Assembly (NCBI RefSeq): GCF_900141985.1
Contig: NZ_FQZK01000008.1
Location: 1 to 64,000, forward strand
Reading direction: 5' to 3'
Length of the DNA stretch: 64,000 bases
From: Nocardiopsis flavescens
GTDB lineage: Bacteria > Actinomycetota > Actinomycetes > Streptosporangiales > Streptosporangiaceae
Positions within the stretch are counted from its first letter, which is position 1; each line of letters begins with the position of its first letter. Below are positions 1-64,000 of this stretch, piece by piece. Below the pieces are notes generated by a model that saw nothing but the letters and a program-made list of their open reading frames with translations, was not told the DNA's origin and ran no database searches. A program made the position numbers and the translations under genes.

Positions 1-922
1 GCAGCGATCTGGACGGTGGCCTCGTAGCGAAGGGCGAGCTTGTCATAGCGCGTGGCCACCGCCCGGTTGCGTTTGAGCCGGTTGATCCCGCACTCCACCG
101 CGTGCCGGGCCCGATAATCGGCCTTGTCCAAGCCCGGCGGGCGCCCCCCGCGCCGCCCCTTGCGTTTGCGGTTGCGCACCCGGTCCCGAGGCTCGGGAAT
201 CGTCGCTTTGATCTTGCGTCTGCGCAGGTAGGAACGGATCCCCTTCGAGCTGTAGGCCTTATCGGCGCGCACCCGCACCGGGCGGGTGCGCGCCGGCCCC
301 GACCGGCCCCGCCCCGCGACGCGGACGCGGTCCATGACCGGTTCGAACTGCGGGGCGTCCCCCCGCTGCCCGGCGGTGATCACTACTGCCAGGGGCTTTT
401 GACCCTGCTCGCAGGCCAGGTGGATCTTGGTGGTCCACCCACCGCGTGAGCGCCCCAGGGCGTGGTCGGCGGGCTCGTCCGTTTCGTGATCTTGCCCTTC
501 CCCTTTTTCAGGGCCCCGGCGGCGTGCTGGTGGGCGCGCACGATGGTGGAGTCGACGTTGACCTGCCAGGGGATCAGGCCCGCCGCGTCGGCGATCGACT
601 GCAAAGAGGCCAGGATCTGCGCCCAGGTGCCGTCCAGGCTCCAGCGGCGGAACAGGGCGTAGACCGTCTGCCAGGGGCCGTAGCGTTCGGGCAGGTCGCG
701 CCAGGGAGCGCCGGCCCGCACCCGCCAGCGGATGCCGTTGACCAGAGTGCGTTTGCAGCGCAGGGGCGGGCGCCCTCTCGCCGGGGCCGGCAGCAACGGT
801 TGGAGCAGGGCCCACTGGGCGTCGGTGAGGTCACCGCGCCCGGAGCCGGGTAGGGTCGGCACGAAGCCTCCGGCGGACTTGTCTTCTTGGTCGTTGACCC
901 GTCTACCGGAGGCTTCGCTCAT
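1..922 (-). CDS. IS5-family transposase, programmed -1 frameshift, 3' end outside window
   Basis: Frame A (922 down to about 510) encodes the N-terminal DUF4096-like part with 'LTDAQWALLQPLLP' and the first catalytic Asp in 'VDSTIVRAH'. Frame B (about 510 down to 1) continues with 'GRSRGGWTTKIHLA', the second Asp in 'ADKAYSSKG' and the Glu in 'HAVECGINRLK'. The complete DDE triad is therefore present across two frames. The frames meet at a run of five A then four G (about 503-511), where an A-AAG-GGG slip by -1 joins them exactly. Such translational frameshifting is known in this IS group, so I read this as a functional two-frame gene rather than a mutation. The C-terminus is cut by the window edge. 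The start at 922 is uncertain; a shorter start near 'GRGDLTDAQW' is possible. Confidence 0.85.
862..917. repeat. 12-bp perfect inverted repeat inside the 5' part of the transposase gene
   Basis: CGAAGCCTCCGG (862-873) is the exact reverse complement of 906-917, separated by 32 bases. It lies at the start of the transposase reading frame, so an RNA hairpin could hide the translation start from read-through transcripts, as known for several IS elements. The function is inferred from position only. Confidence 0.5.
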
Positions 923-994
923 GTGCTGGGCGACATGCCCGCTGTTACTGCTTTGGTGCTTTCATCCGCTTACACGAAGATTCCCAAACAGGCC

Positions 995-2230
995 CTAGGC
1001 GGGGCCGCCGGCAGGCGGTGCCCCGGCGGGGGCGGCGATCTGCGCGATCGCCCCGTCGATGGACCTGAGCAGGGTCTTCTTCGTGACCTGGGCGCGGATC
1101 CGGATCAGGGCGTCCCTCTCGGGTTCGCCGCCGCGCAGGCCGAGGACCTTCACGACCGCGGTGGCCATCCGCTCCGCCCGCAGCAGTTTGGACCCTCCGG
1201 GCCCCGTGCCGGTGAACACCGCCACCGGTTCCAGGGTCTGTACCGCCCACGGCACCGACGCCTCGGGCAGCAGGTCGACGCACCGGACGACGCCGTTGAG
1301 GATGTCGTGGACGTGGGGCCGCAGGTAGGGGGACTGGGCCTCGCCGCTCTCGGCCGGGGCTCCGGGGAGGCCCGGCACGAGGGTGAGCAGGGCCCGGACG
1401 GTCGCCGCCGGGTCTTCCAGGGCGTTCAGGAGGCCGGTGGTCCGGAGCCGCCACTTTTTTCCGGGGTGTGTTCCGGGCGGGGTCAGCAGGTGGACGAACA
1501 GGTCGGCCAGGCCCGGGGTCGCGTACAGGCCGGGGTGTTCGTCGCGCAGCAGGTCGCCGAACAGGTCGCCCGCGGGGAACACTTCGCCCATGGGGCGGGG
1601 GTCTCCCAGGCGCAGCAGGAGTGCCAGGGCACGGATCTGGAGCGCGTCCATGACCGGGTTGGCCCGGGTCCGGTAGCGGGCCGCCCGGGTGTAGGCGAGG
1701 GTGCGCAGCGCACGCACTCGTTCCAGGTGGGGTTCCAGTACGGCGTCGTCGAGGGCCTCACAGATCCGGAGGCAGCTGCGGAGGGGGATCAGGCCGAGCA
1801 GGGTGGCGTCGAGCAGCAGTGCCGTCCGTGCCTCGTTCCACGGTCCCGACGCGCCCAGCAGGTGGTCGGCCAGGCTGCCGTACAGCCTGTCGGACTTGAG
1901 CAGCGGGAGTTCACCGGCGTAGTACGCCGACCGTTGTCCGGTGACCAGGAGGCACCACAGGTGCATATTCCCGAGCAGGTCCGCGTCCATCGGGTCGGTG
2001 ACGGCGCGGGGGCCGCGCCCCTCGGGCAGCAGGGGGGCGAGTCGGGGTCCCCGGTAGGACTTCTCGGCGTTCTCGCGGACCCGGGTGTGCAGGTCGGTGA
2101 CGGCTTCGGGCAGCCCGGGCAGGTGCAGCCGGGCGAGGATGTCCTCGGCCCTGTCCGGGAAGCCATGCTCGGCGGCGGTGCGGGACGCCCACGCGCGGGC
2201 CTGGGGCGTGGGTTCGGCGGTCTGCGGCAT
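995..2230 (-). CDS. Hypothetical all-helical protein
   Basis: 411 residues starting at 'MPQTAEPTPQARAW', preceded by the ribosome site GTGAGGAACCC; an upstream in-frame ATG would add a 72-residue Arg/Pro-rich extension with no protein character. The sequence is rich in Leu, Ala and Arg with short amphipathic stretches ('ALQIRALALLLRLGD', 'RVRALRTLAYTRAAR') and looks like an alpha-helical repeat (HEAT/ARM-like) fold. There is no signal peptide, membrane segment or catalytic motif that I recognise. The gene is divergent from the hydrolase at 2533. Its TAG stop is part of the CTAG that forms the boundary of the IS element, so the IS sits exactly behind the gene without damaging it. No function is proposed. 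Confidence 0.7.
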   Translation of the reverse strand: MPQTAEPTPQARAWASRTAAEHGFPDRAEDILARLHLPGLPEAVTDLHTRVRENAEKSYRGPRLAPLLPEGRGPRAVTDPMDADLLGNMHLWCLLVTGQRSAYYAGELPLLKSDRLYGSLADHLLGASGPWNEARTALLLDATLLGLIPLRSCLRICEALDDAVLEPHLERVRALRTLAYTRAARYRTRANPVMDALQIRALALLLRLGDPRPMGEVFPAGDLFGDLLRDEHPGLYATPGLADLFVHLLTPPGTHPGKKWRLRTTGLLNALEDPAATVRALLTLVPGLPGAPAESGEAQSPYLRPHVHDILNGVVRCVDLLPEASVPWAVQTLEPVAVFTGTGPGGSKLLRAERMATAVVKVLGLRGGEPERDALIRIRAQVTKKTLLRSIDGAIAQIAAPAGAPPAGGPA

Positions 2231-2532
2231 GGGTTCCTCACCGGGGAGGGCGGCTCTGGGGCACGCCCACCCTAGTGAGGGGCGGTGACCGAACGCGCTG
2301 CACGGCGGAGTCCCCGGCGCACCGGACACGGGACGCCGGACGGCACGGCGCCACGCGGCGCGGCGGACCGGCACGGGCGGCACGCGGCCGGCGCTGCGGC
2401 CGCGGAATATCCCGATCCGTCGGTTGTGGCACGGGCACAGGATCACCGAAAGCCCTGTGGCCGTCGCACAAGAGAACGCGCATGGGAGAACCGTAGGCTG
2501 TGGCCAGTCGAACCGAGGTGAGGAACAGCGCC
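2231..2532. other. Divergent intergenic region
   Basis: About 300 bases between the hypothetical protein (minus) and the hydrolase (plus). It must hold both promoters. The ribosome site GAGGTGAGGAACAG lies just before 2533. I found no clear -35/-10 pair and no strong dyad. Confidence 0.4.
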
Positions 2533-3399
2533 ATGCCCTACGCCCCCATCCCCGGAGGCGAGATCTACTACGAGATCTCCGGGAACCCCTCCGACACGCC
2601 CCTCGTCCTGGTCGAGGGAGGGTTCACCCAGATGGTGGGCTGGGCGCCGGACTTCATCGAGCAGCTGGTCGGGGCGGGGTTCCTCGTCGTCGCCTTCGAC
2701 AACCGCGACTCGGGGCTGTCGACGCACTTCGGCGGCCCGGAGGACATCGACGGCGGCTACGGGCTGGAGGACTTCGCCGACGACGTGGAGGCCGTCATGG
2801 ACCACGCGGGCCTGGCGTCGGCCCACGTCGCCGGGCGCTCGATGGGCGGGATGATCGCGCAGATGCTGGCGATCCGCTCTCCGGAGCGGGTGCGCAGCCT
2901 GGGGCTGTTCTACTCGATCCCCGGGCGGGACGGGCGGTACATCCTGCACGGCGAGCGCGAGGAGCTGAACTCCCCGCAGCCCCGCTTCCCCCTGGACGAA
3001 CTGCTGGCGAACGCGCTCGCGGGACAGCGGGCGTTCATGCCGCACGGCGACCTCTGGGGGGAGAGCCGGTGGTACGAGGACGAGACCCGGCGCTACGTCA
3101 CGCAGTCCTATGAGCGGAACTACGCTCCGGACGGCGCCCCCCGGCAGTGGAGCGCGCTCAAGCGCGCGCCCGAGCGCCTCGCGCTGCTCAGGTCCGTGGA
3201 CGTGCCCACGGCGGTGATCCACGGGCGCGAGGACCACGTGCTCCACTGGTGCGCCGCGGTCGATATCGCCGAGGCGATGCCCCGGGCGGAGCTGCACGTC
3301 TACCCCGGGATGGGCCACTTCTTCCCGCCCGCGCTGATCCCGGAGTTCGTCGCGGTCCTGCTGCGGACGGCCCGTCTGGCCGAGCGCCCCGCCCCGTAG
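2533..3399 (+). CDS. Alpha/beta hydrolase
   Basis: 288 residues with the alpha/beta-hydrolase fold signature. The oxyanion region is 'VLVEGGFTQ' (about 26-33), 'AFDNRDSGLS' follows at about 54-63, the nucleophile elbow is G-R-S-M-G-G with Ser103, a likely acid is in 'HGREDHVL', and the catalytic His lies in 'PGMGHFFP' near the C-terminus. No signal peptide, so cytoplasmic. The 'NRDSG' and 'GRSMGG' patterns resemble esterase/haloperoxidase-like members and aclacinomycin methylesterase relatives, but the substrate cannot be told from sequence. The start at 2533 is chosen because GAGGTGAGGAACAG precedes it; an upstream ATG (2500) has no ribosome site. It is a single-gene unit, convergent with the catabolic operon downstream and separated from it by a strong hairpin. 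Confidence 0.88.
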   Translation: MPYAPIPGGEIYYEISGNPSDTPLVLVEGGFTQMVGWAPDFIEQLVGAGFLVVAFDNRDSGLSTHFGGPEDIDGGYGLEDFADDVEAVMDHAGLASAHVAGRSMGGMIAQMLAIRSPERVRSLGLFYSIPGRDGRYILHGEREELNSPQPRFPLDELLANALAGQRAFMPHGDLWGESRWYEDETRRYVTQSYERNYAPDGAPRQWSALKRAPERLALLRSVDVPTAVIHGREDHVLHWCAAVDIAEAMPRAELHVYPGMGHFFPPALIPEFVAVLLRTARLAERPAP

Positions 3400-3530
3400 C
3401 GACCGGGGCGCCCCCGGGCGAGCCCGTTCCGCCACGTCCCGGGGGCGGCCCCCCTGGAGGGCCCTCTCCACACCGCCCCCGCCGCGCAGAGCGGACGGCG
3501 GGACACCCGCGACGCCTCCCGCCACGGCCG

Positions 3531-3565
3531 CGGGCCGGTCCCGCCCCCGTGGCGGGACCGGCCCG
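3531..3565. terminator. Bidirectional terminator hairpin
   Basis: A perfect 15-bp GC stem (3531-3545 with 3551-3565) and 5-base loop lies between two convergent genes (stops at 3399 and 3569). There is no T-run, as is common in actinobacteria. Confidence 0.75.
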
Positions 3566-3568
3566 TGC

Positions 3569-4381
3569 TCACCAGTGGACGGTGGCCCTGGCGGCGAGGC
3601 GTCCGTCGTCGGCCACCGCCACCGCGCGGGCGGACTCCCCGCCGTCCGTCACCCCGACCGTGATCTCGCGGTCGACGAACAGCGGCGCGGTCGCGGTGAA
3701 CCCGTAGCGCGAGGGCGTCCCGCGCGGCTCCCGCCCGTCCCCGAACACCACGGCGTCCAGCATGAGCAGCCGGGTCAGCGGGCCGTGCACGAGCAGGTCC
3801 TCCAGCCCCTCCGCCCCGCGCGCCCACTCGCGGTCGTAGTGGACGCGGTGCGTGTTGAAGGTGATCGCGGAGAACCGGAACAGGTGCCGGGTGTCCGGCG
3901 TGGTCCGGTGGAACCGCTCCCCCTCGGGCTCCGCGTAGCGCGGGGGCGGCGCGGGCGCGTTCTCCTCCAGGAAGACGTCGTGCCAGGTGCTGCGGACGGC
4001 CGGCTCGCCGTCCACCAGGTACTCCCGCTCGATGTCGGCGAACACGAGCCGCCCGCTCTTGCCGCGCTTCTCCTCGACCCGCCCGGCGCGCACGCGCTGC
4101 TCGACGGTGTCGCCCACCCGCAGCGGGCGCAGGAAGACGGTGTCCTCCCCCGCGTACATCCGGCGCGGCAGGTCGATCTCCGGCAGCACGTCGTCCAGCG
4201 GCGTGCCGTCCGGGCGCAGCCCGCCCATGCCCGAGTCGAAGGGGAAGTACAGCCCCTCCCAGCCCGGGGGCAGCGGGTCGCCCGGCTCCAGCCGCGGCAG
4301 GTGCGGGGCGAAGGTGCCCCGGTACTCCTCCACCGGCGCCGGGTCCAGGCGCTGGACGCGCGTGACGCCCTCCCCGCCCAT
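3569..4381 (-). CDS. MaoC/HTD2-type acyl-CoA hydratase (mesaconyl-C4-CoA hydratase-like)
   Basis: 270 residues built as a double hot-dog hydratase. The N-terminal part has 'PGWEGLYFPF' and 'PRRMYAGEDTVFLRPLRVGD'; the C-terminal part has 'FRFSAITFNTHRVHYDREWA', the typical hydratase-2 motif in which the N..H pair supports catalysis, then 'LLVHGPLTRLLMLD'. This arrangement matches the HTD2/mesaconyl-C4-CoA (itaconyl-CoA type) hydratase group, which adds water to or removes it from branched C5 dicarboxyl-CoA esters. The ATG overlaps the stop of the upstream CoA-transferase by one base (TGATG), so the two are translationally coupled last genes of the mvaA operon. It ends just before the strong hairpin at 3531-3565. 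A role as dehydratase/hydratase of HMG-CoA or a related acyl-CoA is inference from context. Confidence 0.82.
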   Translation of the reverse strand: MGGEGVTRVQRLDPAPVEEYRGTFAPHLPRLEPGDPLPPGWEGLYFPFDSGMGGLRPDGTPLDDVLPEIDLPRRMYAGEDTVFLRPLRVGDTVEQRVRAGRVEEKRGKSGRLVFADIEREYLVDGEPAVRSTWHDVFLEENAPAPPPRYAEPEGERFHRTTPDTRHLFRFSAITFNTHRVHYDREWARGAEGLEDLLVHGPLTRLLMLDAVVFGDGREPRGTPSRYGFTATAPLFVDREITVGVTDGGESARAVAVADDGRLAARATVHW

Positions 4382-5640
4382 CAGACCGTCCCGCCCTTCC
4401 TCAGCTCGGCGATGCGCTCCGGCGTGTACCCCGCGAAGGAGGACAGCACCTGCTCGGAGTGCTCCCCCAGGTGGTTGGCGGTCCGCGCCGGGTCGGCGGG
4501 CGTCTCGCTCAGCTTGATCGGCTGGCCGAACATCCGCAGGCGGCCCAGGTCCCCGTAGTCCGCCTCGACGACCATGTCCCGCTCCGCCGTGCCGGGGTCC
4601 TCCACGACGTCGGCGATGGTGCGCAGCGCGGTCAGCGGGACGATGTCGCCGGCCAGCTCCTCCAGCTCCGCCTGGGTCCGGTCGCGGAACCAGGTGGCGA
4701 TCAGGGGCTTGACCTTGCGGTCGTACACCTCCTTGTCGAAGCGCTTGCGCATGGTGTCGATCTCGGGGTCCCCGGCGGCCTCGGGGCTGCCGAACAGCTC
4801 GCAGCTGACCCGCCACAGCTTGTCCGTGTATCCCGCGAAGAACACCTGACCGTCGGCGCAGTCGAACAGCTCGTAGGGCCGCACCCAGGCGTGCTCGTTG
4901 CCCGCGGGCTCGGGCGTCTTGCCGTCGACCGTGTAGTCGACCACGGCCGTCTCGGTCAGCGCGATGATGCTGTCCACCTGGGCGACGTCGACCTTCTGCC
5001 CGCCGCCGCCGTGCTCGACGTGGCGGACCGCGGCCAGGATGCCGATCACGGAGAACAGCGAGGCCGACAGGTCGCCGATGGTGACGCCGACGCGGACCGG
5101 GGGCATGCCGGGGAACCCGTTCATGGACCAGATCCCGCCCGCGGCCTGGGCGGTGCTGTCGAACGCCGGGCGGCGGCTGCGCGACCCCGTGTGGCCGTAC
5201 CCCGAGATGGCGGCGTACACCAGCTTGGGGTTGACCTCGCGGAGCACGTCGTAGCCGACGCCGAGCTTCTCCATGGTGCCGGGCCGGAAGTTCTCCACCA
5301 GCACGTCCGCCCCGGCCACCAGGTCCTTGAGGACCTGCTTGCCGTCCTCGTGGGCGAGGTTGACGGTCAGGCCGAGCTTGCCGCGGTTGTACTGCCCGTA
5401 GTACCCGCTGAACTCCTTCGCCTCCCCGCCCTCCTCGGACTCCTCCGTCCTGAGGTAGGGCGGGAAGCCGCGGGAGACGTCGGGGTCCGCCGGGTTCTCG
5501 ATCTTGATGACCGTGGCGCCCATGTCGGCGAGGATCTGGGCGGCGTAGGGCCCGGCCAGCACCCGCGAGAGGTCCAGCACGACGATCCCGTCGAGCGCCC
5601 CCGCGGCGAACGGGCCCGTGGTCTGCGGCGTGGTGTTCAA
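4381..5640 (-). CDS. Class III (CaiB/BaiF) CoA-transferase
   Basis: About 419 residues with family III CoA-transferase features: 'VLDLSRVLAGPYAAQILADMGATVIKIE' at the N-terminus, 'NRGKLGLTVNL', 'VENFRPGTMEKLG', and 'AFDSTAQAAGGI' carrying the Asp expected to form the acyl-anhydride/CoA thioester. These enzymes move CoA between carboxylic acids; human SUGCT of this family uses succinyl-CoA with glutarate or hydroxymethylglutarate, and bacterial relatives act on mesaconate. The start is uncertain. I chose the TTG at 5640 because GGGAGTGAG lies nine bases upstream and the family fold starts soon after. A GTG at 5706 directly after the mvaA stop would add 22 low-complexity residues without a good ribosome site. 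It is operonic with mvaA (upstream) and the hydratase (downstream). Confidence 0.88.
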   Translation of the reverse strand: MNTTPQTTGPFAAGALDGIVVLDLSRVLAGPYAAQILADMGATVIKIENPADPDVSRGFPPYLRTEESEEGGEAKEFSGYYGQYNRGKLGLTVNLAHEDGKQVLKDLVAGADVLVENFRPGTMEKLGVGYDVLREVNPKLVYAAISGYGHTGSRSRRPAFDSTAQAAGGIWSMNGFPGMPPVRVGVTIGDLSASLFSVIGILAAVRHVEHGGGGQKVDVAQVDSIIALTETAVVDYTVDGKTPEPAGNEHAWVRPYELFDCADGQVFFAGYTDKLWRVSCELFGSPEAAGDPEIDTMRKRFDKEVYDRKVKPLIATWFRDRTQAELEELAGDIVPLTALRTIADVVEDPGTAERDMVVEADYGDLGRLRMFGQPIKLSETPADPARTANHLGEHSEQVLSSFAGYTPERIAELRKGGTV

Positions 5641-5706
5641 AGAGGACTCACTCCCTGTCTTCGTACCGGTGCCCTCGACAGGCCCGGAAAGCGTCCTGCG
5701 CGGCAC

Positions 5707-6972
5707 TCACGCGGGTGTCCCCCGCAGCTCGCCGAGCACCTGGCGGGCGTACTCCTCGCGGATGCGGCCCGCCGCCACCATCATGGCCGCGACCTCGGAG
5801 ATCTCCGGACCGGCGGCCCCGGCGGAGACCGCCAGGGTGCGCGCGTGCAGGGCCATGTGGCCGCGCTGGATGCCCTCCGCGGCCAGGGCGCGGCAGGCGG
5901 CCAGGTTCTGCACGAGGCCCACGGCGGCGACCACCTCGCCGAGTTCGACGGCGGTGGCGACCCCCAGCAGCCTGATGGCGGCCCGCGCGGTGGGGTGCGC
6001 CCGGGTGGCGCCGCCCACCAGGCCCACGGCCATGGGCACCTCCAGCGTGCCCACGAGGTTGCCGGCCGCGTTCTTCTCGAAGCGCGACAGGGCGGTGTAG
6101 GCGCCGTCCCGCGCGGCGTGGGCGTGGCACCCGGCCTCGACGGCACGGGTGTCGTTGCCGGTGGCGAGCACGACGGCGGAGATGCCGTTCATGATGCCCT
6201 TGTTGTGGGTGGCGGCCCGGTAGGGGTCGGCGGAGGCGAAGTCGCTCGCCAGGACGATGTCGTCGACGACCCGCTCCCCGCCCAGCAGTTCGGCGTCGAA
6301 CTCGCCGTGGACCCGCACCAGCCGCCGGTCCGCCTTGTTGCTGAGGATGCGCAGCAGCGGGCGGCCCCCGGCCAGCTCCGCCAGGCGCGGGGCCAGCGCC
6401 TCGGCCATGGTGTTGACCGCGTTGGCGCCCATGGCGTCGCGCACGTCCACGACGAGGTGGACGACGAGGTGCGTCCCCGAGGCCGTGGGGACCGCGCGGA
6501 CCTCCAGGTCCCGGGCGCCGCCGCCCAGCTCCACCAGCACGGGGTCCTGCTCGTCGGCCCGGGCGAGGACCTCTTCGCGGGCCTCCAGGACGCGGAAGCG
6601 CGCGGCCTCCGGGTTGGGCACGTCCACGATCTGGATCTGGGCGATCATCACCGGGCCCGTGGTGGAGGCCCGCAGCCCGCCCAGGCCGCGCGCCATCCGC
6701 GCCGCGTTGGACGCGGCGGCCACCACGCTCGGCTCCTCGATCGCCATGGGGACGAGGTAGTCCCGGCCGTTGACGGTCAGGTTGGTGGCCACGCCCAGCG
6801 GGACGCCGAACACCCCGACGGCGTTCTCGATCATCTGGTCGGCCTGCTCGACGCCGATGCCGTCGGCGGGGTCGAAGCCCGCGGTGTCGGCCCCGGCGTG
6901 CTCGGCGATCCTCGATCGGCGCTCCTGGACACTGAGTTCGCGGAGCTTCGGGATACGACTGTTGACCGGCAA
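5707..6972 (-). CDS. mvaA: Class II (degradative type) 3-hydroxy-3-methylglutaryl-CoA reductase
   Basis: 421 residues of the class II HMG-CoA reductase family, which interconvert mevalonate + CoA and HMG-CoA with NAD(P). Catalytic residues known from the Pseudomonas mevalonii enzyme are all visible: Glu in 'MAIEEPSVVAAAS', Lys in 'THNKGIMNGI', Asp in 'ATGNDTRAVEAG' and His in 'QRGHMALHA'. The 'ENAVGVFGVPLGVA' and 'DAMGANAVNTMAE' blocks are typical. The start is TTG at 6972, preceded at seven bases by AGGAGG. No other mevalonate-pathway biosynthesis gene is nearby. The neighbours are a CoA-transferase, a hydratase, a PucR regulator and a transporter, so a catabolic role (mevalonate oxidation to HMG-CoA) is more likely than isoprenoid synthesis. 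Confidence 0.92.
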   Translation of the reverse strand: MPVNSRIPKLRELSVQERRSRIAEHAGADTAGFDPADGIGVEQADQMIENAVGVFGVPLGVATNLTVNGRDYLVPMAIEEPSVVAAASNAARMARGLGGLRASTTGPVMIAQIQIVDVPNPEAARFRVLEAREEVLARADEQDPVLVELGGGARDLEVRAVPTASGTHLVVHLVVDVRDAMGANAVNTMAEALAPRLAELAGGRPLLRILSNKADRRLVRVHGEFDAELLGGERVVDDIVLASDFASADPYRAATHNKGIMNGISAVVLATGNDTRAVEAGCHAHAARDGAYTALSRFEKNAAGNLVGTLEVPMAVGLVGGATRAHPTARAAIRLLGVATAVELGEVVAAVGLVQNLAACRALAAEGIQRGHMALHARTLAVSAGAAGPEISEVAAMMVAAGRIREEYARQVLGELRGTPA

Positions 6973-7121
6973 GAATCCACCTCCTGGCACACGGCGCCCG
7001 GCGGGAGCGCCGGACACCGTTCTCATACTCGGTGGTGAGACTATGACCGGTTTGTGACTCAGCGCATGGTCGAAGAGCACAGGATGAGCCCGAGTCGATG
7101 TGACGGACCTCCATGCCGCGG

Positions 7122-9068
7122 TCATCCGCCGCCGCCCACCAGCCGCTCCCGCAGCTCGTCCATGCGCACCGCCAGGGTGATCCGGAAGTAGTCCTCGTCG
7201 TCGCGCCACCCGGCGCCCAGCACCCGGTCCAGCCGTTCGAGCCGCTGGAGGATGGTGTTGACGTGGAAGTTGAGGGCGCGCGCGGTCCGGGTGGGGCTGG
7301 CCCCGTGGTGGACGAACGCCCGCAGGGTCGGGAGCAGCTCCGTGCCCCGCTCGGCGTCGTAGCGCCGCACCTCCCCCAGGGTGCGCTGGAGGAAGTGGGT
7401 CATCACGGGCGCGTCGGCGTCGAAGACCGCGGCGTAGGGGACGTAGTCGCCGGTGTGGGCCAGGGAGTCGGAGACCCCGAGCGCCTCCAGCAGCCGCACG
7501 GTCTTCTTGACCAGGGGGAACTGCGTGCCGGGCTCGCCCGGCGGCGGGAGCACGCCCAGCACCTCGTCCCGGGTGTGGTGGGCGACGCCGCGGCGGATCT
7601 CCTCGGCACGGTCCTCCAGGCCGGGCCTGCCCAGGATGACGACCAGGCCCTGGTGCTCCCCCACCAGCGAGGGCGCCGGGGCCAGCTTGACCGCCCGGCG
7701 CACCGCGCGGGCGCGCTGCCCGGCGGGGACCGACAGCGCCAGGAGCGAGGTGAAGTCGGCGGCGTCCATACCGCGCTGGCGGCCCCGGGCCAGGGCGTCG
7801 CGGCGGCGCTCGGGGTCCGCCGACAGCAGTTCGGCGATCAGCTCGCCGTGCACGCGGTACTCCGCCTCGGCGACGGCCTCGCGGGAGAGGAAGAGCAGGG
7901 CGCACACCTGCGCGGCGCGCTCGACGGTGCGCGCGTCCACGTCGCTGAGGGGGAAGCCGCCCCGGCCCAGGAAGACGGTGCCCAGGTGGCGCTCCCCCGC
8001 GGCGAACGCGGCGACCCCCTCCACGGGGCCGCCGTCCTCCAGCTCGATGAGGCGCCCGGACTCGGCGCTGCGCCGCACCGCCCGCCGCATCCCGTGGTCC
8101 TGGAGGACGCCGACGCCGGCCAGGCCCTCGCCCGCCTCGGCCAGGAGGTTGCCCGCCTGGTCGCTGAGCAGGACGGGCCGCGCCAGTTCCTCGGCGAGCG
8201 TGGCCGAGACGGTGCCGAAGTCGCCGCCGGTCAGCACGGCCTCCACCAGCTTGCGGTGCACGGCGTGGGCGCGGTCGCGCTGGGTCATGTGCTCGGTGAG
8301 GCGGCCCAGCGCCCGGCGGGACTCGTCCTCGGCGCGCCGCAGGCTGCGCAGCATGCGCGCGGTCTGGAGCACCACCGAGGCGTGGTCGGCGAGCGCGGTG
8401 AGCAGGGCGGTGTCCTCGGGGGTGAACGCGTGCTCCTCCCGGGTGGCCACGAAGAGCACCCCCAGGACCTCGTCGTCGGCCAGCATGGGGACGCCGAGCA
8501 TGGCGACGATGCCCTCCGCGGTCACCGCCGCGTCGATGCCCGCCTCGTGGCGGCCGGTCTCGAAGTCGGTGTAGCGGGGCACGGACACGGCCGCCTTGCG
8601 CTCCACCACCAGGCTGGCCAGGCCCTTGCCGGGCGGCACCCGCAGGGCCCGGAAGTCGGGCGAGACGGAGCCGATGGTCTTGCGCACGAACAGCTCGCGG
8701 GTCTGCGGGTCGTACTCGGAGAGGTAGGTCAGGTCGCTGCCCATCATCTGGTGGGCCCGGTCGACGGTCTTCTCCAGCAGCACGTCGCCGTCGCGTTCGG
8801 CGGCCAGCTCGCGGGCGCTGGAGAACAGCACCCCCAGCTCGTACTCGCGGCGGCGCAGGCGCACCAGCTCGCGCCTGCCCAGGGTGATCCGCTCGGAGAG
8901 GTCCCGCACGGCCGCCTCGCCCAGTCCGAGGGCGGCCAGGGCCCGCGGGACCCCGGCCGCGCTGCCGGGCTCGGTGCCGGTGACCGCCGAAACCAGCGCG
9001 GCGACGGCGTCCTCCCGGGCGGAAAGCGGGTCCCCGAGGGACGGGCCGGTCTCTGGTCGCTGCCCCAC
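7122..9068 (-). CDS. GAF-domain PucR/CdaR-type transcriptional regulator
   Basis: About 648 residues. A helical N-terminus with 'LGRRELVRLRRREYELGVLFSSARELA' (coiled-coil linker) leads into a GAF domain at about 80-245 ('TVDRAHQMMGSDLTYLSEYD', 'PPGKGLASLVVERK', 'GVLFVATREEHAFTPEDTALL'). A central PucR-like region follows, and a C-terminal helix-turn-helix of the HTH_30 type ends the protein ('LLPTLRAFVHHGASPTRTARALNFHVNT', then 'RLDRVLG'). Such proteins sense small metabolites and activate catabolic operons. It lies between the mvaA operon and the divergent symporter, so it probably controls both. Several GTG codons cluster at the start; I chose 9068 because GGAGG lies five bases upstream. 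Earlier GTGs at 9080 and 9074 are possible. Confidence 0.88.
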   Translation of the reverse strand: MGQRPETGPSLGDPLSAREDAVAALVSAVTGTEPGSAAGVPRALAALGLGEAAVRDLSERITLGRRELVRLRRREYELGVLFSSARELAAERDGDVLLEKTVDRAHQMMGSDLTYLSEYDPQTRELFVRKTIGSVSPDFRALRVPPGKGLASLVVERKAAVSVPRYTDFETGRHEAGIDAAVTAEGIVAMLGVPMLADDEVLGVLFVATREEHAFTPEDTALLTALADHASVVLQTARMLRSLRRAEDESRRALGRLTEHMTQRDRAHAVHRKLVEAVLTGGDFGTVSATLAEELARPVLLSDQAGNLLAEAGEGLAGVGVLQDHGMRRAVRRSAESGRLIELEDGGPVEGVAAFAAGERHLGTVFLGRGGFPLSDVDARTVERAAQVCALLFLSREAVAEAEYRVHGELIAELLSADPERRRDALARGRQRGMDAADFTSLLALSVPAGQRARAVRRAVKLAPAPSLVGEHQGLVVILGRPGLEDRAEEIRRGVAHHTRDEVLGVLPPPGEPGTQFPLVKKTVRLLEALGVSDSLAHTGDYVPYAAVFDADAPVMTHFLQRTLGEVRRYDAERGTELLPTLRAFVHHGASPTRTARALNFHVNTILQRLERLDRVLGAGWRDDEDYFRITLAVRMDELRERLVGGGG

Positions 9069-9098
9069 GACCACCTCCACGGGACACTAGAGGGTGGA

Positions 9099-9154
9099 AT
9101 GAGAACTCATCAAACGAGCGTCTCGATGTAGGAAAGACACATATCACGGATGTG
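9099..9154. promoter_or_regulatory. Candidate operators between regulator and symporter
   Basis: Two short dyads sit in the 188-base divergent gap: ATGAG-AA-CTCAT (9099-9110) and CACAT-N7-ATGTG (9138-9154). A related TCTCA-N10-TGAGA dyad lies upstream of mvaA at 7021-7040. They are candidate sites for the PucR-type regulator. This rests on symmetry and position only. Confidence 0.35.
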
Positions 9155-9256
9155 ACGCCCGACACTAACGTGAATCGACGCCCCGGCGGGCACCGGAACC
9201 ACGGCATGGGGCCGTGCGCCCGCCGCGGTGGTACGAAGGCGCAAGGGAGAAGAAGC

Positions 9257-10621
9257 ATGGCCGTCTCACACGACATCGATCGTGCCGGTTTGGATTCACG
9301 CCAGCAGCGGCGGCGGGCAGTCATCGGCAGTTCCGTCGGCACCGTCATCGAGTGGTACGACTTCACGCTGTACGGACTGGCCGCGGCCCTGGTCTTCGCG
9401 CCGCTCTTCTTCGGGGGGAGCGACCTCGCCGGGACGCTGGGCGCCTTCGCCACCTTCGCCGTGGGCTTCCTGGCCCGCCCCTTCGGCGGCCTGCTGCTCG
9501 CGCACTACGGCGACCGGATCGGCCGCAAGGGGACGCTGCTGGTCACGCTGCTGATCATGGGCGGCGCCACGACCCTCATCGGCGTCCTGCCCACCTACGA
9601 GTCGATCGGGCTGTGGGCGCCGGTCCTGCTGATCGTGCTGCGGATCTTCCAGGGCGCGGGGGCCGGCGCGGAGTTCGCGGGGGCCATGACCATGGCCAGC
9701 GAGTCCGCGGGCACCGGCCGGCGCGCCTTCACCGCCGGATTCCCGGGCGCCTCCGTCTACGTGGGCATGGCCCTGGCCACGAGCACGTTCGCGATCCTCA
9801 CCGCCACGATGTCGAGCGAGGCGTTCCTCGCCTGGGGCTGGCGCCTGCCGTTCCTGGCCAGCGTGGTGATCGTGGGCATCGCCCTGTACTTCCGCTTCCG
9901 GGTCAAGGAGACCGCCGCCTTCGAGGCGGCCGAGGAGAGCGGCGAGTCCGCGGGCCGCGCGCCCGTCGTCGAGGCGGTGCGGGGGCACTGGCGCTTCCTG
10001 CTGGCGGGCATGGCGCTGTTCGTCTTCGCCCTGCCGTGGGTCTACATCGTGCAGACCTTCTCGGTGTCGTACACCACCGGGACGCTGAACGTGGACCCCA
10101 CGCACGCCCTGGTCGGCCTGCTGACCGCCATGCTGCTCACCATCCCGGCGACCCTGGCCGCGGGCGCGCTGGCCGACCGGATCGGCCGCAAGCCCCTGCT
10201 CATGGGCGCGGCGATCTTCGGCGTGGTCTTCGCCTACCCGATGTTCATGCTGTACCAGACCGAGAACTCGGTGCTGGTGGCGCTGGGGCTCATCCTGGGC
10301 CTGGCGGTGATCCAGGGCGCGACCATCGGCGTCTCCGCCGCGATGATCGCCGAGATCTTCCCCACCCGCATGCGGTGGAGCGGCATCGCGCTGTCCCGTG
10401 AGATCCCCGCCGCCGTCGCGGGCGGCACGGCGCCCATGGTGGCGACCTGGCTGGTGTCCGTGGGCGGGGGGACCCCGTGGCTGGTCGCGGGCTACCTGGT
10501 CGTGCTCAGCCTGATCGGCGTGGTCGGCATCTGGTACCTGCCCGAGACCCTGGTGAAGGCGACCACGGTGGAGGACGGCGACGCGGCCCCGGCCCCCGCC
10601 GTCGAGGAGCACTCCGCCTGA
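9257..10621 (+). CDS. MFS metabolite:proton symporter (MHS family)
   Basis: 454 residues with about twelve membrane segments. The MHS-family signature 'GSSVGTVIEWYDFTLYGLAAALVF' opens the first membrane segment. The two cytoplasmic loop motifs 'GDRIGRKGTLL' (loop 2-3) and 'ADRIGRKPLL' (loop 8-9) are both present, as is 'LRIFQGAGAGAEFAGA'. Members such as ShiA, KgtP and ProP import organic acids, osmolytes or shikimate with protons. The ATG at 9257 has GGGAG seven bases upstream; a longer frame from 9152 would add a polar stretch with no ribosome site. It is divergent from the regulator and mvaA operon, so it probably imports the substrate of that pathway, for example mevalonate or a related branched hydroxy acid (inference). 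Confidence 0.9.
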   Translation: MAVSHDIDRAGLDSRQQRRRAVIGSSVGTVIEWYDFTLYGLAAALVFAPLFFGGSDLAGTLGAFATFAVGFLARPFGGLLLAHYGDRIGRKGTLLVTLLIMGGATTLIGVLPTYESIGLWAPVLLIVLRIFQGAGAGAEFAGAMTMASESAGTGRRAFTAGFPGASVYVGMALATSTFAILTATMSSEAFLAWGWRLPFLASVVIVGIALYFRFRVKETAAFEAAEESGESAGRAPVVEAVRGHWRFLLAGMALFVFALPWVYIVQTFSVSYTTGTLNVDPTHALVGLLTAMLLTIPATLAAGALADRIGRKPLLMGAAIFGVVFAYPMFMLYQTENSVLVALGLILGLAVIQGATIGVSAAMIAEIFPTRMRWSGIALSREIPAAVAGGTAPMVATWLVSVGGGTPWLVAGYLVVLSLIGVVGIWYLPETLVKATTVEDGDAAPAPAVEEHSA

Positions 10622-10628
10622 GCGCCCC

Positions 10629-10696
10629 CGGCCGCCGCCGAGGCGGCCGGAACGGCCCCCGTCTCCCGGTCCGCGAGGACCCGGCAGGCGGGGGCC
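10629..10696 (+). terminator. Two tandem hairpins after the symporter gene
   Basis: A perfect 8-bp stem with 5-base loop (10629-10649) starts eight bases after the stop. A second 8-bp stem pairs 10654-10661 with 10689-10696. Together they form a likely terminator. Confidence 0.65.
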
Positions 10697-10706
10697 TTCG
10701 CCCGTC

Positions 10707-11199
10707 CGGGGCGTAAGTGCGCTCCCAGGGCGGGTGGACCACCGAAATCCCTCTGATCGCCGACCAGCACCGGCACCCGCTGGTACCGGCCACCAGCCCC
10801 GGCCGGCGCGGGGACAGCCCCGTGTTCGAACCCCTGACGGCATCGCTGCTGCTGCCCCGCGGCACCGGCCGTCCACGCACCCGCCCGGACCGGGTCCTGG
10901 GAGACAAGGCCCACTCCGGCAAGGCCGACCGGGTCCGCCTGCGCACACGCAAGATCAAAGCGACCATCGCCCAACCCCGTGACCGGAGCGAACACCGCCG
11001 GCGCACAGGTTCGGCGGGCGGTGGGCCCCGGTCTTCGACCGGGTGGCCTACCGCGGCCGCGACACGGTGGAGCGGGCGATCGACCTGCTCAAGCAGAACC
11101 GGGCGGGCGCGACCCGCTATGACAAGCGGGCCGCGCGACAGGACCGTGCAGCCGGCCTCGATCCGGCTCCGTGACCTGACCCGTTCAAGGAACAGTGCC
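10707..11199 (+). pseudogene. Remnant of an IS5-family transposase gene and its right end
   Basis: Only the second half of an IS5-family transposase is left: 'GGWTTEIPL', 'ADQHRHPLV', 'RPRTRPDRVLGDKAHS' (second catalytic Asp) and 'KIKATIAQPRD'. After about 11010 the frame breaks; the sequence continues in another frame as 'FDRVAYRGRDTVERAIDLLKQNR' (containing the catalytic Glu) before returning to 'ASIRLRDLTRS'. The first half and the left end are gone. The right end is about 11173-11199; read inward it begins GGCACTGTTCCTTGAACGGG. It abuts CTAG at 11199-11202, which contains the TAG stop of the convergent lipoprotein gene. The element is dead and cannot move by itself. Confidence 0.82.
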
Positions 11200-12794
11200 T
11201 AGTCCGTGGCGCAGAAGGCCTGTTCCTCGGGCAGGACCCCGTCCACGAAGTAGCGGTGGACGTGCCCGACCACGCAGTCGCCCGACTCGAAGAAGTAGAG
11301 GCCGTGGCCGGTGCCCTCCACCTCGACCGCGACCGATCCCGGGATTTCACCGGTCATCGCGGCCGCGTAGGAGAACTCCAGTTCCGAGGCCAGGATCAGG
11401 AAGGGCGGCAGTCCCTCGGTGCCGATCGGGCCGGGCGGGTTGACGCCCTCGTGCGGCCAGGCCGCGCAGGGCAGCCGGTGCAGGGCACGGCCGTGGCCGA
11501 GGTTCTCCGACAGGCCCACCGTGAGCTCGGTGTACTCCTGGTAGCCCGCGAAGTCCTCGATGGGCCCGCCGTCCGCGCAGATGTCCGCGGCCACGACGTT
11601 GGGCGTGTAGAAGCTCGCGCCGACCGTCTCGTGGAACCGGGTGGAGTCGCCGTTCTCCAGGGCGGATTCGATCGCCTCGGAGAACAGTGGCCAGGAGAAC
11701 GCGTTCCTGACCAGATTTCCGCCCATCAGGGAGAGTTCGGCGCGGCCGTAGGCGATCCCGTCCGCGGGCAGCGGTTCCTCGGCGGCACCCGTGAGCAGCT
11801 CCTGCCACCGCTCCGTCACGTCCTGCCCGTGCAGCGCGCACTCCTCGGAGTCCGCGCACCAGCGCGCGAAGTCCTGGAACCGGGTCTCCATCGCGGTCGT
11901 GAACGCGATTTCCCGAAGCTCGGGGTCGGAGACGTTGTCCACCACGCTGTCCAGGACCACCGACTCCAGCCGTTCGGGGTACAGGTCGGCGTAGGCGGTC
12001 GCGCGCACCCCTCCGTGGGACTGCGCGTACAGGTTCAGCCTCTCCTCGCCCAGCGCGACCCGGATGGACTCCATATCCCCCACGTGCTGGAACGTGTCCA
12101 TGTTGTCGAACATCTCCGGGTCCCGGTCACGGCACTCCTCCATGACGGCCCGGTGCTCGGCCATCACCGCGTCGAACTCCTCCTCCGTGGCGACGTCGAC
12201 GTACCCGGGCCCCTGGTCACCGCACACGTCGGCGGGGAGGAACTCGGCGGTCTCACCCATCACCCCACGCGGGTTCCAGGCGACGAAGTCGAAGTGTTCT
12301 CGCAGTTCGGCGACGGTTTCCAGTTCCTGGGGCAGGTCTGGGATGCCGGGGCTGGCGGGGCCGCCCGCCACGTACAGGACCGCACCTCGGCTCTCGCCCT
12401 CGCCGGTGTGGGGCAGGATCGCGACCTGAAGGCTGGTCGTGCGCCCTCCCGGGGCGTCGTGGTCGACGGGGATCGCGACCTCGGAACACCGCATCTCCTC
12501 GGGGATCTCGACCTCGGGCCGCTCCTCCCCCTCCAGGGGCGGCGGCAGGAGTTCGGCCTCGGTGCAGTCGCGCCACTCGATCCCGGCTCCTGGCGCGGGC
12601 GCGCTGTCGGTGACCGCGCTGACCGTGTCGGCGTTGCCGGGGCCGTCCGCGGTGCTCCTCTCGGGGCCCGTCGCGCATCCGGTCAGCAGAACGGCGGCAA
12701 GGGCGCTTCCGGCCAGGGCCGCGGTCCGGTCGGACCGCCGCAGCGGAGGTAGGGGCCGGGGGCGCTTCGGCCGGGGGGGCACCGTATGCGGCAT
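11199..12794 (-). CDS. Secreted lipoprotein alpha/beta hydrolase (tripeptidyl aminopeptidase-like)
   Basis: 531 residues. The N-terminus has an Arg/Pro-rich n-region, a hydrophobic core and the lipobox L-T-G-C at about residue 40, so it is a lipid-anchored extracellular protein. The hydrolase core shows 'GAVLYVAGGPASPG' (oxyanion region), 'DFVAWNPRGVM', 'NLYAQSHGGVRATAYADLYPE' with the nucleophile Ser in G/Q-S-H-G-G, and the His in 'VEGTGHGLYF'. Paired Cys residues (for example around 'CADSEEC') suggest disulfides. The family includes Streptomyces SlpD/SlpE and tripeptidyl aminopeptidases that trim peptides outside the cell. The ATG at 12794 gives a proper signal peptide; an upstream start at 13103 would bury it. 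The TAG stop lies in the CTAG at the IS remnant boundary. Confidence 0.88.
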   Translation of the reverse strand: MPHTVPPRPKRPRPLPPLRRSDRTAALAGSALAAVLLTGCATGPERSTADGPGNADTVSAVTDSAPAPGAGIEWRDCTEAELLPPPLEGEERPEVEIPEEMRCSEVAIPVDHDAPGGRTTSLQVAILPHTGEGESRGAVLYVAGGPASPGIPDLPQELETVAELREHFDFVAWNPRGVMGETAEFLPADVCGDQGPGYVDVATEEEFDAVMAEHRAVMEECRDRDPEMFDNMDTFQHVGDMESIRVALGEERLNLYAQSHGGVRATAYADLYPERLESVVLDSVVDNVSDPELREIAFTTAMETRFQDFARWCADSEECALHGQDVTERWQELLTGAAEEPLPADGIAYGRAELSLMGGNLVRNAFSWPLFSEAIESALENGDSTRFHETVGASFYTPNVVAADICADGGPIEDFAGYQEYTELTVGLSENLGHGRALHRLPCAAWPHEGVNPPGPIGTEGLPPFLILASELEFSYAAAMTGEIPGSVAVEVEGTGHGLYFFESGDCVVGHVHRYFVDGVLPEEQAFCATD

Positions 12795-13146
12795 GGTGTC
12801 ACTTTCGGTTCGGTGGTACGGACGGCCCAGCATAGGAAGCCGGTCCCGCCCACGGCTTCTGCCGAAGCACATACATCCCGGGCGCCTCCAGGCACCCCCT
12901 CGTGCCTCCGAGTCTGCGTGCCCCTCATGAGCCCGCGCAGACCAGGGGGAACGAGGGGACCGGGGCCGCGCCAGCGGCTCCGGCGGGTTCCCCCTGCCCT
13001 TCTCCCGCCCGGCACTCCCGCCCCACCGGCAGTGGATAACTGACACCCGATACCACTTGTGAGAGCGTTCCCGAATCCTTTTCGAAACCCCCTTATTGCA
13101 CACGGAGTGCGACCGTGCGGTCGCTCAACACCTTGGGCCAAGGTGC
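12795..13146. other. Intergenic region: lipoprotein promoter side and amidohydrolase terminator
   Basis: About 350 bases. The left part must hold the promoter of the lipoprotein gene. A LacI/CebR-like half-symmetric sequence GTGAGAGCGTTCCCGA is at 13059-13074. The right end carries two hairpins (13109-13144). No coding sequence is supported here. Confidence 0.4.
13109..13144 (-). terminator. Twin-hairpin terminator behind the amidohydrolase gene
   Basis: ACCTTGG-g-CCAAGGT (13130-13144) lies two bases past the stop at 13147. A second stem pairs 13109-13114 with 13119-13124. Confidence 0.65.
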
Positions 13147-14775
13147 CTACGGCCCCCTTCGGCCCGCGCGCGACCCGCTCAGTCCACGGCGGTACACGAG
13201 GCGGCCGTCGGCCCAGGTCTCCTCGACCCCCACCCGGGAGATCTCCTCCTCGGGGACGGTGAACACGTCGGCGTCGAGCACCACGAACGAGGCGCGGGCG
13301 CCGGGGGTGAGCGTCCCCAGCCCGTCCATGCGGGTGAGCCGCGCGGCGCGGGCGGTGTAGAGCAGCACCGCCTGGGGCACCGTCACGGCGGCCGCCGCGC
13401 CGATGTCGGCGCCGTTGTGGGCGCGGCGCCGCACCGCGGCCTCGATGGAGACGAAGGGGTCGTCGGCCTCGCTCCACGCGGTGGCCGGGCAGTCCGAGGA
13501 CAGCGCCAGCGCCTCCACCCCCTCGTACAGCGACCTGACGGGGTAGGCGTCCGGCACCTGGTCCGGGCGCAGGTTGTGCTCGTAGGCCTCGTACTCCGAG
13601 TACAGGAAGATGGTGTGCGTGGCGATGCCGAAGTCCATCCGCGCCTCCCGCAGCCGCCGCACCAGCTCCGGCGCCATGAGGGTCGCGTGCTCGATGCGCA
13701 CCGAGGGCCAGCCGTCCAGCCAGGGCTCCTGGTCGCCGAAGACGTCCACCACGTGGGAGATGGCCCGGTCGCCCATGGCGTGCACGGCCAGCTGCACCCC
13801 GTTGCGCCGGGCCCAGCCGCCCGCCGCCCACAGGTCGTCGTCGGTGATCGACCGCAGGCCGCGGTCGTCCGAGCCCGGGTAGGGGCGGCACACCCAGGCG
13901 GTCCGGTTCGAGTAGGTGCCGTCCATGAGCACCTTGACGCCGCCCACCCGCGCGGAGCCGGTCCGCTCCCCCTCGTCCAGGTCCGCGAGGGGCTCCTGCG
14001 GGTCCCAGCCCAGGAACAGCGCGCTGTCCGGGAACGGGGCCCGCGCGGCGACCGCCCGGTACACGGGCAACGGGTCGGGGACGGTGGTGGCCAGCAGGTC
14101 GCAGACGCCGACGATGCCGCGCCGGAAGAGCCGCTCCCCCACCGCGGCCAGCAGGTCCTCGCGCTCGGAGACCGAGCGCTGCGGGATGTGGCGGCTGACC
14201 ACGAGGGTGGCCTCCCGCTCGGTGAGGACGCCGTCGGGGCGGCCCGACGCGTCGCGCTCGAACCGGGCGCCCGGCGGGTCCGGGGTCAGCGCGGTGACCC
14301 CGGCGATCTCCAGCGCGCGGGTGTTGCAGACCGCCGAGTGGCGGTCGGCGCGCCAGATCATCACCGGCTGGGAGGTGGAGACGCGGTCCAGGTCGGCGGC
14401 GGTCGGCGAGCGCCCCTCGGGGTACTTGGTCTCGTCGTAGCCGGTGCCCAGGATCCACACGTCCTCCCCCGCCCCGCGCGCGGGCGAGGCACGCAGGGCG
14501 GCGACCAGCTCCGCCAGGGAGCCCACCCGGGGCGGGAGGCACTCGGTGGCGTCCGCGGTGTCGGCCATGATCCCGGGGTGCAGGTGCATGTCCAGCAGCC
14601 CCGGCAGGACCGTGCGGCCGCCCAGGTCGCGGGCGCCGCGCACGGTCCGCCCGTCGAGTTCGGCGGTCTCCCCCACCCACTCGACGACACCCCCGCTAAC
14701 GCGGAAGGCGGAGGCGAAGTCCGTCTCACCGCGCGCCGTGAACACCTTGGCGTTGACGAAGACCTGCTCGTTCAT
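13147..14775 (-). CDS. Amidohydrolase family 3 protein (YtcJ / formamide deformylase-like)
   Basis: 542 residues. The metal site motif 'PGLLDMHLHPG' lies at about residue 60, 'HAMGDRAI' and 'IEHATLM' supply later His ligands, 'LSSDCPATAW' carries the catalytic Asp, and a C-terminal composite beta-sandwich ends with 'GARASFVVLDADVF'. This is the YtcJ-like amidohydrolase 3 group, which includes N-substituted formamide deformylase and enzymes hydrolysing amides or exo-acyl groups; the exact substrate is unknown. The ATG at 14775 has AAGGGAATCC upstream. It directly follows the fused ABC importer gene, so it probably hydrolyses the imported compound inside the cell. Confidence 0.87.
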   Translation of the reverse strand: MNEQVFVNAKVFTARGETDFASAFRVSGGVVEWVGETAELDGRTVRGARDLGGRTVLPGLLDMHLHPGIMADTADATECLPPRVGSLAELVAALRASPARGAGEDVWILGTGYDETKYPEGRSPTAADLDRVSTSQPVMIWRADRHSAVCNTRALEIAGVTALTPDPPGARFERDASGRPDGVLTEREATLVVSRHIPQRSVSEREDLLAAVGERLFRRGIVGVCDLLATTVPDPLPVYRAVAARAPFPDSALFLGWDPQEPLADLDEGERTGSARVGGVKVLMDGTYSNRTAWVCRPYPGSDDRGLRSITDDDLWAAGGWARRNGVQLAVHAMGDRAISHVVDVFGDQEPWLDGWPSVRIEHATLMAPELVRRLREARMDFGIATHTIFLYSEYEAYEHNLRPDQVPDAYPVRSLYEGVEALALSSDCPATAWSEADDPFVSIEAAVRRRAHNGADIGAAAAVTVPQAVLLYTARAARLTRMDGLGTLTPGARASFVVLDADVFTVPEEEISRVGVEETWADGRLVYRRGLSGSRAGRRGP

Positions 14776-14816
14776 GGATTCCCTTCTCGTGTGTTCCGCG
14801 GCCCCGGCCGGGGCGG

Positions 14817-17570
14817 TCAGTCCCGCACCCGAAAGCCCGGGGCGCCGGGGACGGAGTCCAGCAGGAGGCGGGTGTACTCGTCCCGCGGGTCGGTGAAGAC
14901 CTGCTCGACCCCGCCGAACTCGCGCAGCTCGCCGGAGCGCAGCACGGCGACGTCGTCGCTGACGTGCCGGACGACGGCGAGGTCGTGGGAGATGAACAGC
15001 ATCGTGAGGTCCAGCTCGGCGCGCAGCCGCGCGAGCAGCTCCAGGATCTCGGCCTGCACGGACAGGTCCAGCGCGGAGGTGATCTCGTCGGCGATCACCA
15101 TCCGGGGGCGCACGCACAGGGCCCGCGCGATGGCGATCCGCTGGCGCTGCCCGCCGGAGAACTCGTGCGGGTACCTGTCCGCCGCGGACGCCGGGAGCCC
15201 GACCCGCTCGAACCACTCCGCGATCTCGTCCCGGTGGCGCCCGGTGTCGGCCCGCCGCGGGTCCAGGGCCTCGGCGAGGGCCTGCCCGGCCGTGCGCCGG
15301 GGGCTCAGGGACGAGAACGGGTCCTGCGGGATGAGCTGGAGCAGGCCGGGGTCGCGCCTGCGCCGGGGCGTGGCGGGGTCGAACCGCTCCCCGTCGAGGA
15401 CGACCCGGCCCGCGCCGATCGGGACCAGCCCGACCAGCACCTTGGCCAGGGTGGACTTGCCCGAACCGGACTCGCCCACCAGGCCGACGGAGCGGCCGTG
15501 GGGGACGGTGAAGGTGACGTCGCGCAGCGCGTCGGTCCGGGACGCTCCCGAGCCGAAGACCACGCCGAGCCCGTCGACCTCCACGGCGGGCCGTTCGGGC
15601 CCGTCGTCCCGTGCAGAGTCGCGCTGCGCGGCGTCCTCGCCCTGCGCGGAGCCCCACTGCGCGGGTCCGTCCTCCCGTGCCTGGTCCCGTCGTGCGGCGC
15701 CCTCCCGCGCGGAGCCCCGCTGCGCGGCGCCGTCCTCCCGTACGGCGCCCTCTCCGGAGGCGCCCGCCTTCCGGACCGACGCGCCCGCGCGGCCCGGCTC
15801 GGGGGGCTCCACGTAACGCGCCGCGGCCAGCAGGGACCGGGTGTAGGGGTGCTCGGCCTCGCCCCGGGCGAGCCGGTCGCGGGTGAGCTCCTCCACGACC
15901 TCCCCGCCGTTCATGACCAGCACCCGGTCGCAGAGCGCCTCGACGACCCCGAGGTCGTGCGAGATGAACAGCACCGCCGCGCCCAGGGACTCGCTCGCCT
16001 CGACGAACCGCCGGAGCACCTCGGCCTGGACCGTGACGTCCAGCGCGGTCGTGGGCTCGTCGGCGATGATGAGCGTGGCCTCGGTGAGCAGCGCGGAGGA
16101 GATCATGGCGCGCTGGAGCATCCCGCCGGACAGCTCGTGGGGGTGCTGGGCGCCCCGGCTCTCGGGCCGGCTGATCCGCAGGCGGCCGAACATCTCGGCC
16201 AGCGCCCGGCGGGCCTGCCGGCGGCCCATCCCCAGGTGGACCCGCGGGACCTCGGTGAGCTGGCCGTCCAACCGCAGCGCGGGGTTGAACGTGGAGACGG
16301 GGTCCTGGTAGACGAGGGCGACGTCGCGGGCCAGCTCCGCGGCGCGGACCGGGCCGAGCAGGTCGTGCCCGGCGGCGGTCAGGACCGAGGCGGTGGCGTT
16401 GACGCCGTCGGGCACCAGCCCGGCCGCGGACATCGCGGTGAGCGACTTGCCCGACCCGGACTCGCCCACCAGGCCGAGGATCTCGCCGGGCGCGACGTCG
16501 AAGGACACCCCCCGGACGAGGGGGCGGCCCTGGGCGGTCTCCACCCGCAGGTCGCGGACCCGCAGCACCGGTTCGGCCGGTGCCGCCGGTTCGCGCGGCG
16601 CGTCCTCCCGGGCCCGGCGCGCGTGGGCGTCGGCCAGGTCGCGGGAGATGTCGTCGGCCCTGCGCAGCGTGCCGCTGAGGCGCCCGCGCACCAGCCGGCG
16701 CAGGCGCGGGTTGCTGCGCGCCGCCAGGCCGTCGCCGATGAACATCGCCGCCACGCCGGTGAGCACGAGCATCAGGCTGGGGCCCACGATCTGGATCGGC
16801 TGGGTGTAGGCGTTGGGGAGCCCGTCGGCGAGCAGGCGGCCGAAGTCGTAGTCGGGGTTCTGCACGCCCAGGCCGATGAAGGAGAGCCCGGACAGCTCGG
16901 TCAGCGTGACGGCGAAGCTGTTGGCGCTGAGCACCAGCAGCGGCTCCCCGAGGTTGGGCAGGACGTGGCGCAGGAGGATCACCGGCCGCGGCACGTTGAG
17001 CAGCCCGGCCGTGGAGACGTAGTCGCGCACCATGATCGGGGCCGCCATGTTGGCGCTCAGCCGCACGAAGGCGGGGATCCCGGCGACGCCGACGGCGATG
17101 GTCGCCGACACCGCGCCCGGGCCCAGGACCGCCGCGATGACCAGCGCCAGCACCAGGGCGGGGAAGGCCACGGCGACGGCGTTGGCGGTGAGGACGAAAT
17201 CGCGCGCCCGCTGGGGCAGCATCCAGACCAGCAGGCCCACGGCCACGCCGAACACCACAGAGATCGCGGTGGCGGAGAAGGTCAGGACCAGGGTGAGCCG
17301 GGTGGCGACCAGGGCCCGGGAGAGCAGGTCCCGGCCGAACTCGTCGGTGCCCAGCAGGTGGTCCGGCGAGGACCCCTGGCGCCGGTCGTCGGTCAGGGTG
17401 CCGGCGGCGTCGCCCAGGACCAGGGGCGCCACGACCGCGACCAGGACCAGCAGGCCCATGAGGACCAGACCGATCGTGAGCATGGCCCCCGGGCGGCGCG
17501 TGCGCCGGGACGGGGCGGGCCCGCCGCCGTCCGGGGAGGTTTGCGTCGGGACCGTCACGACTGCGCTCAT
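14817..17570 (-). CDS. Fused dipeptide/opine ABC importer: permease C + ATPase D + ATPase F
   Basis: A single 917-residue reading frame joins three normally separate proteins. Residues 1-300 are a DppC/OppC-type permease ('LGTDEFGRDLLSRAL', membrane segments, 'YVSTAGLLNVPRPVILLRHVLPN'). Residues 335-585 are ATPase D: Walker A 369-376, Q-loop 'YQDP', signature 'LSGGMLQRAM' 480-489, Walker B 'IIADEPTTALD', switch 'SHD'. Residues 661-905 are ATPase F: Walker A 699-706, signature 'FSGGQRQRIA', Walker B 'VIADEITSALD'. A charged Ala/Arg/Asp/Gln linker (about 588-660) joins the ATPases. No stop or frameshift interrupts it. It overlaps dppB-like 17567-18538 by four bases (ATGA). Both ATPases keep all catalytic motifs, so the transporter should work. 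Confidence 0.93.
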   Translation of the reverse strand: MSAVVTVPTQTSPDGGGPAPSRRTRRPGAMLTIGLVLMGLLVLVAVVAPLVLGDAAGTLTDDRRQGSSPDHLLGTDEFGRDLLSRALVATRLTLVLTFSATAISVVFGVAVGLLVWMLPQRARDFVLTANAVAVAFPALVLALVIAAVLGPGAVSATIAVGVAGIPAFVRLSANMAAPIMVRDYVSTAGLLNVPRPVILLRHVLPNLGEPLLVLSANSFAVTLTELSGLSFIGLGVQNPDYDFGRLLADGLPNAYTQPIQIVGPSLMLVLTGVAAMFIGDGLAARSNPRLRRLVRGRLSGTLRRADDISRDLADAHARRAREDAPREPAAPAEPVLRVRDLRVETAQGRPLVRGVSFDVAPGEILGLVGESGSGKSLTAMSAAGLVPDGVNATASVLTAAGHDLLGPVRAAELARDVALVYQDPVSTFNPALRLDGQLTEVPRVHLGMGRRQARRALAEMFGRLRISRPESRGAQHPHELSGGMLQRAMISSALLTEATLIIADEPTTALDVTVQAEVLRRFVEASESLGAAVLFISHDLGVVEALCDRVLVMNGGEVVEELTRDRLARGEAEHPYTRSLLAAARYVEPPEPGRAGASVRKAGASGEGAVREDGAAQRGSAREGAARRDQAREDGPAQWGSAQGEDAAQRDSARDDGPERPAVEVDGLGVVFGSGASRTDALRDVTFTVPHGRSVGLVGESGSGKSTLAKVLVGLVPIGAGRVVLDGERFDPATPRRRRDPGLLQLIPQDPFSSLSPRRTAGQALAEALDPRRADTGRHRDEIAEWFERVGLPASAADRYPHEFSGGQRQRIAIARALCVRPRMVIADEITSALDLSVQAEILELLARLRAELDLTMLFISHDLAVVRHVSDDVAVLRSGELREFGGVEQVFTDPRDEYTRLLLDSVPGAPGFRVRD

Positions 17571-18538
17571 GCGAGGGCCTTCCCGGCTCGGAGGGTGCGG
17601 GGGTCGACGAGGGCGAGGACGATGTCGATGGCGATGTTGAGCGCCACCGCGACCGCGCCGACCGTGAGGACGACGCCCCGGGTCAGCGGGTAGTCCCGGT
17701 CGATGATGGACTCGACCACGGCGCGGCCCAGGCCGGGCCAGGCGAAGACGCTCTCGATGATGATCGCCCCGCCGATCATGCCGGCCAGGATGAGCCCGGA
17801 CAGGGTCAGCGTGGAGGCCAGGAGGTTGGGGACGGCGTGTTTGGCGAACTGCCGGAACGTGCTGATCCGCCAGCCGCGCGCGGTGCGCATGTAGTCCTGT
17901 TCGAGCACCACGGCCGCCTCCCGGCGCACCAGCCGGGACATCGACGCGATGGGCCCGGAGGCGATCGCGACGGTGGGCAGCACGTAGGAGGCCATCGAGT
18001 CCGCGCCTGCGGCCGGGAGCACCCGCCAGTTCACCGCGAAGACCACGATCAGCACGGCGCCGATCACGTAGACCGGCAGGGCCAGGACGATGCCCGTGGT
18101 CCAGCCGAAGGCCGAGTCGAGCCAGGGGTTGCGGTTGCCCCGGGTCAGCCCGGCCACCGCCAGCCCCAGCGCCAGGGAGACGACCAGGGTGACCGCGATG
18201 CCGAACAGCGCGATGGAGGCGGTGAAGGGCAGCCGGGCGGCGATCACGTCGGCGACCGGCTGCCCGGTGCGGTAGGAGGTGCCGAGGTCGCCGGTGAACA
18301 GGCCCGCGAGGTAGTTCCAGAACTGTGCCAGGAGCGGCTGGTCCAGGCCCAGGCGGACCCGGGTGGCCTCGACCTGCTCCGGGGAGGCGTCCACTCCGGC
18401 CACGACGCGCGCGGCGTCGCCGGGGATGAGGTGGACGATGGCGAAGGTGATGACGGTCAGCGCCGCCAGGGCGAGCAGCAGCTCCGCGGTCTTGCGCAGC
18501 AGGAAGGCCGGCCACGGCCTGGTCAGGATCGAGTACAT
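17567..18538 (-). CDS. Dipeptide/opine ABC transporter permease (DppB-like)
   Basis: 323 residues with six predicted membrane segments. The N-terminal 'LALAALTVITFAIVHLIPGDAARV' and 'GLDQPLLAQFWNYLAGLFTGDLGTSY' are hallmarks of the DppB/OppB permease group. The EAA loop that contacts the ATPase is 'EQDYMRTARGWRISTFRQFAKHAVPN', followed by 'GGAIIIESVFAWPGLGRAVVE'. It pairs with the permease domain of the fused partner encoded next and receives substrate from the lipoprotein encoded upstream. The ATG at 18538 has GAGAGCACC before it. Stop and next start overlap as ATGA, so translation is coupled. Confidence 0.92.
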   Translation of the reverse strand: MYSILTRPWPAFLLRKTAELLLALAALTVITFAIVHLIPGDAARVVAGVDASPEQVEATRVRLGLDQPLLAQFWNYLAGLFTGDLGTSYRTGQPVADVIAARLPFTASIALFGIAVTLVVSLALGLAVAGLTRGNRNPWLDSAFGWTTGIVLALPVYVIGAVLIVVFAVNWRVLPAAGADSMASYVLPTVAIASGPIASMSRLVRREAAVVLEQDYMRTARGWRISTFRQFAKHAVPNLLASTLTLSGLILAGMIGGAIIIESVFAWPGLGRAVVESIIDRDYPLTRGVVLTVGAVAVALNIAIDIVLALVDPRTLRAGKALA

Positions 18539-18557
18539 GGTGCTCTCAGCGGCTCGG

Positions 18558-18600
18558 GCCCCGGGCGGACCCCGGGAGGGGTCCGGTGTCCGCCCGGGGC
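18558..18600 (-). terminator. Intercistronic hairpin between binding protein and permease genes
   Basis: A perfect 13-bp GC stem pairs 18558-18570 with 18588-18600 around a 17-base loop. It lies between the substrate-binding protein stop (18615) and the permease start (18538). In such operons a hairpin here usually lowers downstream expression or protects the upstream mRNA, giving binding protein excess. Confidence 0.6.
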
Positions 18601-18614
18601 GGCGCGGTCGGGTG

Positions 18615-20177
18615 TCAGTCCAGGACCCGCAGGGTGGTCGCGTCCTCGCGGCCTCCGGGGGTCGCGACGGAGAACCCGTCCCGGCCGACGATCGACTGGG
18701 TCACGGTCGACAGCGGGATGAAGTCGACCGCGTCGAGCGCCGCGCGCTGGGCGGTCTCCCAGTGCCCGCACATCTCCTCCTCGGAGGCGGCGGTCAGGGC
18801 CGCCTCCGCGGCCTCGGCGGCCTCGGGGTTGTCGGAGTGGGTGAGGTTGCGGCCGCCGTCGCCGTAGGGGGCGCCGATCACGGTGGTGAGGCCCCAGGAG
18901 ATGGTGCCCAGGTTGTTGACCGTGGCGTACACGGTGACGTCCCAGGTGTCGGGCTCGTCGTAGATCTGGCTGACCCAGCTGCCGACGTCGGTGTTGCGCA
19001 GCTCGACCTCGGCGCCCGCCGCCCGCAGCTGCTCCTGGAGGTAGATGGTCGCGGCGCCGTTGGGGCCGATGGCGTGGCTGCCCAGCACGTCGACGGAGAC
19101 GCCGTCCAGGGCCTCGGCGGCGGCGTCCATGTCCTGCTCCAGCAGCAGCGACTCGTCGGTGTTGGCGCACTGCATGTTCTCGTCGCCCAGGGTCGCGATC
19201 AGCGACCCCTCCGGGTCGACGATCTCGCGCAGGGCGTCCCGGTCGATGAGGTGGGCCGCGGCGCGGCGCAGCTCCTCGTCCTCGAAGGGGCTCCCCTCGC
19301 GGTGGTTGAACATGACGTAGTACTCGCCGGTGACGGCGGTGGTGAAGGTGTAGGAGTCGTCGCCCTCGAACCGGCCGAGTTCCTCGGCCTCGATGGGCGC
19401 GACGTCGATCTCCCCGGTGAGGAGCTGGTTGGCCACCGCGTCCTCGGCGCCCACGGCGAATTCGAGGGTGGCGGCGGGGGTGCCGGGGAGGGGCTCGGAG
19501 TACTCGGTCCAGGCGTCGTAGTCCTCGCGCAGCGCGAAGCGGTAGTTCACGCCGGTGCGGGACTCGGTGAGGACGTAGGGGCCGCTGAACGCGCCCTCGA
19601 CGGTTCCGGCGGCGAGCCCGTCGAGGTCGTCGAGCCCGGCGGGGCAGATGATCCCGGCCTGCGGGATGGAGAGGCCGGGGAGCACCTCCGAGTGCGGTTC
19701 GCCCAGGGCGATGGTGACGGTCCCGGCGGCCTCGTCGGCGGTGACGGTCGCCTCGCCGCCGCCGAAGACGCCGCTGGTGTGGAGGGAGTTGGTGGCGGGG
19801 TCGGCGAGGTAGGCCAGGGAGTCGGCGACGACGGCGGGGGTGATCTCGGTGCCGTCGGCGCAGGTGCGCCCCTCGGTGATGGTCAGGGTCACCTCGTCGG
19901 CGGCCACCTCCCAGGACTCGGCGAGGCCGGGGATGAACTCGCCGTCCAGGTCCCGGCGCACGAGGGTGTCGTAGGCGAGCCGGACCGCCCGGTAGTCGTC
20001 CGTGGTCTGCGTCAGGGCGGGGTCGAAGGTCGTGGGGTCCTCGATCCACGCGCCCCGGATCGTGTCCGTCCCCGCCTGGGCACCGTCGCCGCCCGTGGTG
20101 CACCCGGTGAGCGCGAGCGCCCCCGCGCAGAGGAGGGCCGGCACCGCGTGTCTCCCCCTGCCCTGGCTTCTCGACAT
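18615..20177 (-). CDS. ABC transporter substrate-binding lipoprotein (SBP family 5)
   Basis: 520 residues. A signal peptide ends in the lipobox A-L-T-G-C at about residue 26, so the protein is anchored outside the membrane. The family 5 (DppA/OppA/NikA/AgaA) pattern is clear: 'TFDPALTQTTDDYRAVRLAYDTLVRRD', 'PGLAESWEV', 'GAFSGPYVLTESRTG', 'RRAAAHLIDRDALRE'. The domain binds peptides, opines or other amide compounds; the ligand cannot be named. The ATG at 20177 has GAGAGGAACACC upstream. It is first gene of the importer-amidohydrolase unit and lies downstream of two copies of a motif shared with the dipeptidase promoter (see 20272-20453). Confidence 0.92.
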   Translation of the reverse strand: MSRSQGRGRHAVPALLCAGALALTGCTTGGDGAQAGTDTIRGAWIEDPTTFDPALTQTTDDYRAVRLAYDTLVRRDLDGEFIPGLAESWEVAADEVTLTITEGRTCADGTEITPAVVADSLAYLADPATNSLHTSGVFGGGEATVTADEAAGTVTIALGEPHSEVLPGLSIPQAGIICPAGLDDLDGLAAGTVEGAFSGPYVLTESRTGVNYRFALREDYDAWTEYSEPLPGTPAATLEFAVGAEDAVANQLLTGEIDVAPIEAEELGRFEGDDSYTFTTAVTGEYYVMFNHREGSPFEDEELRRAAAHLIDRDALREIVDPEGSLIATLGDENMQCANTDESLLLEQDMDAAAEALDGVSVDVLGSHAIGPNGAATIYLQEQLRAAGAEVELRNTDVGSWVSQIYDEPDTWDVTVYATVNNLGTISWGLTTVIGAPYGDGGRNLTHSDNPEAAEAAEAALTAASEEEMCGHWETAQRAALDAVDFIPLSTVTQSIVGRDGFSVATPGGREDATTLRVLD

Positions 20178-20271
20178 GGTGTTCCTCTCGGTCGATGGGG
20201 TGCGGATGACACCTGAGGTGTGATCCGGGTCTCAATGGAAGCAAGTCCAGGGGAGAAGGTCACCGCTCACG

Positions 20272-20314
20272 CGTTGAAAACCTGGGGCGGCCTCTCCTAC
20301 AGATGTCGAAACGG
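20272..20314 (-). promoter_or_regulatory. Shared cis-element copy A upstream of the binding-protein gene
   Basis: On the plus strand this reads CGTTGAAA (20272-20279) and, 24 bases from its first base, CCTACAGATGTCGAAACGG (20296-20314). Copy C at 26044-26085 has the same two blocks with the same 24-base offset. The pair TTGAAA-N18-TACA could also be a -35/-10 pair in the plus direction. It probably binds a regulator common to both promoters. Confidence 0.5.
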
Positions 20315-20399
20315 CCCGCCCCGCGCGTGGTCGGGGACCGGTCCCGGCGCCCCGGTCCCGTGGGCCGGGGCTCCATACAAGCCGGAACGCCGCAGGGGT

Positions 20400-20453
20400 G
20401 CACCGGGCAGGCGTTGAAGGCTCCCCCGGACGCCTTCGACATCCGTAGGGGCC
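20400..20453 (-). promoter_or_regulatory. Shared cis-element copy B
   Basis: Bases 20400-20420 match 26032-26052 (copy C) at 19 of 21 positions, including GCACCGGGCAG and CGTTGAA. The second block is present in inverted form, CCTTCGACATCCGTAGG (20433-20449), compared with copy A. Confidence 0.5.
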
Positions 20454-20797
20454 GGTGACCGGGCGGACGCACCGAGCCCGCCCCCGGGTCGGGCGCGAGT
20501 CCGCCGGGTTACGGGGCGTCCCCGGGCCGGGTGCGGACCGACGCCGTCCCGTCCCGCCTCCCGCCGGGCCGGACACCCGGCCCCGGGTCGCGGGAGGGCG
20601 GGAATCCGGCCGCGCACCGGCCGCCGCGGACGGTGTCCCGCCGAGCGGTGTGCGCACGCCGGACCGTTGGCACGGGGGCGGCCCGCTGGTCAGCGGGCCG
20701 TCGCCCCTGTGACGCCGGGGTCGAACGACATCACACCACGTCGGGGGACACGACCCCGCCACGGGGTCCCCGGGCGGCGCACCGGCGCCTCCCAGGA

Positions 20798-20831
20798 CCG
20801 CTCTCCCGGTCGCGGGCGCCCGGGAGAGCGG
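20798..20831 (-). terminator. Terminator hairpin behind the CoA-transferase operon
   Basis: A perfect 12-bp stem pairs 20798-20809 with 20820-20831, about 110 bases past the stop of the CoA-transferase gene. Confidence 0.6.
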
Positions 20832-20943
20832 CCCTCGCACCGCGGCACCGGCCGCCGCGGCGACCCGTCGCTGTCCGCCGGGGCACGGGTCCCCCGGGGT
20901 CGGACCCGGGGCTCGCGGGAGCGCCACCGCGCACCCGGACCGG

Positions 20944-22101
20944 TCACCAGTCCCCGAGCACGTCCTCGCGGTCGGCGTCGATCCCGGTGGCGGGGCGCAC
21001 GGGCCGCAGCGGCGCCCCGCTGAAGGAGATGTTGGGCGAGGTCCGCAGGTACGTGTGCCCCAGGGGGTGGCGGACCTCCTCGACCGTCCCCCGCCCCCGC
21101 AGGTAGTCGTCCCCGGCCAGGGACTCCAGGGTCCGCACCGGCTGCACGGGGATGCCCGCCTCCCCGCACTCGCCCAGGATCTCCCGGGTCGTCCGCCCGG
21201 CCGCGTAGGCGGCGATGGCGGCCTGCACCTCCTCCATGTTCTCGTTGCGCTCCTGGTTGGTGGCGAACGGCGCCTCCTCCCCCTCCGCGAGGGCGCCGGA
21301 GACGCGCAGGAAGTCGCGCCAGTTGCGGTCCGAGTACGGCAGGACGCACACCCACCCGTCCAGGCACCGGTGCGGGCTGCGGCTGGGCGCCAGCGTCCGG
21401 TGCCAGCCGGCGGGCCCCTTCGGGGGGACGAAGGAGAAGTCGTTGAGCTGCTCGGTGAGGGTGAAGTCGGCCATGACATCCACCATCGGCACGTCCACCC
21501 ACTGCCCCGCCCCGTGCTCGTCCCGGTGGTGGAGCGCGGCCAGGACGGAGTACACGATGGTCAGCGCGCAGATCTTGTCCGCCATCACGTAGGGCGCGTA
21601 CCGCGGGCGGTCCCCGGCCTTGGCGTACACGTCGCACACCCCCGAGGCGGCCTGGACGGTGTCGTCGTAGGCGGGGGTGTCGGCCAGCTCCGAGTCGCTG
21701 GCGTAGCCCTGGGCCGTGCACAGGATCGCCCGCGGGTTGAGGGCCCGCACGGACTCCCAGTCCAGGCCGTAGCCCCGGCGCCGGGACGGGAGGTGGTTGG
21801 TCAGGACGATGTCGGCCGAGCGCAGGAGCCCGCGCAGCTCCTCCCGCCCCCGGTCGGTCTTCATGTCGACCGCGATGTTGTACTTGCCGTCGCCCAGGGA
21901 GTGCGCGGCACCGCTCATCCCCGGCGCGGCGCTCGCGCCGATGCGGCGCACCACGTCGCCGCCCGGCGGCTCCACCTTGACGACGGTCGCCCCCAGCTTG
22001 GCCAGCAGCCTCCCGGCCATCGGCGCCATCACCACGCTGGAGACCTCCACGACCTTCAGGCCGGCCAGCGGGCCGCCCGTCTCCCCTGAGTCCATGTCCA
22101 C
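20944..22101 (-). CDS. Class III (CaiB/BaiF) CoA-transferase
   Basis: 385 residues of the CaiB/BaiF family: 'LKVVEVSSVVMAPMAGRLLAKLGATVVKVEPPGGDVVRR', 'YNIAVDMKTDRGREELRGL', 'LTNHLPSRRRGYGLD', and 'PAYDDTVQAASGV' with the catalytic Asp. It activates a carboxylic acid by taking CoA from a donor acyl-CoA. The start is GTG at 22101 with GGAGG six bases upstream. It lies 133 bases downstream of the PucR regulator gene and seems to be last gene of the 20.9-26.0 kb catabolic operon. It is a different subgroup from the CoA-transferase at 4381. Confidence 0.9.
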   Translation of the reverse strand: MDMDSGETGGPLAGLKVVEVSSVVMAPMAGRLLAKLGATVVKVEPPGGDVVRRIGASAAPGMSGAAHSLGDGKYNIAVDMKTDRGREELRGLLRSADIVLTNHLPSRRRGYGLDWESVRALNPRAILCTAQGYASDSELADTPAYDDTVQAASGVCDVYAKAGDRPRYAPYVMADKICALTIVYSVLAALHHRDEHGAGQWVDVPMVDVMADFTLTEQLNDFSFVPPKGPAGWHRTLAPSRSPHRCLDGWVCVLPYSDRNWRDFLRVSGALAEGEEAPFATNQERNENMEEVQAAIAAYAAGRTTREILGECGEAGIPVQPVRTLESLAGDDYLRGRGTVEEVRHPLGHTYLRTSPNISFSGAPLRPVRPATGIDADREDVLGDW

Positions 22102-22234
22102 GCTCTTCCTCCCGCAGTGGGGTTCGGTCGGGCCTTCACCGGTGGGTCCGGCGTCGGCGGGTCCGGGTGCGCGGCGGCGCCCAGGCCCGGCCCCGGCGGG
22201 GCGGCGGCAGCGGGCCGCGGCGGTCGGCGGCGGT

Positions 22235-23470
22235 TCAGCGGCCGGGCGGGGGCCCGACCCTGCCGCGGACCGCCAGCCAGAGCTGGAGCAGGAATCGGTC
22301 GCCGCCGTCGTCCAGCGACAGCCCGGTCTCCTTCTCGAACAGGCGCAGGCGGTAGTAGACGGTGGTGCGGTGCAGGTGCAGCAGGTCCGAGGTGCGGGCG
22401 ACGCTGCCGGCCTGCTCCAGGAAGCACGCCACCGTCCGCAGCAGCTCCTCCGGCTGGGACTCCACCGTCTCCCTGACCAGCTCCGGGACCAGCGAGGCGT
22501 CGATCCGGGACCGGACGGCGGCCTCCACCAGGGTCTCCAGGGGGTGCTCGTCCCAGAAGGCGACGGGGCGCCCGCGGTCCACCGCGATCCGGGCGGCGGT
22601 GCGGGCGTGGTCGTAGGAGCGCGAGGCCTCGGCGAGCGGGACCGCCGAGCCCACCCCGAAGCGGAGCCCCTCGGCGAGGCCGGCGTCCAGCGGGGCGACC
22701 CGGGCGGCGGCGCGCTCCGCGGCCCTGGCGCAGTCCGTCCGGGCCGCGGCGCCGCGGCCCCCGACGAGCAGGAAGGCGTGGTCCTCGGCGACGGCGAAGG
22801 CCGCCGACCGGTCCCACTGCGGCTGGACCGCCTGGCGCAGGGAGCGGCGCAGCACCTCGGCCCGCTCGTCGGCGGTCCGGGCGGGCCAGGGCTCGGCGCC
22901 GACGACCGCGAGCGCGGTGACCTCGTCCGCGTTCTCGAAGTACCCCAGGTCGGTCAGGTCGCGCGCGGCGGACGCCCGGTCCTGCTCCGCGTCCGAGAGC
23001 AGGGCGAACAGCAGGGCCTCGACCTCCAGCGCGGACTCCAGCCCGTCCTGGTGCTGCCAGGCCAGGACGCGCTCCATCTCGTGCGCCGCGGAGACGCACA
23101 GCGCCATCTCCTCGTCGGACAGCTCGTCCTCGCCCCGCAGGATCACCCACATGACCCCCAGCGGCCCGTACCGGGAGCGCAGCGGGAAGGCCATCCGGTC
23201 GTACTCGTGTCCCTCGATCCCCAGGGCCCGGCCGCGCCGGGGCGAGCGCCAGTGCGGGAACCCGGCGGCGAAGGTCGCCTCCCGCACGGGCCCCTCGATG
23301 CGCCGGTTGGCCAGGGAGGTCAGGCGCAGGGGGTCGGCGTCCCCGAAGTGGGTGCTGGACCCCAGCAGGCGCAGGTCGGTGTCGTCGACGGCCACACTTC
23401 GCCTGATCCGCTGGGCGAGCCGCTCGGCCAGCTCCGTGATGGCGTCCATCTCCCGATCGTACCGAGTCAC
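22235..23470 (-). CDS. PucR/CdaR-family transcriptional regulator
   Basis: 411 residues. The N-terminal half may be a diverged GAF-like sensor ('GPLGVMWVILRGEDELSDEEMALC'). The C-terminal PucR HTH_30 domain is clear: 'LLRTVACFLEQAGSVARTSDLLHLHRTT' followed by 'YYRLRLFEKETGLSLDDG'. Such proteins activate degradation operons when substrate is present. The GTG at 23470 overlaps the reductase stop as GTGA; an in-frame ATG at 23449 is possible. Being embedded in the operon, it probably regulates it, and it is my first candidate for binding the repeated element at 20272, 20400 and 26032 (inference). Confidence 0.87.
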   Translation of the reverse strand: MTRYDREMDAITELAERLAQRIRRSVAVDDTDLRLLGSSTHFGDADPLRLTSLANRRIEGPVREATFAAGFPHWRSPRRGRALGIEGHEYDRMAFPLRSRYGPLGVMWVILRGEDELSDEEMALCVSAAHEMERVLAWQHQDGLESALEVEALLFALLSDAEQDRASAARDLTDLGYFENADEVTALAVVGAEPWPARTADERAEVLRRSLRQAVQPQWDRSAAFAVAEDHAFLLVGGRGAAARTDCARAAERAAARVAPLDAGLAEGLRFGVGSAVPLAEASRSYDHARTAARIAVDRGRPVAFWDEHPLETLVEAAVRSRIDASLVPELVRETVESQPEELLRTVACFLEQAGSVARTSDLLHLHRTTVYYRLRLFEKETGLSLDDGGDRFLLQLWLAVRGRVGPPPGR

Positions 23471-24402
23471 AGGTCCAGGACCAGCTTCTCCGTCGTGCTC
23501 CGGGAGACGCAGGGGTACATGCGCCCCGGCGGCGCGCCCAGGAGGTCGCGGTGCTCGGGCTCGCCGTCAAGGACCGTGACCGCGCACGAGCCGCAGACCC
23601 CTTCGCGGCAGCCCGCCGCCACGGCGACGTCCTCCCGCAGGAGCGCGTCCAGGAGCGTCTCCCCGGCGGGGACCGCGACCGTCCTGCCGCTGCGCGCGCA
23701 CTCGGCGGTGAAGGGGGCGTCGTCCGCGAAGGACCGCGGCTCGGCGCGGAAGCGCTCGACGTGCACCGGGCCGAACCGCTCTGCGCCGAAGGTCTCCTCG
23801 ACCGCGGCGACCATGCGCGGCGGCCCGCAGGCGACGACCTCGGTGCCGTCCGCCGCGTCCCGGGCCAGGGCCGCCAGGTCGAGCCGGCGCCCCTCGTCCG
23901 CGGCGGCGACCACGACGTCCCCGGTCCCGGGCAGCTCGTCCAGGAAGGGCATGCCCGCCCGGCCGCGCCCGGCGTAGCGCAGGGCGGGGCCGCGGCCGTC
24001 GCGGACGTCGCGCAGGTACATGGCCAGCACGGCGGTGATGCCGATGCCGCCCGCGATGTAGAGGGTGCCCGGGGCGGTCCGCCCGGGGAAGGTGGACCGG
24101 GGCTCCGAGACGCGCAGGGCGGTGCCGGGCCGCAGGAACAGGTGGACGTACTCCGAGGCCCCGCGGCTGAGCGCCTCGTGCTTGACCGCGATGCGGTAGC
24201 GGGCGGTGTCCGCGGGGTCGCCGCAGAGCGAGTACTGGCGCCTGAGCCGGTTGGGGAGTTCGACGTCCATGTGGGCGCCGGGCGTCCAGGGCGCCAGCGC
24301 CCCGCCGTCGGGGGCGCGCAGGGTGACGGCGCGCACGCCCTCGGCCACGGGCCGGACCTCTTCCACGACCAGTACGGGGGCGGTCCCGGGTGCGGCGCCC
24401 AT
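23467..24402 (-). CDS. PDR-type 2Fe-2S ferredoxin reductase (VanB-like)
   Basis: 311 residues in three domains. A flavin-binding barrel has 'RQYSLCGDPADTARYRIAVK'. An NAD-binding domain has 'LYIAGGIGITAVLAMYLRDV' and 'VVACGPPRMV'. A C-terminal plant-type 2Fe-2S domain has Cys ligands in 'CREGVCGSCAV' and 'YPCVSR'. The layout is that of phthalate dioxygenase reductase and VanB, which pass electrons from NADH to a Rieske oxygenase such as demethylases. No Rieske oxygenase gene is present in the window, so the partner is elsewhere or is not an oxygenase. Its ATG overlaps the previous stop by one base (TGATG). Confidence 0.9.
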   Translation of the reverse strand: MGAAPGTAPVLVVEEVRPVAEGVRAVTLRAPDGGALAPWTPGAHMDVELPNRLRRQYSLCGDPADTARYRIAVKHEALSRGASEYVHLFLRPGTALRVSEPRSTFPGRTAPGTLYIAGGIGITAVLAMYLRDVRDGRGPALRYAGRGRAGMPFLDELPGTGDVVVAAADEGRRLDLAALARDAADGTEVVACGPPRMVAAVEETFGAERFGPVHVERFRAEPRSFADDAPFTAECARSGRTVAVPAGETLLDALLREDVAVAAGCREGVCGSCAVTVLDGEPEHRDLLGAPPGRMYPCVSRSTTEKLVLDL

Positions 24403-25028
24403 CAGTAGAGGGTCTTGTAGGCGGTCCTGGCCAGGTCCGCGTCGATGGCGTCCGCGCTGACCGCGGGGTTCCCCAGGCGGTCGGCGATGACCTCGCCCAG
24501 CGTGGGGACCAGCTCGGCCAGGGCGAAGCTCTCGGGGTCCCAGATCCGCGAGCGCAGCACAGCCCGCCCGCAGTGCAGGTAGACCTCCCGCACCCGGACG
24601 ACGATGGCGACCTTGGGCGTCTTGCCCTCGGCCTCCAGGCGGGCGAGCACGTCGGGGTCCTCGGTGGGGTAGGCCGTGCCGTTGACGCGCAGCGTCTCGT
24701 GGTGGCCGGGCACCAGGAAGACCAGCCCGATGCGCGGGTCGGTGGCGAGGTTCTCGAAGGTGTCGAGGCGGTTGTTGCCCACCCGGTCCGGGATGGCCAG
24801 GGTCCGCTCGTCCAGCACCTTGACGAACCCCGGGTAGTCGCCGCGGGGCGAGCAGTCGGCGGTGCCGTCCGCGTGGGCGGTGGCCAGGCAGACGAACGGG
24901 GAGTGCGCGATGAAGCGGTGGACGTGGTGGTCCACGTGGTCCCGCACCTTGCCGACGGCGGCCTCGCTCGGCTCGCCGACGAGTTCGCGCACCCGCTCCA
25001 GGGACATGGGTTCGGGCCGTCGGGCCAT
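24402..25028 (-). CDS. PPOX-type FMN flavoprotein (MSMEG_1061-like)
   Basis: 208 residues of the pyridoxamine 5'-phosphate oxidase-like split-barrel group: 'IAHSPFVCLATAHADGTADCSPRGDYPGFVKVLDERTLAIPDR' followed by 'GNNRLDTFENLATDPRIGLVFLVPG' and 'TLRVNGTAYPTEDPDVL'. This strongly resembles the MSMEG_1061/DR2398 family of FMN (or F420)-binding proteins of unknown substrate. It sits with one-base overlaps (TGATG) between the dipeptidase and the reductase genes, so it is co-translated and probably acts on the same compound, perhaps as a flavin-dependent reductase. Confidence 0.87.
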   Translation of the reverse strand: MARRPEPMSLERVRELVGEPSEAAVGKVRDHVDHHVHRFIAHSPFVCLATAHADGTADCSPRGDYPGFVKVLDERTLAIPDRVGNNRLDTFENLATDPRIGLVFLVPGHHETLRVNGTAYPTEDPDVLARLEAEGKTPKVAIVVRVREVYLHCGRAVLRSRIWDPESFALAELVPTLGEVIADRLGNPAVSADAIDADLARTAYKTLY

Positions 25029-26008
25029 CAGGCACCCCACACTTCTCGGTAGAGGCGCATCCAGTTGCCGCCCATGATCTTGTCGACCTCCTCGGGGGTG
25101 TGCCCCCGGTCGCGCAGCCCGGAGGCGATGTCGGGGATCTCGGCGTTGGTCTCCAGACCGGCGACCGAGGGGTTGGGGCGGTACGGCCCCGCGTCGAAGT
25201 GGGGCGTGGTGCCGTGCAGCCGCGCCAGGGAGGCGAAGAAGTCCGCGTCGCGGCCCTCGCACTGGTCGGTGGCGATGCCCACGTGGTCGACGCCGGCCAC
25301 CTCGACCAGCCGCTCCAGCCCGTCCAGGTAGTCGGAGAGGGTGGAGTCGAACCCCCCGGGGAGGAACTGCGGGTAGGCGTTGGCCCCGATCACGCCGCCC
25401 CGGTCCACCAGGGCCCGGACCAGCTCCGCGGGCTTGTTGCGCGGGTGGTCGGCGAACTCGCGGAGCTGGGCGTGGGTGAAGGCGACGGGGGCCTCGGAGA
25501 CCTCGATCGCGTGCCGCGCGCTCCGGTCGCCCACGTGGGAGAGGTCGACGAGGACGCCCAGGTCGTTGAGCCTGCGCACCGCCTTGACCCCGAAGAGGCT
25601 GAGCCCCTCGTCGTGGGGTTCGTAGCACCCGTTCGCCACCAGGTTGCGGACGTTGTAGGCGAGCTGCACCACGCGCACGCCGAGCACATGGAAGGCTTCG
25701 AGCCGCTCGATGTCGTTGCCGATGGGCGCGATGTTCTGCCAGCCCAGGATGATCCCCGTCCGGCCGGTCTCATGCGCGCGCACGATGTCGGCGCTGCCCC
25801 TGACCTGGAGCAGCGTGTCCGCCCGCTCCCGGAAGCGCCGGTGCCAGGCGGCCGTCGCGTCGACGGTCTCCTCGAAGCCCTCCCAGATGGCGATCGTGGC
25901 GTTGAGCGCCGTGACCCTTCCGCGGGCGAGGCTGTCGTACACACCGGGGTCGTCCCAGTTGCTGGGGTTGCAGCCGTCGACGGTGATGCCGTGAACCATG
26001 CGCCCCAT
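25028..26008 (-). CDS. M19 (renal dipeptidase) family protein with altered metal site
   Basis: About 326 residues. The second half is a clear membrane-dipeptidase (peptidase M19) match: 'RRLNDLGVLVDLSHVGDRSARHAIEVSEAPVAFTHAQLREFADHPRN' keeps the two His ligands ('LSHV', 'FTHA'), and 'GVDHVGIATDQCEGRD' and 'KIMGGNWMRLY' also fit. The N-terminal ligand motif, usually D-G-H-N-D, is D-G-C-N-P here, and the bridging Glu position appears as Gln in 'ILGWQNIAP'. It may therefore be a specialised or non-classical hydrolase. The start is 26008 or 25999; neither has a strong ribosome site. It is first gene of the operon running down to 20944 and divergent from the oxidase at 26188. Confidence 0.83.
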   Translation of the reverse strand: MGRMVHGITVDGCNPSNWDDPGVYDSLARGRVTALNATIAIWEGFEETVDATAAWHRRFRERADTLLQVRGSADIVRAHETGRTGIILGWQNIAPIGNDIERLEAFHVLGVRVVQLAYNVRNLVANGCYEPHDEGLSLFGVKAVRRLNDLGVLVDLSHVGDRSARHAIEVSEAPVAFTHAQLREFADHPRNKPAELVRALVDRGGVIGANAYPQFLPGGFDSTLSDYLDGLERLVEVAGVDHVGIATDQCEGRDADFFASLARLHGTTPHFDAGPYRPNPSVAGLETNAEIPDIASGLRDRGHTPEEVDKIMGGNWMRLYREVWGA

Positions 26009-26031
26009 CCAATCAACGCCGCCGGTACCGC

Positions 26032-26120
26032 GCACCGGGCAGACGTTGAAAGTCCCACATGGGCTTTCCTACATCTGTCGCACGGCCTCCGGGGAACCTT
26101 CGATCTCTATAGGTCGAAAC
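26032..26120. promoter_or_regulatory. Divergent promoter region with shared cis-element copy C
   Basis: Bases 26032-26052 match copy B (19 of 21). CGTTGAAAG (26044-26052) and CCTACATCTGTCGCACGG (26068-26085) repeat the geometry of copy A. A nearby dyad, TTCGA at 26099-26103 with TCGAA at 26114-26118, may be a further half-site. The region controls the dipeptidase operon (minus) and the oxidase operon (plus). Confidence 0.5.
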
Positions 26121-26187
26121 CCGGCACGGCCCCGCAGAACATGGACCCGGGTCCATACGTGCAGACAGCGCAGAACAGGGGGCTTCC

Positions 26188-27420
26188 ATGTCGAAGGGGT
26201 ATTCCCACATCGTCATCGGCGCCGGAACCGTCGGATCGGCCACCGCCTACTGGCTGAGCAGGCAGGGGGCCGAACGCGTTCTCGTCCTCGACCGGTTCGG
26301 CATGCTCCACCCCTACGGCGCCTTCGGGGACCACTCCCGGATCATCCGGCGGGTGTATCCCTCCGCAGCGTACTCGGGCCTGACCGACGCCATGTACGAG
26401 GCCTGGGCCCACGTGGAGCGGGAGAGCGGCCTGCCCCTGGTCACCACCACCGGCGGGCTGGACCTGGCCGAGGCGGGGACGGCCGGGCACGACTACATCG
26501 AGAGGTCCCGGCGCGTCCTGGAGGACCTGGGCTTCGACCACGAGCGGCTCACCGCGGACGACATCCGGCGGCGGTTCCCGCAGTGGCGGGTCTCCGACGA
26601 GACCGGCGGCATCTACCAGCCCGACGCCGGCATCCTGGACGTGCGCCGCGCGGTGAGCGCGCACACCTCCCTCGCCCTGGCGGCGGGGGTGGAGTTCCGC
26701 ACCGGGACGGTGGACGGCGTCGAGCTGTCCGCGGACGGCGTCGGCGTCCGGGTCCGCACCGCGGACGGGGACCCGGAGACCGTCCGGGCGGACCGGCTGG
26801 TCGTGGCGGCCGGCTCCTGGATGGGCGCGTTGATGTCCGACCTGGGCCTGGACTTCCCCCTCACCCTGTCCCAGGAGCAGGTCAGCTACTTCAGCGGGCC
26901 GAACCTGGGCGACTTCACCCCGGAGCGGCACCCCGTCTGGATCCACCACGGCGGAGCGGACACCTACTACGGCTTCCCGGTCTATGGCGAGGCCGCCACC
27001 AAGCTGGGCCGGGACATGCGCAGCCGGTTCATCGAGAGCGGGGACCGGGTCTTCGAGGGCGACGACGTGGAGGGGGAGCTGCTCTCCGCGTTCCTGCGCG
27101 AGCACCTGCCCGGGTCCGCCGGGCCTGCCCTGGCCCACCGCACCTGCGTCTACGACATGACCCCCGACCGCGGCTTCCTGCTGGACACCCTGCCGGACCA
27201 CCCGCACGTGGCGGTCTTCAACGGGGCGGGGCACGCGGCCAAGTTCGGCAGCCTCGTCGGCCGCATCCTGGCCGACCTCCAGACGGAGGGCACCACCCCG
27301 TACCCCATCGACGCGTTCGGCCTCGACCGCCCGGCCGTCTCCGACCCCGCATACCCCGTCACCTTCAAGCTGGAGACCGCGGAGAAGAACAGCGGGGAGC
27401 AGGCCCATGCACACGGCTGA
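26188..27420 (+). CDS. FAD-dependent amino acid oxidase (monomeric sarcosine / N-methyltryptophan oxidase-like)
   Basis: 410 residues of the DAO/monomeric sarcosine oxidase family. The FAD fingerprint is 'IVIGAGTVGSATAYWLSRQG' (8-27). 'GRDMRSRFIES' lies mid-protein. Cys320 in 'AHRTCVYDMTPDRGFLLD' corresponds to the Cys that binds FAD covalently in sarcosine oxidase, and 'VFNGAGHAAKFGSLVGRILADL' closes the flavin site. It should oxidise an N-methyl or cyclic secondary amino acid with release of peroxide. The ATG at 26188 follows AGGGGGCTTCC. The downstream gene overlaps it by 14 bases. Together with ornithine cyclodeaminase downstream it points to amino acid-type substrate breakdown. Confidence 0.9.
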   Translation: MSKGYSHIVIGAGTVGSATAYWLSRQGAERVLVLDRFGMLHPYGAFGDHSRIIRRVYPSAAYSGLTDAMYEAWAHVERESGLPLVTTTGGLDLAEAGTAGHDYIERSRRVLEDLGFDHERLTADDIRRRFPQWRVSDETGGIYQPDAGILDVRRAVSAHTSLALAAGVEFRTGTVDGVELSADGVGVRVRTADGDPETVRADRLVVAAGSWMGALMSDLGLDFPLTLSQEQVSYFSGPNLGDFTPERHPVWIHHGGADTYYGFPVYGEAATKLGRDMRSRFIESGDRVFEGDDVEGELLSAFLREHLPGSAGPALAHRTCVYDMTPDRGFLLDTLPDHPHVAVFNGAGHAAKFGSLVGRILADLQTEGTTPYPIDAFGLDRPAVSDPAYPVTFKLETAEKNSGEQAHAHG

Positions 27421-28192
27421 CCTGCTGCGGACCGGCGAGTTCGGCTACACCCGCGACGGCGCCCCCGCGGGGTTCGCCGACCTCCTCCCGGGGTTCACCG
27501 CGCAGGACCGCCTGGGCGTCGTGGCGCTGGAGCCCGGGGACGTGCTCCGGGCCGCGCCCCTGCTGCTGGCCTGCGTGGGCGCGTTCTACGAGGAAATGCG
27601 CGCCGCGGAGAGCGACTTCTACCTGTACCCCGACTTCTTCGTCTTCCACGTGGGCGGCCTCACCGGGCGCCACAGCCCGCTGGACGTGTGGCCGCAGAGC
27701 AAGGAGGTCGTCGTCCCGCCCGACCCGCAGGAGCTGCTCGCCGCGGTCAACGACCGGGGCGTCACCCGCCTCGTCCTGCCGGTCGGCCCGGGGGCCGAGG
27801 GCGTCGTGATGCTCCACGCCGCCCAGCTCGCCGCCCGGCGCCTGCGCACGGTCCTGACCACGACGCCGGTCCGCGGGGAGCACACGTGGACGGTGCGACC
27901 CTCGCCGGCCTCGGTCCCGCTGATCCGGCGCTGCGCGAGGATCTCCGCCGACCTCCTGGGCGGGGAGCGGGCCGAGCGGTTCGCGGACCGGGCCCCGGAC
28001 GCGCGGGGCTACACGGAGCTGTCCGCGGACGAGGCGCTCTCGGCGCTGTGCGCGGCGGGGACCACGGACGCGTCCCTGGGCTTCACCGGGGAGTACCGAG
28101 CCCGGGCGGGCCTGAGCGACAAGGTGCTGGACCGCGACCGGTTCACGGTCGCGGCCCCGCCGGTGCGCGGGAGGGGCGGCGCCGGCGCCTGA
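27407..28192 (+). CDS. Conserved-looking hypothetical protein
   Basis: 261 residues that I do not recognise. It contains 'DFYLYPDFFVFHVGGLTGRHSPLDVWPQSKEVVVP', a middle part 'RLVLPVGPGAEGVVMLHAAQLAARRLRTVLTTTPV' and a proline/arginine-rich end. No signal peptide, membrane segment or known catalytic motif is visible. The ATG at 27407 overlaps the oxidase gene by 14 bases, so it is co-translated with it and probably part of the same pathway. A short hairpin (28204-28220) follows. Confidence 0.75.
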   Translation: MHTADLLRTGEFGYTRDGAPAGFADLLPGFTAQDRLGVVALEPGDVLRAAPLLLACVGAFYEEMRAAESDFYLYPDFFVFHVGGLTGRHSPLDVWPQSKEVVVPPDPQELLAAVNDRGVTRLVLPVGPGAEGVVMLHAAQLAARRLRTVLTTTPVRGEHTWTVRPSPASVPLIRRCARISADLLGGERAERFADRAPDARGYTELSADEALSALCAAGTTDASLGFTGEYRARAGLSDKVLDRDRFTVAAPPVRGRGGAGA

Positions 28193-28203
28193 GCGCCCGC
28201 CGC

Positions 28204-28220
28204 CCGGCCCGCCGGGCCGG
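28204..28220 (+). terminator. Hairpin after the hypothetical gene
   Basis: A perfect 7-bp GC stem with 3-base loop starts 12 bases after the stop at 28192. Confidence 0.45.
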
Positions 28221-28276
28221 CCGCACTCCGGCACGGGGGTCCGCCCCTCCGGACCTGCGCGCCCCCTCTTTCCCCA

Positions 28277-28300
28277 GTACACGAATCCCCTGTACACGAA
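28277..28300 (+). promoter_or_regulatory. Direct repeat upstream of ornithine cyclodeaminase gene
   Basis: GTACACGAA occurs twice, at 28277-28285 and 28292-28300, with a 15-base period, about 50 bases before the start at 28352. It is a candidate regulator site or promoter part. Confidence 0.4.
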
Positions 28301-28351
28301 CGGATCGCCGCCGCGGCGCACGCGGGCGGGCACCGCGTAAGGAGCAGTGAA

Positions 28352-29380
28352 GTGACGCAGTTCGTCGATGTCGCGAACATGGCCCGGTGGATCCGGCGCG
28401 AGGGCGTCGAACGCCTCATGGGCGGGATGATCGCCTACCTGGAGGAGGACTTCCGCCGCTGGGACCACTTCGAGAAGACCCCCCGCATCGCCAGCCACAC
28501 GCCCCTGGGCGTCATCGAGCTGATGCCGACCTCCGACCACGAGACCTACGCGTTCAAGTACGTCAACGGGCACCCTTTCAACCCCGCCCGCGGGTTCCAG
28601 ACGGTGACGGCGTTCGGGGTCCTGGCCGACGTGGACAACGGCTACCCGACCTTCCTCGCGGAGATGACGCTGCTGACCGCGCTGCGCACCGCGGCGACCT
28701 CGGCCATGGCCGCCAAGGCCCTGGCCCGCCCGGACGCGCGGTGCATGGCCATGGTCGGGGCCGGTTCGCAGGCGGAGTTCCAGGCGCTGGCGTTCCGCGC
28801 CGCGCTGGGCATCGAGGAGCTGCGCGTGTTCGACGTGGACCCGGCGGCGGTGGGCAAGCTGCGCCGCAACCTGGAGCCGCTGGGGTTCCGGGTGACCGAC
28901 GCCGCCTCCGTCGACGAGGCGGTGGCCGGGGCGGAGGTCGTCACCACCTGCACGGCCGACAAGGCGCGCAACACGGTGCTGGGCTCCGCCCAGGTGCGGC
29001 CCGGGGTGCACGTCAACGCGGTGGGCGGCGACTGCCCGGGCAAGACCGAGCTGGACGCGGAGATCCTGCGGCGGGGGCGCGTGTTCGTGGAGTACCCGGA
29101 GCAGACCCGCATCGAGGGCGAGATCCAGCAGATGGAGCCGGACTTCCCGGTCGTCGAGTTCTGGAAGGTGCTCACGGGCGAGGAGGAGGGGCGCCAGAGC
29201 GGGGACGAGATCACGGTGTTCGACTCGGTCGGCTTCGCCATCGCCGACTTCTCGGCGCTGCGGTTCCTGCGGGACTCCACCGAGGGGACGGACCTCCAGG
29301 CGTTCATCGACCTGGTGGCGGACCCGGACGACCCCAAGGACCTGTTCTCCCTGGTGCACTCCCTCAAGCCGGTGGGGTAG
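28352..29380 (+). CDS. Ornithine cyclodeaminase
   Basis: 342 residues with strong ornithine cyclodeaminase/mu-crystallin features. 'YAFKYVNGHPFNPARGFQTVTAFGVLADVDNGYPTFLAEMTLLTALRTAATSAMAAKALARP' matches the true ornithine cyclodeaminase group rather than alanine dehydrogenase relatives. The NAD motif is 'MVGAGSQAEFQALAF', and 'VGGDCPGKTELD' holds the catalytic Asp. The enzyme turns L-ornithine into L-proline and ammonia with catalytic NAD. The start is GTG at 28352 with AAGGAG eight bases upstream. It lies between the oxidase operon and the Lrp/LysE pair, and a strong hairpin follows. Confidence 0.92.
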   Translation: MTQFVDVANMARWIRREGVERLMGGMIAYLEEDFRRWDHFEKTPRIASHTPLGVIELMPTSDHETYAFKYVNGHPFNPARGFQTVTAFGVLADVDNGYPTFLAEMTLLTALRTAATSAMAAKALARPDARCMAMVGAGSQAEFQALAFRAALGIEELRVFDVDPAAVGKLRRNLEPLGFRVTDAASVDEAVAGAEVVTTCTADKARNTVLGSAQVRPGVHVNAVGGDCPGKTELDAEILRRGRVFVEYPEQTRIEGEIQQMEPDFPVVEFWKVLTGEEEGRQSGDEITVFDSVGFAIADFSALRFLRDSTEGTDLQAFIDLVADPDDPKDLFSLVHSLKPVG

Positions 29381-29390
29381 GGACCGGGCG

Positions 29391-29416
29391 GGCCCCGGCC
29401 GCGCACGGCCGGGGCC
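29391..29416. terminator. Bidirectional terminator hairpin
   Basis: A perfect 11-bp stem with 4-base loop (29391-29401 with 29406-29416) lies between convergent stops at 29380 and 29453. Confidence 0.75.
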
Positions 29417-29452
29417 GGGGCGGCCCGCGCGGCCGGAGCGCGGAGCGGCGGG

Positions 29453-29911
29453 TCAGGGGCCGAGCGGAAGGGGGCGGTCGCTGATGAGGTCCTTCATGAC
29501 CAGGGTGGAGGTCAGGCGCCCTACCCCGGGCAGCGCGGACAGGTGCTCGTCGTACAGGGCCTGGAAGGCGGGCAGATCCCGCGCGACCACGCGGATCAGG
29601 TAGTCGGGCTCCCCGAACAACCGCTGGGCCTGGACCACCTGCGGCACCCCGGCGACGGCCTCCTCGAAGGCGCCCACCGCCGCGCGGTCCCCCTCCCGCA
29701 GCGTCACGAACACCCACGCGGAGAAGTCCAGTCCCAGCGCGGACGCGTCCAGGTGCGCGCGGTAGCCGCTGATCACCCCGGACCGTTCCAGCGCCCGCAC
29801 CCGGCGGTGGCAGGGCGAGACGCTGAGGCGGACGCGCTCCGCCAGTTCCGTGACCGTGAGCCGCCCGTCGCGCTGGAGCTCCGCAAGGATCTTCCTGTCA
29901 ACCTCGTCCAT
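29453..29911 (-). CDS. Lrp/AsnC-family transcriptional regulator
   Basis: 152 residues. The N-terminal HTH is 'MDEVDRKILAELQRDGRLTVTELAERVRLSVSPCHRRVRALERSG', and the C-terminal RAM ligand domain contains 'FGEPDYLIRVVARDLPAFQALYDEHLSALPGV'. Family members sense amino acids. The ATG at 29911 fits the family start; a longer frame to 30040 runs into the facing promoter. It is divergent from a LysE-type exporter gene, a common arrangement in which the regulator induces amino acid export. A GCGCAA...TTGCGC dyad lies in the gap. Confidence 0.92.
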   Translation of the reverse strand: MDEVDRKILAELQRDGRLTVTELAERVRLSVSPCHRRVRALERSGVISGYRAHLDASALGLDFSAWVFVTLREGDRAAVGAFEEAVAGVPQVVQAQRLFGEPDYLIRVVARDLPAFQALYDEHLSALPGVGRLTSTLVMKDLISDRPLPLGP

Positions 29912-29942
29912 ACGCGAGATCTTCCCTTGAAATCGCCGTTCA

Positions 29943-29969
29943 GCGCAAGAAGTCGCAAGCACATTGCGC
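29943..29969. promoter_or_regulatory. Candidate Lrp operator in the lrp-lysE gap
   Basis: GCGCAA (29943-29948) and TTGCGC (29964-29969) form a dyad of 27 bases, in an AT-richer part of the gap between the divergent Lrp and LysE genes. Confidence 0.45.
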
Positions 29970-30044
29970 GTGTTTCGCCTTAATCTTCCCAGGTGAGAGC
30001 GGGCCCGGACCGGGGCCGGCGCGGGCAGGGGAGGCGGCAAAGCG

Positions 30045-30700
30045 ATGGATTCGGCGACGGTGGCGGCGTTCTGGGGGGTGTCGGTCCTGTTCGTGATGAC
30101 CCCGGGGGCCGACTGGGCCTACGCCGTCGCGGCGGGGCTGCACGGGCGTGCCGTCGTGCCCGCCGTGGCCGGGATGCTGGCCGGGCACCTGCTGGCCGCC
30201 CTGGTCGTGGCGGCCGGGGTGGGCACCCTGGTGGCGGGCTCCCCCTCTGTGTTGTCGGCGCTGACCCTGGCGGGCGCTGCCTACCTGCTCTGGCTGGGGG
30301 CGGGCATGGTCGCCCGCCCCCCGGTCCCGAGCGCGGCCCCGGACGCGGACGGCGCCCCCCGGTCCCGAGCGCGGCCCCGGACGCGGACGGCGCCCCCCGG
30401 GCGGGGTGGGCGGTCCGCGGGTTGGGGGTCAGCGGGCTCAACCCCAAGGTCTTCCTGCTGTTCTTGGCGCTGCTTCCGCAGTTCACCGACCCCGGCGCCC
30501 CCTGGCCGGTCCCGGTCCAGATCCTCGCCCTGGGCGCGGTCCACGTGCTCGGCTGTGCCGTCGTCTACCTGGTCGTGGGCCACGCCTCCCGGGCCGTGCT
30601 GGCGGCGCGCCCGCGGGCGGCGCGGGCCGTGGGCCGTGTCTCGGGCGGCGCGATGATCGCGGCGGCGGTCCTGCTGGCCGCGGAACGGCTGGCGGGCTGA
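30045..30700 (+). pseudogene. LysE-family exporter gene broken by a 38-bp tandem duplication
   Basis: The first frame (from 30045) encodes 'VLFVMTPGADWAYAVAAGLHG' and 'LAGAAYLLWLGAGMVA', typical LysE/RhtB membrane segments. It goes out of frame near 30360. The rest, 'LGVSGLNPKVFLLFLALLPQFTDP' to 'AAAVLLAAERLAG', lies in another frame up to the stop at 30700. The shift is explained exactly by a perfect 38-bp tandem duplication (30323-30360 and 30361-30398); removing one copy gives an intact 205-residue LysE protein of normal length. As written, translation makes only a truncated protein. LysE proteins export basic or other amino acids. A ribosome site GGGGAGG precedes the ATG. Confidence 0.85.
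30323..30398 (+). repeat. Perfect 38-bp tandem duplication
   Basis: Two identical 38-base units (30323-30360 and 30361-30398) lie inside the lysE-like gene. Because 38 is not a multiple of three, the duplication changes the reading frame. It looks recent, as the copies have no mismatch, and could revert by slippage. An assembly error is the alternative. Confidence 0.9.
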
Positions 30701-30755
30701 CACCTGCCGGACGACCCGGCCGACCCGGCCCGGCACCGCGCTCCGCAGGGCGCGA

Positions 30756-30789
30756 GCGCCCCGGCCGAGACCCGCGCGGGCCGGGGCGC
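30756..30789. terminator. Bidirectional terminator hairpin
   Basis: A perfect 10-bp stem pairs 30756-30765 with 30780-30789, between the convergent lysE (stop 30700) and metal ATPase (stop 30812) genes. Confidence 0.65.
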
Positions 30790-30811
30790 GAGCGACCCGG
30801 CCCGCGCGGCG

Positions 30812-33091
30812 TCAGGATGCCGGGGCGCCGACGGCCCGGGCGGCCCCGGCGGGTCCCGCGTCCCCGGCTCCACGGCCCCGAACGGGGAGGCGTCCGGCGC
30901 GGACGCCGTTGGCGATGACCAGGACCTCGGCCAGCTCGTGGGTGAGGATGACCGCCGCCAGCCCGAGCACCCCCAGCGCCGACAGCGGGACCAGGACCAG
31001 CAGGATGCCGCCCGACAGCAGCAGGCTCTGGAGCATGATCCGCCGGGAGCGGCGGGCGTGCGCCAGGGCCCGGGGCAGGGCGCGCAGGTCCTCGCCCATC
31101 AGGGCCACGTCGGCGGTCTCGATCGCGACGTCGGTGCCCATCGCCCCCATGGCGATCCCGGTGTCGGCGGCGGCCAGGGCCGGGGCGTCGTTGACGCCGT
31201 CGCCGACCATCGCGACCGGGCCGTGGCGGCGCAGCCCGGCGACCAGCGCCGCCTTGTCCTCGGGCCGCAGGTCGGCGTGGACCTCGCCGACGCCGACCCG
31301 CGCGGCCAGGGCGCGGGCGGTGCGCCCGTTGTCGCCGGTGAGCATGACGGTGCGCACGCCCATCCGGTGCAGGGCCGCGACCGCCCCGACGGCCTCGGGG
31401 CGCAGCTCGTCGCGGATGGCGACGGCGCCGACCACCTCTCCCCCGGCCTCGACCAGGACGGTGGTCGCCCCCTCCTCCTGGAGCCGGGCCACGGCCGGGG
31501 CCAGGGGCCCGGGGTCGAGGTAGCCGGGGCGGCCCAGCCGCAGGCGGATCCCCTCGGCGGAGGTCCCGGTGAGGCCGCTGCCGACCACCGCCTCCACGTC
31601 GCGGGCGGGCACGGGGTCGGGGCGCGCGGCCAGGATCGCGGCGGCGAGCGGGTGCTCGCTGCGGGCCTCCAGGGCCGCCGCGGCGTCCAGCACCTCGTCG
31701 CGGGTGCGCCCGGGGGCGGGCTCGACCGCCACCACGGCGGGGGCGTTGCGGGTGAGCGTTCCGGTCTTGTCCAGGGCCACGACCCGGACGGTGCCGAATG
31801 CCTCCAGGGCCGCCCCGCCCTTGACCAGCACGCCGGACCGGCTCGCGGCACCGACCGCGGCGACCACGGTGACCGGGACGGAGATCGCGAAGGCGCACGG
31901 GGAGGCGGCCACCAGCACGACCAGGGCGCGCTCGATCCACACCGCCGGGTCGCCGAGCACCGAGCCCGCCACGGCGATCAGCGCCGCCGCGACCAGGACC
32001 CCGGGCACCAGCGGGCGGGCGATCCGGGCGGCCAGGCGCTGGGCGGCGCCCTTGCGGGCCTGTTCGCGCTCGACGATGTGCACGATCCGGGACAGGGAGT
32101 TGTCGGCCACCGCCGCGGTGGCCTCCACCTCCAGCGCCCCGCCGCCGTTGACGGTCCCGGCGAACACGGCGGTGCCCGCGACGGCCTCCACCGGCACGGA
32201 CTCGCCGGTGACGGTGGAGGTGTCCACGGTGGAGCGGCCCGCGCGGACGGTACCGTCGGTGGCGATCCGCTCCCCGGGGCGGACCAGGAGCACGTCGCCC
32301 GGCCGCAGGTCGGCGGGGGCGACGGCGGTCTCGCGCCCGCCGCGCAGCACGGTCGCCCGCGCCGGGACCAGGTCGAGCAGGGCGCGCAGGCCGTGGCGGG
32401 TGCGGGCCACGGCGTGGTCCTCCAGGGCTTCGGCCAGGGAGAACAGGAAGGCGAGCATGGCGGCCTCGCCGACCTCGCCCAGCAGGACGGCGCCGGCCAT
32501 GGCCACGGTCATCAGGGTGCCCACGCCCAGTTTTCCGCGGGCCAGGGCCCGCAGGGTGCCGGGCACGAAGGTCCGCCCGCCGGCGGCGACCGCGGCGGCG
32601 AACAGCGCGGTCGCGAGGAGGGGGGCTCCGGTGAGCCACCCGGCGAGCAGCCCGGCCAGCCACAGGACCCCGGCGGCAGCGGCCCAGCGCAGGGCGGCCG
32701 AGTCCCACCAGGCGCCCGGTGCCTCCTCCGGTTCGGCGGCGGGCGCCCCGCAGGTGGGGTCGCCGCACCCGTCGTCGGCGGCAGCGGCGGACCCGACGGC
32801 GACACGACCGTGATCATCGTCCGCGCGGCGGCCGTCGTCGCAGGAGTCAGCGGCGGAGGGCGCACGGCCCGGACCGCTGCCACCGTCCCCACCGGGGCCG
32901 ACGGTACCCGGAGCCGGAACGGCGACCGGGCTGCCGTGGCCGCCGCCACCGTCCGCGCAGCAGGAACAGGCGGCCGGGGCCGGGCCCCGCCCCGGGGCGG
33001 CCGGGGCACCCGGAGCGGGCACGGGATCCGGCGGTCGGCGGTTCCGGGAGGGCCCGGGAACGCCGTTGTCACCGCAGCACAGGTCGGACAC
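30812..33091 (-). CDS. P1B-type heavy-metal-transporting ATPase (SPC / P1B-4-like)
   Basis: 759 residues. The first 120 or so residues are disordered and Cys/His/Asp-rich ('LCCGD', 'CSCCADGGGGH', 'CGDPTC'), probably a metal-binding tail rather than an HMA domain. Catalytic parts are intact: TGES at 295-298, transmembrane metal motif S-P-C at 397-399, phosphorylation site D441 in DKTGTLT, 'SEHPLAAAI' with the HP motif and 'GDGVNDAPAL'. The last membrane pair has 'THELAEVLVIANG'. The SPC motif places it with P1B-4 pumps (CoaT, CtpD, CtpJ), which export Co, Fe, Ni or Zn. It starts with GTG three bases after the ArsR stop, so the two form one operon. ArsR control by the same metal is likely. Confidence 0.92.
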   Translation of the reverse strand: MSDLCCGDNGVPGPSRNRRPPDPVPAPGAPAAPGRGPAPAACSCCADGGGGHGSPVAVPAPGTVGPGGDGGSGPGRAPSAADSCDDGRRADDDHGRVAVGSAAAADDGCGDPTCGAPAAEPEEAPGAWWDSAALRWAAAAGVLWLAGLLAGWLTGAPLLATALFAAAVAAGGRTFVPGTLRALARGKLGVGTLMTVAMAGAVLLGEVGEAAMLAFLFSLAEALEDHAVARTRHGLRALLDLVPARATVLRGGRETAVAPADLRPGDVLLVRPGERIATDGTVRAGRSTVDTSTVTGESVPVEAVAGTAVFAGTVNGGGALEVEATAAVADNSLSRIVHIVEREQARKGAAQRLAARIARPLVPGVLVAAALIAVAGSVLGDPAVWIERALVVLVAASPCAFAISVPVTVVAAVGAASRSGVLVKGGAALEAFGTVRVVALDKTGTLTRNAPAVVAVEPAPGRTRDEVLDAAAALEARSEHPLAAAILAARPDPVPARDVEAVVGSGLTGTSAEGIRLRLGRPGYLDPGPLAPAVARLQEEGATTVLVEAGGEVVGAVAIRDELRPEAVGAVAALHRMGVRTVMLTGDNGRTARALAARVGVGEVHADLRPEDKAALVAGLRRHGPVAMVGDGVNDAPALAAADTGIAMGAMGTDVAIETADVALMGEDLRALPRALAHARRSRRIMLQSLLLSGGILLVLVPLSALGVLGLAAVILTHELAEVLVIANGVRAGRLPVRGRGAGDAGPAGAARAVGAPAS

Positions 33092-33094
33092 GGC

Positions 33095-33466
33095 TCAGCC
33101 CTCCCCTGGCGCGGGTGCGGCCTCGGCCTCGGGCAGCAGCAGCGCCAGCAGGGCCCGCCCGGTGTCGGTGAGCCGGTACATCACGAGCTTGCCGTCGCGC
33201 CGCGACGCCGCCAGGCCGGCGGTGCGCAGCTGCCGCACGTGGTGGGAGACCAGGTTCTGCGAGGAGGAGCAGACCCACGCCAGGTCGCACACGCACAGCT
33301 CCTCCCCCACCGCCAGCGCGCGGGCGATGCGCAGCCGGGTGGGGTCGGCCAGGGCCCGGGCCCGCTCGGCGGCGGGCCGGATGTGGTCGCCGGCGGGCAC
33401 GCGCGCGCGGACCGCCTCGGCCTGGGGCAGGTCGAGGCAGAGGAGTTCACAGGAGTCGGAGGACAT
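33095..33466 (-). CDS. ArsR/SmtB-family metal-sensing repressor
   Basis: 123 residues. The winged HTH is 'ARALADPTRLRIARALAVGEELCVCDLAWVCSSSQNLVSHHVRQLRTAGL' and the wing 'SRRDGKLVMYRLTD'. The E-L-C-V-C-D-L motif is the alpha-3 metal site used by ArsR, CadC and CmtR, and the N-terminal Cys residues ('SCELLCL') would complete an alpha-3N-type thiolate site for a soft metal such as Cd, Pb or Zn. It represses its own operon until metal binds. The ATG at 33466 is covered by a palindromic operator. Confidence 0.93.
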   Translation of the reverse strand: MSSDSCELLCLDLPQAEAVRARVPAGDHIRPAAERARALADPTRLRIARALAVGEELCVCDLAWVCSSSQNLVSHHVRQLRTAGLAASRRDGKLVMYRLTDTGRALLALLLPEAEAAPAPGEG

Positions 33467-33492
33467 ACCAACAAACTAACGTTCGTTGATAT
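33465..33492 (-). promoter_or_regulatory. ArsR operator, imperfect 12-4-12 palindrome
   Basis: ATACCAACAAAC (33465-33476), four bases, then GTTCGTTGATAT (33481-33492); ten of twelve positions pair. It resembles SmtB/ArsR 12-2-12 operators and overlaps the arsR start codon, so it should block transcription of the operon. Confidence 0.7.
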
Positions 33493-33519
33493 GTAGGGTC
33501 AACGTGGTCCGCCGAAACG

Positions 33520-33557
33520 GCGGTGCGGCCCCGGGACGCGTCCCGGGGCCGCACCGC
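33520..33557 (-). terminator. Strong terminator behind the alcohol dehydrogenase gene
   Basis: A perfect 17-bp GC stem with a 4-base loop starts eight bases past the stop at 33565. It isolates the dehydrogenase gene from the metal operon promoter. Confidence 0.8.
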
Positions 33558-33564
33558 GCACCGG

Positions 33565-34587
33565 TCACAGCGTGAGCAGCACCTTGGTGGCGCGGCGCTC
33601 GTCCATCGCCCGGTAGCCCTCGGCCGCCTCCTCGATCGGGAGGGTGAGGTCGAAGACCGCCCCGGGGTCGATCTCGCCGGACATGATGAGGCCGACCAGC
33701 TCGGGCAGGAACCGGCGCACCGGCGCGGGCCCGCCCAGCAGGCTCACGGTGGAGAAGAACAGGTCCATGCCGTCCAGCTCCACCCCGTGCGCGACGCCGA
33801 CGTAGCCGACGTGCCCGCCCGGGCGGGTGGAGTGGATCGCCTGCATCATGGACTCCTGGGTGCCCACGGCCTCGATCGTGGAGTGGGCGCCGTAGCCGCC
33901 GGTCAGCTCCCTGACCCTGGCCACGCCGGCCTCGCCGCGCTCCTCGACGACGTCGGTGGCGCCGAAGCGCCGGGCCAGCGCCTGCCGGTCGGCGTGGCGG
34001 GACATGGCGATGATCCGCTCCGCGCCCAGGCGCTTCGCTGCCAGGATGCCCAGCAGCCCGACGGCTCCGTCGCCGACCACCGCCACCGTCTTGCCGGGGC
34101 CGGCCTCGGCGGCCACGGCGGCGAACCAGCCGGTGCCCAGCACGTCGGAGGCGGCCAGCAGGCTGCGCGCCTGCGCCTCGGTGGGCTCCCCGGGCACCTT
34201 GACCAGGGTGCCGTCGGCGTGCGGAATGCGGGCGTACTCGGCCTGGGTGCCGATGGCGCCCATCATCACCTGGTGGACGCAGCGGGACTGGAACCCGGCC
34301 TCGCAGATCTCGCAGGTGTTGTCGGAGGCCACGAAGGAGCCGACGACGAAGTCGCCCACCCCGATGTCCCGGACCGCGGGGCCGACCCGCTCGACGACGC
34401 CGATGTACTCGTGGCCCATCCGCGCGGGCCCGTCGACCTCCTCGATCCCGCGGTAGGGCCACAGGTCCGAACCGCAGATGCAGGCGGCGGTGACGCGGAT
34501 GACCGCGTCGGTGGGCTCGATGATCTCGGTATCGGCCACGTTCTCCACCCGGACGTCCCCGGGTGCGTGCATGACGACAGCGCGCAT
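33565..34587 (-). CDS. Zinc-dependent alcohol dehydrogenase (MDR superfamily)
   Basis: 340 residues. The catalytic zinc site is 'CICGSDLWPYRG' (Cys near 38), 'MGHEYIGVVERVG' and 'GDFVVGSFVASDNTCEICEAGFQSRC'. Only three Cys are visible in this structural lobe instead of four, as in several members of this subgroup. The nucleotide site is 'VAVVGDGAVGLLGILAAKRLGA', followed by 'MSRHADR' rather than an acidic residue, which suggests NADP preference. The ATG at 34587 has AGAGG close upstream. It is divergent from the MmyB-like regulator, which probably controls it. Substrate unknown. Confidence 0.9.
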   Translation of the reverse strand: MRAVVMHAPGDVRVENVADTEIIEPTDAVIRVTAACICGSDLWPYRGIEEVDGPARMGHEYIGVVERVGPAVRDIGVGDFVVGSFVASDNTCEICEAGFQSRCVHQVMMGAIGTQAEYARIPHADGTLVKVPGEPTEAQARSLLAASDVLGTGWFAAVAAEAGPGKTVAVVGDGAVGLLGILAAKRLGAERIIAMSRHADRQALARRFGATDVVEERGEAGVARVRELTGGYGAHSTIEAVGTQESMMQAIHSTRPGGHVGYVGVAHGVELDGMDLFFSTVSLLGGPAPVRRFLPELVGLIMSGEIDPGAVFDLTLPIEEAAEGYRAMDERRATKVLLTL

Positions 34588-34716
34588 GTCCTCTTCATCC
34601 TCGTTCGCTCGGTTGCGCCTCCACCACACCACGGCCGCCGCGCGTGAGGGAGTCCCGGCCGATGGGGGTACCGTCAGGGACTCCTTCGGCCCCGACCTGC
34701 GGTTTACCGTGGGTGC

Positions 34717-35619
34717 ATGGATAACCGAGCCGAGGTCCGGGAGTTCCTCACGACGCGCAGGGCGCGGGTGACGCCCGACGAGGTCGGGCTGCCCTCCGGG
34801 ACCAACCGCCGGGTGCAGGGCCTGCGCCGCAGCGAGGTCGCGACCCTGGCCGGGGTCAGCGTGGAGTACTACACCCGGCTGGAGCGCGGCTCCCTGAGCG
34901 GGGCCTCGCCCGAGGTGCTGGAGAGCCTGGCGCGGGCGCTGCGCCTGGACGAGGCGGAGCGCGCGCACCTGTTCGACCTCGCCCACGCGGCCAGCCCGGT
35001 GGCCCGGCCGCGCAGGCGCCGCAACCCCCGGTGCTGGACGCCGCACCCGAGCCTGCAGTGGACGCTGGACGCGGTCACCGCGGGGCCCGCGTTCGTGCGC
35101 AACGGGCGGATGGACCTCCTGGCCGCCAACACGCTCGCCCGGGCGTTCTACAAGGACACCTTCGCCATGCCGGGGTCGCCGCCCAACATCGCCCGGTTCA
35201 CGTTCCTGGACGAGAGGGCGCGCGACTTCTACCCGGACTGGGAGATGTTCGCCGAGGTGACGGTGGCGCTCCTGCGCACCGAGGCGGGGCGCGACCCGCG
35301 CAACAAGGAGCTGCACGACCTGGTCGGGGAGCTGGGCACCCGCAGCGAGGAGTTCCGCCGCCTGTGGGGCGCGCACAACGTGCGCCGGCACGGCACCGGG
35401 TTCAAGACGTTCCACCACCCGGTGGTCGGGGAAATGACCCTGGCCTACGAGGGGCTGGAGATGGAGGCCGAACCGGGGCTGACGCTCACGATCTACGCGG
35501 CCGAGCCCGGTTCCCCGTCCGCCGAGCGGATGAGCCTGCTGGCCTCCTGGGCCGCCAGCGAGTACGGGGACGGGGCCGGGACCGCGGTGGCGGCCGAGCC
35601 CCGGGCCGAGGGCTCCTAG
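34717..35619 (+). CDS. XRE-family regulator with MmyB-like ligand domain
   Basis: 300 residues. N-terminal XRE HTH: 'LRRSEVATLAGVSVEYYTRLERGSLSGASPEVLESLARALRLD'. C-terminal MmyB-like ligand-binding domain (PAS-like fold that binds fatty acids or related molecules): 'ILDAVTAGPAFVRNGRMD'-type region at about 114-130, then 'LLAANTLARAFYKD', 'NIARFTFLD' and 'HHPVVGEMTLAYEGLEM'. These regulators usually sit divergent to an oxidoreductase gene that they control, as here with the alcohol dehydrogenase. No ribosome site is clear, so translation may be leaderless. Confidence 0.9.
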   Translation: MDNRAEVREFLTTRRARVTPDEVGLPSGTNRRVQGLRRSEVATLAGVSVEYYTRLERGSLSGASPEVLESLARALRLDEAERAHLFDLAHAASPVARPRRRRNPRCWTPHPSLQWTLDAVTAGPAFVRNGRMDLLAANTLARAFYKDTFAMPGSPPNIARFTFLDERARDFYPDWEMFAEVTVALLRTEAGRDPRNKELHDLVGELGTRSEEFRRLWGAHNVRRHGTGFKTFHHPVVGEMTLAYEGLEMEAEPGLTLTIYAAEPGSPSAERMSLLASWAASEYGDGAGTAVAAEPRAEGS

Positions 35620-35920
35620 CCGCCGGCGGGACCGGGACCGGGCCGCACGGGCCCAGGCGGCGCGGAGCGCGGACCCCGGGTCGGGTGCGCGTCGGGCAGG
35701 GCCCGGCCCCCTGGCCACGGACCGCCGCCGGCGTGCGCGCCCCGCCGCGGGTCGGCGGCGCGCGGAGCGGCCGGACACGGGCCGTCCGCCGTGTCCCGTA
35801 CGCCCCGGAACGTGCCGCGGTGGTTTAGCTGGCCCGTGTGAGGACACGCATTCCGTCAGCGCGGCGGAACCGGACCGACACCGTGCGTCGCCGCGCACAC
35901 GACGACCGACTCCGAGTGCG
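35620..35920. other. Intergenic region without recognised feature
   Basis: About 300 GC-rich bases between two plus-strand genes. Imperfect hairpins at about 35734-35763 may terminate the regulator gene. Nothing else is supported. Confidence 0.35.
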
Positions 35921-36847
35921 ATGCGAAGGTGTGTTCCCATCCGTGACACGAACGACCGACACGACCGACACGTAGACCGCACGCGGCCCTTCGGCGCGCA
36001 CCTGCGCATGCGCTGGTGGGTCCCGGTGCTGCTGACCGCGGCGGTCGTCGCCGCCACGTACCTGCTGCAACTGCTGCTGACCGGCGCCGCGGCCGTGGTC
36101 GAGATCGGCCTGCTCGGCAAGGACCCGCAGGACAGGACGCTGACGCCGCTCACGTACCTGGCGACCAACCTGGCGATCATCGGTATCGTCCCGGTGGTGC
36201 TCCTGGTGATGTCCAAGGCGGCCGGCGTCTCCTGGTCCGACCTCCTCACCGTGGGCCGGGCGTTCAGCCGGCGCCGCCTGTTCGGTTACACGGGGATCTT
36301 CGCCCTGCTCATGGTGGTGGTGAACCTCGCGGTCCATCTCGTCAACCCGTCCCCGCTCTCGGCGTTCGCGGTCACCGGGACCACCGTGGCGCTGCTCGCG
36401 GTGGTGCTGCTGACGACCCCGTTCCAGGCCGCCGCCGAGGAGATCGTCTTCCGCGGCGCGCTGACCGCCTCCTACGGGTCCTGGTTCCGGGCGGCGCGGC
36501 CGGCGCTGGTGGCCGGGATCGTTCTCAGCAGCCTGCTGTTCGCCCTGCTGCACACCAGCGCCGACCCGTGGATGTTCGTCCACTACCTCGGCCTCGCCGG
36601 GGGCACCGCCGTCATGGCCCTGATCGGGCGGGGCCTGGAGCCAGCCATCGCCTTCCACGTGGTGAACAACGTCTTCGCCATGGGGATCGGCGCGGTGTTC
36701 TCCTCCGGCGGCGGAATCGGCCAGGACCGTTCGGCCGGTGCGGGCGGCCCCTACATGCTGCTGTTCGTGCTGGCCGAGGTCATCGGCGTCCTCATCGTCT
36801 GGCGGATGGAGAAGCGCCGCGCCGAGCGGAGCGCCCCCGTGGCCTGA
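35921..36847 (+). CDS. CPBP-family intramembrane metalloprotease
   Basis: 308 residues with about seven or eight membrane segments. The three CPBP (Rce1/Abi) motifs are present: E-E-x3-R in 'AAEEIVFRGAL', F-x3-H in 'LLFALLHTSADP' and H-x3-N/B in 'IAFHVVNNVFAMG'. The family cleaves prenylated proteins or acts in bacteriocin self-immunity and signalling; here the target is unknown. The N-terminal 28 residues are polar and the ribosome site is weak, so a start at 36008 ('MRWWVPVLL') is also possible. It stands alone, convergent with the TetR gene 25 bases downstream. Confidence 0.87.
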   Translation: MRRCVPIRDTNDRHDRHVDRTRPFGAHLRMRWWVPVLLTAAVVAATYLLQLLLTGAAAVVEIGLLGKDPQDRTLTPLTYLATNLAIIGIVPVVLLVMSKAAGVSWSDLLTVGRAFSRRRLFGYTGIFALLMVVVNLAVHLVNPSPLSAFAVTGTTVALLAVVLLTTPFQAAAEEIVFRGALTASYGSWFRAARPALVAGIVLSSLLFALLHTSADPWMFVHYLGLAGGTAVMALIGRGLEPAIAFHVVNNVFAMGIGAVFSSGGGIGQDRSAGAGGPYMLLFVLAEVIGVLIVWRMEKRRAERSAPVA

Positions 36848-36871
36848 GGACCGCCCCGGGGGCCCGCGGGC

Positions 36872-37429
36872 TCACGGCTCCAGGGTGGTGCGCCGGGTGC
36901 CGATGCCCGCCAGGACGATCTCCAGCCAGCGGCGGCGGGCCGCCCCGTCCAGCGAGGCGGGGGCGGCGGCCATGATGAGGTAGACGTCGTCGGCGGTGAC
37001 GCCCGGGCGCAGGTCGCCGTCGGCGAGGGCGGCGCGCAGCAGCGAGGCGACGGCCGTCCGGCCGCGCTCCTCCTGCTCCGTCGTGACCCGGCCCGCGCCC
37101 AGGGCGGCCGCGGCCTCCTTGACCGCCCGGTTGCGCGCGGCCTCCTCCAGCAGGTCCGCGAGCATCTCCTCCAGCCGGGCCATCGCCTCGCCCGGGGCGG
37201 ACGCCGACCGCGCCGCCTCCTCGGCCCGGGCGAGGATGGCCGCGGAGTGCTCGGTGAGGATCGCCTGGACCAGGTGGGTCTTGGTCGGGTGGTGCCGGTA
37301 GAGCGTGCCGACCGCCACCCCGGCGGCGCGGGCGATCCGCTGCATGGACACGTCGGGGCCGTGCGCGGTGATCTGCTCGCGGGCGGCGTCGAGGATGCGC
37401 TCCAGGTTGCGGCGTGCGTCCGCGCGCAT
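36872..37429 (-). CDS. TetR-family repressor
   Basis: 185 residues. The HTH is 'NLERILDAAREQITAHGPDVSMQRIARAAGVAVGTLYRHHPTKTHLVQAIL', typical TetR_N, followed by a helical ligand domain. It lies 57 bases downstream of the SDR gene in the same direction, so they form an operon. The twin operators at 38332-38368 are the likely target, giving autoregulation together with the SDR and perhaps the divergent AhpD-like gene. Confidence 0.9.
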   Translation of the reverse strand: MRADARRNLERILDAAREQITAHGPDVSMQRIARAAGVAVGTLYRHHPTKTHLVQAILTEHSAAILARAEEAARSASAPGEAMARLEEMLADLLEEAARNRAVKEAAAALGAGRVTTEQEERGRTAVASLLRAALADGDLRPGVTADDVYLIMAAAPASLDGAARRRWLEIVLAGIGTRRTTLEP

Positions 37430-37485
37430 CGCGCGCCCCCTCTCCGGGCTCTGCGGGCCCCGTCCCCGCCGCCCGCGGCGGGCGG

Positions 37486-38316
37486 TCAGGCTCCGGCCAG
37501 GGCCCTGTCCACGAGCCTATCGAAGGCGCGGTCGGGCAGCAGCCCGCGCAACAGCAGGATCCGCCGCGCCATGTACCCGGCCGCGTACCTTGTCCTGGGT
37601 CTGCGGGCGGTCGCGGCGGCGGCGATCGCCCGCGCCACCACCGCGGGCTCGGGCACGCGCTCCGCGGCGGACCCGGTCATCATCCCGGCGGCCAGGCGGC
37701 GCGCCTGGGCCCCGTAGACGCCGTCGCCGGAGGTCGCCAGGAGGTGCTCGGCGGCGATGCCGCCCCACTCGGTGCGGGTGCCGCCGGGCCGGACCACGAC
37801 GACGTCGACGCCGAACCGCCGCAGTTCGAGGCGCAGCACGTCGCTCATGCCCTCCAGAGCGAACTTGGTGCCGTGGTACCAGGCGCCCAGGGGCGTGTGG
37901 ACGCGCCCCCCGACCGAGGTGACGTTGACGATCCGCCCGCTCCCCCGCTCCCGCATCAGCGGGAGCACCGCCCGGGTGAGGCGGACCGCGCCGAAGACGT
38001 TGACGTCGAACTGCCGCCGCCCCTCCTCCAGGGGGACGTCCTCCACCGCCCCGTAGGAGCCGTACCCGGCGTTGTTGACCAGGACGTCCAGGCGCCCGGC
38101 CTCCCGGGCGACGGCGGCCACCGCCTCCCGGGCCGACGCGTCGTCGGTGACGTCCAGCGCGAGGGGTCGCACGCCCTGCGCGCGCAGGTCGGCCATCCGG
38201 CCGACCCGGCGCGCCCCGCCGTAGACGGCGAACCCGCGGCGCCCGAGTTCGAGGGCGGCGGCCCGCCCGATGCCCGACGACGCGCCCGTCACGAGCGCGA
38301 CCTTCTTCTCCGCCAT
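37486..38316 (-). CDS. Short-chain dehydrogenase/reductase
   Basis: 276 residues of the classical SDR fold: cofactor motif 'TGASSGIGRAA' at about 10-20, 'NNAGYGSYG', catalytic Ser in 'NVTSVGG', Tyr and Lys in 'WYHGTKFALEG'. 'GGARRVGRM' after the second strand suggests NADP. A C-terminal hydrophobic helical part ('ARRILLLRGLLPDRAFDRLVDRAL') is typical of the retinol-dehydrogenase-like group. The ribosome site TAGGAGGCCGCC is strong. It is controlled by the twin TetR operators directly upstream. Substrate unknown. Confidence 0.9.
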   Translation of the reverse strand: MAEKKVALVTGASSGIGRAAALELGRRGFAVYGGARRVGRMADLRAQGVRPLALDVTDDASAREAVAAVAREAGRLDVLVNNAGYGSYGAVEDVPLEEGRRQFDVNVFGAVRLTRAVLPLMRERGSGRIVNVTSVGGRVHTPLGAWYHGTKFALEGMSDVLRLELRRFGVDVVVVRPGGTRTEWGGIAAEHLLATSGDGVYGAQARRLAAGMMTGSAAERVPEPAVVARAIAAAATARRPRTRYAAGYMARRILLLRGLLPDRAFDRLVDRALAGA

Positions 38317-38331
38317 GGCGGCCTCCTAAAG

Positions 38332-38368
38332 TGAACTAGCATTCATGTTAATAATGAACCACGGTTCA
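38332..38368. promoter_or_regulatory. Two tandem TetR-type operators
   Basis: TGAAC-TAGC-ATTCA (38332-38345) and TGAAC-CACG-GTTCA (38355-38368) have the same 5-4-5 design and lie 23 bases apart centre to centre in an AT-rich stretch upstream of the SDR gene. An outer dyad AAAGTGAAC/GTTCACTTT (38328-38336, 38364-38372) encloses both. The downstream TetR is the likely ligand-responsive binder. Confidence 0.65.
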
Positions 38369-38526
38369 CTTTCGTGCAAGCCCACGCCCTCCCGACCGCC
38401 GATCCACCCGAACGCCGCACAAGCGACCATTCGGAAACCCAGCGCGCCGCCACTGTCACCCTTGGTAACTTCCCTGTGCCCGGCGGCCCCCGCCGGCGCC
38501 CCCGAGACAGAAGCACGAGGAACACC

Positions 38527-38973
38527 ATGGGCACCGCCCGCGCGCAGATGGCGCACCACCTCCCCGAGGCCTACGCCGAACTCGTCCGCCTCGGCGCGGT
38601 CCTGGACGGCGTGCTCGACCCCGGCCTGCACGGCCTCGTCAAGCTCCGCGCCTCCGTCCTCAACGGCTGCGCCTTCTGCGTCGACCTGCACGGCCGCGAG
38701 TCCCTGGAGGCGGGGAACTCCCCGCAGCGGGTGGCGCTCGTGGCGGCCTGGCGCGAGGCGGGCGACCTGTTCACCGACGTCGAGCGCGCCGTCCTGGACC
38801 TCACCGACTCCCTCACCCGGCTCGGCGAGCACGGTCTGACCGACGAGGTCCACGACGCCGCCGCGGCCCACCTGACGGAGCGCGAGATGGTCGCCCTGAT
38901 CACCTCCGTCGGCCTGGTCAACCTCTACAACCGCCTGGGGGTCGGCACCGCCATGGCCCCGCCGGTGCGCTGA
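38527..38973 (+). CDS. AhpD-like carboxymuconolactone decarboxylase family protein
   Basis: 148 residues. The AhpD/CMD core 'LVKLRASVLNGCAFCVDLHGRESLEAGNSPQRV' has the redox C-x2-C pair and downstream His that give peroxidase or reductase activity in AhpD, and 'EMVALITSVGLVNLYNRLGVG' closes the fold. The ATG at 38527 has CACGAGGAACACC upstream; an earlier ATG (38374) would read through the promoter. It ends 13 bases before the CreE-like gene, so it may be part of that operon, perhaps protecting against reactive nitrogen or oxygen species (inference). Confidence 0.88.
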   Translation: MGTARAQMAHHLPEAYAELVRLGAVLDGVLDPGLHGLVKLRASVLNGCAFCVDLHGRESLEAGNSPQRVALVAAWREAGDLFTDVERAVLDLTDSLTRLGEHGLTDEVHDAAAAHLTEREMVALITSVGLVNLYNRLGVGTAMAPPVR

Positions 38974-38986
38974 CGGCGGAGCCACC

Positions 38987-40816
38987 ATGCCGCACGACAC
39001 CGCGGAGCTCGCGCTCGCCATCGTGGGCCTGGGGCCGCGCGGGCTGGCGGTCCTCGAACGCCTGGTCGCCAACGCCCGCGCGCACCACCGGACCGTGGCC
39101 CTGCACGCCGTCGACCCGTACCCGCCCGGCGCGGGGCGGGTCTGGCGCGTGGACCAGTCGCCCCACCTGCTCATGAACACCGTCGCCGCCCAGGTCACCG
39201 CCTTCACCGACGCCGGCCTCACCATGGCGGGACCGGTGGAGCCCGGCCCCTCCCTCCACGCGTGGGCGCGCGGCAGGGGGGACGCCCCGGACGCCGACGG
39301 GTACCCGACGCGCGCCCTCTACGGCCGCTACCTCACCGACGTCTTCGCCCGGGTGGTCGCCCGCGCCCCCGCACACGTACGCGTGCACGTCCACCGGGCC
39401 CGGGCGGTCGCCCTGCACGGCGACGCGGGCCCGCAGGTGCTGGTGCTCGACGACGGCCGCAGGCTGGCCGGGCTGGACGCGGTCGTCCTGTGCCAGGGGC
39501 ACACGGACGCATCCCCCGATCCGCGGGAGGCGGCCCCGGCGGGGGCCGGGGGGCGGCTCCACGTGCCGCCGGCCAACCCCGCCGACACCGACCTGTCGGA
39601 CGTCGCCCCCGGCGAGACCGTCATCCTCCGGGGCCTGGGACTGGCCTTCTTCGACCACATGGCGCTGCTCACCGAGGGCCGCGGAGGAGTCTACGAGCGC
39701 CGCGGAGGCCGGCTGGTGTACCGCCCCTGCGGTGCCGAACCCCGCCTGGTGGCGGGTTCCCGGCGCGGCATCCCCCACCGCGCCCGGGGGCGCGACCAGA
39801 AGGGCCCCTCGGCGCGCCACCGGCCCCGGCTGCTGCCCCCCGGGCGCGTCCTGGGCCTGCGCGAACGCGCCCAGGGCCCGCTGAGCCTGCGGGCGGACCT
39901 GTGGCCGCTCATCGCCCGGGAGGTCGAGGCCGTCCACTACGGCGCGCTGGCGGCGCGCCGCGGAGGCGACGGCGCGTCCCTGGCCGACGCCTACGCGTCC
40001 GCGCCCACCCGCGAGCGGCGGGAGGACGTCCTGTCCCGCGCGGGGATCACCGGGCGCTGGGACTGGAACCGCCTCTGCCGCCCCTCTCCGACCGGCGGCG
40101 GCCCCGCCTCCCACCGCGCCCGGCTGCTGGACCACCTGCGCCGGGACGCGGCCTCCGCCCGGGGCGGCAACGTCGACGACCCGGTCAAGGCCGCCCTGGA
40201 CGTGCTGCGCGACCTGCGCAACGAGATCCGGGGGGCCGTCGACCACCGGGGCCTGACCGGCGCCTCGCACCGCGACGACCTCTACGGGTGGTTCACCCCG
40301 CTCAACGCGCACCTGTCCATCGGCCCGCCGCTGTCGCGGGTGGAGGAGATGGCCGCGCTCATCGAGGCCGGGGTACTCGACGTCCTGGGTCCGGGGATGC
40401 GCGTGGGCGCGCACGCGACCGGGTTCACCGCCCGTTCGTCCCTCGGGGAAAGCGTCACCGCCCGGGTCCTCGTCGAGGCCCGCCTGCCCGAACCCGACCT
40501 GGGCCGTACGGCCGACCCCCTGCTGCGGCACCTGACCTCGACCGGCGCCGGCGCGCCCCACCGGGTGCCGACCCCCGGGGGCCCCGCGCACGTGAGCGGC
40601 GGCCTGGACGTCACCGGGCGCCCGCAGCGGCTGGTCGACGCCCGCGGGCGGGCCCACCCGCGCCGGTTCGCCTTCGGCGTCCCCACCGAGGGCGCGCACT
40701 GGGCGACGGCGGTCGGTGCCCGCCCCGGGGCGGACTCGGTGACCCTGGCCGACGCCGACGCGATCGCCCGCGCCGCCCTGGCCCTCGCCCCCGCACAACG
40801 GAAGGCCGACCCGTGA
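38987..40816 (+). CDS. FAD/NAD(P)-binding monooxygenase, CreE-like (aspartate to nitrosuccinate)
   Basis: 609 residues. It begins 'LALAIVGLGPRGLAVLERLV' with the flavin fingerprint G14-x-G16-x2-G19, followed by 'VDPYPPGAGRVWRVDQSPHLLMNTVAAQVTAF', the pattern of the FAD-NAD(P)-binding family PF13454. CreE of cremeomycin and FzmM of fosfazinomycin are of this type; they oxidise L-aspartate to nitrosuccinate with NADPH and oxygen. The decisive context is the next gene, which overlaps by four bases (GTGA) and encodes a fumarase-superfamily lyase like CreD/FzmL. Many PF13454 proteins have unknown roles, so the assignment rests mainly on the pair. It should be cytoplasmic and supply nitrite for the facing biosynthetic genes. 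Confidence 0.82.
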   Translation: MPHDTAELALAIVGLGPRGLAVLERLVANARAHHRTVALHAVDPYPPGAGRVWRVDQSPHLLMNTVAAQVTAFTDAGLTMAGPVEPGPSLHAWARGRGDAPDADGYPTRALYGRYLTDVFARVVARAPAHVRVHVHRARAVALHGDAGPQVLVLDDGRRLAGLDAVVLCQGHTDASPDPREAAPAGAGGRLHVPPANPADTDLSDVAPGETVILRGLGLAFFDHMALLTEGRGGVYERRGGRLVYRPCGAEPRLVAGSRRGIPHRARGRDQKGPSARHRPRLLPPGRVLGLRERAQGPLSLRADLWPLIAREVEAVHYGALAARRGGDGASLADAYASAPTRERREDVLSRAGITGRWDWNRLCRPSPTGGGPASHRARLLDHLRRDAASARGGNVDDPVKAALDVLRDLRNEIRGAVDHRGLTGASHRDDLYGWFTPLNAHLSIGPPLSRVEEMAALIEAGVLDVLGPGMRVGAHATGFTARSSLGESVTARVLVEARLPEPDLGRTADPLLRHLTSTGAGAPHRVPTPGGPAHVSGGLDVTGRPQRLVDARGRAHPRRFAFGVPTEGAHWATAVGARPGADSVTLADADAIARAALALAPAQRKADP

Positions 40817-42195
40817 ACCCGAGCCCCGACAGCGGCCTGCTCTCCCCCGTGTACGCGGGGACCCCCGTGGAGGAGGCGGTCGGCGACACGGCGTGGCTGC
40901 GCGCCCTGCTGGAGGCCGAGGCCGCGCTCACCCGCGCCCAGGCGGGCCTGGGCACGGTGCCCGCGCACGCCGCGGAGACCGTCACCGCGGTCGCCCGCTC
41001 CGTCCGCCTCGACGTCCGGGAGATCGCGCTGGCCTCACGGGAGAGCGCCAACCCGGTGATCGCCGTGGTGGGCGCGCTGACCCGGGCGGTGGCCGAGCAC
41101 GACGCCGAGGCCGCCGAGTACGTGCACCGCGGGTCGACCAGCCAGGACGTCTTCGACACGGCGGCGATGCTCGTGTGCTCGCGGGCCGTGCGGCTCGTGG
41201 TCGCCGACCTCGGACGCACCGCGGACGCCCTGGAGGAGCTGGCCCGCGCGCACCGCGACACGCCGATGGCGGGGCGCACGCTCGCCCTGCACGCGGTGCC
41301 CACCACCTTCGGGCTCAAGGCGGCCGGCTGGCGGCAGTCCGTGCGCGACGCCGCCGAGCGGCTGGGCGCGGTGCGCACGCCGGTCTCCCTGGGCGGTGCC
41401 GCCGGGACGCTCGCCGGATACCTGGAGTACGCGGGCGGGCAGGATCCCGGCGGGTACGCCGAGCGGCTGACCGCCGCGTACGCGCGGGAGACGGGGCTCG
41501 ACGTCCCGGCGCTGCCCTGGCACGCGCTGCGCACCCCCGTGACCGACCTGGGATCGGCGCTGTCCTGCACGGCCTCGGCCCTGGGCAAGATCGCCGCTGA
41601 CGTGCAGGTCATGGTCCGCACCGAGATCGGCGAGGTCGGCGAACCGCCGGTGGCCGGGCGGGGCGCGTCGTCCGCGATGCCCCACAAGCGCAACCCGGTG
41701 CTGGCGACGCTGATCCGCTCGGCCGCGCTGAGGGTCCCGGCCCTGGCGTCGGTCCTGCACCAGTGCGCGGTGTGCGAGGACGAGCGGTCCGCCGGCGCCT
41801 GGCACGCCGAGTGGGGGCCGCTGCGCGACTGCCTGCGGCTGGCGGGCGGCGCCGCGCACGCCTGCGCCGAACTCGCCGGCGGCCTGGTGGTCCACGCCGA
41901 CCGGATGCGGGCCAACCTGGACCGGACCGCGGGGGCGGTGGTGACCGAGCGCGTCGCCGCCGCCCTGGCTCCGCTGCTGGGCAGGGCCGCCGCCAGGGAG
42001 GTGGCGGGAGGACTGGCGCAGCGGGCCGCCGGGGGCACACGCCCGGCCGACCTGCTGGCGGAGGCGACCGCCGGTGCGCTGTCCCCGGAGCGGATCGCCG
42101 ACCTCCTGGACCCGACCGCCTACACCGGGGCGGCCGGGCACCTCGTCGACCGGGCATTGGAGGACGGGCCGCGCCCGGACCCACCGGTGCGCTGA
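40813..42195 (+). CDS. Fumarase/adenylosuccinate lyase-superfamily lyase, CreD-like nitrosuccinate lyase
   Basis: 460 residues of the aspartase/fumarase superfamily. Conserved region 1 is 'HRGSTSQDVFDTA' (105-117), region 2 'GRTLALHAVPTTFGLKAAGW', and the signature loop 'GASSAMPHKRNPV' (284-296) holds the catalytic Ser. By itself it resembles 3-carboxy-cis,cis-muconate cycloisomerase, but no other protocatechuate gene is present. CreD in cremeomycin synthesis is of this type and splits nitrosuccinate to fumarate and nitrous acid. The GTG at 40813 overlaps the CreE-like stop and has GGAAGG eight bases before it. A strong hairpin follows the stop. Confidence 0.85.
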   Translation: MNPSPDSGLLSPVYAGTPVEEAVGDTAWLRALLEAEAALTRAQAGLGTVPAHAAETVTAVARSVRLDVREIALASRESANPVIAVVGALTRAVAEHDAEAAEYVHRGSTSQDVFDTAAMLVCSRAVRLVVADLGRTADALEELARAHRDTPMAGRTLALHAVPTTFGLKAAGWRQSVRDAAERLGAVRTPVSLGGAAGTLAGYLEYAGGQDPGGYAERLTAAYARETGLDVPALPWHALRTPVTDLGSALSCTASALGKIAADVQVMVRTEIGEVGEPPVAGRGASSAMPHKRNPVLATLIRSAALRVPALASVLHQCAVCEDERSAGAWHAEWGPLRDCLRLAGGAAHACAELAGGLVVHADRMRANLDRTAGAVVTERVAAALAPLLGRAAAREVAGGLAQRAAGGTRPADLLAEATAGALSPERIADLLDPTAYTGAAGHLVDRALEDGPRPDPPVR

Positions 42196-42255
42196 CCCGG
42201 CGCGCGGCGGCGCGCGCCGCGGCCCGGGGGCCCGCGGTGCGCACCGCACCGGAAG

Positions 42256-42279
42256 GCGGGCCGCCGGCCTGCGGCCCGC
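42256..42279. terminator. Bidirectional terminator hairpin
   Basis: A perfect 9-bp stem with 6-base loop (42256-42264 with 42271-42279) lies between the convergent lyase (stop 42195) and methyltransferase (stop 42283) genes. Confidence 0.7.
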
Positions 42280-42282
42280 GCC

Positions 42283-43086
42283 TCACAGGGGTTTGCGCCC
42301 CTGGACGGAGTAGGTCACGCAGGAGCAGGCCCGGAACGAGGGGTCGGCCAGCAGGTCCCGCACCCGGGCCAGCTCGCCGTCGGTCATCCCCTCCCGCACG
42401 AACGCGTCGCGCAGGTGGCGGGTGTGGTGCGAGATCAGGTGGACCCCGGCGGAGCCGGCGTCCCACTGCTCCAGGTGCGGGTGCGCGTCCACCTCCACCA
42501 GCCCCGCCCGGCGCATGGCCTCGGCGGCCCCGCGCCCCCAGGCCGGGTCGGCCCCGGCCCGCTCCATCAGCCGGACCTTGGCGTCCAGGAACCGCTCGTA
42601 CAGCGCCCGGGCGCCAGCGTCGGGCATGAGCAGGGAGGGTCCGTAGGTGATGTCGAACTCGTCCAGCTGGAGCACGCCGCCCGGCTTGAGGGCGCGCACC
42701 AGCCGGTCCAGGACGCGGAGCCGCTCGGGCAGGTGGAGCAGCACCAGGCGGGAGTGCACGAGGTCGAAGGCGCCCTCGGGCAGCGGATCCCGCACGATGT
42801 CGTGCCGCAGCACCTCCAGGCCCTCGGCGGGGGCGATGTGGTCGGGCTTGACGTCGGTGGCGGTCACCGAGCCGCCGGGGGCGACCCGGCGGGCCAGCCA
42901 GTGGGCGACGCTGCCGCCCCCGGCCCCCACCTCCAGGCAGCGCCAGCCCGGCCCTACCCCGGTCTCCGCGAGTCTGCGGGTGGTCAGCGGGTCGTAGGCG
43001 GCGGCCAGGAAGCGGTGCTGGTCGTGCGCGTTCCTGTTGTGGTTGTCGAAGACGTAGCCGGGTACGGCGGTGGCGGTGTCCGTCAT
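42283..43086 (-). CDS. SAM-dependent methyltransferase
   Basis: 267 residues of the class I methyltransferase fold. Motif I is 'CLEVGAGGGSVAHWLA' (about 50-65), followed by 'VTATDVKPD', 'EGAFDLVHSRLVLLHLPERLRVLDRLVRALKPGGVLQLDEFD' (motifs post-II and III). It resembles UbiE/COQ5-like small-molecule O-, N- or C-methyltransferases. The ATG overlaps the ligase stop as ATGA. It is the last gene of the minus-strand biosynthetic array, so it probably methylates an intermediate or the final product. Confidence 0.9.
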   Translation of the reverse strand: MTDTATAVPGYVFDNHNRNAHDQHRFLAAAYDPLTTRRLAETGVGPGWRCLEVGAGGGSVAHWLARRVAPGGSVTATDVKPDHIAPAEGLEVLRHDIVRDPLPEGAFDLVHSRLVLLHLPERLRVLDRLVRALKPGGVLQLDEFDITYGPSLLMPDAGARALYERFLDAKVRLMERAGADPAWGRGAAEAMRRAGLVEVDAHPHLEQWDAGSAGVHLISHHTRHLRDAFVREGMTDGELARVRDLLADPSFRACSCVTYSVQGRKPL

Positions 43087-44687
43087 CGGAGGCCTCCTGA
43101 GAGTAGGGTCGGTCGGCCGCGGACCGCGTCGGCGGCCATCCGGGTCAGGGTGTCCGTGCACACCTTCCCGGTGGGGCCGAGCGGCAGGGCGGGCAGGAAC
43201 ACCACGTGCTCGGGCAGGGCGCGCACGTCCACGCCGTGCCCCTCGCGCAGGTGGGAGAGCAGTTCGCCGGGCGAGGGCGGGTCCACCCCCGGGAGCGGGC
43301 AGACGCAGGCGCACACGCGCTCGCCCAGGTCCGGGTCGGGCACCGGCACGCACTGGGCCTCGGCCAGGGCGGGGTGGGCGGTCAGGGCGCGCTCCACCTC
43401 GGCGGGGAAGAGCGTGACGCCGCCGCGGATGACGCTGCGGCGCAGCCGGTCGACCACCCGCAGGGTGCCGTCGGCATCGATCCGGCCCAGGTCGCCGGTA
43501 CGCACCCACCCCCCGGGCGTGCGGCGCCGCGCGTCCAGCACGGGGTCGGCGACGTGGCACAGGGGCGTCATCGGCCCCCGGGCGAGGATCTCCCCCGTCT
43601 CCCCCGGCGGCAGCGGACGCCCCAGCCGGTCGCACACCCGGATCGAGCACACGTCCGGGTCGGGCCGCCCGGCCACCCCCGGCTCCCAGGCGGCGGGATC
43701 GTCCGCGGTGTGGCAGTTGACCCCGTCGGTGGACCCGTAGACGTTGACCACGGGCCGCCCGAAGCGCTCCTCGCACAGGTCGCGCACCTCCCGGTGCAGC
43801 GGCGCGCCGCTGGAGACCAGGGCCCGCAGCGAGGAGGTGTCGGCCTCCCCCCGCGCCAGGGCGACCCGCCGCAGCATGGTGGGCACCCCGGCCAGGTGGG
43901 TGGGCCGGTGCAGGCCGACGGAGCGCAGCAGCGCGTCGGGGTCGAACTCCCCCGGGACGATGAGCGTCGCGCCGAGCCGCACCAGGGACACCAGGCCCAG
44001 CGACCCGAACGAGGAGGCCAGCGGGACCGGGAGCAGCAGGCGGACGTCCCCCCCGCCCAGGACGGCCCGGGCGTAGGCGCCGCGGCCCCCGGCCATGGCG
44101 TTGTGTCCGTAGGCGATCATGGTCGGCTCGCCCTCCGACCCCGAGGAGACGAGGATGCGGGCGGGCGAGTCCGCGTCGGGGGCGGCCGGCCCGGGGACCC
44201 GCGCGTCCGCGTACGGGCCGTCCGGGTCCAGGGCGCCGGGCCGCGCGCGCAGCACCGGCGCGCCCCGCACGTCCTCGCGGTCGGTGACCACCGCGGCGGC
44301 CCGCGACCGTGTGAGCAGGGAGGACACGTCGGCGGCGGAGCGGCCGTGGGGCACCGGCAGGGAGACCGCGCCCAGCGCGGCGACGGCGAGTTCGACGGCC
44401 AGGGCGTCGCGGCCGTCGGGCAGCAGCAGGGCGACGACGTCGCGCTCGCCGCACCCGGCGGCGCGCAGCAGGGCGGCGGCCCGGCCGACCCGCGCCGCCA
44501 GCCCGGCGCGGTCCTCGCTCCCGCGCGCGTCCGCCACCGCCTCGCGGCCGGGGTCCTCCCGCACCCGGTCCAGGAACAGGGAGTACAGGTCCCGCCCGGG
44601 ACACGGGCCCTCCCGCACCCAGCGGGCGCGCAGCATCGCCGGGACGAGGTCGGTGAGGGTCAGTCCCGTCGAGGACGTCCAGGTCAT
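43083..44687 (-). CDS. Acyl/aryl-adenylate-forming enzyme, possible diazotase
   Basis: 534 residues of the ANL superfamily. The usual phosphate-loop motif (S/T-S/G-S/T-T-G-x-P-K) appears as 'VSSGSEGEPTM', with the Lys replaced by Thr. 'VNVYGSTDG', 'GGWVRTGDLGRIDADG' and 'VVDRLRRSVIRGG' (A7-A8) are normal, and the C-terminal catalytic Lys is in 'LGPTGKVCTDTL'. It may activate an aromatic or other carboxylic acid. In cremeomycin synthesis an enzyme of this superfamily, CreM, instead couples nitrite to an arylamine with ATP. Given the CreE/CreD-like pair, the same role is possible here. It has its own ribosome site (GGAGGAACG) and a 109-base gap upstream. Confidence 0.85.
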   Translation of the reverse strand: MTWTSSTGLTLTDLVPAMLRARWVREGPCPGRDLYSLFLDRVREDPGREAVADARGSEDRAGLAARVGRAAALLRAAGCGERDVVALLLPDGRDALAVELAVAALGAVSLPVPHGRSAADVSSLLTRSRAAAVVTDREDVRGAPVLRARPGALDPDGPYADARVPGPAAPDADSPARILVSSGSEGEPTMIAYGHNAMAGGRGAYARAVLGGGDVRLLLPVPLASSFGSLGLVSLVRLGATLIVPGEFDPDALLRSVGLHRPTHLAGVPTMLRRVALARGEADTSSLRALVSSGAPLHREVRDLCEERFGRPVVNVYGSTDGVNCHTADDPAAWEPGVAGRPDPDVCSIRVCDRLGRPLPPGETGEILARGPMTPLCHVADPVLDARRRTPGGWVRTGDLGRIDADGTLRVVDRLRRSVIRGGVTLFPAEVERALTAHPALAEAQCVPVPDPDLGERVCACVCPLPGVDPPSPGELLSHLREGHGVDVRALPEHVVFLPALPLGPTGKVCTDTLTRMAADAVRGRPTLLSGGLR

Positions 44688-44796
44688 CGTTCCTCCAGTC
44701 GGTGCGCCCGCGCGGCGGTTCCGCGGGGCGCACGGGGCGGTGGGGACACGGGCCGCGCGGGGCCCGCACCCCGCTGAGCGGGGCGGGGCGGCCGGG

Positions 44797-46443
44797 TCAC
44801 CGGCCGCTCCCCCCGCCCGCGGGGGCGAACGTCCACGGGGCGCGGGGCAGGGCGACCCCGTGGACTGTCGTGAAGGCCGCGGGGAAGGCCGCGGCCGCGG
44901 CCACCGGGTCGGCCGCCGCGGGGGTGCCGGTCCGGGGCAGGTGGGCGGTGCCCCGGCCGGCCGCGCGCAGCAGCCGGGCGGCGTCCACCAGGGCGGTGCG
45001 GGCGCGGGCCCCGGTGCCCGCGCGGGAACGCAGCAGCAGCCCGGCCAGCGCCGCCTCGGCGGCGAGCAGCCCGCCGAGCACGTCGGTGAGCGTGACCAGG
45101 GACGGCGCGGGCCCGGCCCCGTCCGCCAGCAGGTGGGCGACCCCTCCGTGGGCCTGCACCGGGAAGTCGGTGGCGGGGGTGCCGGGCGCGGGCTCCTCCC
45201 CGGCCCACCCGTCGGCGTGGACGTGCACCAGGCCGGGGGCGCGGGCGGCGAGGCCGTCGGCGCCCAGGCCGAACCGCTCGGCCCGGCCGGGCGGCCAGTT
45301 GTACAGGAACACGTGCGCCCCGGCGGCCAGCGCGGCGGCGGCGCGGCGCCCCGCGGCGGTGCCCAGGTCGTGCTCGACGGCGCCCTTGCCGTGGTTGAGG
45401 GCGGCGAAGCGGGCGGAGAGCCCGCCGGCCAGGGGCGGGACGCCGCGCATCGGGTCGCCGCCGGGCGGCTCCACGCGCACGGTGTCGGCGCCCAGCAGGG
45501 TCAGCAGCAGGCCGGCCAGCGGTCCCTGGACCCGGTTGGTGGCCTCCACCACCCGCAGTCCGGCCAGGGGTCCCCGCCCCGGGGGCGGCACGGGCGGCAG
45601 GGCCCCGGCGGGCCCGGTCGGGCCCAGCCGCCACGGCGACTCCGGCGCCCGCTCGCGGACCTCCTCCGGCGGGCGCAGCGGGACCGCGCCCACCCCGCAG
45701 GCGCGGGCCGTGCGGGCGGTGTCGGCGAAGGGCAGGGCGGCCGGCACCGCGAACAGGGCGGCGGGCAGGGGGCACTCGGCGGTGGCGAAGCGGCGCTGGA
45801 AGGGCGCCCACCCGGCGGCGATGGCCTCCCGGGGCGCGCCCAGCGCCTCCCAGAACCGCAGCCAGGCGTCGGCGTCCAGGGTCTCGACCTCGAAGCGCAC
45901 CCCGTCGGCGGAGCGGAACGGCGGCGGCTGCCCGGGGACGGTGCCCGTGCCGGGGCCGGGCGCGCTCTCCCGGCGCGCGGCGGCCTCGGCGGCGGCGTAG
46001 GGGGCGACGGCGAGCAGGGCCGCCCCCGCCACCGACACCGAGGCCCGCAGCGCGTGCCCGCCCCGGTCCAGGGCCAGGGCCGCCGCCGCGACCGCCTGGG
46101 ACGCCAGCACCCCGGCGCACACCGACGCGTAGTCCACGGGCAGGAACCGGGGGCCGCCCCGGGCCCGCCCGTGCAGGTGGGCCAGGCCGCAGGCGGCCTG
46201 GACGGCGCGCTCGTCCTCCAGGCCGGCGCCGGGCTCCGACCACGCGATGTCGCACCCCGCGCCCGTCCCCTCCAGGCGGAGCCGCCCGGCGAGGCCGGGC
46301 GGGGCGGTGCCGCCGGGCTCCTCCTCGACCGCGCAGCCCAGCGCCCGCAGCCGGGAGACCGCGACCCGCAGCGGCGGGGCGTCCCCCGCCGCCCGGACGG
46401 CGGTACCGGCCAGCGGTGGGGCCGCCGCGGTCGCGGCGGTCAC
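44797..46443 (-). CDS. CaiB/BaiF CoA-transferase-like protein with degenerate N-terminal half
   Basis: 548 residues. The C-terminal half (about 290-548) is a compact family III CoA-transferase: 'LAGLRVVEATNRVQGPLAGLLLTLLGADTVRVEPPGGDPMRGVPP', 'FAALNHGKGAVEHDLGTAAGRRAAAAL', 'LYNWPPGRAERFGLG', and 'ATDFPVQAHGGVAHLL' with the Asp nucleophile position. The N-terminal half ('CDIAWSEPGAGLEDERAVQAACGLAHLHGR') is Ala-rich and resembles a decayed second copy of the fold. The GTG at 46443 overlaps the ligase stop (GTGA). Its neighbours on both sides are adenylating enzymes, so it probably handles a CoA ester made by one of them. Whether it transfers CoA or only binds an acyl group is open. Confidence 0.8.
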   Translation of the reverse strand: MTAATAAAPPLAGTAVRAAGDAPPLRVAVSRLRALGCAVEEEPGGTAPPGLAGRLRLEGTGAGCDIAWSEPGAGLEDERAVQAACGLAHLHGRARGGPRFLPVDYASVCAGVLASQAVAAAALALDRGGHALRASVSVAGAALLAVAPYAAAEAAARRESAPGPGTGTVPGQPPPFRSADGVRFEVETLDADAWLRFWEALGAPREAIAAGWAPFQRRFATAECPLPAALFAVPAALPFADTARTARACGVGAVPLRPPEEVRERAPESPWRLGPTGPAGALPPVPPPGRGPLAGLRVVEATNRVQGPLAGLLLTLLGADTVRVEPPGGDPMRGVPPLAGGLSARFAALNHGKGAVEHDLGTAAGRRAAAALAAGAHVFLYNWPPGRAERFGLGADGLAARAPGLVHVHADGWAGEEPAPGTPATDFPVQAHGGVAHLLADGAGPAPSLVTLTDVLGGLLAAEAALAGLLLRSRAGTGARARTALVDAARLLRAAGRGTAHLPRTGTPAAADPVAAAAAFPAAFTTVHGVALPRAPWTFAPAGGGSGR

Positions 46444-48047
46444 GTCCAGCGTCCCGTCCCGGCGGCGGTGCGGGGCAGGCCCAGGTGCTCGCGCAGGGTC
46501 CCGCGCCGGACCTTGCCGGTGCCGGTGCGGGGCAGGTCGTCCCAGCCCATGACCACGGGTTCGGCCATCGCCGGCAGGTCGGCCACGGCCTCCTTCCACA
46601 CCCCCGGGTCCAGGGGCGCGCCCTCCACGACCACGACCGGGACGGGCGGGCCGTCGGGAACCCCCAGCACGACGCACTCCAGCACCTGGGGCAGGCGCTC
46701 GTCGACGACGTCCTCGATCTCCAGGCAGCCGCCCTCGGCGAGGGAGTCCACCTCCCGGTCGACCAGCCGGACCGCGCCGGTGCGGTCGATCGACCCCAGG
46801 TCGCCGGTGTTCCACCACTGGCCCAGGAGCTTGCCGCGCCAGCGGCCCTCCTCGCCGACGTAGCCGGTGCACAGCGCCTCGGTGCGGCAGTACAGCAGGC
46901 CGGTCTCCCCCGGTGGCAGGGGCCGCAGGGTACGGGGGTCGACGGCGCGCAGCCGGGTCCGGCCGGGCACCGGGCGGCCCAGGTCGCGGGTGGTGGGGTC
47001 GACGTCCTGGCTGCCCGACAGGGACCGCCGGGTGAAGAAGCGGAAGGTCAGGGGGCCGGTCTCGCTCTGCCCCCAGCCCTGCATCCACACCGGCGCCCGG
47101 CGCCCGCTGGCGTTGAGGAACGCGCGCACGGTGGAGGGGTGCACGGCGTCGAAGGTGCTGACGAACAGCCGCACCCGCTCGAACGCCGCCGCCTCCCGGT
47201 TCAGGCGGCGCTGCCAGCGGGCCAGGGTGGCGGGCTGGGCCTCCAGGGTGGTGGGCCGGTGCCGGTGCAGCGCCGGCCCCGCCTCGTCCCAGTCGGGGTC
47301 GGTGATGAGCGAGACCGCCGCGGGGCGCAGCCACAGCACGGCCGCGGTCCAGGCCAGGGCCCGGCCGTGGGCGAAGGAGATGGACGTGGCGACGGTGTCG
47401 TCGCGGCGGCTGCCCAGGACCGGCCACCGGTGCGCCTCGAACCCGGCCAGCCTGCGCATGAGGGTGCGGGTGGTGTGCACGACGAGCTTGGGGGTCCCGG
47501 TGGTGCCGGAGGTGTGCATGACCGCCAGCGGCGCGTCCAGGTGCGGGCGGCGCGGGGGCGGGGCCGTGCCGCCGCGGACGTCGGCCGGGGACAGCGTGCC
47601 CTCCACACCGCCGTCCACGACCAGGGTGCGGGAGGCCCGGCCGCCGAGGTCGCGGCCGGCCGCGTAGGCGGCGCGCAGCAGGTCGGCGTCGGTGACCAGC
47701 AGCGCGGGGCCCAGGCGCCGCAGCAGGGTGTCGAGGGTCTCGGGGGCGAGGTGGCCCGACAGCGAGGCGGGCACGGCTCCCAGCCGCGCGGCGGCGCACG
47801 CCAGCAGCACGTAGTCCCAGTGGTTGCGCTTGACGATGGCCACCCGGTCGCCGGGGCGCACGCCCGCCCGGGCGAACCACCCGGCGAACCGGCGCACCAG
47901 GCCGGCGGCGCCGGCCACGTCGAGTTCCAGGCCGGCCTCGGGGGCGGCGTCCAGGGGCCGGCTGAGCCGGATCGCGGTGGTGGACCCCCGCTCGACCAGG
48001 TCGTCGAAGAGGGTCCCCAGGTGGAGGGGCTTGCTCGGTAGCATCAT
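46440..48047 (-). CDS. AMP-dependent acyl/aryl-CoA ligase
   Basis: 535 residues of the ANL superfamily with all canonical motifs: 'MHTSGTTGTPKLVVHTTRTLMRRL' (A3), 'GWGQSETGPLT' (A5), 'GQWWNTGDLGSIDRTGAVRLVDREVDSLAEGG' (A7-A8) and catalytic Lys in 'PRTGTGKVRRGTL' (A10). It should form an acyl-adenylate and then a CoA ester. The ATG at 48047 overlaps the upstream oxidase stop as ATGA, and its own stop overlaps the CaiB-like gene (GTGA). It is the more orthodox of the two ligases in the array, so it is the likelier carboxylate-activating one, leaving 43083-44687 as the odd one. Confidence 0.9.
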   Translation of the reverse strand: MMLPSKPLHLGTLFDDLVERGSTTAIRLSRPLDAAPEAGLELDVAGAAGLVRRFAGWFARAGVRPGDRVAIVKRNHWDYVLLACAAARLGAVPASLSGHLAPETLDTLLRRLGPALLVTDADLLRAAYAAGRDLGGRASRTLVVDGGVEGTLSPADVRGGTAPPPRRPHLDAPLAVMHTSGTTGTPKLVVHTTRTLMRRLAGFEAHRWPVLGSRRDDTVATSISFAHGRALAWTAAVLWLRPAAVSLITDPDWDEAGPALHRHRPTTLEAQPATLARWQRRLNREAAAFERVRLFVSTFDAVHPSTVRAFLNASGRRAPVWMQGWGQSETGPLTFRFFTRRSLSGSQDVDPTTRDLGRPVPGRTRLRAVDPRTLRPLPPGETGLLYCRTEALCTGYVGEEGRWRGKLLGQWWNTGDLGSIDRTGAVRLVDREVDSLAEGGCLEIEDVVDERLPQVLECVVLGVPDGPPVPVVVVEGAPLDPGVWKEAVADLPAMAEPVVMGWDDLPRTGTGKVRRGTLREHLGLPRTAAGTGRWT

Positions 48048-49384
48048 GCCTCGATCAGGGTCGGTTCGCGGGTCTGGGCGAGGAAGGCCGCCGTGCGCTC
48101 GGCGGCGGTGAACGCGGACGCCACCGCCCCCTCGCTGCACGGGCGCAGCGAGGTCCAGTCCCCGGCGTACTCGACGGCGGCGGGGGGCCGTCCGGTGAAC
48201 GCGGGCCGGGCGGCCAGCGCCTCGGGGCCCGGCAGCGGCAGCCCGTGGCGGAAGCGGTGCGCGACGGTGCGCCGCACGCGCGCCGTCACACCGGGCAGGA
48301 CGCGCTCGGCCCGGGCGAGCAGAACGCGGCCCACCTCCTCGTCGGGGGCGTCCAGCAGGGCGCCGGTCCCCTCCGGGCGGGTGATCAGCGAGATCATGCC
48401 GCGGCCGGGCGGCACCCGGCCGGGGTGCTTGGCGTGGTCGAGGGTGACCACGCCCAGCAGCGGGTCGTCGGACACCAGGACGGCGAAGCCCCGGGGCGCG
48501 CCGCGCGGCGCCACCGGCGCGTCCAGCAGCGCGGACAGCCGGAGCATGGGCGCGAACCCGCAGGCCCGCAGGTAGGCGCGCTCCACGGGGGGCGCGCCGG
48601 GGTGCAGGCGCTCCGCGACGGGGGCGGGGACGGCCAGGACCGCCGACCGGGCCGTGAGCGTCCCCCGGGGGGAGTCCACGCGCACGCCGTCCGGGCCGGC
48701 GCTCACCCCGGTGACGGGGTGGCCGGTGCGCACGTCGAGCCCCTCGGCCAGGGCCCGGGCGAGGGTGTCCATGCCGTCGCGGTAGGTGCGCCAGGTGGCG
48801 GTGCTGCCGGCGGCGCACAGGTGGGCGGCGAAGGGGGCGGCGGCGGCCCGCGGGGTCCAGCCGAAGAACCCGGCGGCCAGCGGGCCCAGCAGCCGCTCGC
48901 GCAGCTGGGGGTGGTGGTCGCGCAGCAGGTCGGCGACGGTCTCCCCGCCGGGGTCGGCGCGCTCGGGGTGCTCGGGGTCCAGCCCGGCCCGGGCCAGGCG
49001 CAGCTGGAGGCGCACCAGGTCCAGGCGGGCACGGGGCGAGAGCCCCATGCCGGTGAGCAGGCCCAGGGGGCGCCCGGCGTGGCGCCGGGCCCGGCCGCGC
49101 CACCACACCGACAGGGCGTCGCGCACGAGCGGGACGGCGCCGGGGTCGGCGTCCAGGCCGGTGGCGCGGATGAGCCGCCAGGTCGCCGGGTAGGCGTCGG
49201 CCGACGGGATCATCTCCGCGCCGGTGTCGATGAGGTGGCCGTCGGCGCGCAGGGTGCGCATCCGCCCGCCCACGGCGTCGGCGGCCTCCAGCACCACCAC
49301 GCCGTGCCCGGCGGCGGCGAGCAGGTGCGCGGTGGCCAGTCCGGCGGGCCCTGCGCCCACCACGATGACGTCGGTGCCGGTCAC
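48044..49384 (-). CDS. FAD-dependent oxidoreductase (flavin amine oxidase / PPOX-like)
   Basis: 446 residues. The N-terminal dinucleotide motif is 'VIVVGAGPAGLATAHLLAAAGHGVVVLEAADAVGGRMRT', the standard amine oxidase/phytoene desaturase fingerprint with GG motif. 'HLIDTGAEMIPSADAYP' follows, and the C-terminal flavin contact is 'AVEYAGDWTSLRPCSEGAVASAFTAAERTA'. Members oxidise amines or desaturate rings and prenyl chains (protoporphyrinogen oxidase-like). The GTG at 49384 overlaps the UbiA stop. Being next to the prenyltransferase, it might desaturate or aromatise a prenylated or alicyclic intermediate (inference). Confidence 0.88.
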   Translation of the reverse strand: MTGTDVIVVGAGPAGLATAHLLAAAGHGVVVLEAADAVGGRMRTLRADGHLIDTGAEMIPSADAYPATWRLIRATGLDADPGAVPLVRDALSVWWRGRARRHAGRPLGLLTGMGLSPRARLDLVRLQLRLARAGLDPEHPERADPGGETVADLLRDHHPQLRERLLGPLAAGFFGWTPRAAAAPFAAHLCAAGSTATWRTYRDGMDTLARALAEGLDVRTGHPVTGVSAGPDGVRVDSPRGTLTARSAVLAVPAPVAERLHPGAPPVERAYLRACGFAPMLRLSALLDAPVAPRGAPRGFAVLVSDDPLLGVVTLDHAKHPGRVPPGRGMISLITRPEGTGALLDAPDEEVGRVLLARAERVLPGVTARVRRTVAHRFRHGLPLPGPEALAARPAFTGRPPAAVEYAGDWTSLRPCSEGAVASAFTAAERTAAFLAQTREPTLIEA

Positions 49385-50373
49385 CACGGCGTGGCCGGGA
49401 GCATCGGGGCGGCCAGGTTGGCGGCGATGAGCAGCACCACCGTGACCCGGTGGGTGTGGATGGCCGTGCGCCGGGCGCGCAGGATGTCCCCGAGGACGAA
49501 CCCGGTGTAGAGCTGCACGGCCCGCAGGGCGATGACGGGCAGCAGGGCCGCCGGGAACCACCAGGGGGCGATGCCGAGCAGGTGCGAGCCGGTGACGAGC
49601 AGCGTCTCCAGCAGGGTGATCCCGATGATGAAGGCCGCGTTGGTGCGCGGGGAGACCCGCGCGGCGACGGTGATCCGCCCGGCGGAGCGGTCGCCGTCGG
49701 CGTCGTTGGTGTTGGAGTACAGGCCGAAGATCATCGGGCCGCCGCCGAAGACGATCGCCTGCACGACGACGAAGCCGTCGACGTGCCCGACGAGCAGGCC
49801 GTAGGGCACCAGGACCCAGCCCACGCCCAGGCCGACCAGGAAGACCTCCTGCAAGCCCCGGTAGCTGATCTTGAGCCCCCAGGAGTACTGGACCGAGGCG
49901 ACCAGGCACAGCGCGGCGCCGACGACGGCCCACAGCGGCCGGTGCGGGGCCAGCGCCACCACGGCCGTCCACAGCAGGACGCTCGCGACGGTGGCCGCGC
50001 GGCCGAAGCGCAGCGCCTGGGGCTCGGTGAGGGTCCCGGCCACCAGGGGCTTGCGGGCCAGGCGCCGGCGGGCGGCGTCGGAGCCGTAGTTGGCGGCGTC
50101 GGAGCCGTCGCGGTACCCGGTGACGTCGTCGAAGGAGACCATGGCGGCCACCACGGCCACCTCGGCGAGCAGCACCAGCAGCAGGAACCCGAGGGTGTCC
50201 GGGCCGGGGCCGAGCAGGGGCAGCGTCATCGCGAACACCAGCGGCAGGCCGATGTAGTAGTCGACGATGTCGAGCTTGGCCAGCCGGGCGTAGACGCCGG
50301 GTCCGGGGCGGCGCGCGGGCGCGGTCGCGGGGGCGCCCGCCGGGGCGGGCGGCGCGGTCATGTGGTCGGTCAT
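49381..50373 (-). CDS. UbiA-family prenyltransferase
   Basis: 330 residues with about eight or nine membrane segments. The first Asp-rich motif is 'FDDVTGYRDGSD' (81-92), and the second is 'NTNDADGDRSAGRIT'; both bind the Mg-diphosphate of an isoprenyl donor in UbiA enzymes. A polar Ala/Pro tail precedes the first helix. It should attach a prenyl chain to an aromatic or quinone-like acceptor in the membrane. The ATG at 50373 has GGGAGGAAACC before it and overlaps the previous stop (ATGA). Its presence predicts that the cluster product, or an intermediate, is prenylated. Confidence 0.9.
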   Translation of the reverse strand: MTDHMTAPPAPAGAPATAPARRPGPGVYARLAKLDIVDYYIGLPLVFAMTLPLLGPGPDTLGFLLLVLLAEVAVVAAMVSFDDVTGYRDGSDAANYGSDAARRRLARKPLVAGTLTEPQALRFGRAATVASVLLWTAVVALAPHRPLWAVVGAALCLVASVQYSWGLKISYRGLQEVFLVGLGVGWVLVPYGLLVGHVDGFVVVQAIVFGGGPMIFGLYSNTNDADGDRSAGRITVAARVSPRTNAAFIIGITLLETLLVTGSHLLGIAPWWFPAALLPVIALRAVQLYTGFVLGDILRARRTAIHTHRVTVVLLIAANLAAPMLPATPW

Positions 50374-51518
50374 GGTTTCCTCCCGAGGGCGAACGCGCGG
50401 ACCGCGGAGACGATCTGCTCGACGCGGGCGTCGGCCAGGTGCGGGTACAGGGGCAGGGAGATGTTGCGGCGCGCCGCGTCCCGGGCGCGGGGCGGGGCCC
50501 CCGCCGCGGGGGCGTACGGGGCGAAGGCCGGCTGCTCGGGCAGGGTCCGCGGGTAGTAGACGTGGGTGTCCACCCCCGCGGCGGCCAGGTGGGCGCGCAG
50601 TCCGTCGCGGTCCTCGCACAGCAGCGTGTACACGTAGGGGAAGCGGCCGTCCCCGCCGGCGGGGGGCGCGGTGACGCCCGCCCCGGCCAGGTCGGCGAAG
50701 GACCGCGAGTAGTGGTCGCAGATGGCGGTGCGGCGGGCCACGCGCTCCTCCAGGCCCGCCAGGCGGTGCAGCTGGAAGGCGGCCATGACCTCGTCGAACC
50801 GGCTGTTGTGGCCGACGTGGTGGTGCAGGAAGCGGTTGCGGCCGTCCTGGCCGTGGTTGCGCAGCATCCGCACCCGTCCGGCGAGGGCGGCGTCGTCGGT
50901 GAGCACCATCCCGCCCTCCCCGGGCATACCGAACACCTTGACCTGGACGAAGGAGTAGACGCCGGCGTCCCCCCAGCGCCCGGCGGGCGTGCCGCGGAGC
51001 ACGCCGCCCTGGGCGAGGGCGGAGTCCTCGACGAGCCGCAGGCCGGTCCGGGCGGCCAGGTCGCGCAGGCGGGGCATGTCGGCCATGAAGGAGAACATGT
51101 GCGCGGGCATCAGCGCGCGGGTGCGGTCGGTGACCAGCTCCTCGGCGCGGGCGGGGTCCAGCGTGAGGGTGGCCGGGTCGATGTCGGCGAAGACCGGGAC
51201 GGCCCCCACCGACAGGACGGTGCTCGCCAGCGGGGCGCACCCGAAGGCGGGCACGATCACCTCGTCGCCGGGGCCCACGCCCAGGGCGGACAGGACCAGG
51301 GTGAGGGCGGAGGTCCCGCTGGAGCAGGCGACGGCGTCGGCGGAGCCCAGGCGGGTGCGCAGCGCGTCCTCGAACCGGGCGGTACGCCGCCCCAGGATGA
51401 ACTTCTGCTCCGGGTCGGTGCCGACCTCGTACAGCGCCTCCAGCAGGGCCTCGCGGTCGGCCTCGAAGAGGTCGGGCGCGAAGAACGGGACGGCGGGGCG
51501 CTCGGCGGTCACGGTCAT
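50370..51518 (-). CDS. DegT/DnrJ/EryC1/StrS-family aminotransferase (second copy)
   Basis: 382 residues. The PLP-enzyme pattern is 'CSSGTSALTLVLSALGVGPGDEVIVPAFGCAPLASTVLSVGAVPVFADID', 'VEDSALAQGG' with the PLP-ring Asp, and the Lys in 'YSFVQVKVFGMPGEGGMV'. These enzymes transaminate keto-sugars, cyclitols, or in AHBA synthase make an aromatic amino acid by dehydration. It overlaps the next and previous genes by four bases (ATGA). It shares only the general family pattern with 51515-52720, so the pair is not a recent duplication and probably serves two steps or acts as partners. Confidence 0.9.
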   Translation of the reverse strand: MTVTAERPAVPFFAPDLFEADREALLEALYEVGTDPEQKFILGRRTARFEDALRTRLGSADAVACSSGTSALTLVLSALGVGPGDEVIVPAFGCAPLASTVLSVGAVPVFADIDPATLTLDPARAEELVTDRTRALMPAHMFSFMADMPRLRDLAARTGLRLVEDSALAQGGVLRGTPAGRWGDAGVYSFVQVKVFGMPGEGGMVLTDDAALAGRVRMLRNHGQDGRNRFLHHHVGHNSRFDEVMAAFQLHRLAGLEERVARRTAICDHYSRSFADLAGAGVTAPPAGGDGRFPYVYTLLCEDRDGLRAHLAAAGVDTHVYYPRTLPEQPAFAPYAPAAGAPPRARDAARRNISLPLYPHLADARVEQIVSAVRAFALGRKP

Positions 51519-52720
51519 CGGGACCCCCCGGTGAGGTGGCGCGCGATCTCGTCGCAGACGCGGTCGACGGCGCTCTCGGACAGGTCGGCGTAGAGCGGGA
51601 GGGCGAGGGCGGAGCGGCACGCGGCCTCGGCCCGGGGCAGGTCGCCGGCCCGGTACCCCAGGTGCGCGAAGCAGGGCTGCAGGTGCAGGGGGCGGGGGTA
51701 GTAGACCTCGGTGCCGATGCCCGCGTCCGCCAGGCGGGCGGCGAGGCCGTCGCGGTCGTCGACCTCGATGAGGTGGACGTAGACGACCCGGTTCTCGCCG
51801 GGCCGGACGGGGAGGTCGCCGGGGACGGAGCGCACGCCGGGCAGGCCGCGCAGGCGGTCGTCGTAGCGGCGCGAGAGCACGGCCCGGCGCTCGATGTCGG
51901 TGTCCAGGCGGTCGAGCTTGGCGAGCAGGACGGCGGCCTGGAGGTCGTCCATCTTGCTGTTGCCGCCGGTGACGACGGTCGGGTTGGAGATGCCGGGGAA
52001 GGCGGCCAGGGTGCGCCCGGAGCGGCCGTGGTGGCGGAGCATCCGCGCGGTCTCGGCGACGGCGTCGTCGTCGGTGAGCAGCGCCCCGGCGTCGCCGACG
52101 GCGCCCAGCGTCTTGGCGGGGAAGAAGGAGAGCACGCCGCCGGCCCCGGAGAGCCCGGCGTGGGCGCCGCCGGCGCGCATGCCGACGGCCTCGGCGCTGT
52201 CCTCCACCACGGTGAGCCCGTGGGTCCGTGCGACGCGGTGCACCCCGCGCAGGTCGGCGAGGCGGTCGAAGAGGTGGACCGGCATGACCATGCGGGTGCG
52301 GTCGGTGACGGCGGCGGCGACGGAGTCGGGGTCGATGCCGTACCCGTGCTCCTCGATGTCGGCGAAGACGGGGACGCCCCCGGCGTGCACGACGGCGGTG
52401 GCGCTGGCCGCGAAGGTGTAGGCGGGGACGATCACCTCCTCGCCCGGGCGCAGCCCGGCGGCGCGCAGCAGCAGGACGAGCGCGTCGGTCCCGGAGTTGA
52501 CGCCGACGGCGTGGCGGGCGCCGGTGTACCGCTCCAGTGCGCGTTCGAGGTCCGCGACCGCGGTACCGTGCGAGAATTTTCCGTCGTCCAGGACCCGAAT
52601 ACAATTACTCCGGATCTCCGGCCATATTCTTCGAAAGGTTTCCGATTGGTCGAAGAATGGCACGGCGGAAATCTCCCCGTCCCGTTCTCCGGAGGTCGGG
52701 GAGGTGAGTGTCGACTTCAT
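51515..52720 (-). CDS. DegT/DnrJ/EryC1/StrS-family aminotransferase (first copy)
   Basis: 401 residues. 'GVNSGTDALVLLLRAAGLRPGEEVIVPAYTFAASATAVVHAGGVPVFADIE', 'VVEDSAEAVGMRAGG' (PLP Asp), the Lys in 'LSFFPAKTLGAVGDAGALLT', and 'NSKMDDLQAAVLLAKLDRLD' are standard for sugar/cyclitol aminotransferases of this family. The ATG at 52720 has GGACGGAGCAC upstream; it is the first gene of the tightly overlapped run 52720-44797. A perfect 30-bp palindrome upstream separates it from the EF-hand gene. It introduces an amino group into a keto intermediate, which may be the amine later modified with nitrite (inference). Confidence 0.9.
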   Translation of the reverse strand: MKSTLTSPTSGERDGEISAVPFFDQSETFRRIWPEIRSNCIRVLDDGKFSHGTAVADLERALERYTGARHAVGVNSGTDALVLLLRAAGLRPGEEVIVPAYTFAASATAVVHAGGVPVFADIEEHGYGIDPDSVAAAVTDRTRMVMPVHLFDRLADLRGVHRVARTHGLTVVEDSAEAVGMRAGGAHAGLSGAGGVLSFFPAKTLGAVGDAGALLTDDDAVAETARMLRHHGRSGRTLAAFPGISNPTVVTGGNSKMDDLQAAVLLAKLDRLDTDIERRAVLSRRYDDRLRGLPGVRSVPGDLPVRPGENRVVYVHLIEVDDRDGLAARLADAGIGTEVYYPRPLHLQPCFAHLGYRAGDLPRAEAACRSALALPLYADLSESAVDRVCDEIARHLTGGSR

Positions 52721-52759
52721 GTGCTCCGTCCAGGCAGGGGGCGGGGGAGGGGGGTGCGG

Positions 52760-52789
52760 GGCCCGGCCGCACCCGGGTGCGGCCGGGCC
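52760..52789 (-). terminator. Perfect 30-bp GC palindrome behind the EF-hand gene
   Basis: Bases 52760-52789 are a perfect palindrome (15-bp arms, no spacer). It lies 27 bases past the stop at 52816 and about 40 bases before the aminotransferase start, so it is probably a terminator or attenuator inside the array. Confidence 0.65.
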
Positions 52790-52815
52790 GGGAGGAGGTC
52801 TGCGCCCGAGGGGGC

Positions 52816-53346
52816 TCAGACGCCCAGCAGCGGGATGTCGTTCTTGCCGAGGTGGTAGTCGCGCACCGCGGCGACCAGCTCGCCGACGCTGAGGTGGCCG
52901 TCGTTGTCGGTGTCGATCTGGCTGAAGGCCTCGCCGGCCTGGTCGGCGCTCAGACCGATCGCCGCGAACCAGCGCTCCAGCTCGACCGGGCTGATCTCGC
53001 CGTCGCCGTCGGTGTCGGCGATGCCCATGATGGCCTGGATGGTGGGCTGGAGCACCTCGGAGAAGCCGGCGTTGCCGCGGCTGACGATCTCGCTCTCGGC
53101 GGCGCTGATGAAGTCGTCCTTGCTCATCTGCTCGGTGCCGGCGGCCCGGGCGAGGCGGTCGAACAGGCCGAGGTAGGCGGCGCGCAGGCCGGCCGCGCCC
53201 GGACCCTGGGGGTCGGCGCCGAAGCGGTCGAGGATGCCCTGGATCTCCTGCTCGAAGTCGGAGCGCTCGATCACGCCGTTGCCGTTGTGGTCCCAGAGGT
53301 TGAAGCGCTCTTCGAGGCGGCCGTTGGCCTTGGTGGCGACGCTCAT
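52816..53346 (-). CDS. EF-hand calcium-binding protein
   Basis: 176 residues with a four-EF-hand layout like calerythrin or sarcoplasmic Ca-binding proteins. Canonical loops are 19-31 (DHNGNGVIERSDF), 111-122 (DTDGDGEISPVE) and 145-156 (DTDNDGHLSVGE); the second hand near 70-82 lacks the acidic ligands and is degenerate. No signal peptide, so cytoplasmic. It probably buffers or senses Ca2+. Its place inside a biosynthetic array is unusual. The gene has a strong ribosome site (AGGAGAGACC), a T-run terminator upstream and a palindrome downstream, so it is a separate transcript. A TAATAT-like -10 lies in the AT-rich upstream stretch. Confidence 0.92.
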   Translation of the reverse strand: MSVATKANGRLEERFNLWDHNGNGVIERSDFEQEIQGILDRFGADPQGPGAAGLRAAYLGLFDRLARAAGTEQMSKDDFISAAESEIVSRGNAGFSEVLQPTIQAIMGIADTDGDGEISPVELERWFAAIGLSADQAGEAFSQIDTDNDGHLSVGELVAAVRDYHLGKNDIPLLGV

Positions 53347-53461
53347 GGTCTCTCCTGAAAAAAGGAATTGGAAAGGAAAGGGGAATGCCCCAAAGGAGAA
53401 TCGAGAGGCTCCCGAGCGGGCGCCCGATCCCTTTCTCATATTACCCCCGCAAGGGACCGGC

Positions 53462-53480
53462 AAAAACCTTCCCAAGGAAG
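53462..53480 (-). terminator. Intrinsic terminator with T-run
   Basis: Read on the minus strand, CTTCC-TTG-GGAAG is followed by GTTTTTG. The stem (53468-53480) lies 21 bases past the stop at 53502. A T-run terminator is rare in such GC-rich DNA and marks the end of the 59171-53502 operon. Confidence 0.65.
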
Positions 53481-53501
53481 ATCATCGAAATTCGCAAAAC
53501 T

Positions 53502-53972
53502 TTATATCGGACATTCTTCGACATTTTCTGCGAAGGGCGCGGAGAAGAGGGCGGCCACGGCCCGCGCACTCCCCTGCCGGAAGACCACGCGCTCCTCGGG
53601 ACGCAGCTCCAGGTCGCGTCCGGTGGGAACGGGGTCGGCGTGGATCAGGACGTTGTAGTGGTTGGGCGTGTGGCAGGCGTCGAACCCCAGCACCACGCCC
53701 ACCCGGCGGGGGCCGATCCACACCTCGTCGCCGCGGTCCAGGACCCCTGCGGCGGTGATCTCGGCGAAGCCGAGGAACCCCACGCGGTCGATCCGCGCCC
53801 CCTCCGCGGTCTCGGTGTGGTCGGTGGCGACCAGCTCGTGCACCTCGCCCGCGCGCACGCAGCGGCTCGCGAACGGCTCCACCCGCATGCCCCGGTCCGT
53901 CCTGCGGTGCACCAGCACCTTGACCAGGACGGCGGTCACCGGGCGCTTGGCCCCGTCCTCGTACGGGTTCAC
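53502..53972 (-). CDS. Unknown small protein of the biosynthetic array
   Basis: 156 residues without a motif I recognise. Visible features are 'AVLVKVLVHRRTDRGMRVEP', 'VHELVATDHTETAEGARIDRVGFLGFAEITAAGVLDRGDEVWIGPRRVGVVLGFDACHTPNHYNVLIHAD'. The pattern of short beta-strands suggests a small barrel or double-psi fold, and the conserved-looking 'NHYNVLI' with one Cys and several His could form a metal or substrate site, but this is only impression. The GTG at 53972 overlaps the Gfo/Idh stop (GTGA), so it is translated together with that dehydrogenase. It is last gene of the first sub-operon. Good candidate for a new family member. Confidence 0.78.
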   Translation of the reverse strand: MNPYEDGAKRPVTAVLVKVLVHRRTDRGMRVEPFASRCVRAGEVHELVATDHTETAEGARIDRVGFLGFAEITAAGVLDRGDEVWIGPRRVGVVLGFDACHTPNHYNVLIHADPVPTGRDLELRPEERVVFRQGSARAVAALFSAPFAENVEECPI

Positions 53973-54886
53973 CCCGCCACCCTCTCCCGGCGCTCGGCGC
54001 GGTAGGCCTCGTCCACCAGGCGCAGCGCCGACACCCCGGCGCCGTCGCCGGTCCGCCACGCGCGCACCCGGGCGGCGAAGTCGGCGGCGACGCCCTCGTA
54101 CTCGTGCCACAGCGACTCCTTGAAGGCGGGGCGCCCGGCCAGCAGGTCGGCCGTCCACACCCGCCCGTCCGAGGTGCGCACCTCGACGTCCTTGCACTCC
54201 CCGGGGTGTGACCAGTCCAGCAGCACCCGGGCCCGAGCGGGCCCGGCCGCCAGGGCGATGTCCGCCCGCCGGTCCACGCCCGCGGCGTCGCGCTCCACCC
54301 GGGCCCCGACCACCTCGGCCCGGCCCAGCAGGGATTCCACCAGGTCGAAGGCGTTGGGCCCGTTGTCGGCGACGCAGCCGCCGCCGCACCGGGACGGGTC
54401 CAGGTACCAGGTGTCGTCCCCGGCGTGCTCCTCGATCCGCTCCAGGTAGCGCACGGTCACGTCCGTCACCGTGCGGCCGGCGACCCGCTCCCGCAGCTCC
54501 GCGAACCGGGAGTTGTAGCGGCGGTGGAACGCCGTGAACAGCGGCACCCCCCGCTCCCGGGCCAGGGCGTCCAGGGCCTCGCCCTCGGCCAGGTCCAGGG
54601 CCAGCGGCTTCTCCGCGCACACCGCGGCGCCGGCGGCGATCGCGTCCGCGCAGATCCGGGCGTGCACGTCGTTGGGCGCGGTGACCACGACCGCGTCCGG
54701 CCGCTCCCGCTCCAGCATCCGGACGTGGTCGGTGTAGCCGACCGCGCCGGGCGGCGGGGACGCGATCCGGGAGGGTGCCAGGTCGCACACGGCCGCCAGG
54801 TCCCACTCCGGGGAGGACGCCAGCGCCTCCAGGTGGAACCGGGAGATCACCCCCAGCCCCACCACTCCCACGCGCAGCGGGCTCAT
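53969..54886 (-). CDS. Gfo/Idh/MocA-family dehydrogenase A
   Basis: 305 residues. The NAD(P) motif is 'RVGVVGLGVISRFHLEALASS' and 'CAEKPLALDLAEGEAL' carries the family E-K-P signature. The C-terminal substrate domain has 'GGGCVADNGPNAFDLVESLLG', where Asp/Asn replace the usual D-x3-H pattern. Members oxidise or reduce hydroxyl groups of inositols, sugars and sugar acids. ATGA and GTGA overlaps tie it to its neighbours. It probably works with the TIM-barrel isomerase and second Gfo/Idh enzyme on a polyol-like precursor that the DegT enzymes then aminate (inference). Confidence 0.9.
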   Translation of the reverse strand: MSPLRVGVVGLGVISRFHLEALASSPEWDLAAVCDLAPSRIASPPPGAVGYTDHVRMLERERPDAVVVTAPNDVHARICADAIAAGAAVCAEKPLALDLAEGEALDALARERGVPLFTAFHRRYNSRFAELRERVAGRTVTDVTVRYLERIEEHAGDDTWYLDPSRCGGGCVADNGPNAFDLVESLLGRAEVVGARVERDAAGVDRRADIALAAGPARARVLLDWSHPGECKDVEVRTSDGRVWTADLLAGRPAFKESLWHEYEGVAADFAARVRAWRTGDGAGVSALRLVDEAYRAERRERVAG

Positions 54887-56022
54887 CGGACCTCCCCCAG
54901 GACCAGGGGGGCGGCCAGGCCGGTCCGCCCCGCCAGGTCGGCGAGTTCGGCGTAGAGGCCCGCGGCGAGGGGGACGCCCCGCTCGCGCCGCTCGCGCGCC
55001 AGGTGGTACTCGTGCCATCCGGGGTAGCGGACCGGCGCCGCGGGGTCGGCGGGCGGGCAGTCCAGCACCGTGCCGAACAGCTCCCGCGCGTCCCCCAGGG
55101 CCCCCTCGCGCAGGGCGTCGGGGGCCAGGGCCAGCAGGAGGTGGCCGATGTCGTCGTCCCTGCCGCCGGGACCGCCGTCCCCGGCCAGGGCCTGCGGGGC
55201 GGGGCCGCGGCCGGAGCCGGAGACGACGGCGGACAGCACCTCCACCAGCAGGCCGAGGCCGAACCCCTTGTACCGTCCGGGCTCCCCGCCGAGCCACATC
55301 AGGTGGGCCCGCCCCGCGTCGAACTCGGCCGGGTCCGTGACCGGGGCTCCGCGGTCGTCGCACAGCAGCCCCTCCGGGACCGGCCGCCCCTCCCGGGCGG
55401 CCTGGCGGATGCGCCCGGTGGGGGCCGCCGTGGTGCTCATGTCCAGCAGGAAGGGCGGGTGCCCCCCGGCGGGGGCGGCGGCGCTGAGCGGGTTGGTGCC
55501 CAGCAGGGCCGCGGCCCCGCCCGGGGGCCGGGCGATGCGCTGCCCGCCGCAGTTGCTCGCGACCAGGCCGACCATGCCGCGTTCGACCGCCCGCAGCGCG
55601 TGGTACCCGGCGCAGCCCAGGTGGGTGCCGCCGCGCACCGCCACCACGCCGACGCCGTGGCGCTCGGCGCGGGAGGCGGCCAGCTCCATCGCCTCCGAGG
55701 CCGACCACAGCCCGAGGGCGCGGCGGGCGTCGAGCAGCACGGCGGCCCCCAGGTCGGTGACGACCCGGGGCTCGGCGTGCGGGTCGGCCCGGCCCTCGTC
55801 GAGCAGCGGCAGGTAGAGGCGGGTGAGGTTGGCGGCCCCGTGGGAGTCCATCCCGGTCAGGTCTCCGTGGCACAGGGCGCGCGCCGAGGCGGCGGCCCGC
55901 TCCGGGTGCAGGCCCCGGTCCCGGAAGACGGCGGTGAGGAAGGAGAGCAGGGAGTCGTGGTCGGCCAGGACGGGCGGCCCCGCCGGGGCGGCCCCGGGCG
56001 GTTCGTGCGAGAGGGTGGTCAC
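54883..56022 (-). CDS. LDH2/malate dehydrogenase-like NAD(P) oxidoreductase
   Basis: 379 residues of the LDH2 (YlbC/AllD/ComC/DpkA) family. 'AASARALCHGDLTGMDSHGAANLTRLYLPLL' has the conserved D-x2-G-x-D-S-H-G motif with catalytic His, 'GVGVVAVRGGTHLGCAGYHALRAVERGMVGLVASNCGG' binds NAD, 'GTNPLSAAAPAGGHPPFLLDMST' is typical, and 'YKGFGLGLLVEVLSAVVSG' closes the site. Family enzymes act on 2-hydroxy acids, sulfolactate, ureidoglycolate or cyclic imines. The GTG at 56022 overlaps the peptidase stop (GTGA). It may reduce or oxidise an alpha-keto or imino acid in the pathway. Confidence 0.9.
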   Translation of the reverse strand: MTTLSHEPPGAAPAGPPVLADHDSLLSFLTAVFRDRGLHPERAAASARALCHGDLTGMDSHGAANLTRLYLPLLDEGRADPHAEPRVVTDLGAAVLLDARRALGLWSASEAMELAASRAERHGVGVVAVRGGTHLGCAGYHALRAVERGMVGLVASNCGGQRIARPPGGAAALLGTNPLSAAAPAGGHPPFLLDMSTTAAPTGRIRQAAREGRPVPEGLLCDDRGAPVTDPAEFDAGRAHLMWLGGEPGRYKGFGLGLLVEVLSAVVSGSGRGPAPQALAGDGGPGGRDDDIGHLLLALAPDALREGALGDARELFGTVLDCPPADPAAPVRYPGWHEYHLARERRERGVPLAAGLYAELADLAGRTGLAAPLVLGEVR

Positions 56023-57299
56023 CGGTCTCCGTTCGTCTCGTCGGTGAAGGCGGTCAGCAGGCGGGCCACCGTGTCGGCGAACCCGTCGAGGTCGGACAGC
56101 CGGACGCGCTCGGCGTCGCCGTGCGCCCCGTCGGCGGCCAGGTCCCCCGGGCCCAGCACGACCGTGCAGGCGTCGGGGACCCCGGCCATCCAGATGGCAT
56201 CGCAGGTGAAGGCGGGCTCGTCCGCCGGCCAGGGCGGCACCCCGGCGCGGCGCAGCAGGCCGCGGCCCCAGGGGTCGCGGTCGTCCAGGACCGGCAGCCC
56301 CCGCTTGGGCCAGTCCAGGCGGGTCAGGGCGCGGGCGTCGGCGGCGGTGCGGGCGAACAGCGCGGTGCAGGCGAAGGAGGCGGTGAACTCCTCCAGCGCG
56401 GTGTCGAACGCGCCGGCCACCGCCCGTTCCAGGTCCCGGCCCGCGCGGGCGTCGGCGTAGGAGAGGTTGAACAGCAGGTCCCCGCTGCCGTACACCCGGT
56501 TGTGCAGGGTGCCGGTGTGCAGTCCGGCCACGCACACCGCCCCGTCGCGGGCGTGCGCGTCCAGGGCCCGGCCCATCCGGTGGGCCAGGAACCCCAGCAG
56601 GACCGAGGCGTTGTGCCCGGTGTGGGGGCGGTCGTCGATCGCGTCGTCGCCGCGCACCGACACCCGGGCGGTCATGGACGCGGTGGAGCGGGTGAGGTAC
56701 CGCCCGGAGGTGGGCTCGCAGAACACGTTGAGGCGGCCGGTGTACCCGCGGGCGACGAGGGGGCGGGTGCCCAGGACGCCCATGGCGCCGCCCTCCTCCC
56801 CCGCGACGGCCTGGACCAGGACCGCCGTGTCGCGGCCCAGGCGGGGCGAGCGCTCCAGGGCGGCGCGCACCCCCGCCAGCAGCGCGACCGCGGGCCCCTT
56901 GGCGTCGACGGCTCCGCGCCCGCGGACGAGGTCCCCCTCGCGGGATGCGGGCGGGCCGCCCGCCACGGTGTCCAGGTGCACGTTGAACATGGCGGTGCGC
57001 CCGTGCGGCACGGTGTCGGGCCCCAGGCGCAGCACCAGGCTGGGCTGGCACTCCAGGAAGCCAGGGTCGGCGGCGGCCTCGCGCACCGCGGCGGGCACCC
57101 CGGGCGGGCGCAGGTCGCCGGGGCCTGCGGGGGCGTGGTGCACGGTGCGAAAGCCCAGCGGCGCCGCGGCCCGGGCGTAGTCGTCCTGGGCCTGGCGCAG
57201 GCGGGGGCGCGGACCGCCCGGGCCGACCTCCAGCGGGCCGGCGGTGGGCGTCTCCAGCAGCCGCATCAGCAGGGAGAGGTCGCCGTCGGTGAGGGTCAC
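56019..57299 (-). CDS. M20-family metallopeptidase/deacylase homologue
   Basis: 426 residues. The zinc-site motifs are 'MFNVHLDTVAGG' (His and Asp), 'VRGRGAVDAKGPAVALLAG' (bridging Asp), 'AGEEGGAMGVLGTRPLV' (catalytic Glu pair) and 'FCEPTSG'. This is the ArgE/DapE/CPG2 layout that cleaves N-acyl groups from amino acids. In a biosynthetic array it may remove a protecting N-acyl group, as ArgE/LysK-type enzymes do in carrier-protected pathways. The GTG at 57299 overlaps the isomerase stop (GTGA). Confidence 0.88.
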   Translation of the reverse strand: MTLTDGDLSLLMRLLETPTAGPLEVGPGGPRPRLRQAQDDYARAAAPLGFRTVHHAPAGPGDLRPPGVPAAVREAAADPGFLECQPSLVLRLGPDTVPHGRTAMFNVHLDTVAGGPPASREGDLVRGRGAVDAKGPAVALLAGVRAALERSPRLGRDTAVLVQAVAGEEGGAMGVLGTRPLVARGYTGRLNVFCEPTSGRYLTRSTASMTARVSVRGDDAIDDRPHTGHNASVLLGFLAHRMGRALDAHARDGAVCVAGLHTGTLHNRVYGSGDLLFNLSYADARAGRDLERAVAGAFDTALEEFTASFACTALFARTAADARALTRLDWPKRGLPVLDDRDPWGRGLLRRAGVPPWPADEPAFTCDAIWMAGVPDACTVVLGPGDLAADGAHGDAERVRLSDLDGFADTVARLLTAFTDETNGDR

Positions 57300-58174
57300 C
57301 GGACCCCCTCCGCGCTCCAGACGCGGTGCGCCAGCTCCTCCAGGCGCCGCCCGTAGTCCACGAACGCGGCGACGTCGCCGCGGCCGGGGTCGCCGCCGCG
57401 GGCGAGCAGGTGGGGGCGCAGGTGCAGGTGGGGCTCGATGGACAGGGCGCCCCGGTAGCCGTGCCCGGCCAGGATCCGCAGGCACTCCTCGACCCCGGCC
57501 TCGCCCCGGCCGGGCGGGACGTAGGCGGTGTCGCCGCCGGGGGTGCGGACCGCGTCCTTGATGTGGACGTGGGCCACGTGCGGGGCGATCCGGCGCAGCA
57601 TGGCGGGGCCGTCGTAGCCGTGGGCGACGCCGTTGCCGGTGTCGAACAGCAGGCGCAGCGCCGGGCTGTCGGCGTGGGCGAGCAGGTCCAGGGCGCGGTC
57701 GGCGTCCTCGCCCGCCCACCCGGCGCAGTTCTCGTGCACCAGGAGCAGGCCGGCGTCCTCGGCGCGGCGGGCCAGCTCGCGCACGCGGGCGCGGGCCGTA
57801 CGCCCCCACTCCGCCGCGGTCAGGCCGCCGGAGGGATAGGACATGATCCGGACGGTGCGCGTCCCCAGCAGGGCGCAGCGCCGGACCAGCGCGTCGAGTT
57901 CGGCCACGTCCGCGGCGAAGTCGCCGGTGGCGGGGCGGGACCAGTCGCCGATCTTGGCGGCGACGGCGACCACCGTCGCACCGGCGTCCCGGATGCGCGC
58001 GGCGGTCCGCACCACCGCGTCCTCGGGCAGGGCCGCGACGGGCACCCCGTTGAGGGTGCGCAGCTCCAGCAGGTCCCAGCCGAGCGCGCGCAGGGCGTCG
58101 AGCTGGCCGTCCAGCCCGGGGGCGGCCTCGTCGCCGATCCCCGCGGGGCGGGGGCGTTCAGGCGCCGACGACAC
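57296..58174 (-). CDS. TIM-barrel sugar phosphate isomerase/epimerase (IolE-like)
   Basis: 292 residues of the AP-endonuclease-2-like barrel. Metal-site pieces are 'LLLVHENCAGW' (Glu), 'LRLLFDTGNGVAHG' (Asp), 'VAHVHIKDAVR' (His/Lys) and 'GALSIEPHLH' (Glu). Members include inosose dehydratase IolE and sugar epimerases. The GTG at 58174 starts 17 bases before the stop of the Gfo/Idh B gene. Together the two Gfo/Idh enzymes and this barrel look like inositol-type chemistry, which would supply a cyclic keto intermediate for the aminotransferases (inference). Confidence 0.88.
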   Translation of the reverse strand: MSSAPERPRPAGIGDEAAPGLDGQLDALRALGWDLLELRTLNGVPVAALPEDAVVRTAARIRDAGATVVAVAAKIGDWSRPATGDFAADVAELDALVRRCALLGTRTVRIMSYPSGGLTAAEWGRTARARVRELARRAEDAGLLLVHENCAGWAGEDADRALDLLAHADSPALRLLFDTGNGVAHGYDGPAMLRRIAPHVAHVHIKDAVRTPGGDTAYVPPGRGEAGVEECLRILAGHGYRGALSIEPHLHLRPHLLARGGDPGRGDVAAFVDYGRRLEELAHRVWSAEGVR

Positions 58175-59171
58175 TGCCCACCTCCTCCTCCAGGGCCCGG
58201 CGGGCGCACAGGTCCTTGGCCTCGGTGAGCAGCCGCACCGCCTCCACGTGCACGGGCAGGTCGCCCAGGTCGCGGCCGGGGCGGGAGTAGCGGGCGTAGC
58301 AGCGGCGCAGGAACGCGGTCAGGGCGTCGTCGGTGAACACCGACCGGGAGGGCTCGCGCCCGCGGGCGGCCACGGCGAGCTGCGCGGTGTGGTCGGCGTC
58401 GCTGCACGGGTAGTGGCCGGTGAGGACGGCCTCGTCGAACTCCAGCACGATGCGGCGCTCGCGCAGCGGCGCGGTGAGGTCGGACTCGATGCGGGTGAGC
58501 ACCCCCGTGTGGTGCACCAGGTCCAGGCGGGCGGCCCCCAGGCCGGGCAGGCGCACGCCGTCCACGGCCATGTCGTCGAGCCCGGCGGAGGCCACCTCGG
58601 CGTCCCCGGCGAGCACGACCGCGACGGCGAGGGCGTGCGGGACCTCCACGTCGAACGCGGTGGGGTGCCCGGTGGTCTCCAGGCTCCGGGTGAACCGCGG
58701 CTTGTGCTGGACCACCGTGAGCGAGCGCAGCCGCCCGAAGGCCCCGGAGCGGCGGGCCGCCAGCAGCCGCGCGCTCAGCGCGCTGGCCGTCCACGGCGTG
58801 GCCACGGCCAGGCGCAGGCCCCAGCGGCGGCGCAGGCGCGCGATGGCGGCCAGCTCGGCCAGGTCGAGGGCGAGGGGCTTCTCGACGATGACCATGCGGT
58901 AGCCCAGGCGGGCGAGCCGCTCCAGGGGTTCCGCCCGCAGGTGGGGCGGGGTGCAGAGGTGGACCACGGTGCGCCGGGGCGGGAGGCGGCGCGCGGCCTC
59001 CTCCAGGGAGGCCACGGCCGTCACCCCCTCGGCCCCTGTGCGCAGGGGGTCGTGGCCCATCACCGGACCCGGGGCGAAGAGGCGGCGGTCCGCCGCCCGC
59101 GCCTTGGCGAGCGACGGCGCGTGCAGCCCCCGTCCGGATCTCCCCAGGCCGACGATGAGGGTGTGCAGCAT
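58158..59171 (-). CDS. Gfo/Idh/MocA-family dehydrogenase B
   Basis: 337 residues. 'LIVGLGRSGRGLHAPSL' is the NAD(P) loop, 'VVHLCTPPHLRAEPLERLARLGYRMVIVEKPLALDLAEL' contains the E-K-P signature, and 'TAFDVEVPHALAVAVVLAG' provides D-x3-P-H in the substrate domain. It is not a close copy of the Gfo/Idh enzyme at 53969. It is the first gene of the minus-strand array; the ATG at 59171 has only a distant AAGGTG as ribosome site. An AT-rich gap upstream should hold the promoter. Confidence 0.88.
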   Translation of the reverse strand: MLHTLIVGLGRSGRGLHAPSLAKARAADRRLFAPGPVMGHDPLRTGAEGVTAVASLEEAARRLPPRRTVVHLCTPPHLRAEPLERLARLGYRMVIVEKPLALDLAELAAIARLRRRWGLRLAVATPWTASALSARLLAARRSGAFGRLRSLTVVQHKPRFTRSLETTGHPTAFDVEVPHALAVAVVLAGDAEVASAGLDDMAVDGVRLPGLGAARLDLVHHTGVLTRIESDLTAPLRERRIVLEFDEAVLTGHYPCSDADHTAQLAVAARGREPSRSVFTDDALTAFLRRCYARYSRPGRDLGDLPVHVEAVRLLTEAKDLCARRALEEEVGSVVGA

Positions 59172-59414
59172 GGAGGGAGGACACCTTTCCGTTCGCGGTC
59201 CCCGTCGTTCCGCGGCCCGGTTCGGGCACGCGGAACCATCGAACGGAACGACAGACTGGCCCCGTGGTGGAAATGGCGTCAAGGAGTGGAACGGGTTCTC
59301 GGGGACCGAAATCCGGGGAACCGCGTTCCACAACCGGAATGAGAAATCCGACAAAGATTAATCCGTCATGATGGGAGAATTTCACCCGTCAATGCCCGGA
59401 TTTCTTCCGATAGG
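59172..59414 (-). promoter_or_regulatory. AT-rich promoter region of the biosynthetic array
   Basis: About 240 bases, clearly richer in A+T between 59300 and 59410 than surrounding DNA. A TTGACG hexamer lies on the minus strand at 59392-59387, but I see no well-spaced -10, so the exact promoter is uncertain. Confidence 0.4.
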
Positions 59415-59723
59415 TCAGGCGACCGAGAAGCTGAACAGGCCGCTCGGCGGGGCGTGCCAGCCGCGGTCCGGGGACACCGTGACGCCGGGGCCGAAGCACC
59501 CGCGCCCGGCGTGCATGGTCACCTCCGCGTCGGTGAGGTTGACCAGCACGTGGGCGGTCCGGGGCAGCACGGTGCAGCTCCCCGACGCGGGGTCCGGGTA
59601 GCGCATGAGGTCTTCGAACTCGGTGGTGAAGACGACGACCTCGCCGGTCGCCGCGTGGGCGGGGGCGGCCCCCAGCAGCGCGGTCCCCAGGGCGAGGGCG
59701 AACGCGGTGGACAGAACCCTCAT
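59415..59723 (-). CDS. Small secreted protein
   Basis: 102 residues. A Sec signal peptide 'MRVLSTAFALALGTALLGAAPAHA' ends in an A-H-A cleavage site, leaving about 78 residues. The mature part has two Cys ('GSCTVLP', 'GRGCFGPG') that could form one disulfide, and short beta-like stretches ('HVLVNLTDAEVTMHAG'). The pattern recalls small actinobacterial secreted proteins with beta/gamma-crystallin-like or inhibitor-like folds, but I cannot assign a family. The start at 59723 is preferred over 59741 because GAGAGG lies upstream and the signal peptide begins there. Confidence 0.78.
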   Translation of the reverse strand: MRVLSTAFALALGTALLGAAPAHAATGEVVVFTTEFEDLMRYPDPASGSCTVLPRTAHVLVNLTDAEVTMHAGRGCFGPGVTVSPDRGWHAPPSGLFSFSVA

Positions 59724-60203
59724 TCCACCATCCTCTCTCATTTCGTACGCGATTCATGGAAATGACCCCCTAGCGCGCCAATGACACGGAGGATCACCGC
59801 GCCAATCCTCTCCGAATCGAGGGGGCCCCGCAAGCAAAAAGAGAAAGACCTTGTTTTCGGACCCGCGCGGATGCCCGAACGGTCCCACCGGAGGGAATCG
59901 GCCGGGGAAAGGAGGGCGGGCGGCCCCGCGCCCCGGACGGGCGGACCACCGGCGGCGGGCACCGGGGCGCGGGAGGTTAGGACCGTTCCCTCCCCTCCCC
60001 GGCCCGGATGGCGCCGGTGTCCGGATACCCCCGGCCGGGGTGCTCGCACCGGACCGAAAACGGGGCGCTCCCCCGCGGCCCGGCCCCTTCCGCCCGGCGC
60101 GGCGCCCCGTGCCGCCGGACACGGGGCCGCGGTACGGGGGCGGGTGGCGTCGGCGCGGGGGCGGGCCAGACGCGCGGCCCGGCGCGGGGGCGGGCGGGCC
60201 CGG
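59724..60203. other. Intergenic region (480 bases)
   Basis: The left 100 bases are A-rich and should hold the promoter of the small secreted protein. The rest is GC-rich up to the stop of the AraC gene. No gene is supported. Confidence 0.4.
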
Positions 60204-61166
60204 TCATCCCGGGTCCGGCCGCTCCGGGTCCGTGGGGAGGCCCCCGTGCGCGCGGCGGTACCCCGAGGGCGACAGGCCGGTGGCGCGGCGAAAGGCCGTG
60301 CTGAACGAGCCCGGGGACGCGTAGCCCAGCCGCGCGGACAGCGCCCCGACGCCGGTGTCGCCGGTCCGCAGGGCGTGCTCGGCCACGAGGACGCGCCAGC
60401 GGCGCAGGTAGGCGAAGGGGGTGAGCCCGCCGGTGCGGCGGAACCGCTCCGCGAACGCGGTCCGCGACATCGCCGCCGCCCGCGCCAGCTCCTCCAGCCG
60501 CCAGGACCGGCCGGGGTCCCCGTGCAGGAGCAGCACCGCGGGCCGCAGCCGCGGGTCCGCGTGCAGGCGCGGCCACCCCGGCGGCAGGCCGTCCCCGCGC
60601 ACTGCCGCGCGCAGGCACTCCAGGGCGAGCAGCCGCGCGTACTGCGCGGTGGCGAAGGCGGCCCCCGCCTCCCCCGCGGCGGCCTCATCGAGCAGGAGCC
60701 CCAGCACCGTCCGGATCCGCCGCGCCCCGGGCTCGGCGCCGCGGACGCGGGTGAGCGGGGGCAGGCCCGCGAGCAGCGGCTCGCGGCCGGTGGGCCCCAT
60801 CCGCAGGTGCCCGCCGACCACGGTGTCCGGGAGGCCTGCGGCGTCCCCGTCCCGGCCCCCGGCCCCCTCCCACCCCACCGGGGGCGGGATCTCGCGGGGC
60901 GCCCCCTGCCGGGGGGCGCTGTGCAGCACGAGCCGGGAGCGGCGCGCCAGTACGGCGACGTCGCCCTCCTCCAGCTCCACCGGGGCCCCGCCGTCGCTGC
61001 TCAGGACGGCGCGTCCGCGCAGGACCGCGATGACCTTGACGTCCGCGGCCACCGCACCCCGGGACACCCAGGGGGCGGTGGCCGTGAACCCCCCGGAAAC
61101 CTCGGCACCGACCGCGGAGCGGTGGAGGAGGTCCGCGAGGGGGTCGCCCGGCGGCGGCGTCACCAT
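60204..61166 (-). CDS. AraC-family regulator with N-terminal cupin domain
   Basis: 320 residues. The N-terminal AraC_binding/cupin-6 domain runs to about 180 ('VKVIAVLRGRAVLSSDGGAPVELEEGDVAVLARRSRLVLHSAP'). The C-terminal AraC HTH pair follows: 'WRLEELARAAAMSRTAFAERFRRTGGLTPFAYLRRWRVLVAEHALRTGDTGVGALSARLGYASPGSFSTAFRRATGLSPSGYRR'. The start is 61166 (ATG) or 61163 (GTG overlapping the SDR stop). It is co-transcribed with the SDR gene upstream and probably regulates it. Confidence 0.9.
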   Translation of the reverse strand: MVTPPPGDPLADLLHRSAVGAEVSGGFTATAPWVSRGAVAADVKVIAVLRGRAVLSSDGGAPVELEEGDVAVLARRSRLVLHSAPRQGAPREIPPPVGWEGAGGRDGDAAGLPDTVVGGHLRMGPTGREPLLAGLPPLTRVRGAEPGARRIRTVLGLLLDEAAAGEAGAAFATAQYARLLALECLRAAVRGDGLPPGWPRLHADPRLRPAVLLLHGDPGRSWRLEELARAAAMSRTAFAERFRRTGGLTPFAYLRRWRVLVAEHALRTGDTGVGALSARLGYASPGSFSTAFRRATGLSPSGYRRAHGGLPTDPERPDPG

Positions 61167-61912
61167 CCCAGCGGCTCGCCGTCTCGGAAGAGGCCGCCCC
61201 GGGGTCCGTCGTCGGGCAGTGTCGCCGCCCAGACCACGCCCGGGGCGCTCTCGGCCGCGTCCCGGGCCCCCGCCTCCCGGGCGCCGGGGACGGTGGCGGT
61301 GAAGCCGGGGCACACGGCGTTGACCACGACCGGTGAGTCGGCGAGCCCGGCCGCCAGGACGCCGGTCAGGGCGTGGACCGCCGCCTTGCCCAAGGCGTGG
61401 GCGGGGTGGCCCCCGCCCGAGACGGCGGTCCCGTAACGGGGGTCGGTGCGCGAGCCCGCGCCCGACCCCACGTTGACCACGCGCGGCCGGGGCGACCGCT
61501 CCAGCAGCGGCAGGGCGGCGACGGTCATCCGCCAGGTGCCGATGAGGTCGACGCCGACCGTCCGCGCCGCCGCATCCAGGTCGGGGCCGGTCACGGCCGC
61601 CCCGTGGTCGGGGTGGGCGGCGGCGTTGTTGACGAGGATGTCCAGGCGCCCGCGGGTCTCCTCGACGGTGCGCACCGCCCGGTCGACGGAGTCCTGGTCG
61701 GTGATGTCGAGCGGCCACGGGAGCGCGTCGACACCGGCCAGGCCCCGCACGGCGGACGCGGCCCGGTCGGGGTCGCGCGCTCCGACCAGGACGTCGGTTC
61801 CGAGCCGGGCGAGCTGCACGGCCACTTCGAGGCCCAGACCGTGGGCGGCGCCGGTCACCAGGGCGACGGGCCGGTCCGGGGCGGCGGGGGCGGGGGCGGG
61901 GTGTTCTGCCAT
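61160..61912 (-). CDS. SDR-family protein with atypical active site
   Basis: 250 residues. The cofactor loop 'VTGAAHGLGLEVAVQLA', 'VGARDPDRA' (NADP type) and 'LVNNAAAHP' are normal, and 'VNVGSGAGS' gives the Ser. The usual Y-x3-K is H-A-L-G-K in 'HPAHALGKAAVHAL', so the catalytic Tyr is missing. The fold ends with 'VNAVCPGFTAT'. It may be a non-catalytic binding protein or use another residue. The ATG at 61912 starts a run of Ala/Pro residues; longer starts are less likely. It forms an operon with the AraC gene. Confidence 0.87.
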   Translation of the reverse strand: MAEHPAPAPAAPDRPVALVTGAAHGLGLEVAVQLARLGTDVLVGARDPDRAASAVRGLAGVDALPWPLDITDQDSVDRAVRTVEETRGRLDILVNNAAAHPDHGAAVTGPDLDAAARTVGVDLIGTWRMTVAALPLLERSPRPRVVNVGSGAGSRTDPRYGTAVSGGGHPAHALGKAAVHALTGVLAAGLADSPVVVNAVCPGFTATVPGAREAGARDAAESAPGVVWAATLPDDGPRGGLFRDGEPLGW

Positions 61913-62033
61913 GGCTCCAGTGTGCTGCGGGGGGCGGCGGGGGGCCATGGGCGCGCGTGCGGACTTCTTCCGACTCCGTACGGGCCGCCGGTGCACCCGG
62001 CCCGGTTCCGGCCCGGCGGCGGCCCCGCCCGGT

Positions 62034-62654
62034 TCAGCGGAGCAGCAGGGCGAGGGCCCGGCGCAGCAGCCACCGCTGGGCGGCGTCCCAGTCCAGGCCG
62101 AAGTCGTGGACCGCGGTCCGCCAGGCGGGTATCCCGAAGCAGAACCACAGGATCTGGGACGCCTCCTCCACCGACAGGTCCTCGGGGAGCGCCCCCAGCC
62201 CGTCCAGGCGCTCGGCTGTCTCGGCCAGGAGCGCCCGGTACAGGGAGGTGGTCCGCTCCCAGAGCGCGGCGGCCTCCTCCTGGTGCGCGCTCATGGCGGC
62301 GTGGGTGACGGCCAGCAGGTCCCGGTGCTGCTCGTTGTCCCCGCGGGTGCCCTCGGCGATCAGCTCGACGATCCGCCGGGGGTCGTCGCAGGCGCGGACG
62401 AGGTCCGCGGTGCCCTGGCCGCGGGACTCGTCGACCGCGGCGGAGATGACCTCCTTGAGCAGGTCCGGCTTGCCGCCCACGCTGGCGTAGACGGTCTTGG
62501 TCGCCACCCCGGCGCGGCTCGCGATCTCCGCCACGGTCACGCGGTCGTACCCGCGGTCGGCGAACAGCCGCAGGGCCGCGTCGAGGACCGCCCTGCGGGT
62601 GTTGGCGGCCTCCTGCCGGCGGCGGGGCGAGTGGTAGGCACGGCTCTCTGTCAC
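62034..62654 (-). CDS. TetR-family regulator
   Basis: 206 residues. The HTH is 'ANTRRAVLDAALRLFADRGYDRVTVAEIASRAGVATKTVYASVGGKPDLLKEVI'. The helical C-terminal domain contains 'HQEEAAALWERTTSLYRALLAETAERL'. The start is GTG at 62654 with AAGGTCGG upstream. It stands alone, 121 bases before the SDR gene in the same direction, and may control the SDR/AraC unit. Confidence 0.9.
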   Translation of the reverse strand: MTESRAYHSPRRRQEAANTRRAVLDAALRLFADRGYDRVTVAEIASRAGVATKTVYASVGGKPDLLKEVISAAVDESRGQGTADLVRACDDPRRIVELIAEGTRGDNEQHRDLLAVTHAAMSAHQEEAAALWERTTSLYRALLAETAERLDGLGALPEDLSVEEASQILWFCFGIPAWRTAVHDFGLDWDAAQRWLLRRALALLLR

Positions 62655-62772
62655 ATTCCGACCTTAGGGGCGGCGGCCCCGCGGTCCCTCCCCGGTGCGG
62701 GGAGGGACCGCGGGGAGCGCGTCCGCCCGGGTCCGGGACGGGGCCCCGTCCGGGGCACGGCGGTGACCGGCG

Positions 62773-63285
62773 CTAGGCGGCCCCGTCGCGCTCCAGGTCG
62801 GCGGGGACCGCGCCGGGCGGGCCGAGCACGACGTCGCCGAGTTCCTCCGAGACGCGGGCGAAGAGTTCGAGGTCGATCTCGGTGGTGTCCGTGGCCTGGT
62901 CGGCGGGGGTGGCCGTACGCGCGATGAGTTCGGCGAACCCGGGCGGGGAGGTGATGAGGAGGGCGCGCGAGCCCTCCTCCCCCGACTCCACGGCGTGCGG
63001 CACCCGGAGGGGGATGGTGAGGTGGTCGCCCGGGGCCAGCCGGTGCGTCTCCTCGCCCAGCCATACGGTCAGCGAGCCCTCGGTGACGTAGAGGCGCTCC
63101 TCGTACCGGGTGTGGAGGTGGAGCGGGGTGCGCGCCCCCGGGACCTGGACGGAGTCGGTGACGTCGAAGCGCCCGCCCGTCTCCTCCCCCGTGGTCAGGA
63201 TGGTGGTGCGCATCTCCGTGCCGAGCACGAAGGTGCGCCCCTCACCGGTGGGGCTCGCGGCGGGGTTCTGGATCGCTTCGCTCAC
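62773..63285 (-). CDS. Cupin-domain protein
   Basis: 170 residues. The cupin core 'PLHLHTRYEERLYVTEGSLTVWLGEETHRLAPGDHLTIPLRVPHAVESG' has the two-His-Glu metal motif (H-x-H...E) and the second His. The C-terminal 45 residues are helical and acidic. It may bind metal and act as a small dioxygenase or isomerase, or only as a sensor. The GTG at 63285 is chosen since the longer frame (63351) reads into the promoter dyad side. It is divergent from an XRE regulator. Confidence 0.87.
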   Translation of the reverse strand: MSEAIQNPAASPTGEGRTFVLGTEMRTTILTTGEETGGRFDVTDSVQVPGARTPLHLHTRYEERLYVTEGSLTVWLGEETHRLAPGDHLTIPLRVPHAVESGEEGSRALLITSPPGFAELIARTATPADQATDTTEIDLELFARVSEELGDVVLGPPGAVPADLERDGAA

Positions 63286-63374
63286 GGGGGCGTCTCTCTT
63301 CTCGGGTTCGCAGGGGCGTGCGCCGGACCGGGGTGCTCCGAAGGCGGCCACTCCGGGCGCAAATTCAGGTTACC

Positions 63375-63395
63375 CCATGTGCATTCAATACATGG
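63375..63395. promoter_or_regulatory. Dyad upstream of the cupin gene
   Basis: CCATGT (63375-63380) and ACATGG (63390-63395) form an inverted repeat in an AT-richer stretch about 90 bases before the cupin start; candidate operator. Confidence 0.45.
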
Positions 63396-63498
63396 CATAT
63401 CACTTGACCTCGACGCGGGGCACCGCCCCCTCCCCCGCGGGCCCGCGTCCGGCGGGAGCGCACGGGCCCCGCGGGGCCCGGCGTCACGTCCCGCGCGC

Positions 63499-63521
63499 CG
63501 GTCCGGTCCGGTCCGGTCCGG
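63499..63521. repeat. Short tandem repeat of GTCCG
   Basis: Four to five exact units of five bases (63501-63520 plus flanks) between the cupin and XRE genes, followed by a short GACGGCAGG repeat. Low complexity; no function is assigned. Confidence 0.6.
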
Positions 63522-63568
63522 CCGGCCCGGGGCCGGCAGGGACGGCAGGGACGGCACCGACCCGAATT

Positions 63569-63581
63569 TGCCTTCGAGGCA
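63569..63581 (+). promoter_or_regulatory. Palindrome in the XRE-regulator promoter
   Basis: TGCCT-TCG-AGGCA (63569-63581) is followed by a -10-like TAAACT (63583-63588), which ends seven bases before the ATG at 63595. The gene is probably read from a leaderless transcript and repressed by its own product at this site. Confidence 0.5.
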
Positions 63582-63594
63582 TAAACTGTTGTCC

Positions 63595-64000
63595 ATGAAG
63601 CAAGAAGATGACGACCTGGACGGCCTGGTGCGCAAACGCATCCGCGCCCTGCGCGTGGCCCAGGGCTGGTCCCTGGAGGAGCTGGCGACCCGCGCCCGGC
63701 TCAGCCAGTCCACGCTCAGCCGCATCGAGAACGGGCAGCGGCGCCTGGCCCTGGACAGCCTGGTCACGCTCGCGCGGGCCCTGGACACGACCCTGGACCA
63801 GCTGGTGGAGACCGCCTCGGACGACGTCGTGCTCAGCCCGATGATCGACGGCGCCCACGGCCTGCTGCGCTGGCCCATCCGGGCCGAGCCCGGGATGACC
63901 GTCATGCGCCAGCGGCTGACCGCACCGCCGCCCGAGGACCCCGCGCGGATGCGGGCGCACCCGGGCCGCGAGTGGCTGGTGGTCCTGTCCGGCACGGCCA
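63595..64000 (+). CDS. XRE-family regulator with C-terminal cupin domain, cut by window end
   Basis: 135 residues visible. The N-terminal XRE HTH is 'VRKRIRALRVAQGWSLEELATRARLSQSTLSRIENGQRRLALDSLVTLARALD'. A cupin-like part starts at about 95 ('EPGMTVMRQRLTAP', 'RAHPGREWLVVLSGTA') and runs off the window. This is the PuuR-like HTH-cupin group. It is divergent from a cupin enzyme gene and probably regulates it. Confidence 0.88.
   Translation, partial: MKQEDDDLDGLVRKRIRALRVAQGWSLEELATRARLSQSTLSRIENGQRRLALDSLVTLARALDTTLDQLVETASDDVVLSPMIDGAHGLLRWPIRAEPGMTVMRQRLTAPPPEDPARMRAHPGREWLVVLSGTA

Follow-up and report, generated by a model that had tools for sequence, protein, structure and literature searches.

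The locus and its gene content

The window, a stretch of 64,000 nucleotides from Nocardiopsis flavescens (contig NZ_FQZK01000008.1, positions 1 to 64,000), contains a short plus-strand row of genes that faces a long minus-strand array (Table 1). The plus-strand creE and creD genes share four base pairs (40813-40816), with the borders and overlap given for them in a preliminary description of this DNA, and are convergent to the array and outside its operon. The pair is bracketed by a 13-bp direct repeat that has two copies in total in the window and no inverted copies. The array spans 42283-59171 and comprises 15 genes, with overlaps at 11 of the 14 junctions. It lies where the preliminary description had placed it, but the count of 14 genes given there was one too low. 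The two DegT aminotransferases, two adenylating enzymes (both ANL proteins), UbiA protein, methyltransferase and dehydrogenases (two Gfo/Idh and one Ldh_2) listed there were all recovered, whereas the CoA-transferase III-like protein, the amine-oxidase-type flavoprotein, the EF-hand protein, DUF6917, the M20 protein and the xylose-isomerase-like TIM barrel had not been mentioned.

Table 1. Features of the creE-creD pair and the adjoining array (loci: number of the 80 named array loci with the gene)
Feature	Position	Strand	Evidence and occurrence
CMD/AhpD-domain protein	38527..38973	+	PF02627, 56 bits; opens the plus-strand row
13-bp direct repeat CCGGTGCGCTGAC	38962..38974	+	left border of creE-creD
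CreE-type aspartate N-hydroxylase (nitrosuccinate synthase)	38987..40816	+	PF13454, 146 bits; 8cp2, E 9e-182
CreD-type nitrosuccinate lyase	40813..42195	+	NCBIfam NF052556, 693 bits (cut-off 650)
13-bp direct repeat, second copy	42184..42196	+	right border of creE-creD
SAM methyltransferase	42283..43086	-	PF08241; 71/80 loci
ANL2, second ANL ligase, acyl-CoA ligase type	43083..44687	-	PF00501; 54/80 loci
CoA-transferase family III-like, long N-terminal part	44797..46443	-	PF02515; 57/80 loci
ANLd, diazotase-branch ANL, proposed nitrite-activating diazotase	46440..48047	-	trees and H178/D300/R354; 75/80 loci
Flavin amine-oxidase/phytoene-desaturase-like oxidoreductase	48044..49387	-	PF01593; 76/80 loci
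UbiA-family prenyltransferase	49381..50373	-	PF01040; 76/80 loci
DegT/DnrJ/EryC1 aminotransferase 2	50370..51518	-	PF01041; expected PLP lysine, SFVQVK; 80/80 loci (search query)
DegT aminotransferase 1	51515..52720	-	PF01041; expected PLP lysine, SFFPAK; 80/80 loci
EF-hand calcium-binding protein	52816..53346	-	PF13405; 71/80 loci
DUF6917 protein	53502..53972	-	PF21891, 186 bits; 77/80 loci
Gfo/Idh/MocA dehydrogenase B	53969..54886	-	top NCBIfam match inositol 2-dehydrogenase, below cut-off; 75/80 loci
Ldh_2 malate/lactate-type dehydrogenase	54883..56022	-	PF02615; 76/80 loci
M20 peptidase/deacylase-like protein	56019..57299	-	PF01546; 73/80 loci
Xylose-isomerase-like TIM barrel	57296..58174	-	top NCBIfam match IolE (inosose dehydratase), score under cut-off; 74/80 loci
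Gfo/Idh/MocA dehydrogenase A (opens the array)	58158..59171	-	PF01408; 75/80 loci

In agreement with the preliminary description, the 15 array genes include no PKS or NRPS; sugar phosphate cyclase (PF01761), type III PKS, vanadium haloperoxidase and mevalonate genes are likewise absent from the array. The UbiA protein contains two Asp-rich stretches (DDVTGYRD and NDADGD) that we take to be the motifs of this family, and the second PDB match of DegT aminotransferase 1 is a scyllo-inositol transaminase. A literature search of sources available without subscription found no paper naming DUF6917, and no description of the array was recognised from the titles and abstracts that it returned.

The creE-creD pair

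The CreE/CreD proteins of the cremeomycin system, FzmM/FzmL of the fosfazinomycin system and AzpE/AzpD are enzyme pairs of the aspartate-nitrosuccinate pathway. Like these systems, the window encodes both enzymes in overlapping genes with the catalytic residues intact, and the earlier assignment of the pair to this pathway has strong support at the sequence level from family models, PDB matches, site residues and a tree. The sole strong PDB match of CreE is 8cp2 (56.3% identity), the L-aspartate N-hydroxylase of Streptomyces sp. V2 (PMC10404684). Following the roles given in that report for the Arg and Asn residues of the substrate site and the flavin Asn of 8cp2, 10 of 12 checked sites are the same (R13, N62, R266, R276, R409, R412, N413, R416, R577 and R593), including all nine core sites; the deviations are V571 and R597 to A. 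A second strong PF13454 protein in the same genome (L067) was considered as a further CreE and ruled out, since six of the nine core sites are changed in it.

The best PDB match of CreD is CreD itself (5xny, 518 bits), followed by a PcaB at 260 bits, and its identity is 64.3% to 5xny versus 39.9% to the PcaB 1re5. With residue roles taken from PMC13411527, 15 of 16 checked sites of ScCreD are identical (E49, N93, H118, T122, S123, L170, H253, S302, S303, P306, K308, N310, R341, W346 and H347), V96 being replaced by I. As nearly all these sites are shared with PcaB, they indicate an intact enzyme rather than CreD identity; L170 was discarded as a mark of CreD because most PcaB-like rows also have L. 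A midpoint-rooted FastTree phylogeny (83 rows; references 5xny and 1re5), several inner supports of which are weak, places the protein on the CreD and not the PcaB side. CreD-like rows of at least 620 aa or aligned over at most 330 aa were removed from this tree, and CreE-like rows were removed at lengths of at least 800 aa or alignments of at most 400 aa. Matches to the CreD model below its cut-off (E <= 1e-150) were rejected as nitrosuccinate lyases, since many of them, scoring about 500-590 bits, group with PcaB in the tree; some matches in the same range fall on the CreD side, and owing to this mixed placement all CreD counts were limited to matches over the cut-off, with G025 and G029 left uncounted as CreD-bearing. 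Judged from its sequences, the pair very probably makes nitrite from aspartate.

An ANL enzyme of the diazotase branch

In a tree from which ANL proteins shorter than 430 aa and ANL2 calls of at least 700 aa were excluded, ANLd and 20 orthologues form the sister group (100/99) of five ANLs encoded at CreE or one gene from it, and these 26 are in turn sister (100/99) to 24 AvaA6-like rows (15 different proteins), apart from 32 other ANLs. In a second tree, for which background proteins were kept if 400-760 aa long, a single clade (support 1.0) unites all 43 rows that have D300 and R354 and contains none of the 47 others. We name this the diazotase branch from its AvaA6-like rows, none of which reaches the AvaA6 cut-off, the CreM sequence not being among the rows. 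All 50 branch rows, 41 of them different, have H178, D300 and R354; the counts are 1, 0 and 0 among the 32 others, and 36, 36 and 35, respectively, among the 36 array ANLs aligned from 62 full-length ones, the window copy included. By eye, the four best PDB matches of ANLd have all three residues and malonyl-CoA synthetase does not. ANL2 is devoid of this signature and is placed outside the branch in the trees.

Among known enzymes, the ANL diazotases AvaA6/CmaA6 and CreM are the closest: ANLd lies in one ANL branch with AvaA6-like proteins, with the signature residues and the ATP-site residues E329 and K512 intact. It falls in a separate sub-branch, however, and its score of 104.8 bits against the AvaA6 equivalog model NF058622 (cut-off 975) indicates that it is a protein other than AvaA6. 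Scored with this model, three of the five CreE-neighbouring ANLs reach 83-88 bits; the identity of ANLd to five AvaA6-like rows is 24-28%. On these sequence criteria ANLd is a member of the ANL diazotase branch, in a sub-branch apart from AvaA6.

Contextual information further associates the sub-branch with nitrite formation genes. CreD over the cut-off occurs with the sub-branch in 7 of 31 genomes, that of the window among them, versus 6 of 363 (Fisher 1.2e-5, uncorrected for kinship). Against this, only 5 of the 31, again with that of the window, have the ANL gene within 25 kb of such a creD. On the CreE/CreD contigs of G348 and G110 a sub-branch ANL is encoded directly behind a DegT aminotransferase. 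Genes for a type III PKS, a vanadium peroxidase and the mevalonate pathway are also present on the G348 contig.

Distribution of the array and its linkage to creE and creD

A search of other genomes, which the preliminary description had suggested, recovered the same genes side by side, and the array is therefore not a chance row. Of 40 host-genus genomes, 21 encode its marker DUF6917. With DegT aminotransferase 2 as the query, 80 named loci were gathered that carry the array complete or in part and belong to more than 10 genera. Of 19 same-genus regions, 17 contain all 15 genes and two are cut by contig ends. The array is also found in G233, G332 and G283, from other genera or families, and partially in G384 and G282; the ANL copy of G332 aligns over 161-525 only and may be broken. 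A CMD-like match occurs in 32 of the 80 loci, and a CMD gene at the array edge is also seen in some relatives without CreE/CreD.

The claim that the array is built on the aspartate-nitrosuccinate pathway is not supported by this distribution. CreE/CreD was found beside the array in none of 17 uncut regions from other host-genus genomes, and among the 80 named loci, which often show only short flanks, CreE was seen once and CreD never. Neither was present at 20 array ends that were extended further. Adjacent CreE/CreD was encountered in 2 of 19 assessable host-genus arrays, namely the window and the close relative G035, in which the array with CreE/CreD was seen on another contig. In Saccharothrix deserti, ANL2, CMD and a lone CreE with all nine core residues intact lie on one strand at the array end. 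CreD over the cut-off is encoded in 11 of 50 array genomes: those on the same contig are all at least 285 kb from the array, and the remainder lie on other contigs, mostly of draft assemblies, where the distance cannot be placed. In the relative G006 the CMD and methyltransferase genes adjoin with nothing between them, and a separate CreE/CreD cluster is found about 1 Mb away. As the array stands alone in most genomes examined, we reject its descent from an aspartate-nitrosuccinate cluster; it constitutes a separate, orphan cluster family.

Relationship to known systems and predicted pathway

In contrast to the clusters of CreE/CreD, FzmM/FzmL and AzpE/AzpD, no known product genes are recognised in the array, which normally occurs without the pair, and it also differs from the ava cluster in having no PKS genes. 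In the nap cluster, the aminotransferase NapB3 and the CreM homologue NapB4 have been proposed to act in diazo formation (PMC11705231). The G348 contig resembles this cluster in its mevalonate, type III PKS and peroxidase genes. The array is similar to the nap and SF2415 diazo meroterpenoid clusters in joining DegT and diazotase-branch ANL genes with those for prenylation and methylation, but is without their type III PKS, vanadium peroxidase and mevalonate genes. Isoprenoid-cyclitol hybrids, proposed for the ebo operon and known in BE-40644 (PMC5133447), offer another comparison: the array shares UbiA and the xylose-isomerase-like TIM barrel with ebo, and cyclitol-type chemistry is suspected for it too; it differs from both in having no sugar phosphate cyclase and in its extra aminotransferases and ANL enzymes.

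We favor, with a probability of roughly one half, a reading in which two units are joined: the array makes a diazotised prenylated amine by means of ANLd, and nitrite is supplied by the docked creE-creD pair. The dehydrogenases, the IolE-like TIM barrel and the two DegT enzymes would aminate a ring that derives from a sugar or inositol and is perhaps aromatised later; UbiA would transfer a prenyl group to this ring, and the methyltransferase and acyl-activating enzymes would decorate it. CreE would convert aspartate to nitrosuccinate, from which CreD would release fumarate and nitrite; ANLd might then activate nitrite as nitrosyl-AMP and pass it to the amine, from which a product or intermediate with a diazo or other N-N group would result. 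In most genomes with the array nitrite would come from elsewhere, creE-creD having docked alongside it in the lineage of the window. We infer the nitrite use by ANLd, the ring substrate, its prenylation, the delivery of nitrite from CreE-CreD to the array and the product. The cluster may well make an amine-derived, prenylated nitrogen-nitrogen compound. The earlier proposal of a diazo or other N-N metabolite that may be prenylated and methylated thus gains separate support from the diazotase-branch ANL inside the array, which the preliminary description had listed simply among the adenylating enzymes, but not by way of an array built on aspartate-nitrosuccinate chemistry.

It is rather unlikely that the array instead makes a prenylated aminocyclitol or amino-sugar without N-N chemistry, with ANLd an ordinary acyl-activating enzyme and creE-creD an unrelated neighbour. 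The convergent orientation of the pair, the rarity of arrays adjoining it, the low AvaA6-model score of ANLd and the acyl activation suggested by ANL2 and the CoA-transferase-like protein are consistent with such a role; the branch placement and signature residues of ANLd, the CreE at the array end in Saccharothrix deserti and the co-occurrence of the sub-branch with CreD, uncorrected for kinship, argue against it. A traceless diazotisation, in which the diazotised amine is replaced by hydride or another group to leave a final product free of N-N bonds, appears improbable. It has a published precedent in AvaA6/AvaA7 of the avenalumic acid pathway (PMC10777205), the sub-branch of ANLd is sister to the AvaA6-like branch and two Gfo/Idh and one Ldh_2 dehydrogenases are at hand, but nothing points particularly to a denitrifying step. 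Chance insertion at the 13-bp repeats, with creE-creD serving free nitrite, a nitrosuccinate-derived product or an unlinked pathway, would fit the bracketing of the pair and the arrangement in G006, but is very improbable given that ANLd is the only sub-branch member found in its own genome (three candidates scored), lies four kb from creD, and that an AvaA6 search of this genome gave no match at E 1e-100.

Biological implications

More broadly, we suggest, tentatively and as a doubtful generalisation, that the array might represent a widespread actinomycete family for isoprenoid-linked diazo or other N-N compounds, in which a diazotase sub-branch other than AvaA6 acts on an amine of inositol or sugar origin. 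Most members would draw their nitrite from elsewhere in the cell or its surroundings, and docking of CreE or CreE-CreD would have taken place at least twice independently. If this is true, a diazotase and its product would be easily overlooked in many actinomycete genomes, because CreE/CreD, the usual search bait, is missing beside nearly all the copies examined. Isolation of the product could naturally start from the two lineages in which aspartate-nitrosuccinate genes have docked, and the locus would provide an example of a nitrite supply plugged into a pre-existing pathway.

Gene organization and identity of the CreE-CreD pair

Genes were called by a codon-usage gene caller made for the window and annotated with Pfam and NCBIfam. 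The annotation matches the gene list of the preliminary description, and the facing minus-strand array is present as claimed, although it contains 15 genes rather than 14. Members beyond that list are a CoA-transferase III-like protein, an amine-oxidase-type flavoprotein, an EF-hand protein, DUF6917, an M20 peptidase and a xylose-isomerase-like TIM barrel. Eleven of the 14 array junctions overlap. The creE-creD pair is flanked by a 13-bp direct repeat (at 38962 and 42184), which has two copies only in the whole window.

Features of the window that bear on the creE-creD pair and the array
Feature	Coordinates	Strand	Basis or remark
CMD/AhpD-domain gene	38527-38973	+	upstream of creE, 13-bp gap
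creE	38987-40816	+	codon-usage gene caller
creD	40813-42195	+	codon-usage gene caller
array, 15 genes	59171 down to 42283	-	codon-usage gene caller
ANL2, second ANL ligase	43083-44687	-	
ANLd, diazotase-branch ANL enzyme	46440-48047	-	
EF-hand protein	52816-53346	-	
DUF6917	53502-53972	-	

A PDB search with CreE recovered a single strong match, 8cp2 (E 9e-182; 56.3% identity over 581 aligned positions), the L-aspartate N-hydroxylase of Streptomyces sp. V2 (PMC10404684). Of 12 sites drawn from that paper 10 are kept, namely all nine core sites (R13, N62, R266, R276, R409, R412, N413, R416, R577) and R593, while V571 and R597 are both changed to A. The other strong PF13454 protein of the same genome (L067:9165-11036, G000:C45) is 39% identical to CreE, differs at six of the nine core sites and has an altered substrate site; no CreD match was found within the 20-kb stretch around it.

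CreD scores 693 bits on the NCBIfam nitrosuccinate lyase model (cut-off 650) and is 64.3% identical to CreD 5xny versus 39.9% to PcaB 1re5. It keeps 15 of 16 ScCreD sites drawn from PMC13411527, the exception being V96, which is I. As nearly all of these sites are common to PcaB, and a figure legend of PMC13411527 counts the PcaB-type enzyme CMLE among the nitrating-capable enzymes, the kept residues speak for an intact enzyme and not for its type. A CreD rather than a PcaB type is instead indicated by the family cut-off and by a tree of 83 CreD-like proteins, in which the window protein falls on the side of 5xny, several supports being weak. The initial CreE/CreD call is borne out, for CreD by phylogeny as well. 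Between the window and G035, another genome of the genus, the pair is intact with dN/dS of 0.37 and 0.33; the corresponding values are 0.21-0.39 in the ten array genes compared and 0.41 in CMD (NG86). Judged from sequence, the window's creE-creD is very probably a sound pair of the aspartate-nitrosuccinate (ANS) pathway.

Phyletic distribution of the array

The array marker DUF6917 was found in 21 of the 40 host-genus genomes, the window's among them. Regions were fetched from 19 of the 20 others, the twentieth offering split fragments only; the complete 15-gene set is matched in 17, and the remaining two end at contig ends with 13 genes each. Outside the genus the array is complete in G233, G332 and G283 and partly visible in G384 and G282, so the proposed search for the same array elsewhere gave a positive answer. 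A scan of named genomes with the aminotransferase DegT2 gave 216 stretches and 167 relatives, of which the best 80 were retained as loci, some ending early at contig ends. These best 80 of 167 span Nocardiopsis, Streptomonospora, Actinomadura, Streptosporangium, Nonomuraea, Streptomyces, Kitasatospora, Lentzea, Actinokineospora, Saccharothrix, Amycolatopsis, Crossiella, Saccharopolyspora and others. They contain DegT1 (80), DegT2 (80, the query), DUF6917 (77), Ldh_2, the flavoprotein and UbiA (76 each), the dehydrogenases GfoA and GfoB and ANLd (75 each), TIM (74), M20 (73), EF-hand and methyltransferase (71 each), CoA-transferase-like (57), ANL2 (54) and CMD (32), with CreE in one and CreD in none. 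Among the 19 host-genus arrays open to judgement (17 uncut regions, the window and G035), creE-creD adjoins the array in two, the window and G035. The array has its own evolutionary history, separate from that of the pair. The description of the cluster as "built on" the ANS pathway is not supported for the array, which stands without the pair in most genomes examined.

The EF-hand protein, a conserved array member, is doubled in some genomes (L027, L078). DUF6917 lies together with other array genes in annotated loci; an alignment of 42 members shows H22, C38, H45, C100, H101 and H105 to be invariant, and these residues may form a metal site.

The diazotase-branch enzyme

ANLd matches the AvaA6 diazotase model weakly (105 bits). 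In a maximum-likelihood tree of 82 rows (73 different), ANLd and 20 array orthologues are sister (100/99) to five CreE-neighbour ANLs, beside CreE in L062, L063, L064 and L127 and one gene away in L126. These 26, hereafter the sub-branch, are sister (100/99) to 24 AvaA6-like rows (15 different proteins, nine from 20-kb stretches around CreD-model matches); the remaining 32 rows, including ANL2 and own-genome ANLs, lie outside. None of the AvaA6-like rows reaches the AvaA6 cut-off, so the name diazotase branch rests on similarity. H178, D300 and R354 (ANLd numbering) occur in all 50 branch rows (41 different) versus 1, 0 and 0 of the 32 others; as these columns were chosen from the alignment itself, they describe the branch and do not prove function. 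A second tree, built from 90 rows and containing 19 additional background proteins, groups every row that has D300 and R354 (43 in all) in one clade (support 1.0) with no other row inside. By eye, in printed alignments, equivalents of the three residues appear in the four best PDB matches (9xb8, 9bq0, 8tf7, 8ztz), deposited as FadD or AMP-binding proteins, and were not seen in the malonyl-CoA synthetase 4fuq.

Docking of the pair at the array

The order CMD-creE-creD-methyltransferase is identical in the window and G035 (L061). In G006, CMD and methyltransferase are separated by 52 bp with no gene between. This could mean that the pair was never acquired there; loss is at least as likely, as in the ANL tree the ANLd orthologues of G006 and G035 group together, adjacent to the window's ANLd. 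Over-cut-off CreD is present in four of the 40 host-genus genomes, all with DUF6917 (4/21 vs 0/19; Fisher 0.065). Searches of 50 of the 80 named array genomes scored part of the CreD and CreE candidates, giving as lower bounds CreD-model matches at E <= 1e-150 in at least 22 and over cut-off in at least 11. Among the matches scored, no over-cut-off CreD lies less than 285 kb from the array on the same contig; those on other contigs of draft assemblies cannot be positioned relative to the array. Past the last array match on the DegT2 side, 57 of the best 80 loci show at least 1 kb of sequence, and no CreE or CreD was found past the array in 20 array ends fetched further out.

In Saccharothrix deserti, ANL2, CMD and then CreE follow on one strand at the array's end. 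This CreE, missed by the search of the 50 named genomes, keeps the nine core residues, and there is a 4-bp overlap between its called start and the CMD frame; the 4 kb that come after it contain no CreD. Two CreE-CreD-type pairs lie elsewhere in the genome, both with CreD below cut-off. As the array-end CreE stands apart from the window's in the CreE tree, the two dockings look independent.

Contextual analysis of the sub-branch

A survey of 394 genomes from the class found the sub-branch (E <= 1e-60) in 31 and over-cut-off CreD in 13. CreD accompanies it in 7 of 31, the window's genome included, versus 6 of 363 without it (Fisher 1.2e-5, a statistic that ignores kinship). Five of the 31, again including the window, have both on one contig and no more than 25 kb apart. 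On the CreED contigs of G348 and G110 (L124 and L213, G348:C33; L212, G110:C39) the gene immediately before a sub-branch ANL encodes a DegT aminotransferase. The G348 contig, the one of the two that was annotated, also carries mevalonate-pathway genes, a type III PKS, a cupin, an O-methyltransferase and a vanadium chloroperoxidase-type protein. It matches the nap cluster in outline, resembling by gene content a napyradiomycin/SF2415-type diazo meroterpenoid cluster; the diazo-forming candidates named in PMC11705231 are NapB3 (putative aminotransferase) and NapB4 (CreM homologue). Diazotase clusters lacking their own nitrite genes are common, as avaE/avaD are reported to be missing from 72 of 134 ava-type clusters (PMC10777205).

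In a second CreE/CreD cluster (L062:239-11569 and L074:1608-13977, G035:C37; L063:96-11473, G015:C4) a sub-branch ANL adjoins CreE, and the cluster's UbiA shares about 48% identity with the array's. In G035, annotated further, it also has MEP-pathway, polyprenyl synthase, DAHP synthase and chorismate-binding/amidotransferase fusion genes, and it looks like a prenylated arylamine-diazo cluster. A recurring arrangement appears in four genomes of family f18 (L211, L214, L219, L222), where a chorismate-binding-like enzyme, an ordinary ANL and a sub-branch ANL stand in a row with CMD-like genes nearby, and these stretches gave no CreE or CreD match; L222, the one annotated, also encodes an FAD monooxygenase and a class IV aminotransferase. 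In L205:7754-11248 (G384:C72) a sub-branch ANL, 81% identical to that of G006, adjoins a divergent CreD-like gene, perhaps decaying, with P at the position of L170 in other rows.

Proposed chemistry

The best PDB matches of DegT1 are 2oga, deposited as a transaminase and presumably DesV, and a glutamine-scyllo-inositol transaminase. The best NCBIfam matches of GfoB and the TIM barrel are, respectively, inositol 2-dehydrogenase and the inosose dehydratase IolE, with scores far under the cut-off in either case, and the expected PLP lysine is present in both DegT1 and DegT2. These features point to array enzymes that would place an amine on a cyclitol- or sugar-like ring, which UbiA might prenylate and ANLd, with nitrite, might diazotise; we infer every chemical step of this pathway. 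Isoprenoid-cyclitol hybrids involving UbiA enzymes are known or proposed, as in BE-40644 and ebo (PMC5133447). We favor the reading that the array performs nitrite chemistry, with a probability of about 0.6, and there is an even chance that the creE-creD of the window's lineage feeds it.
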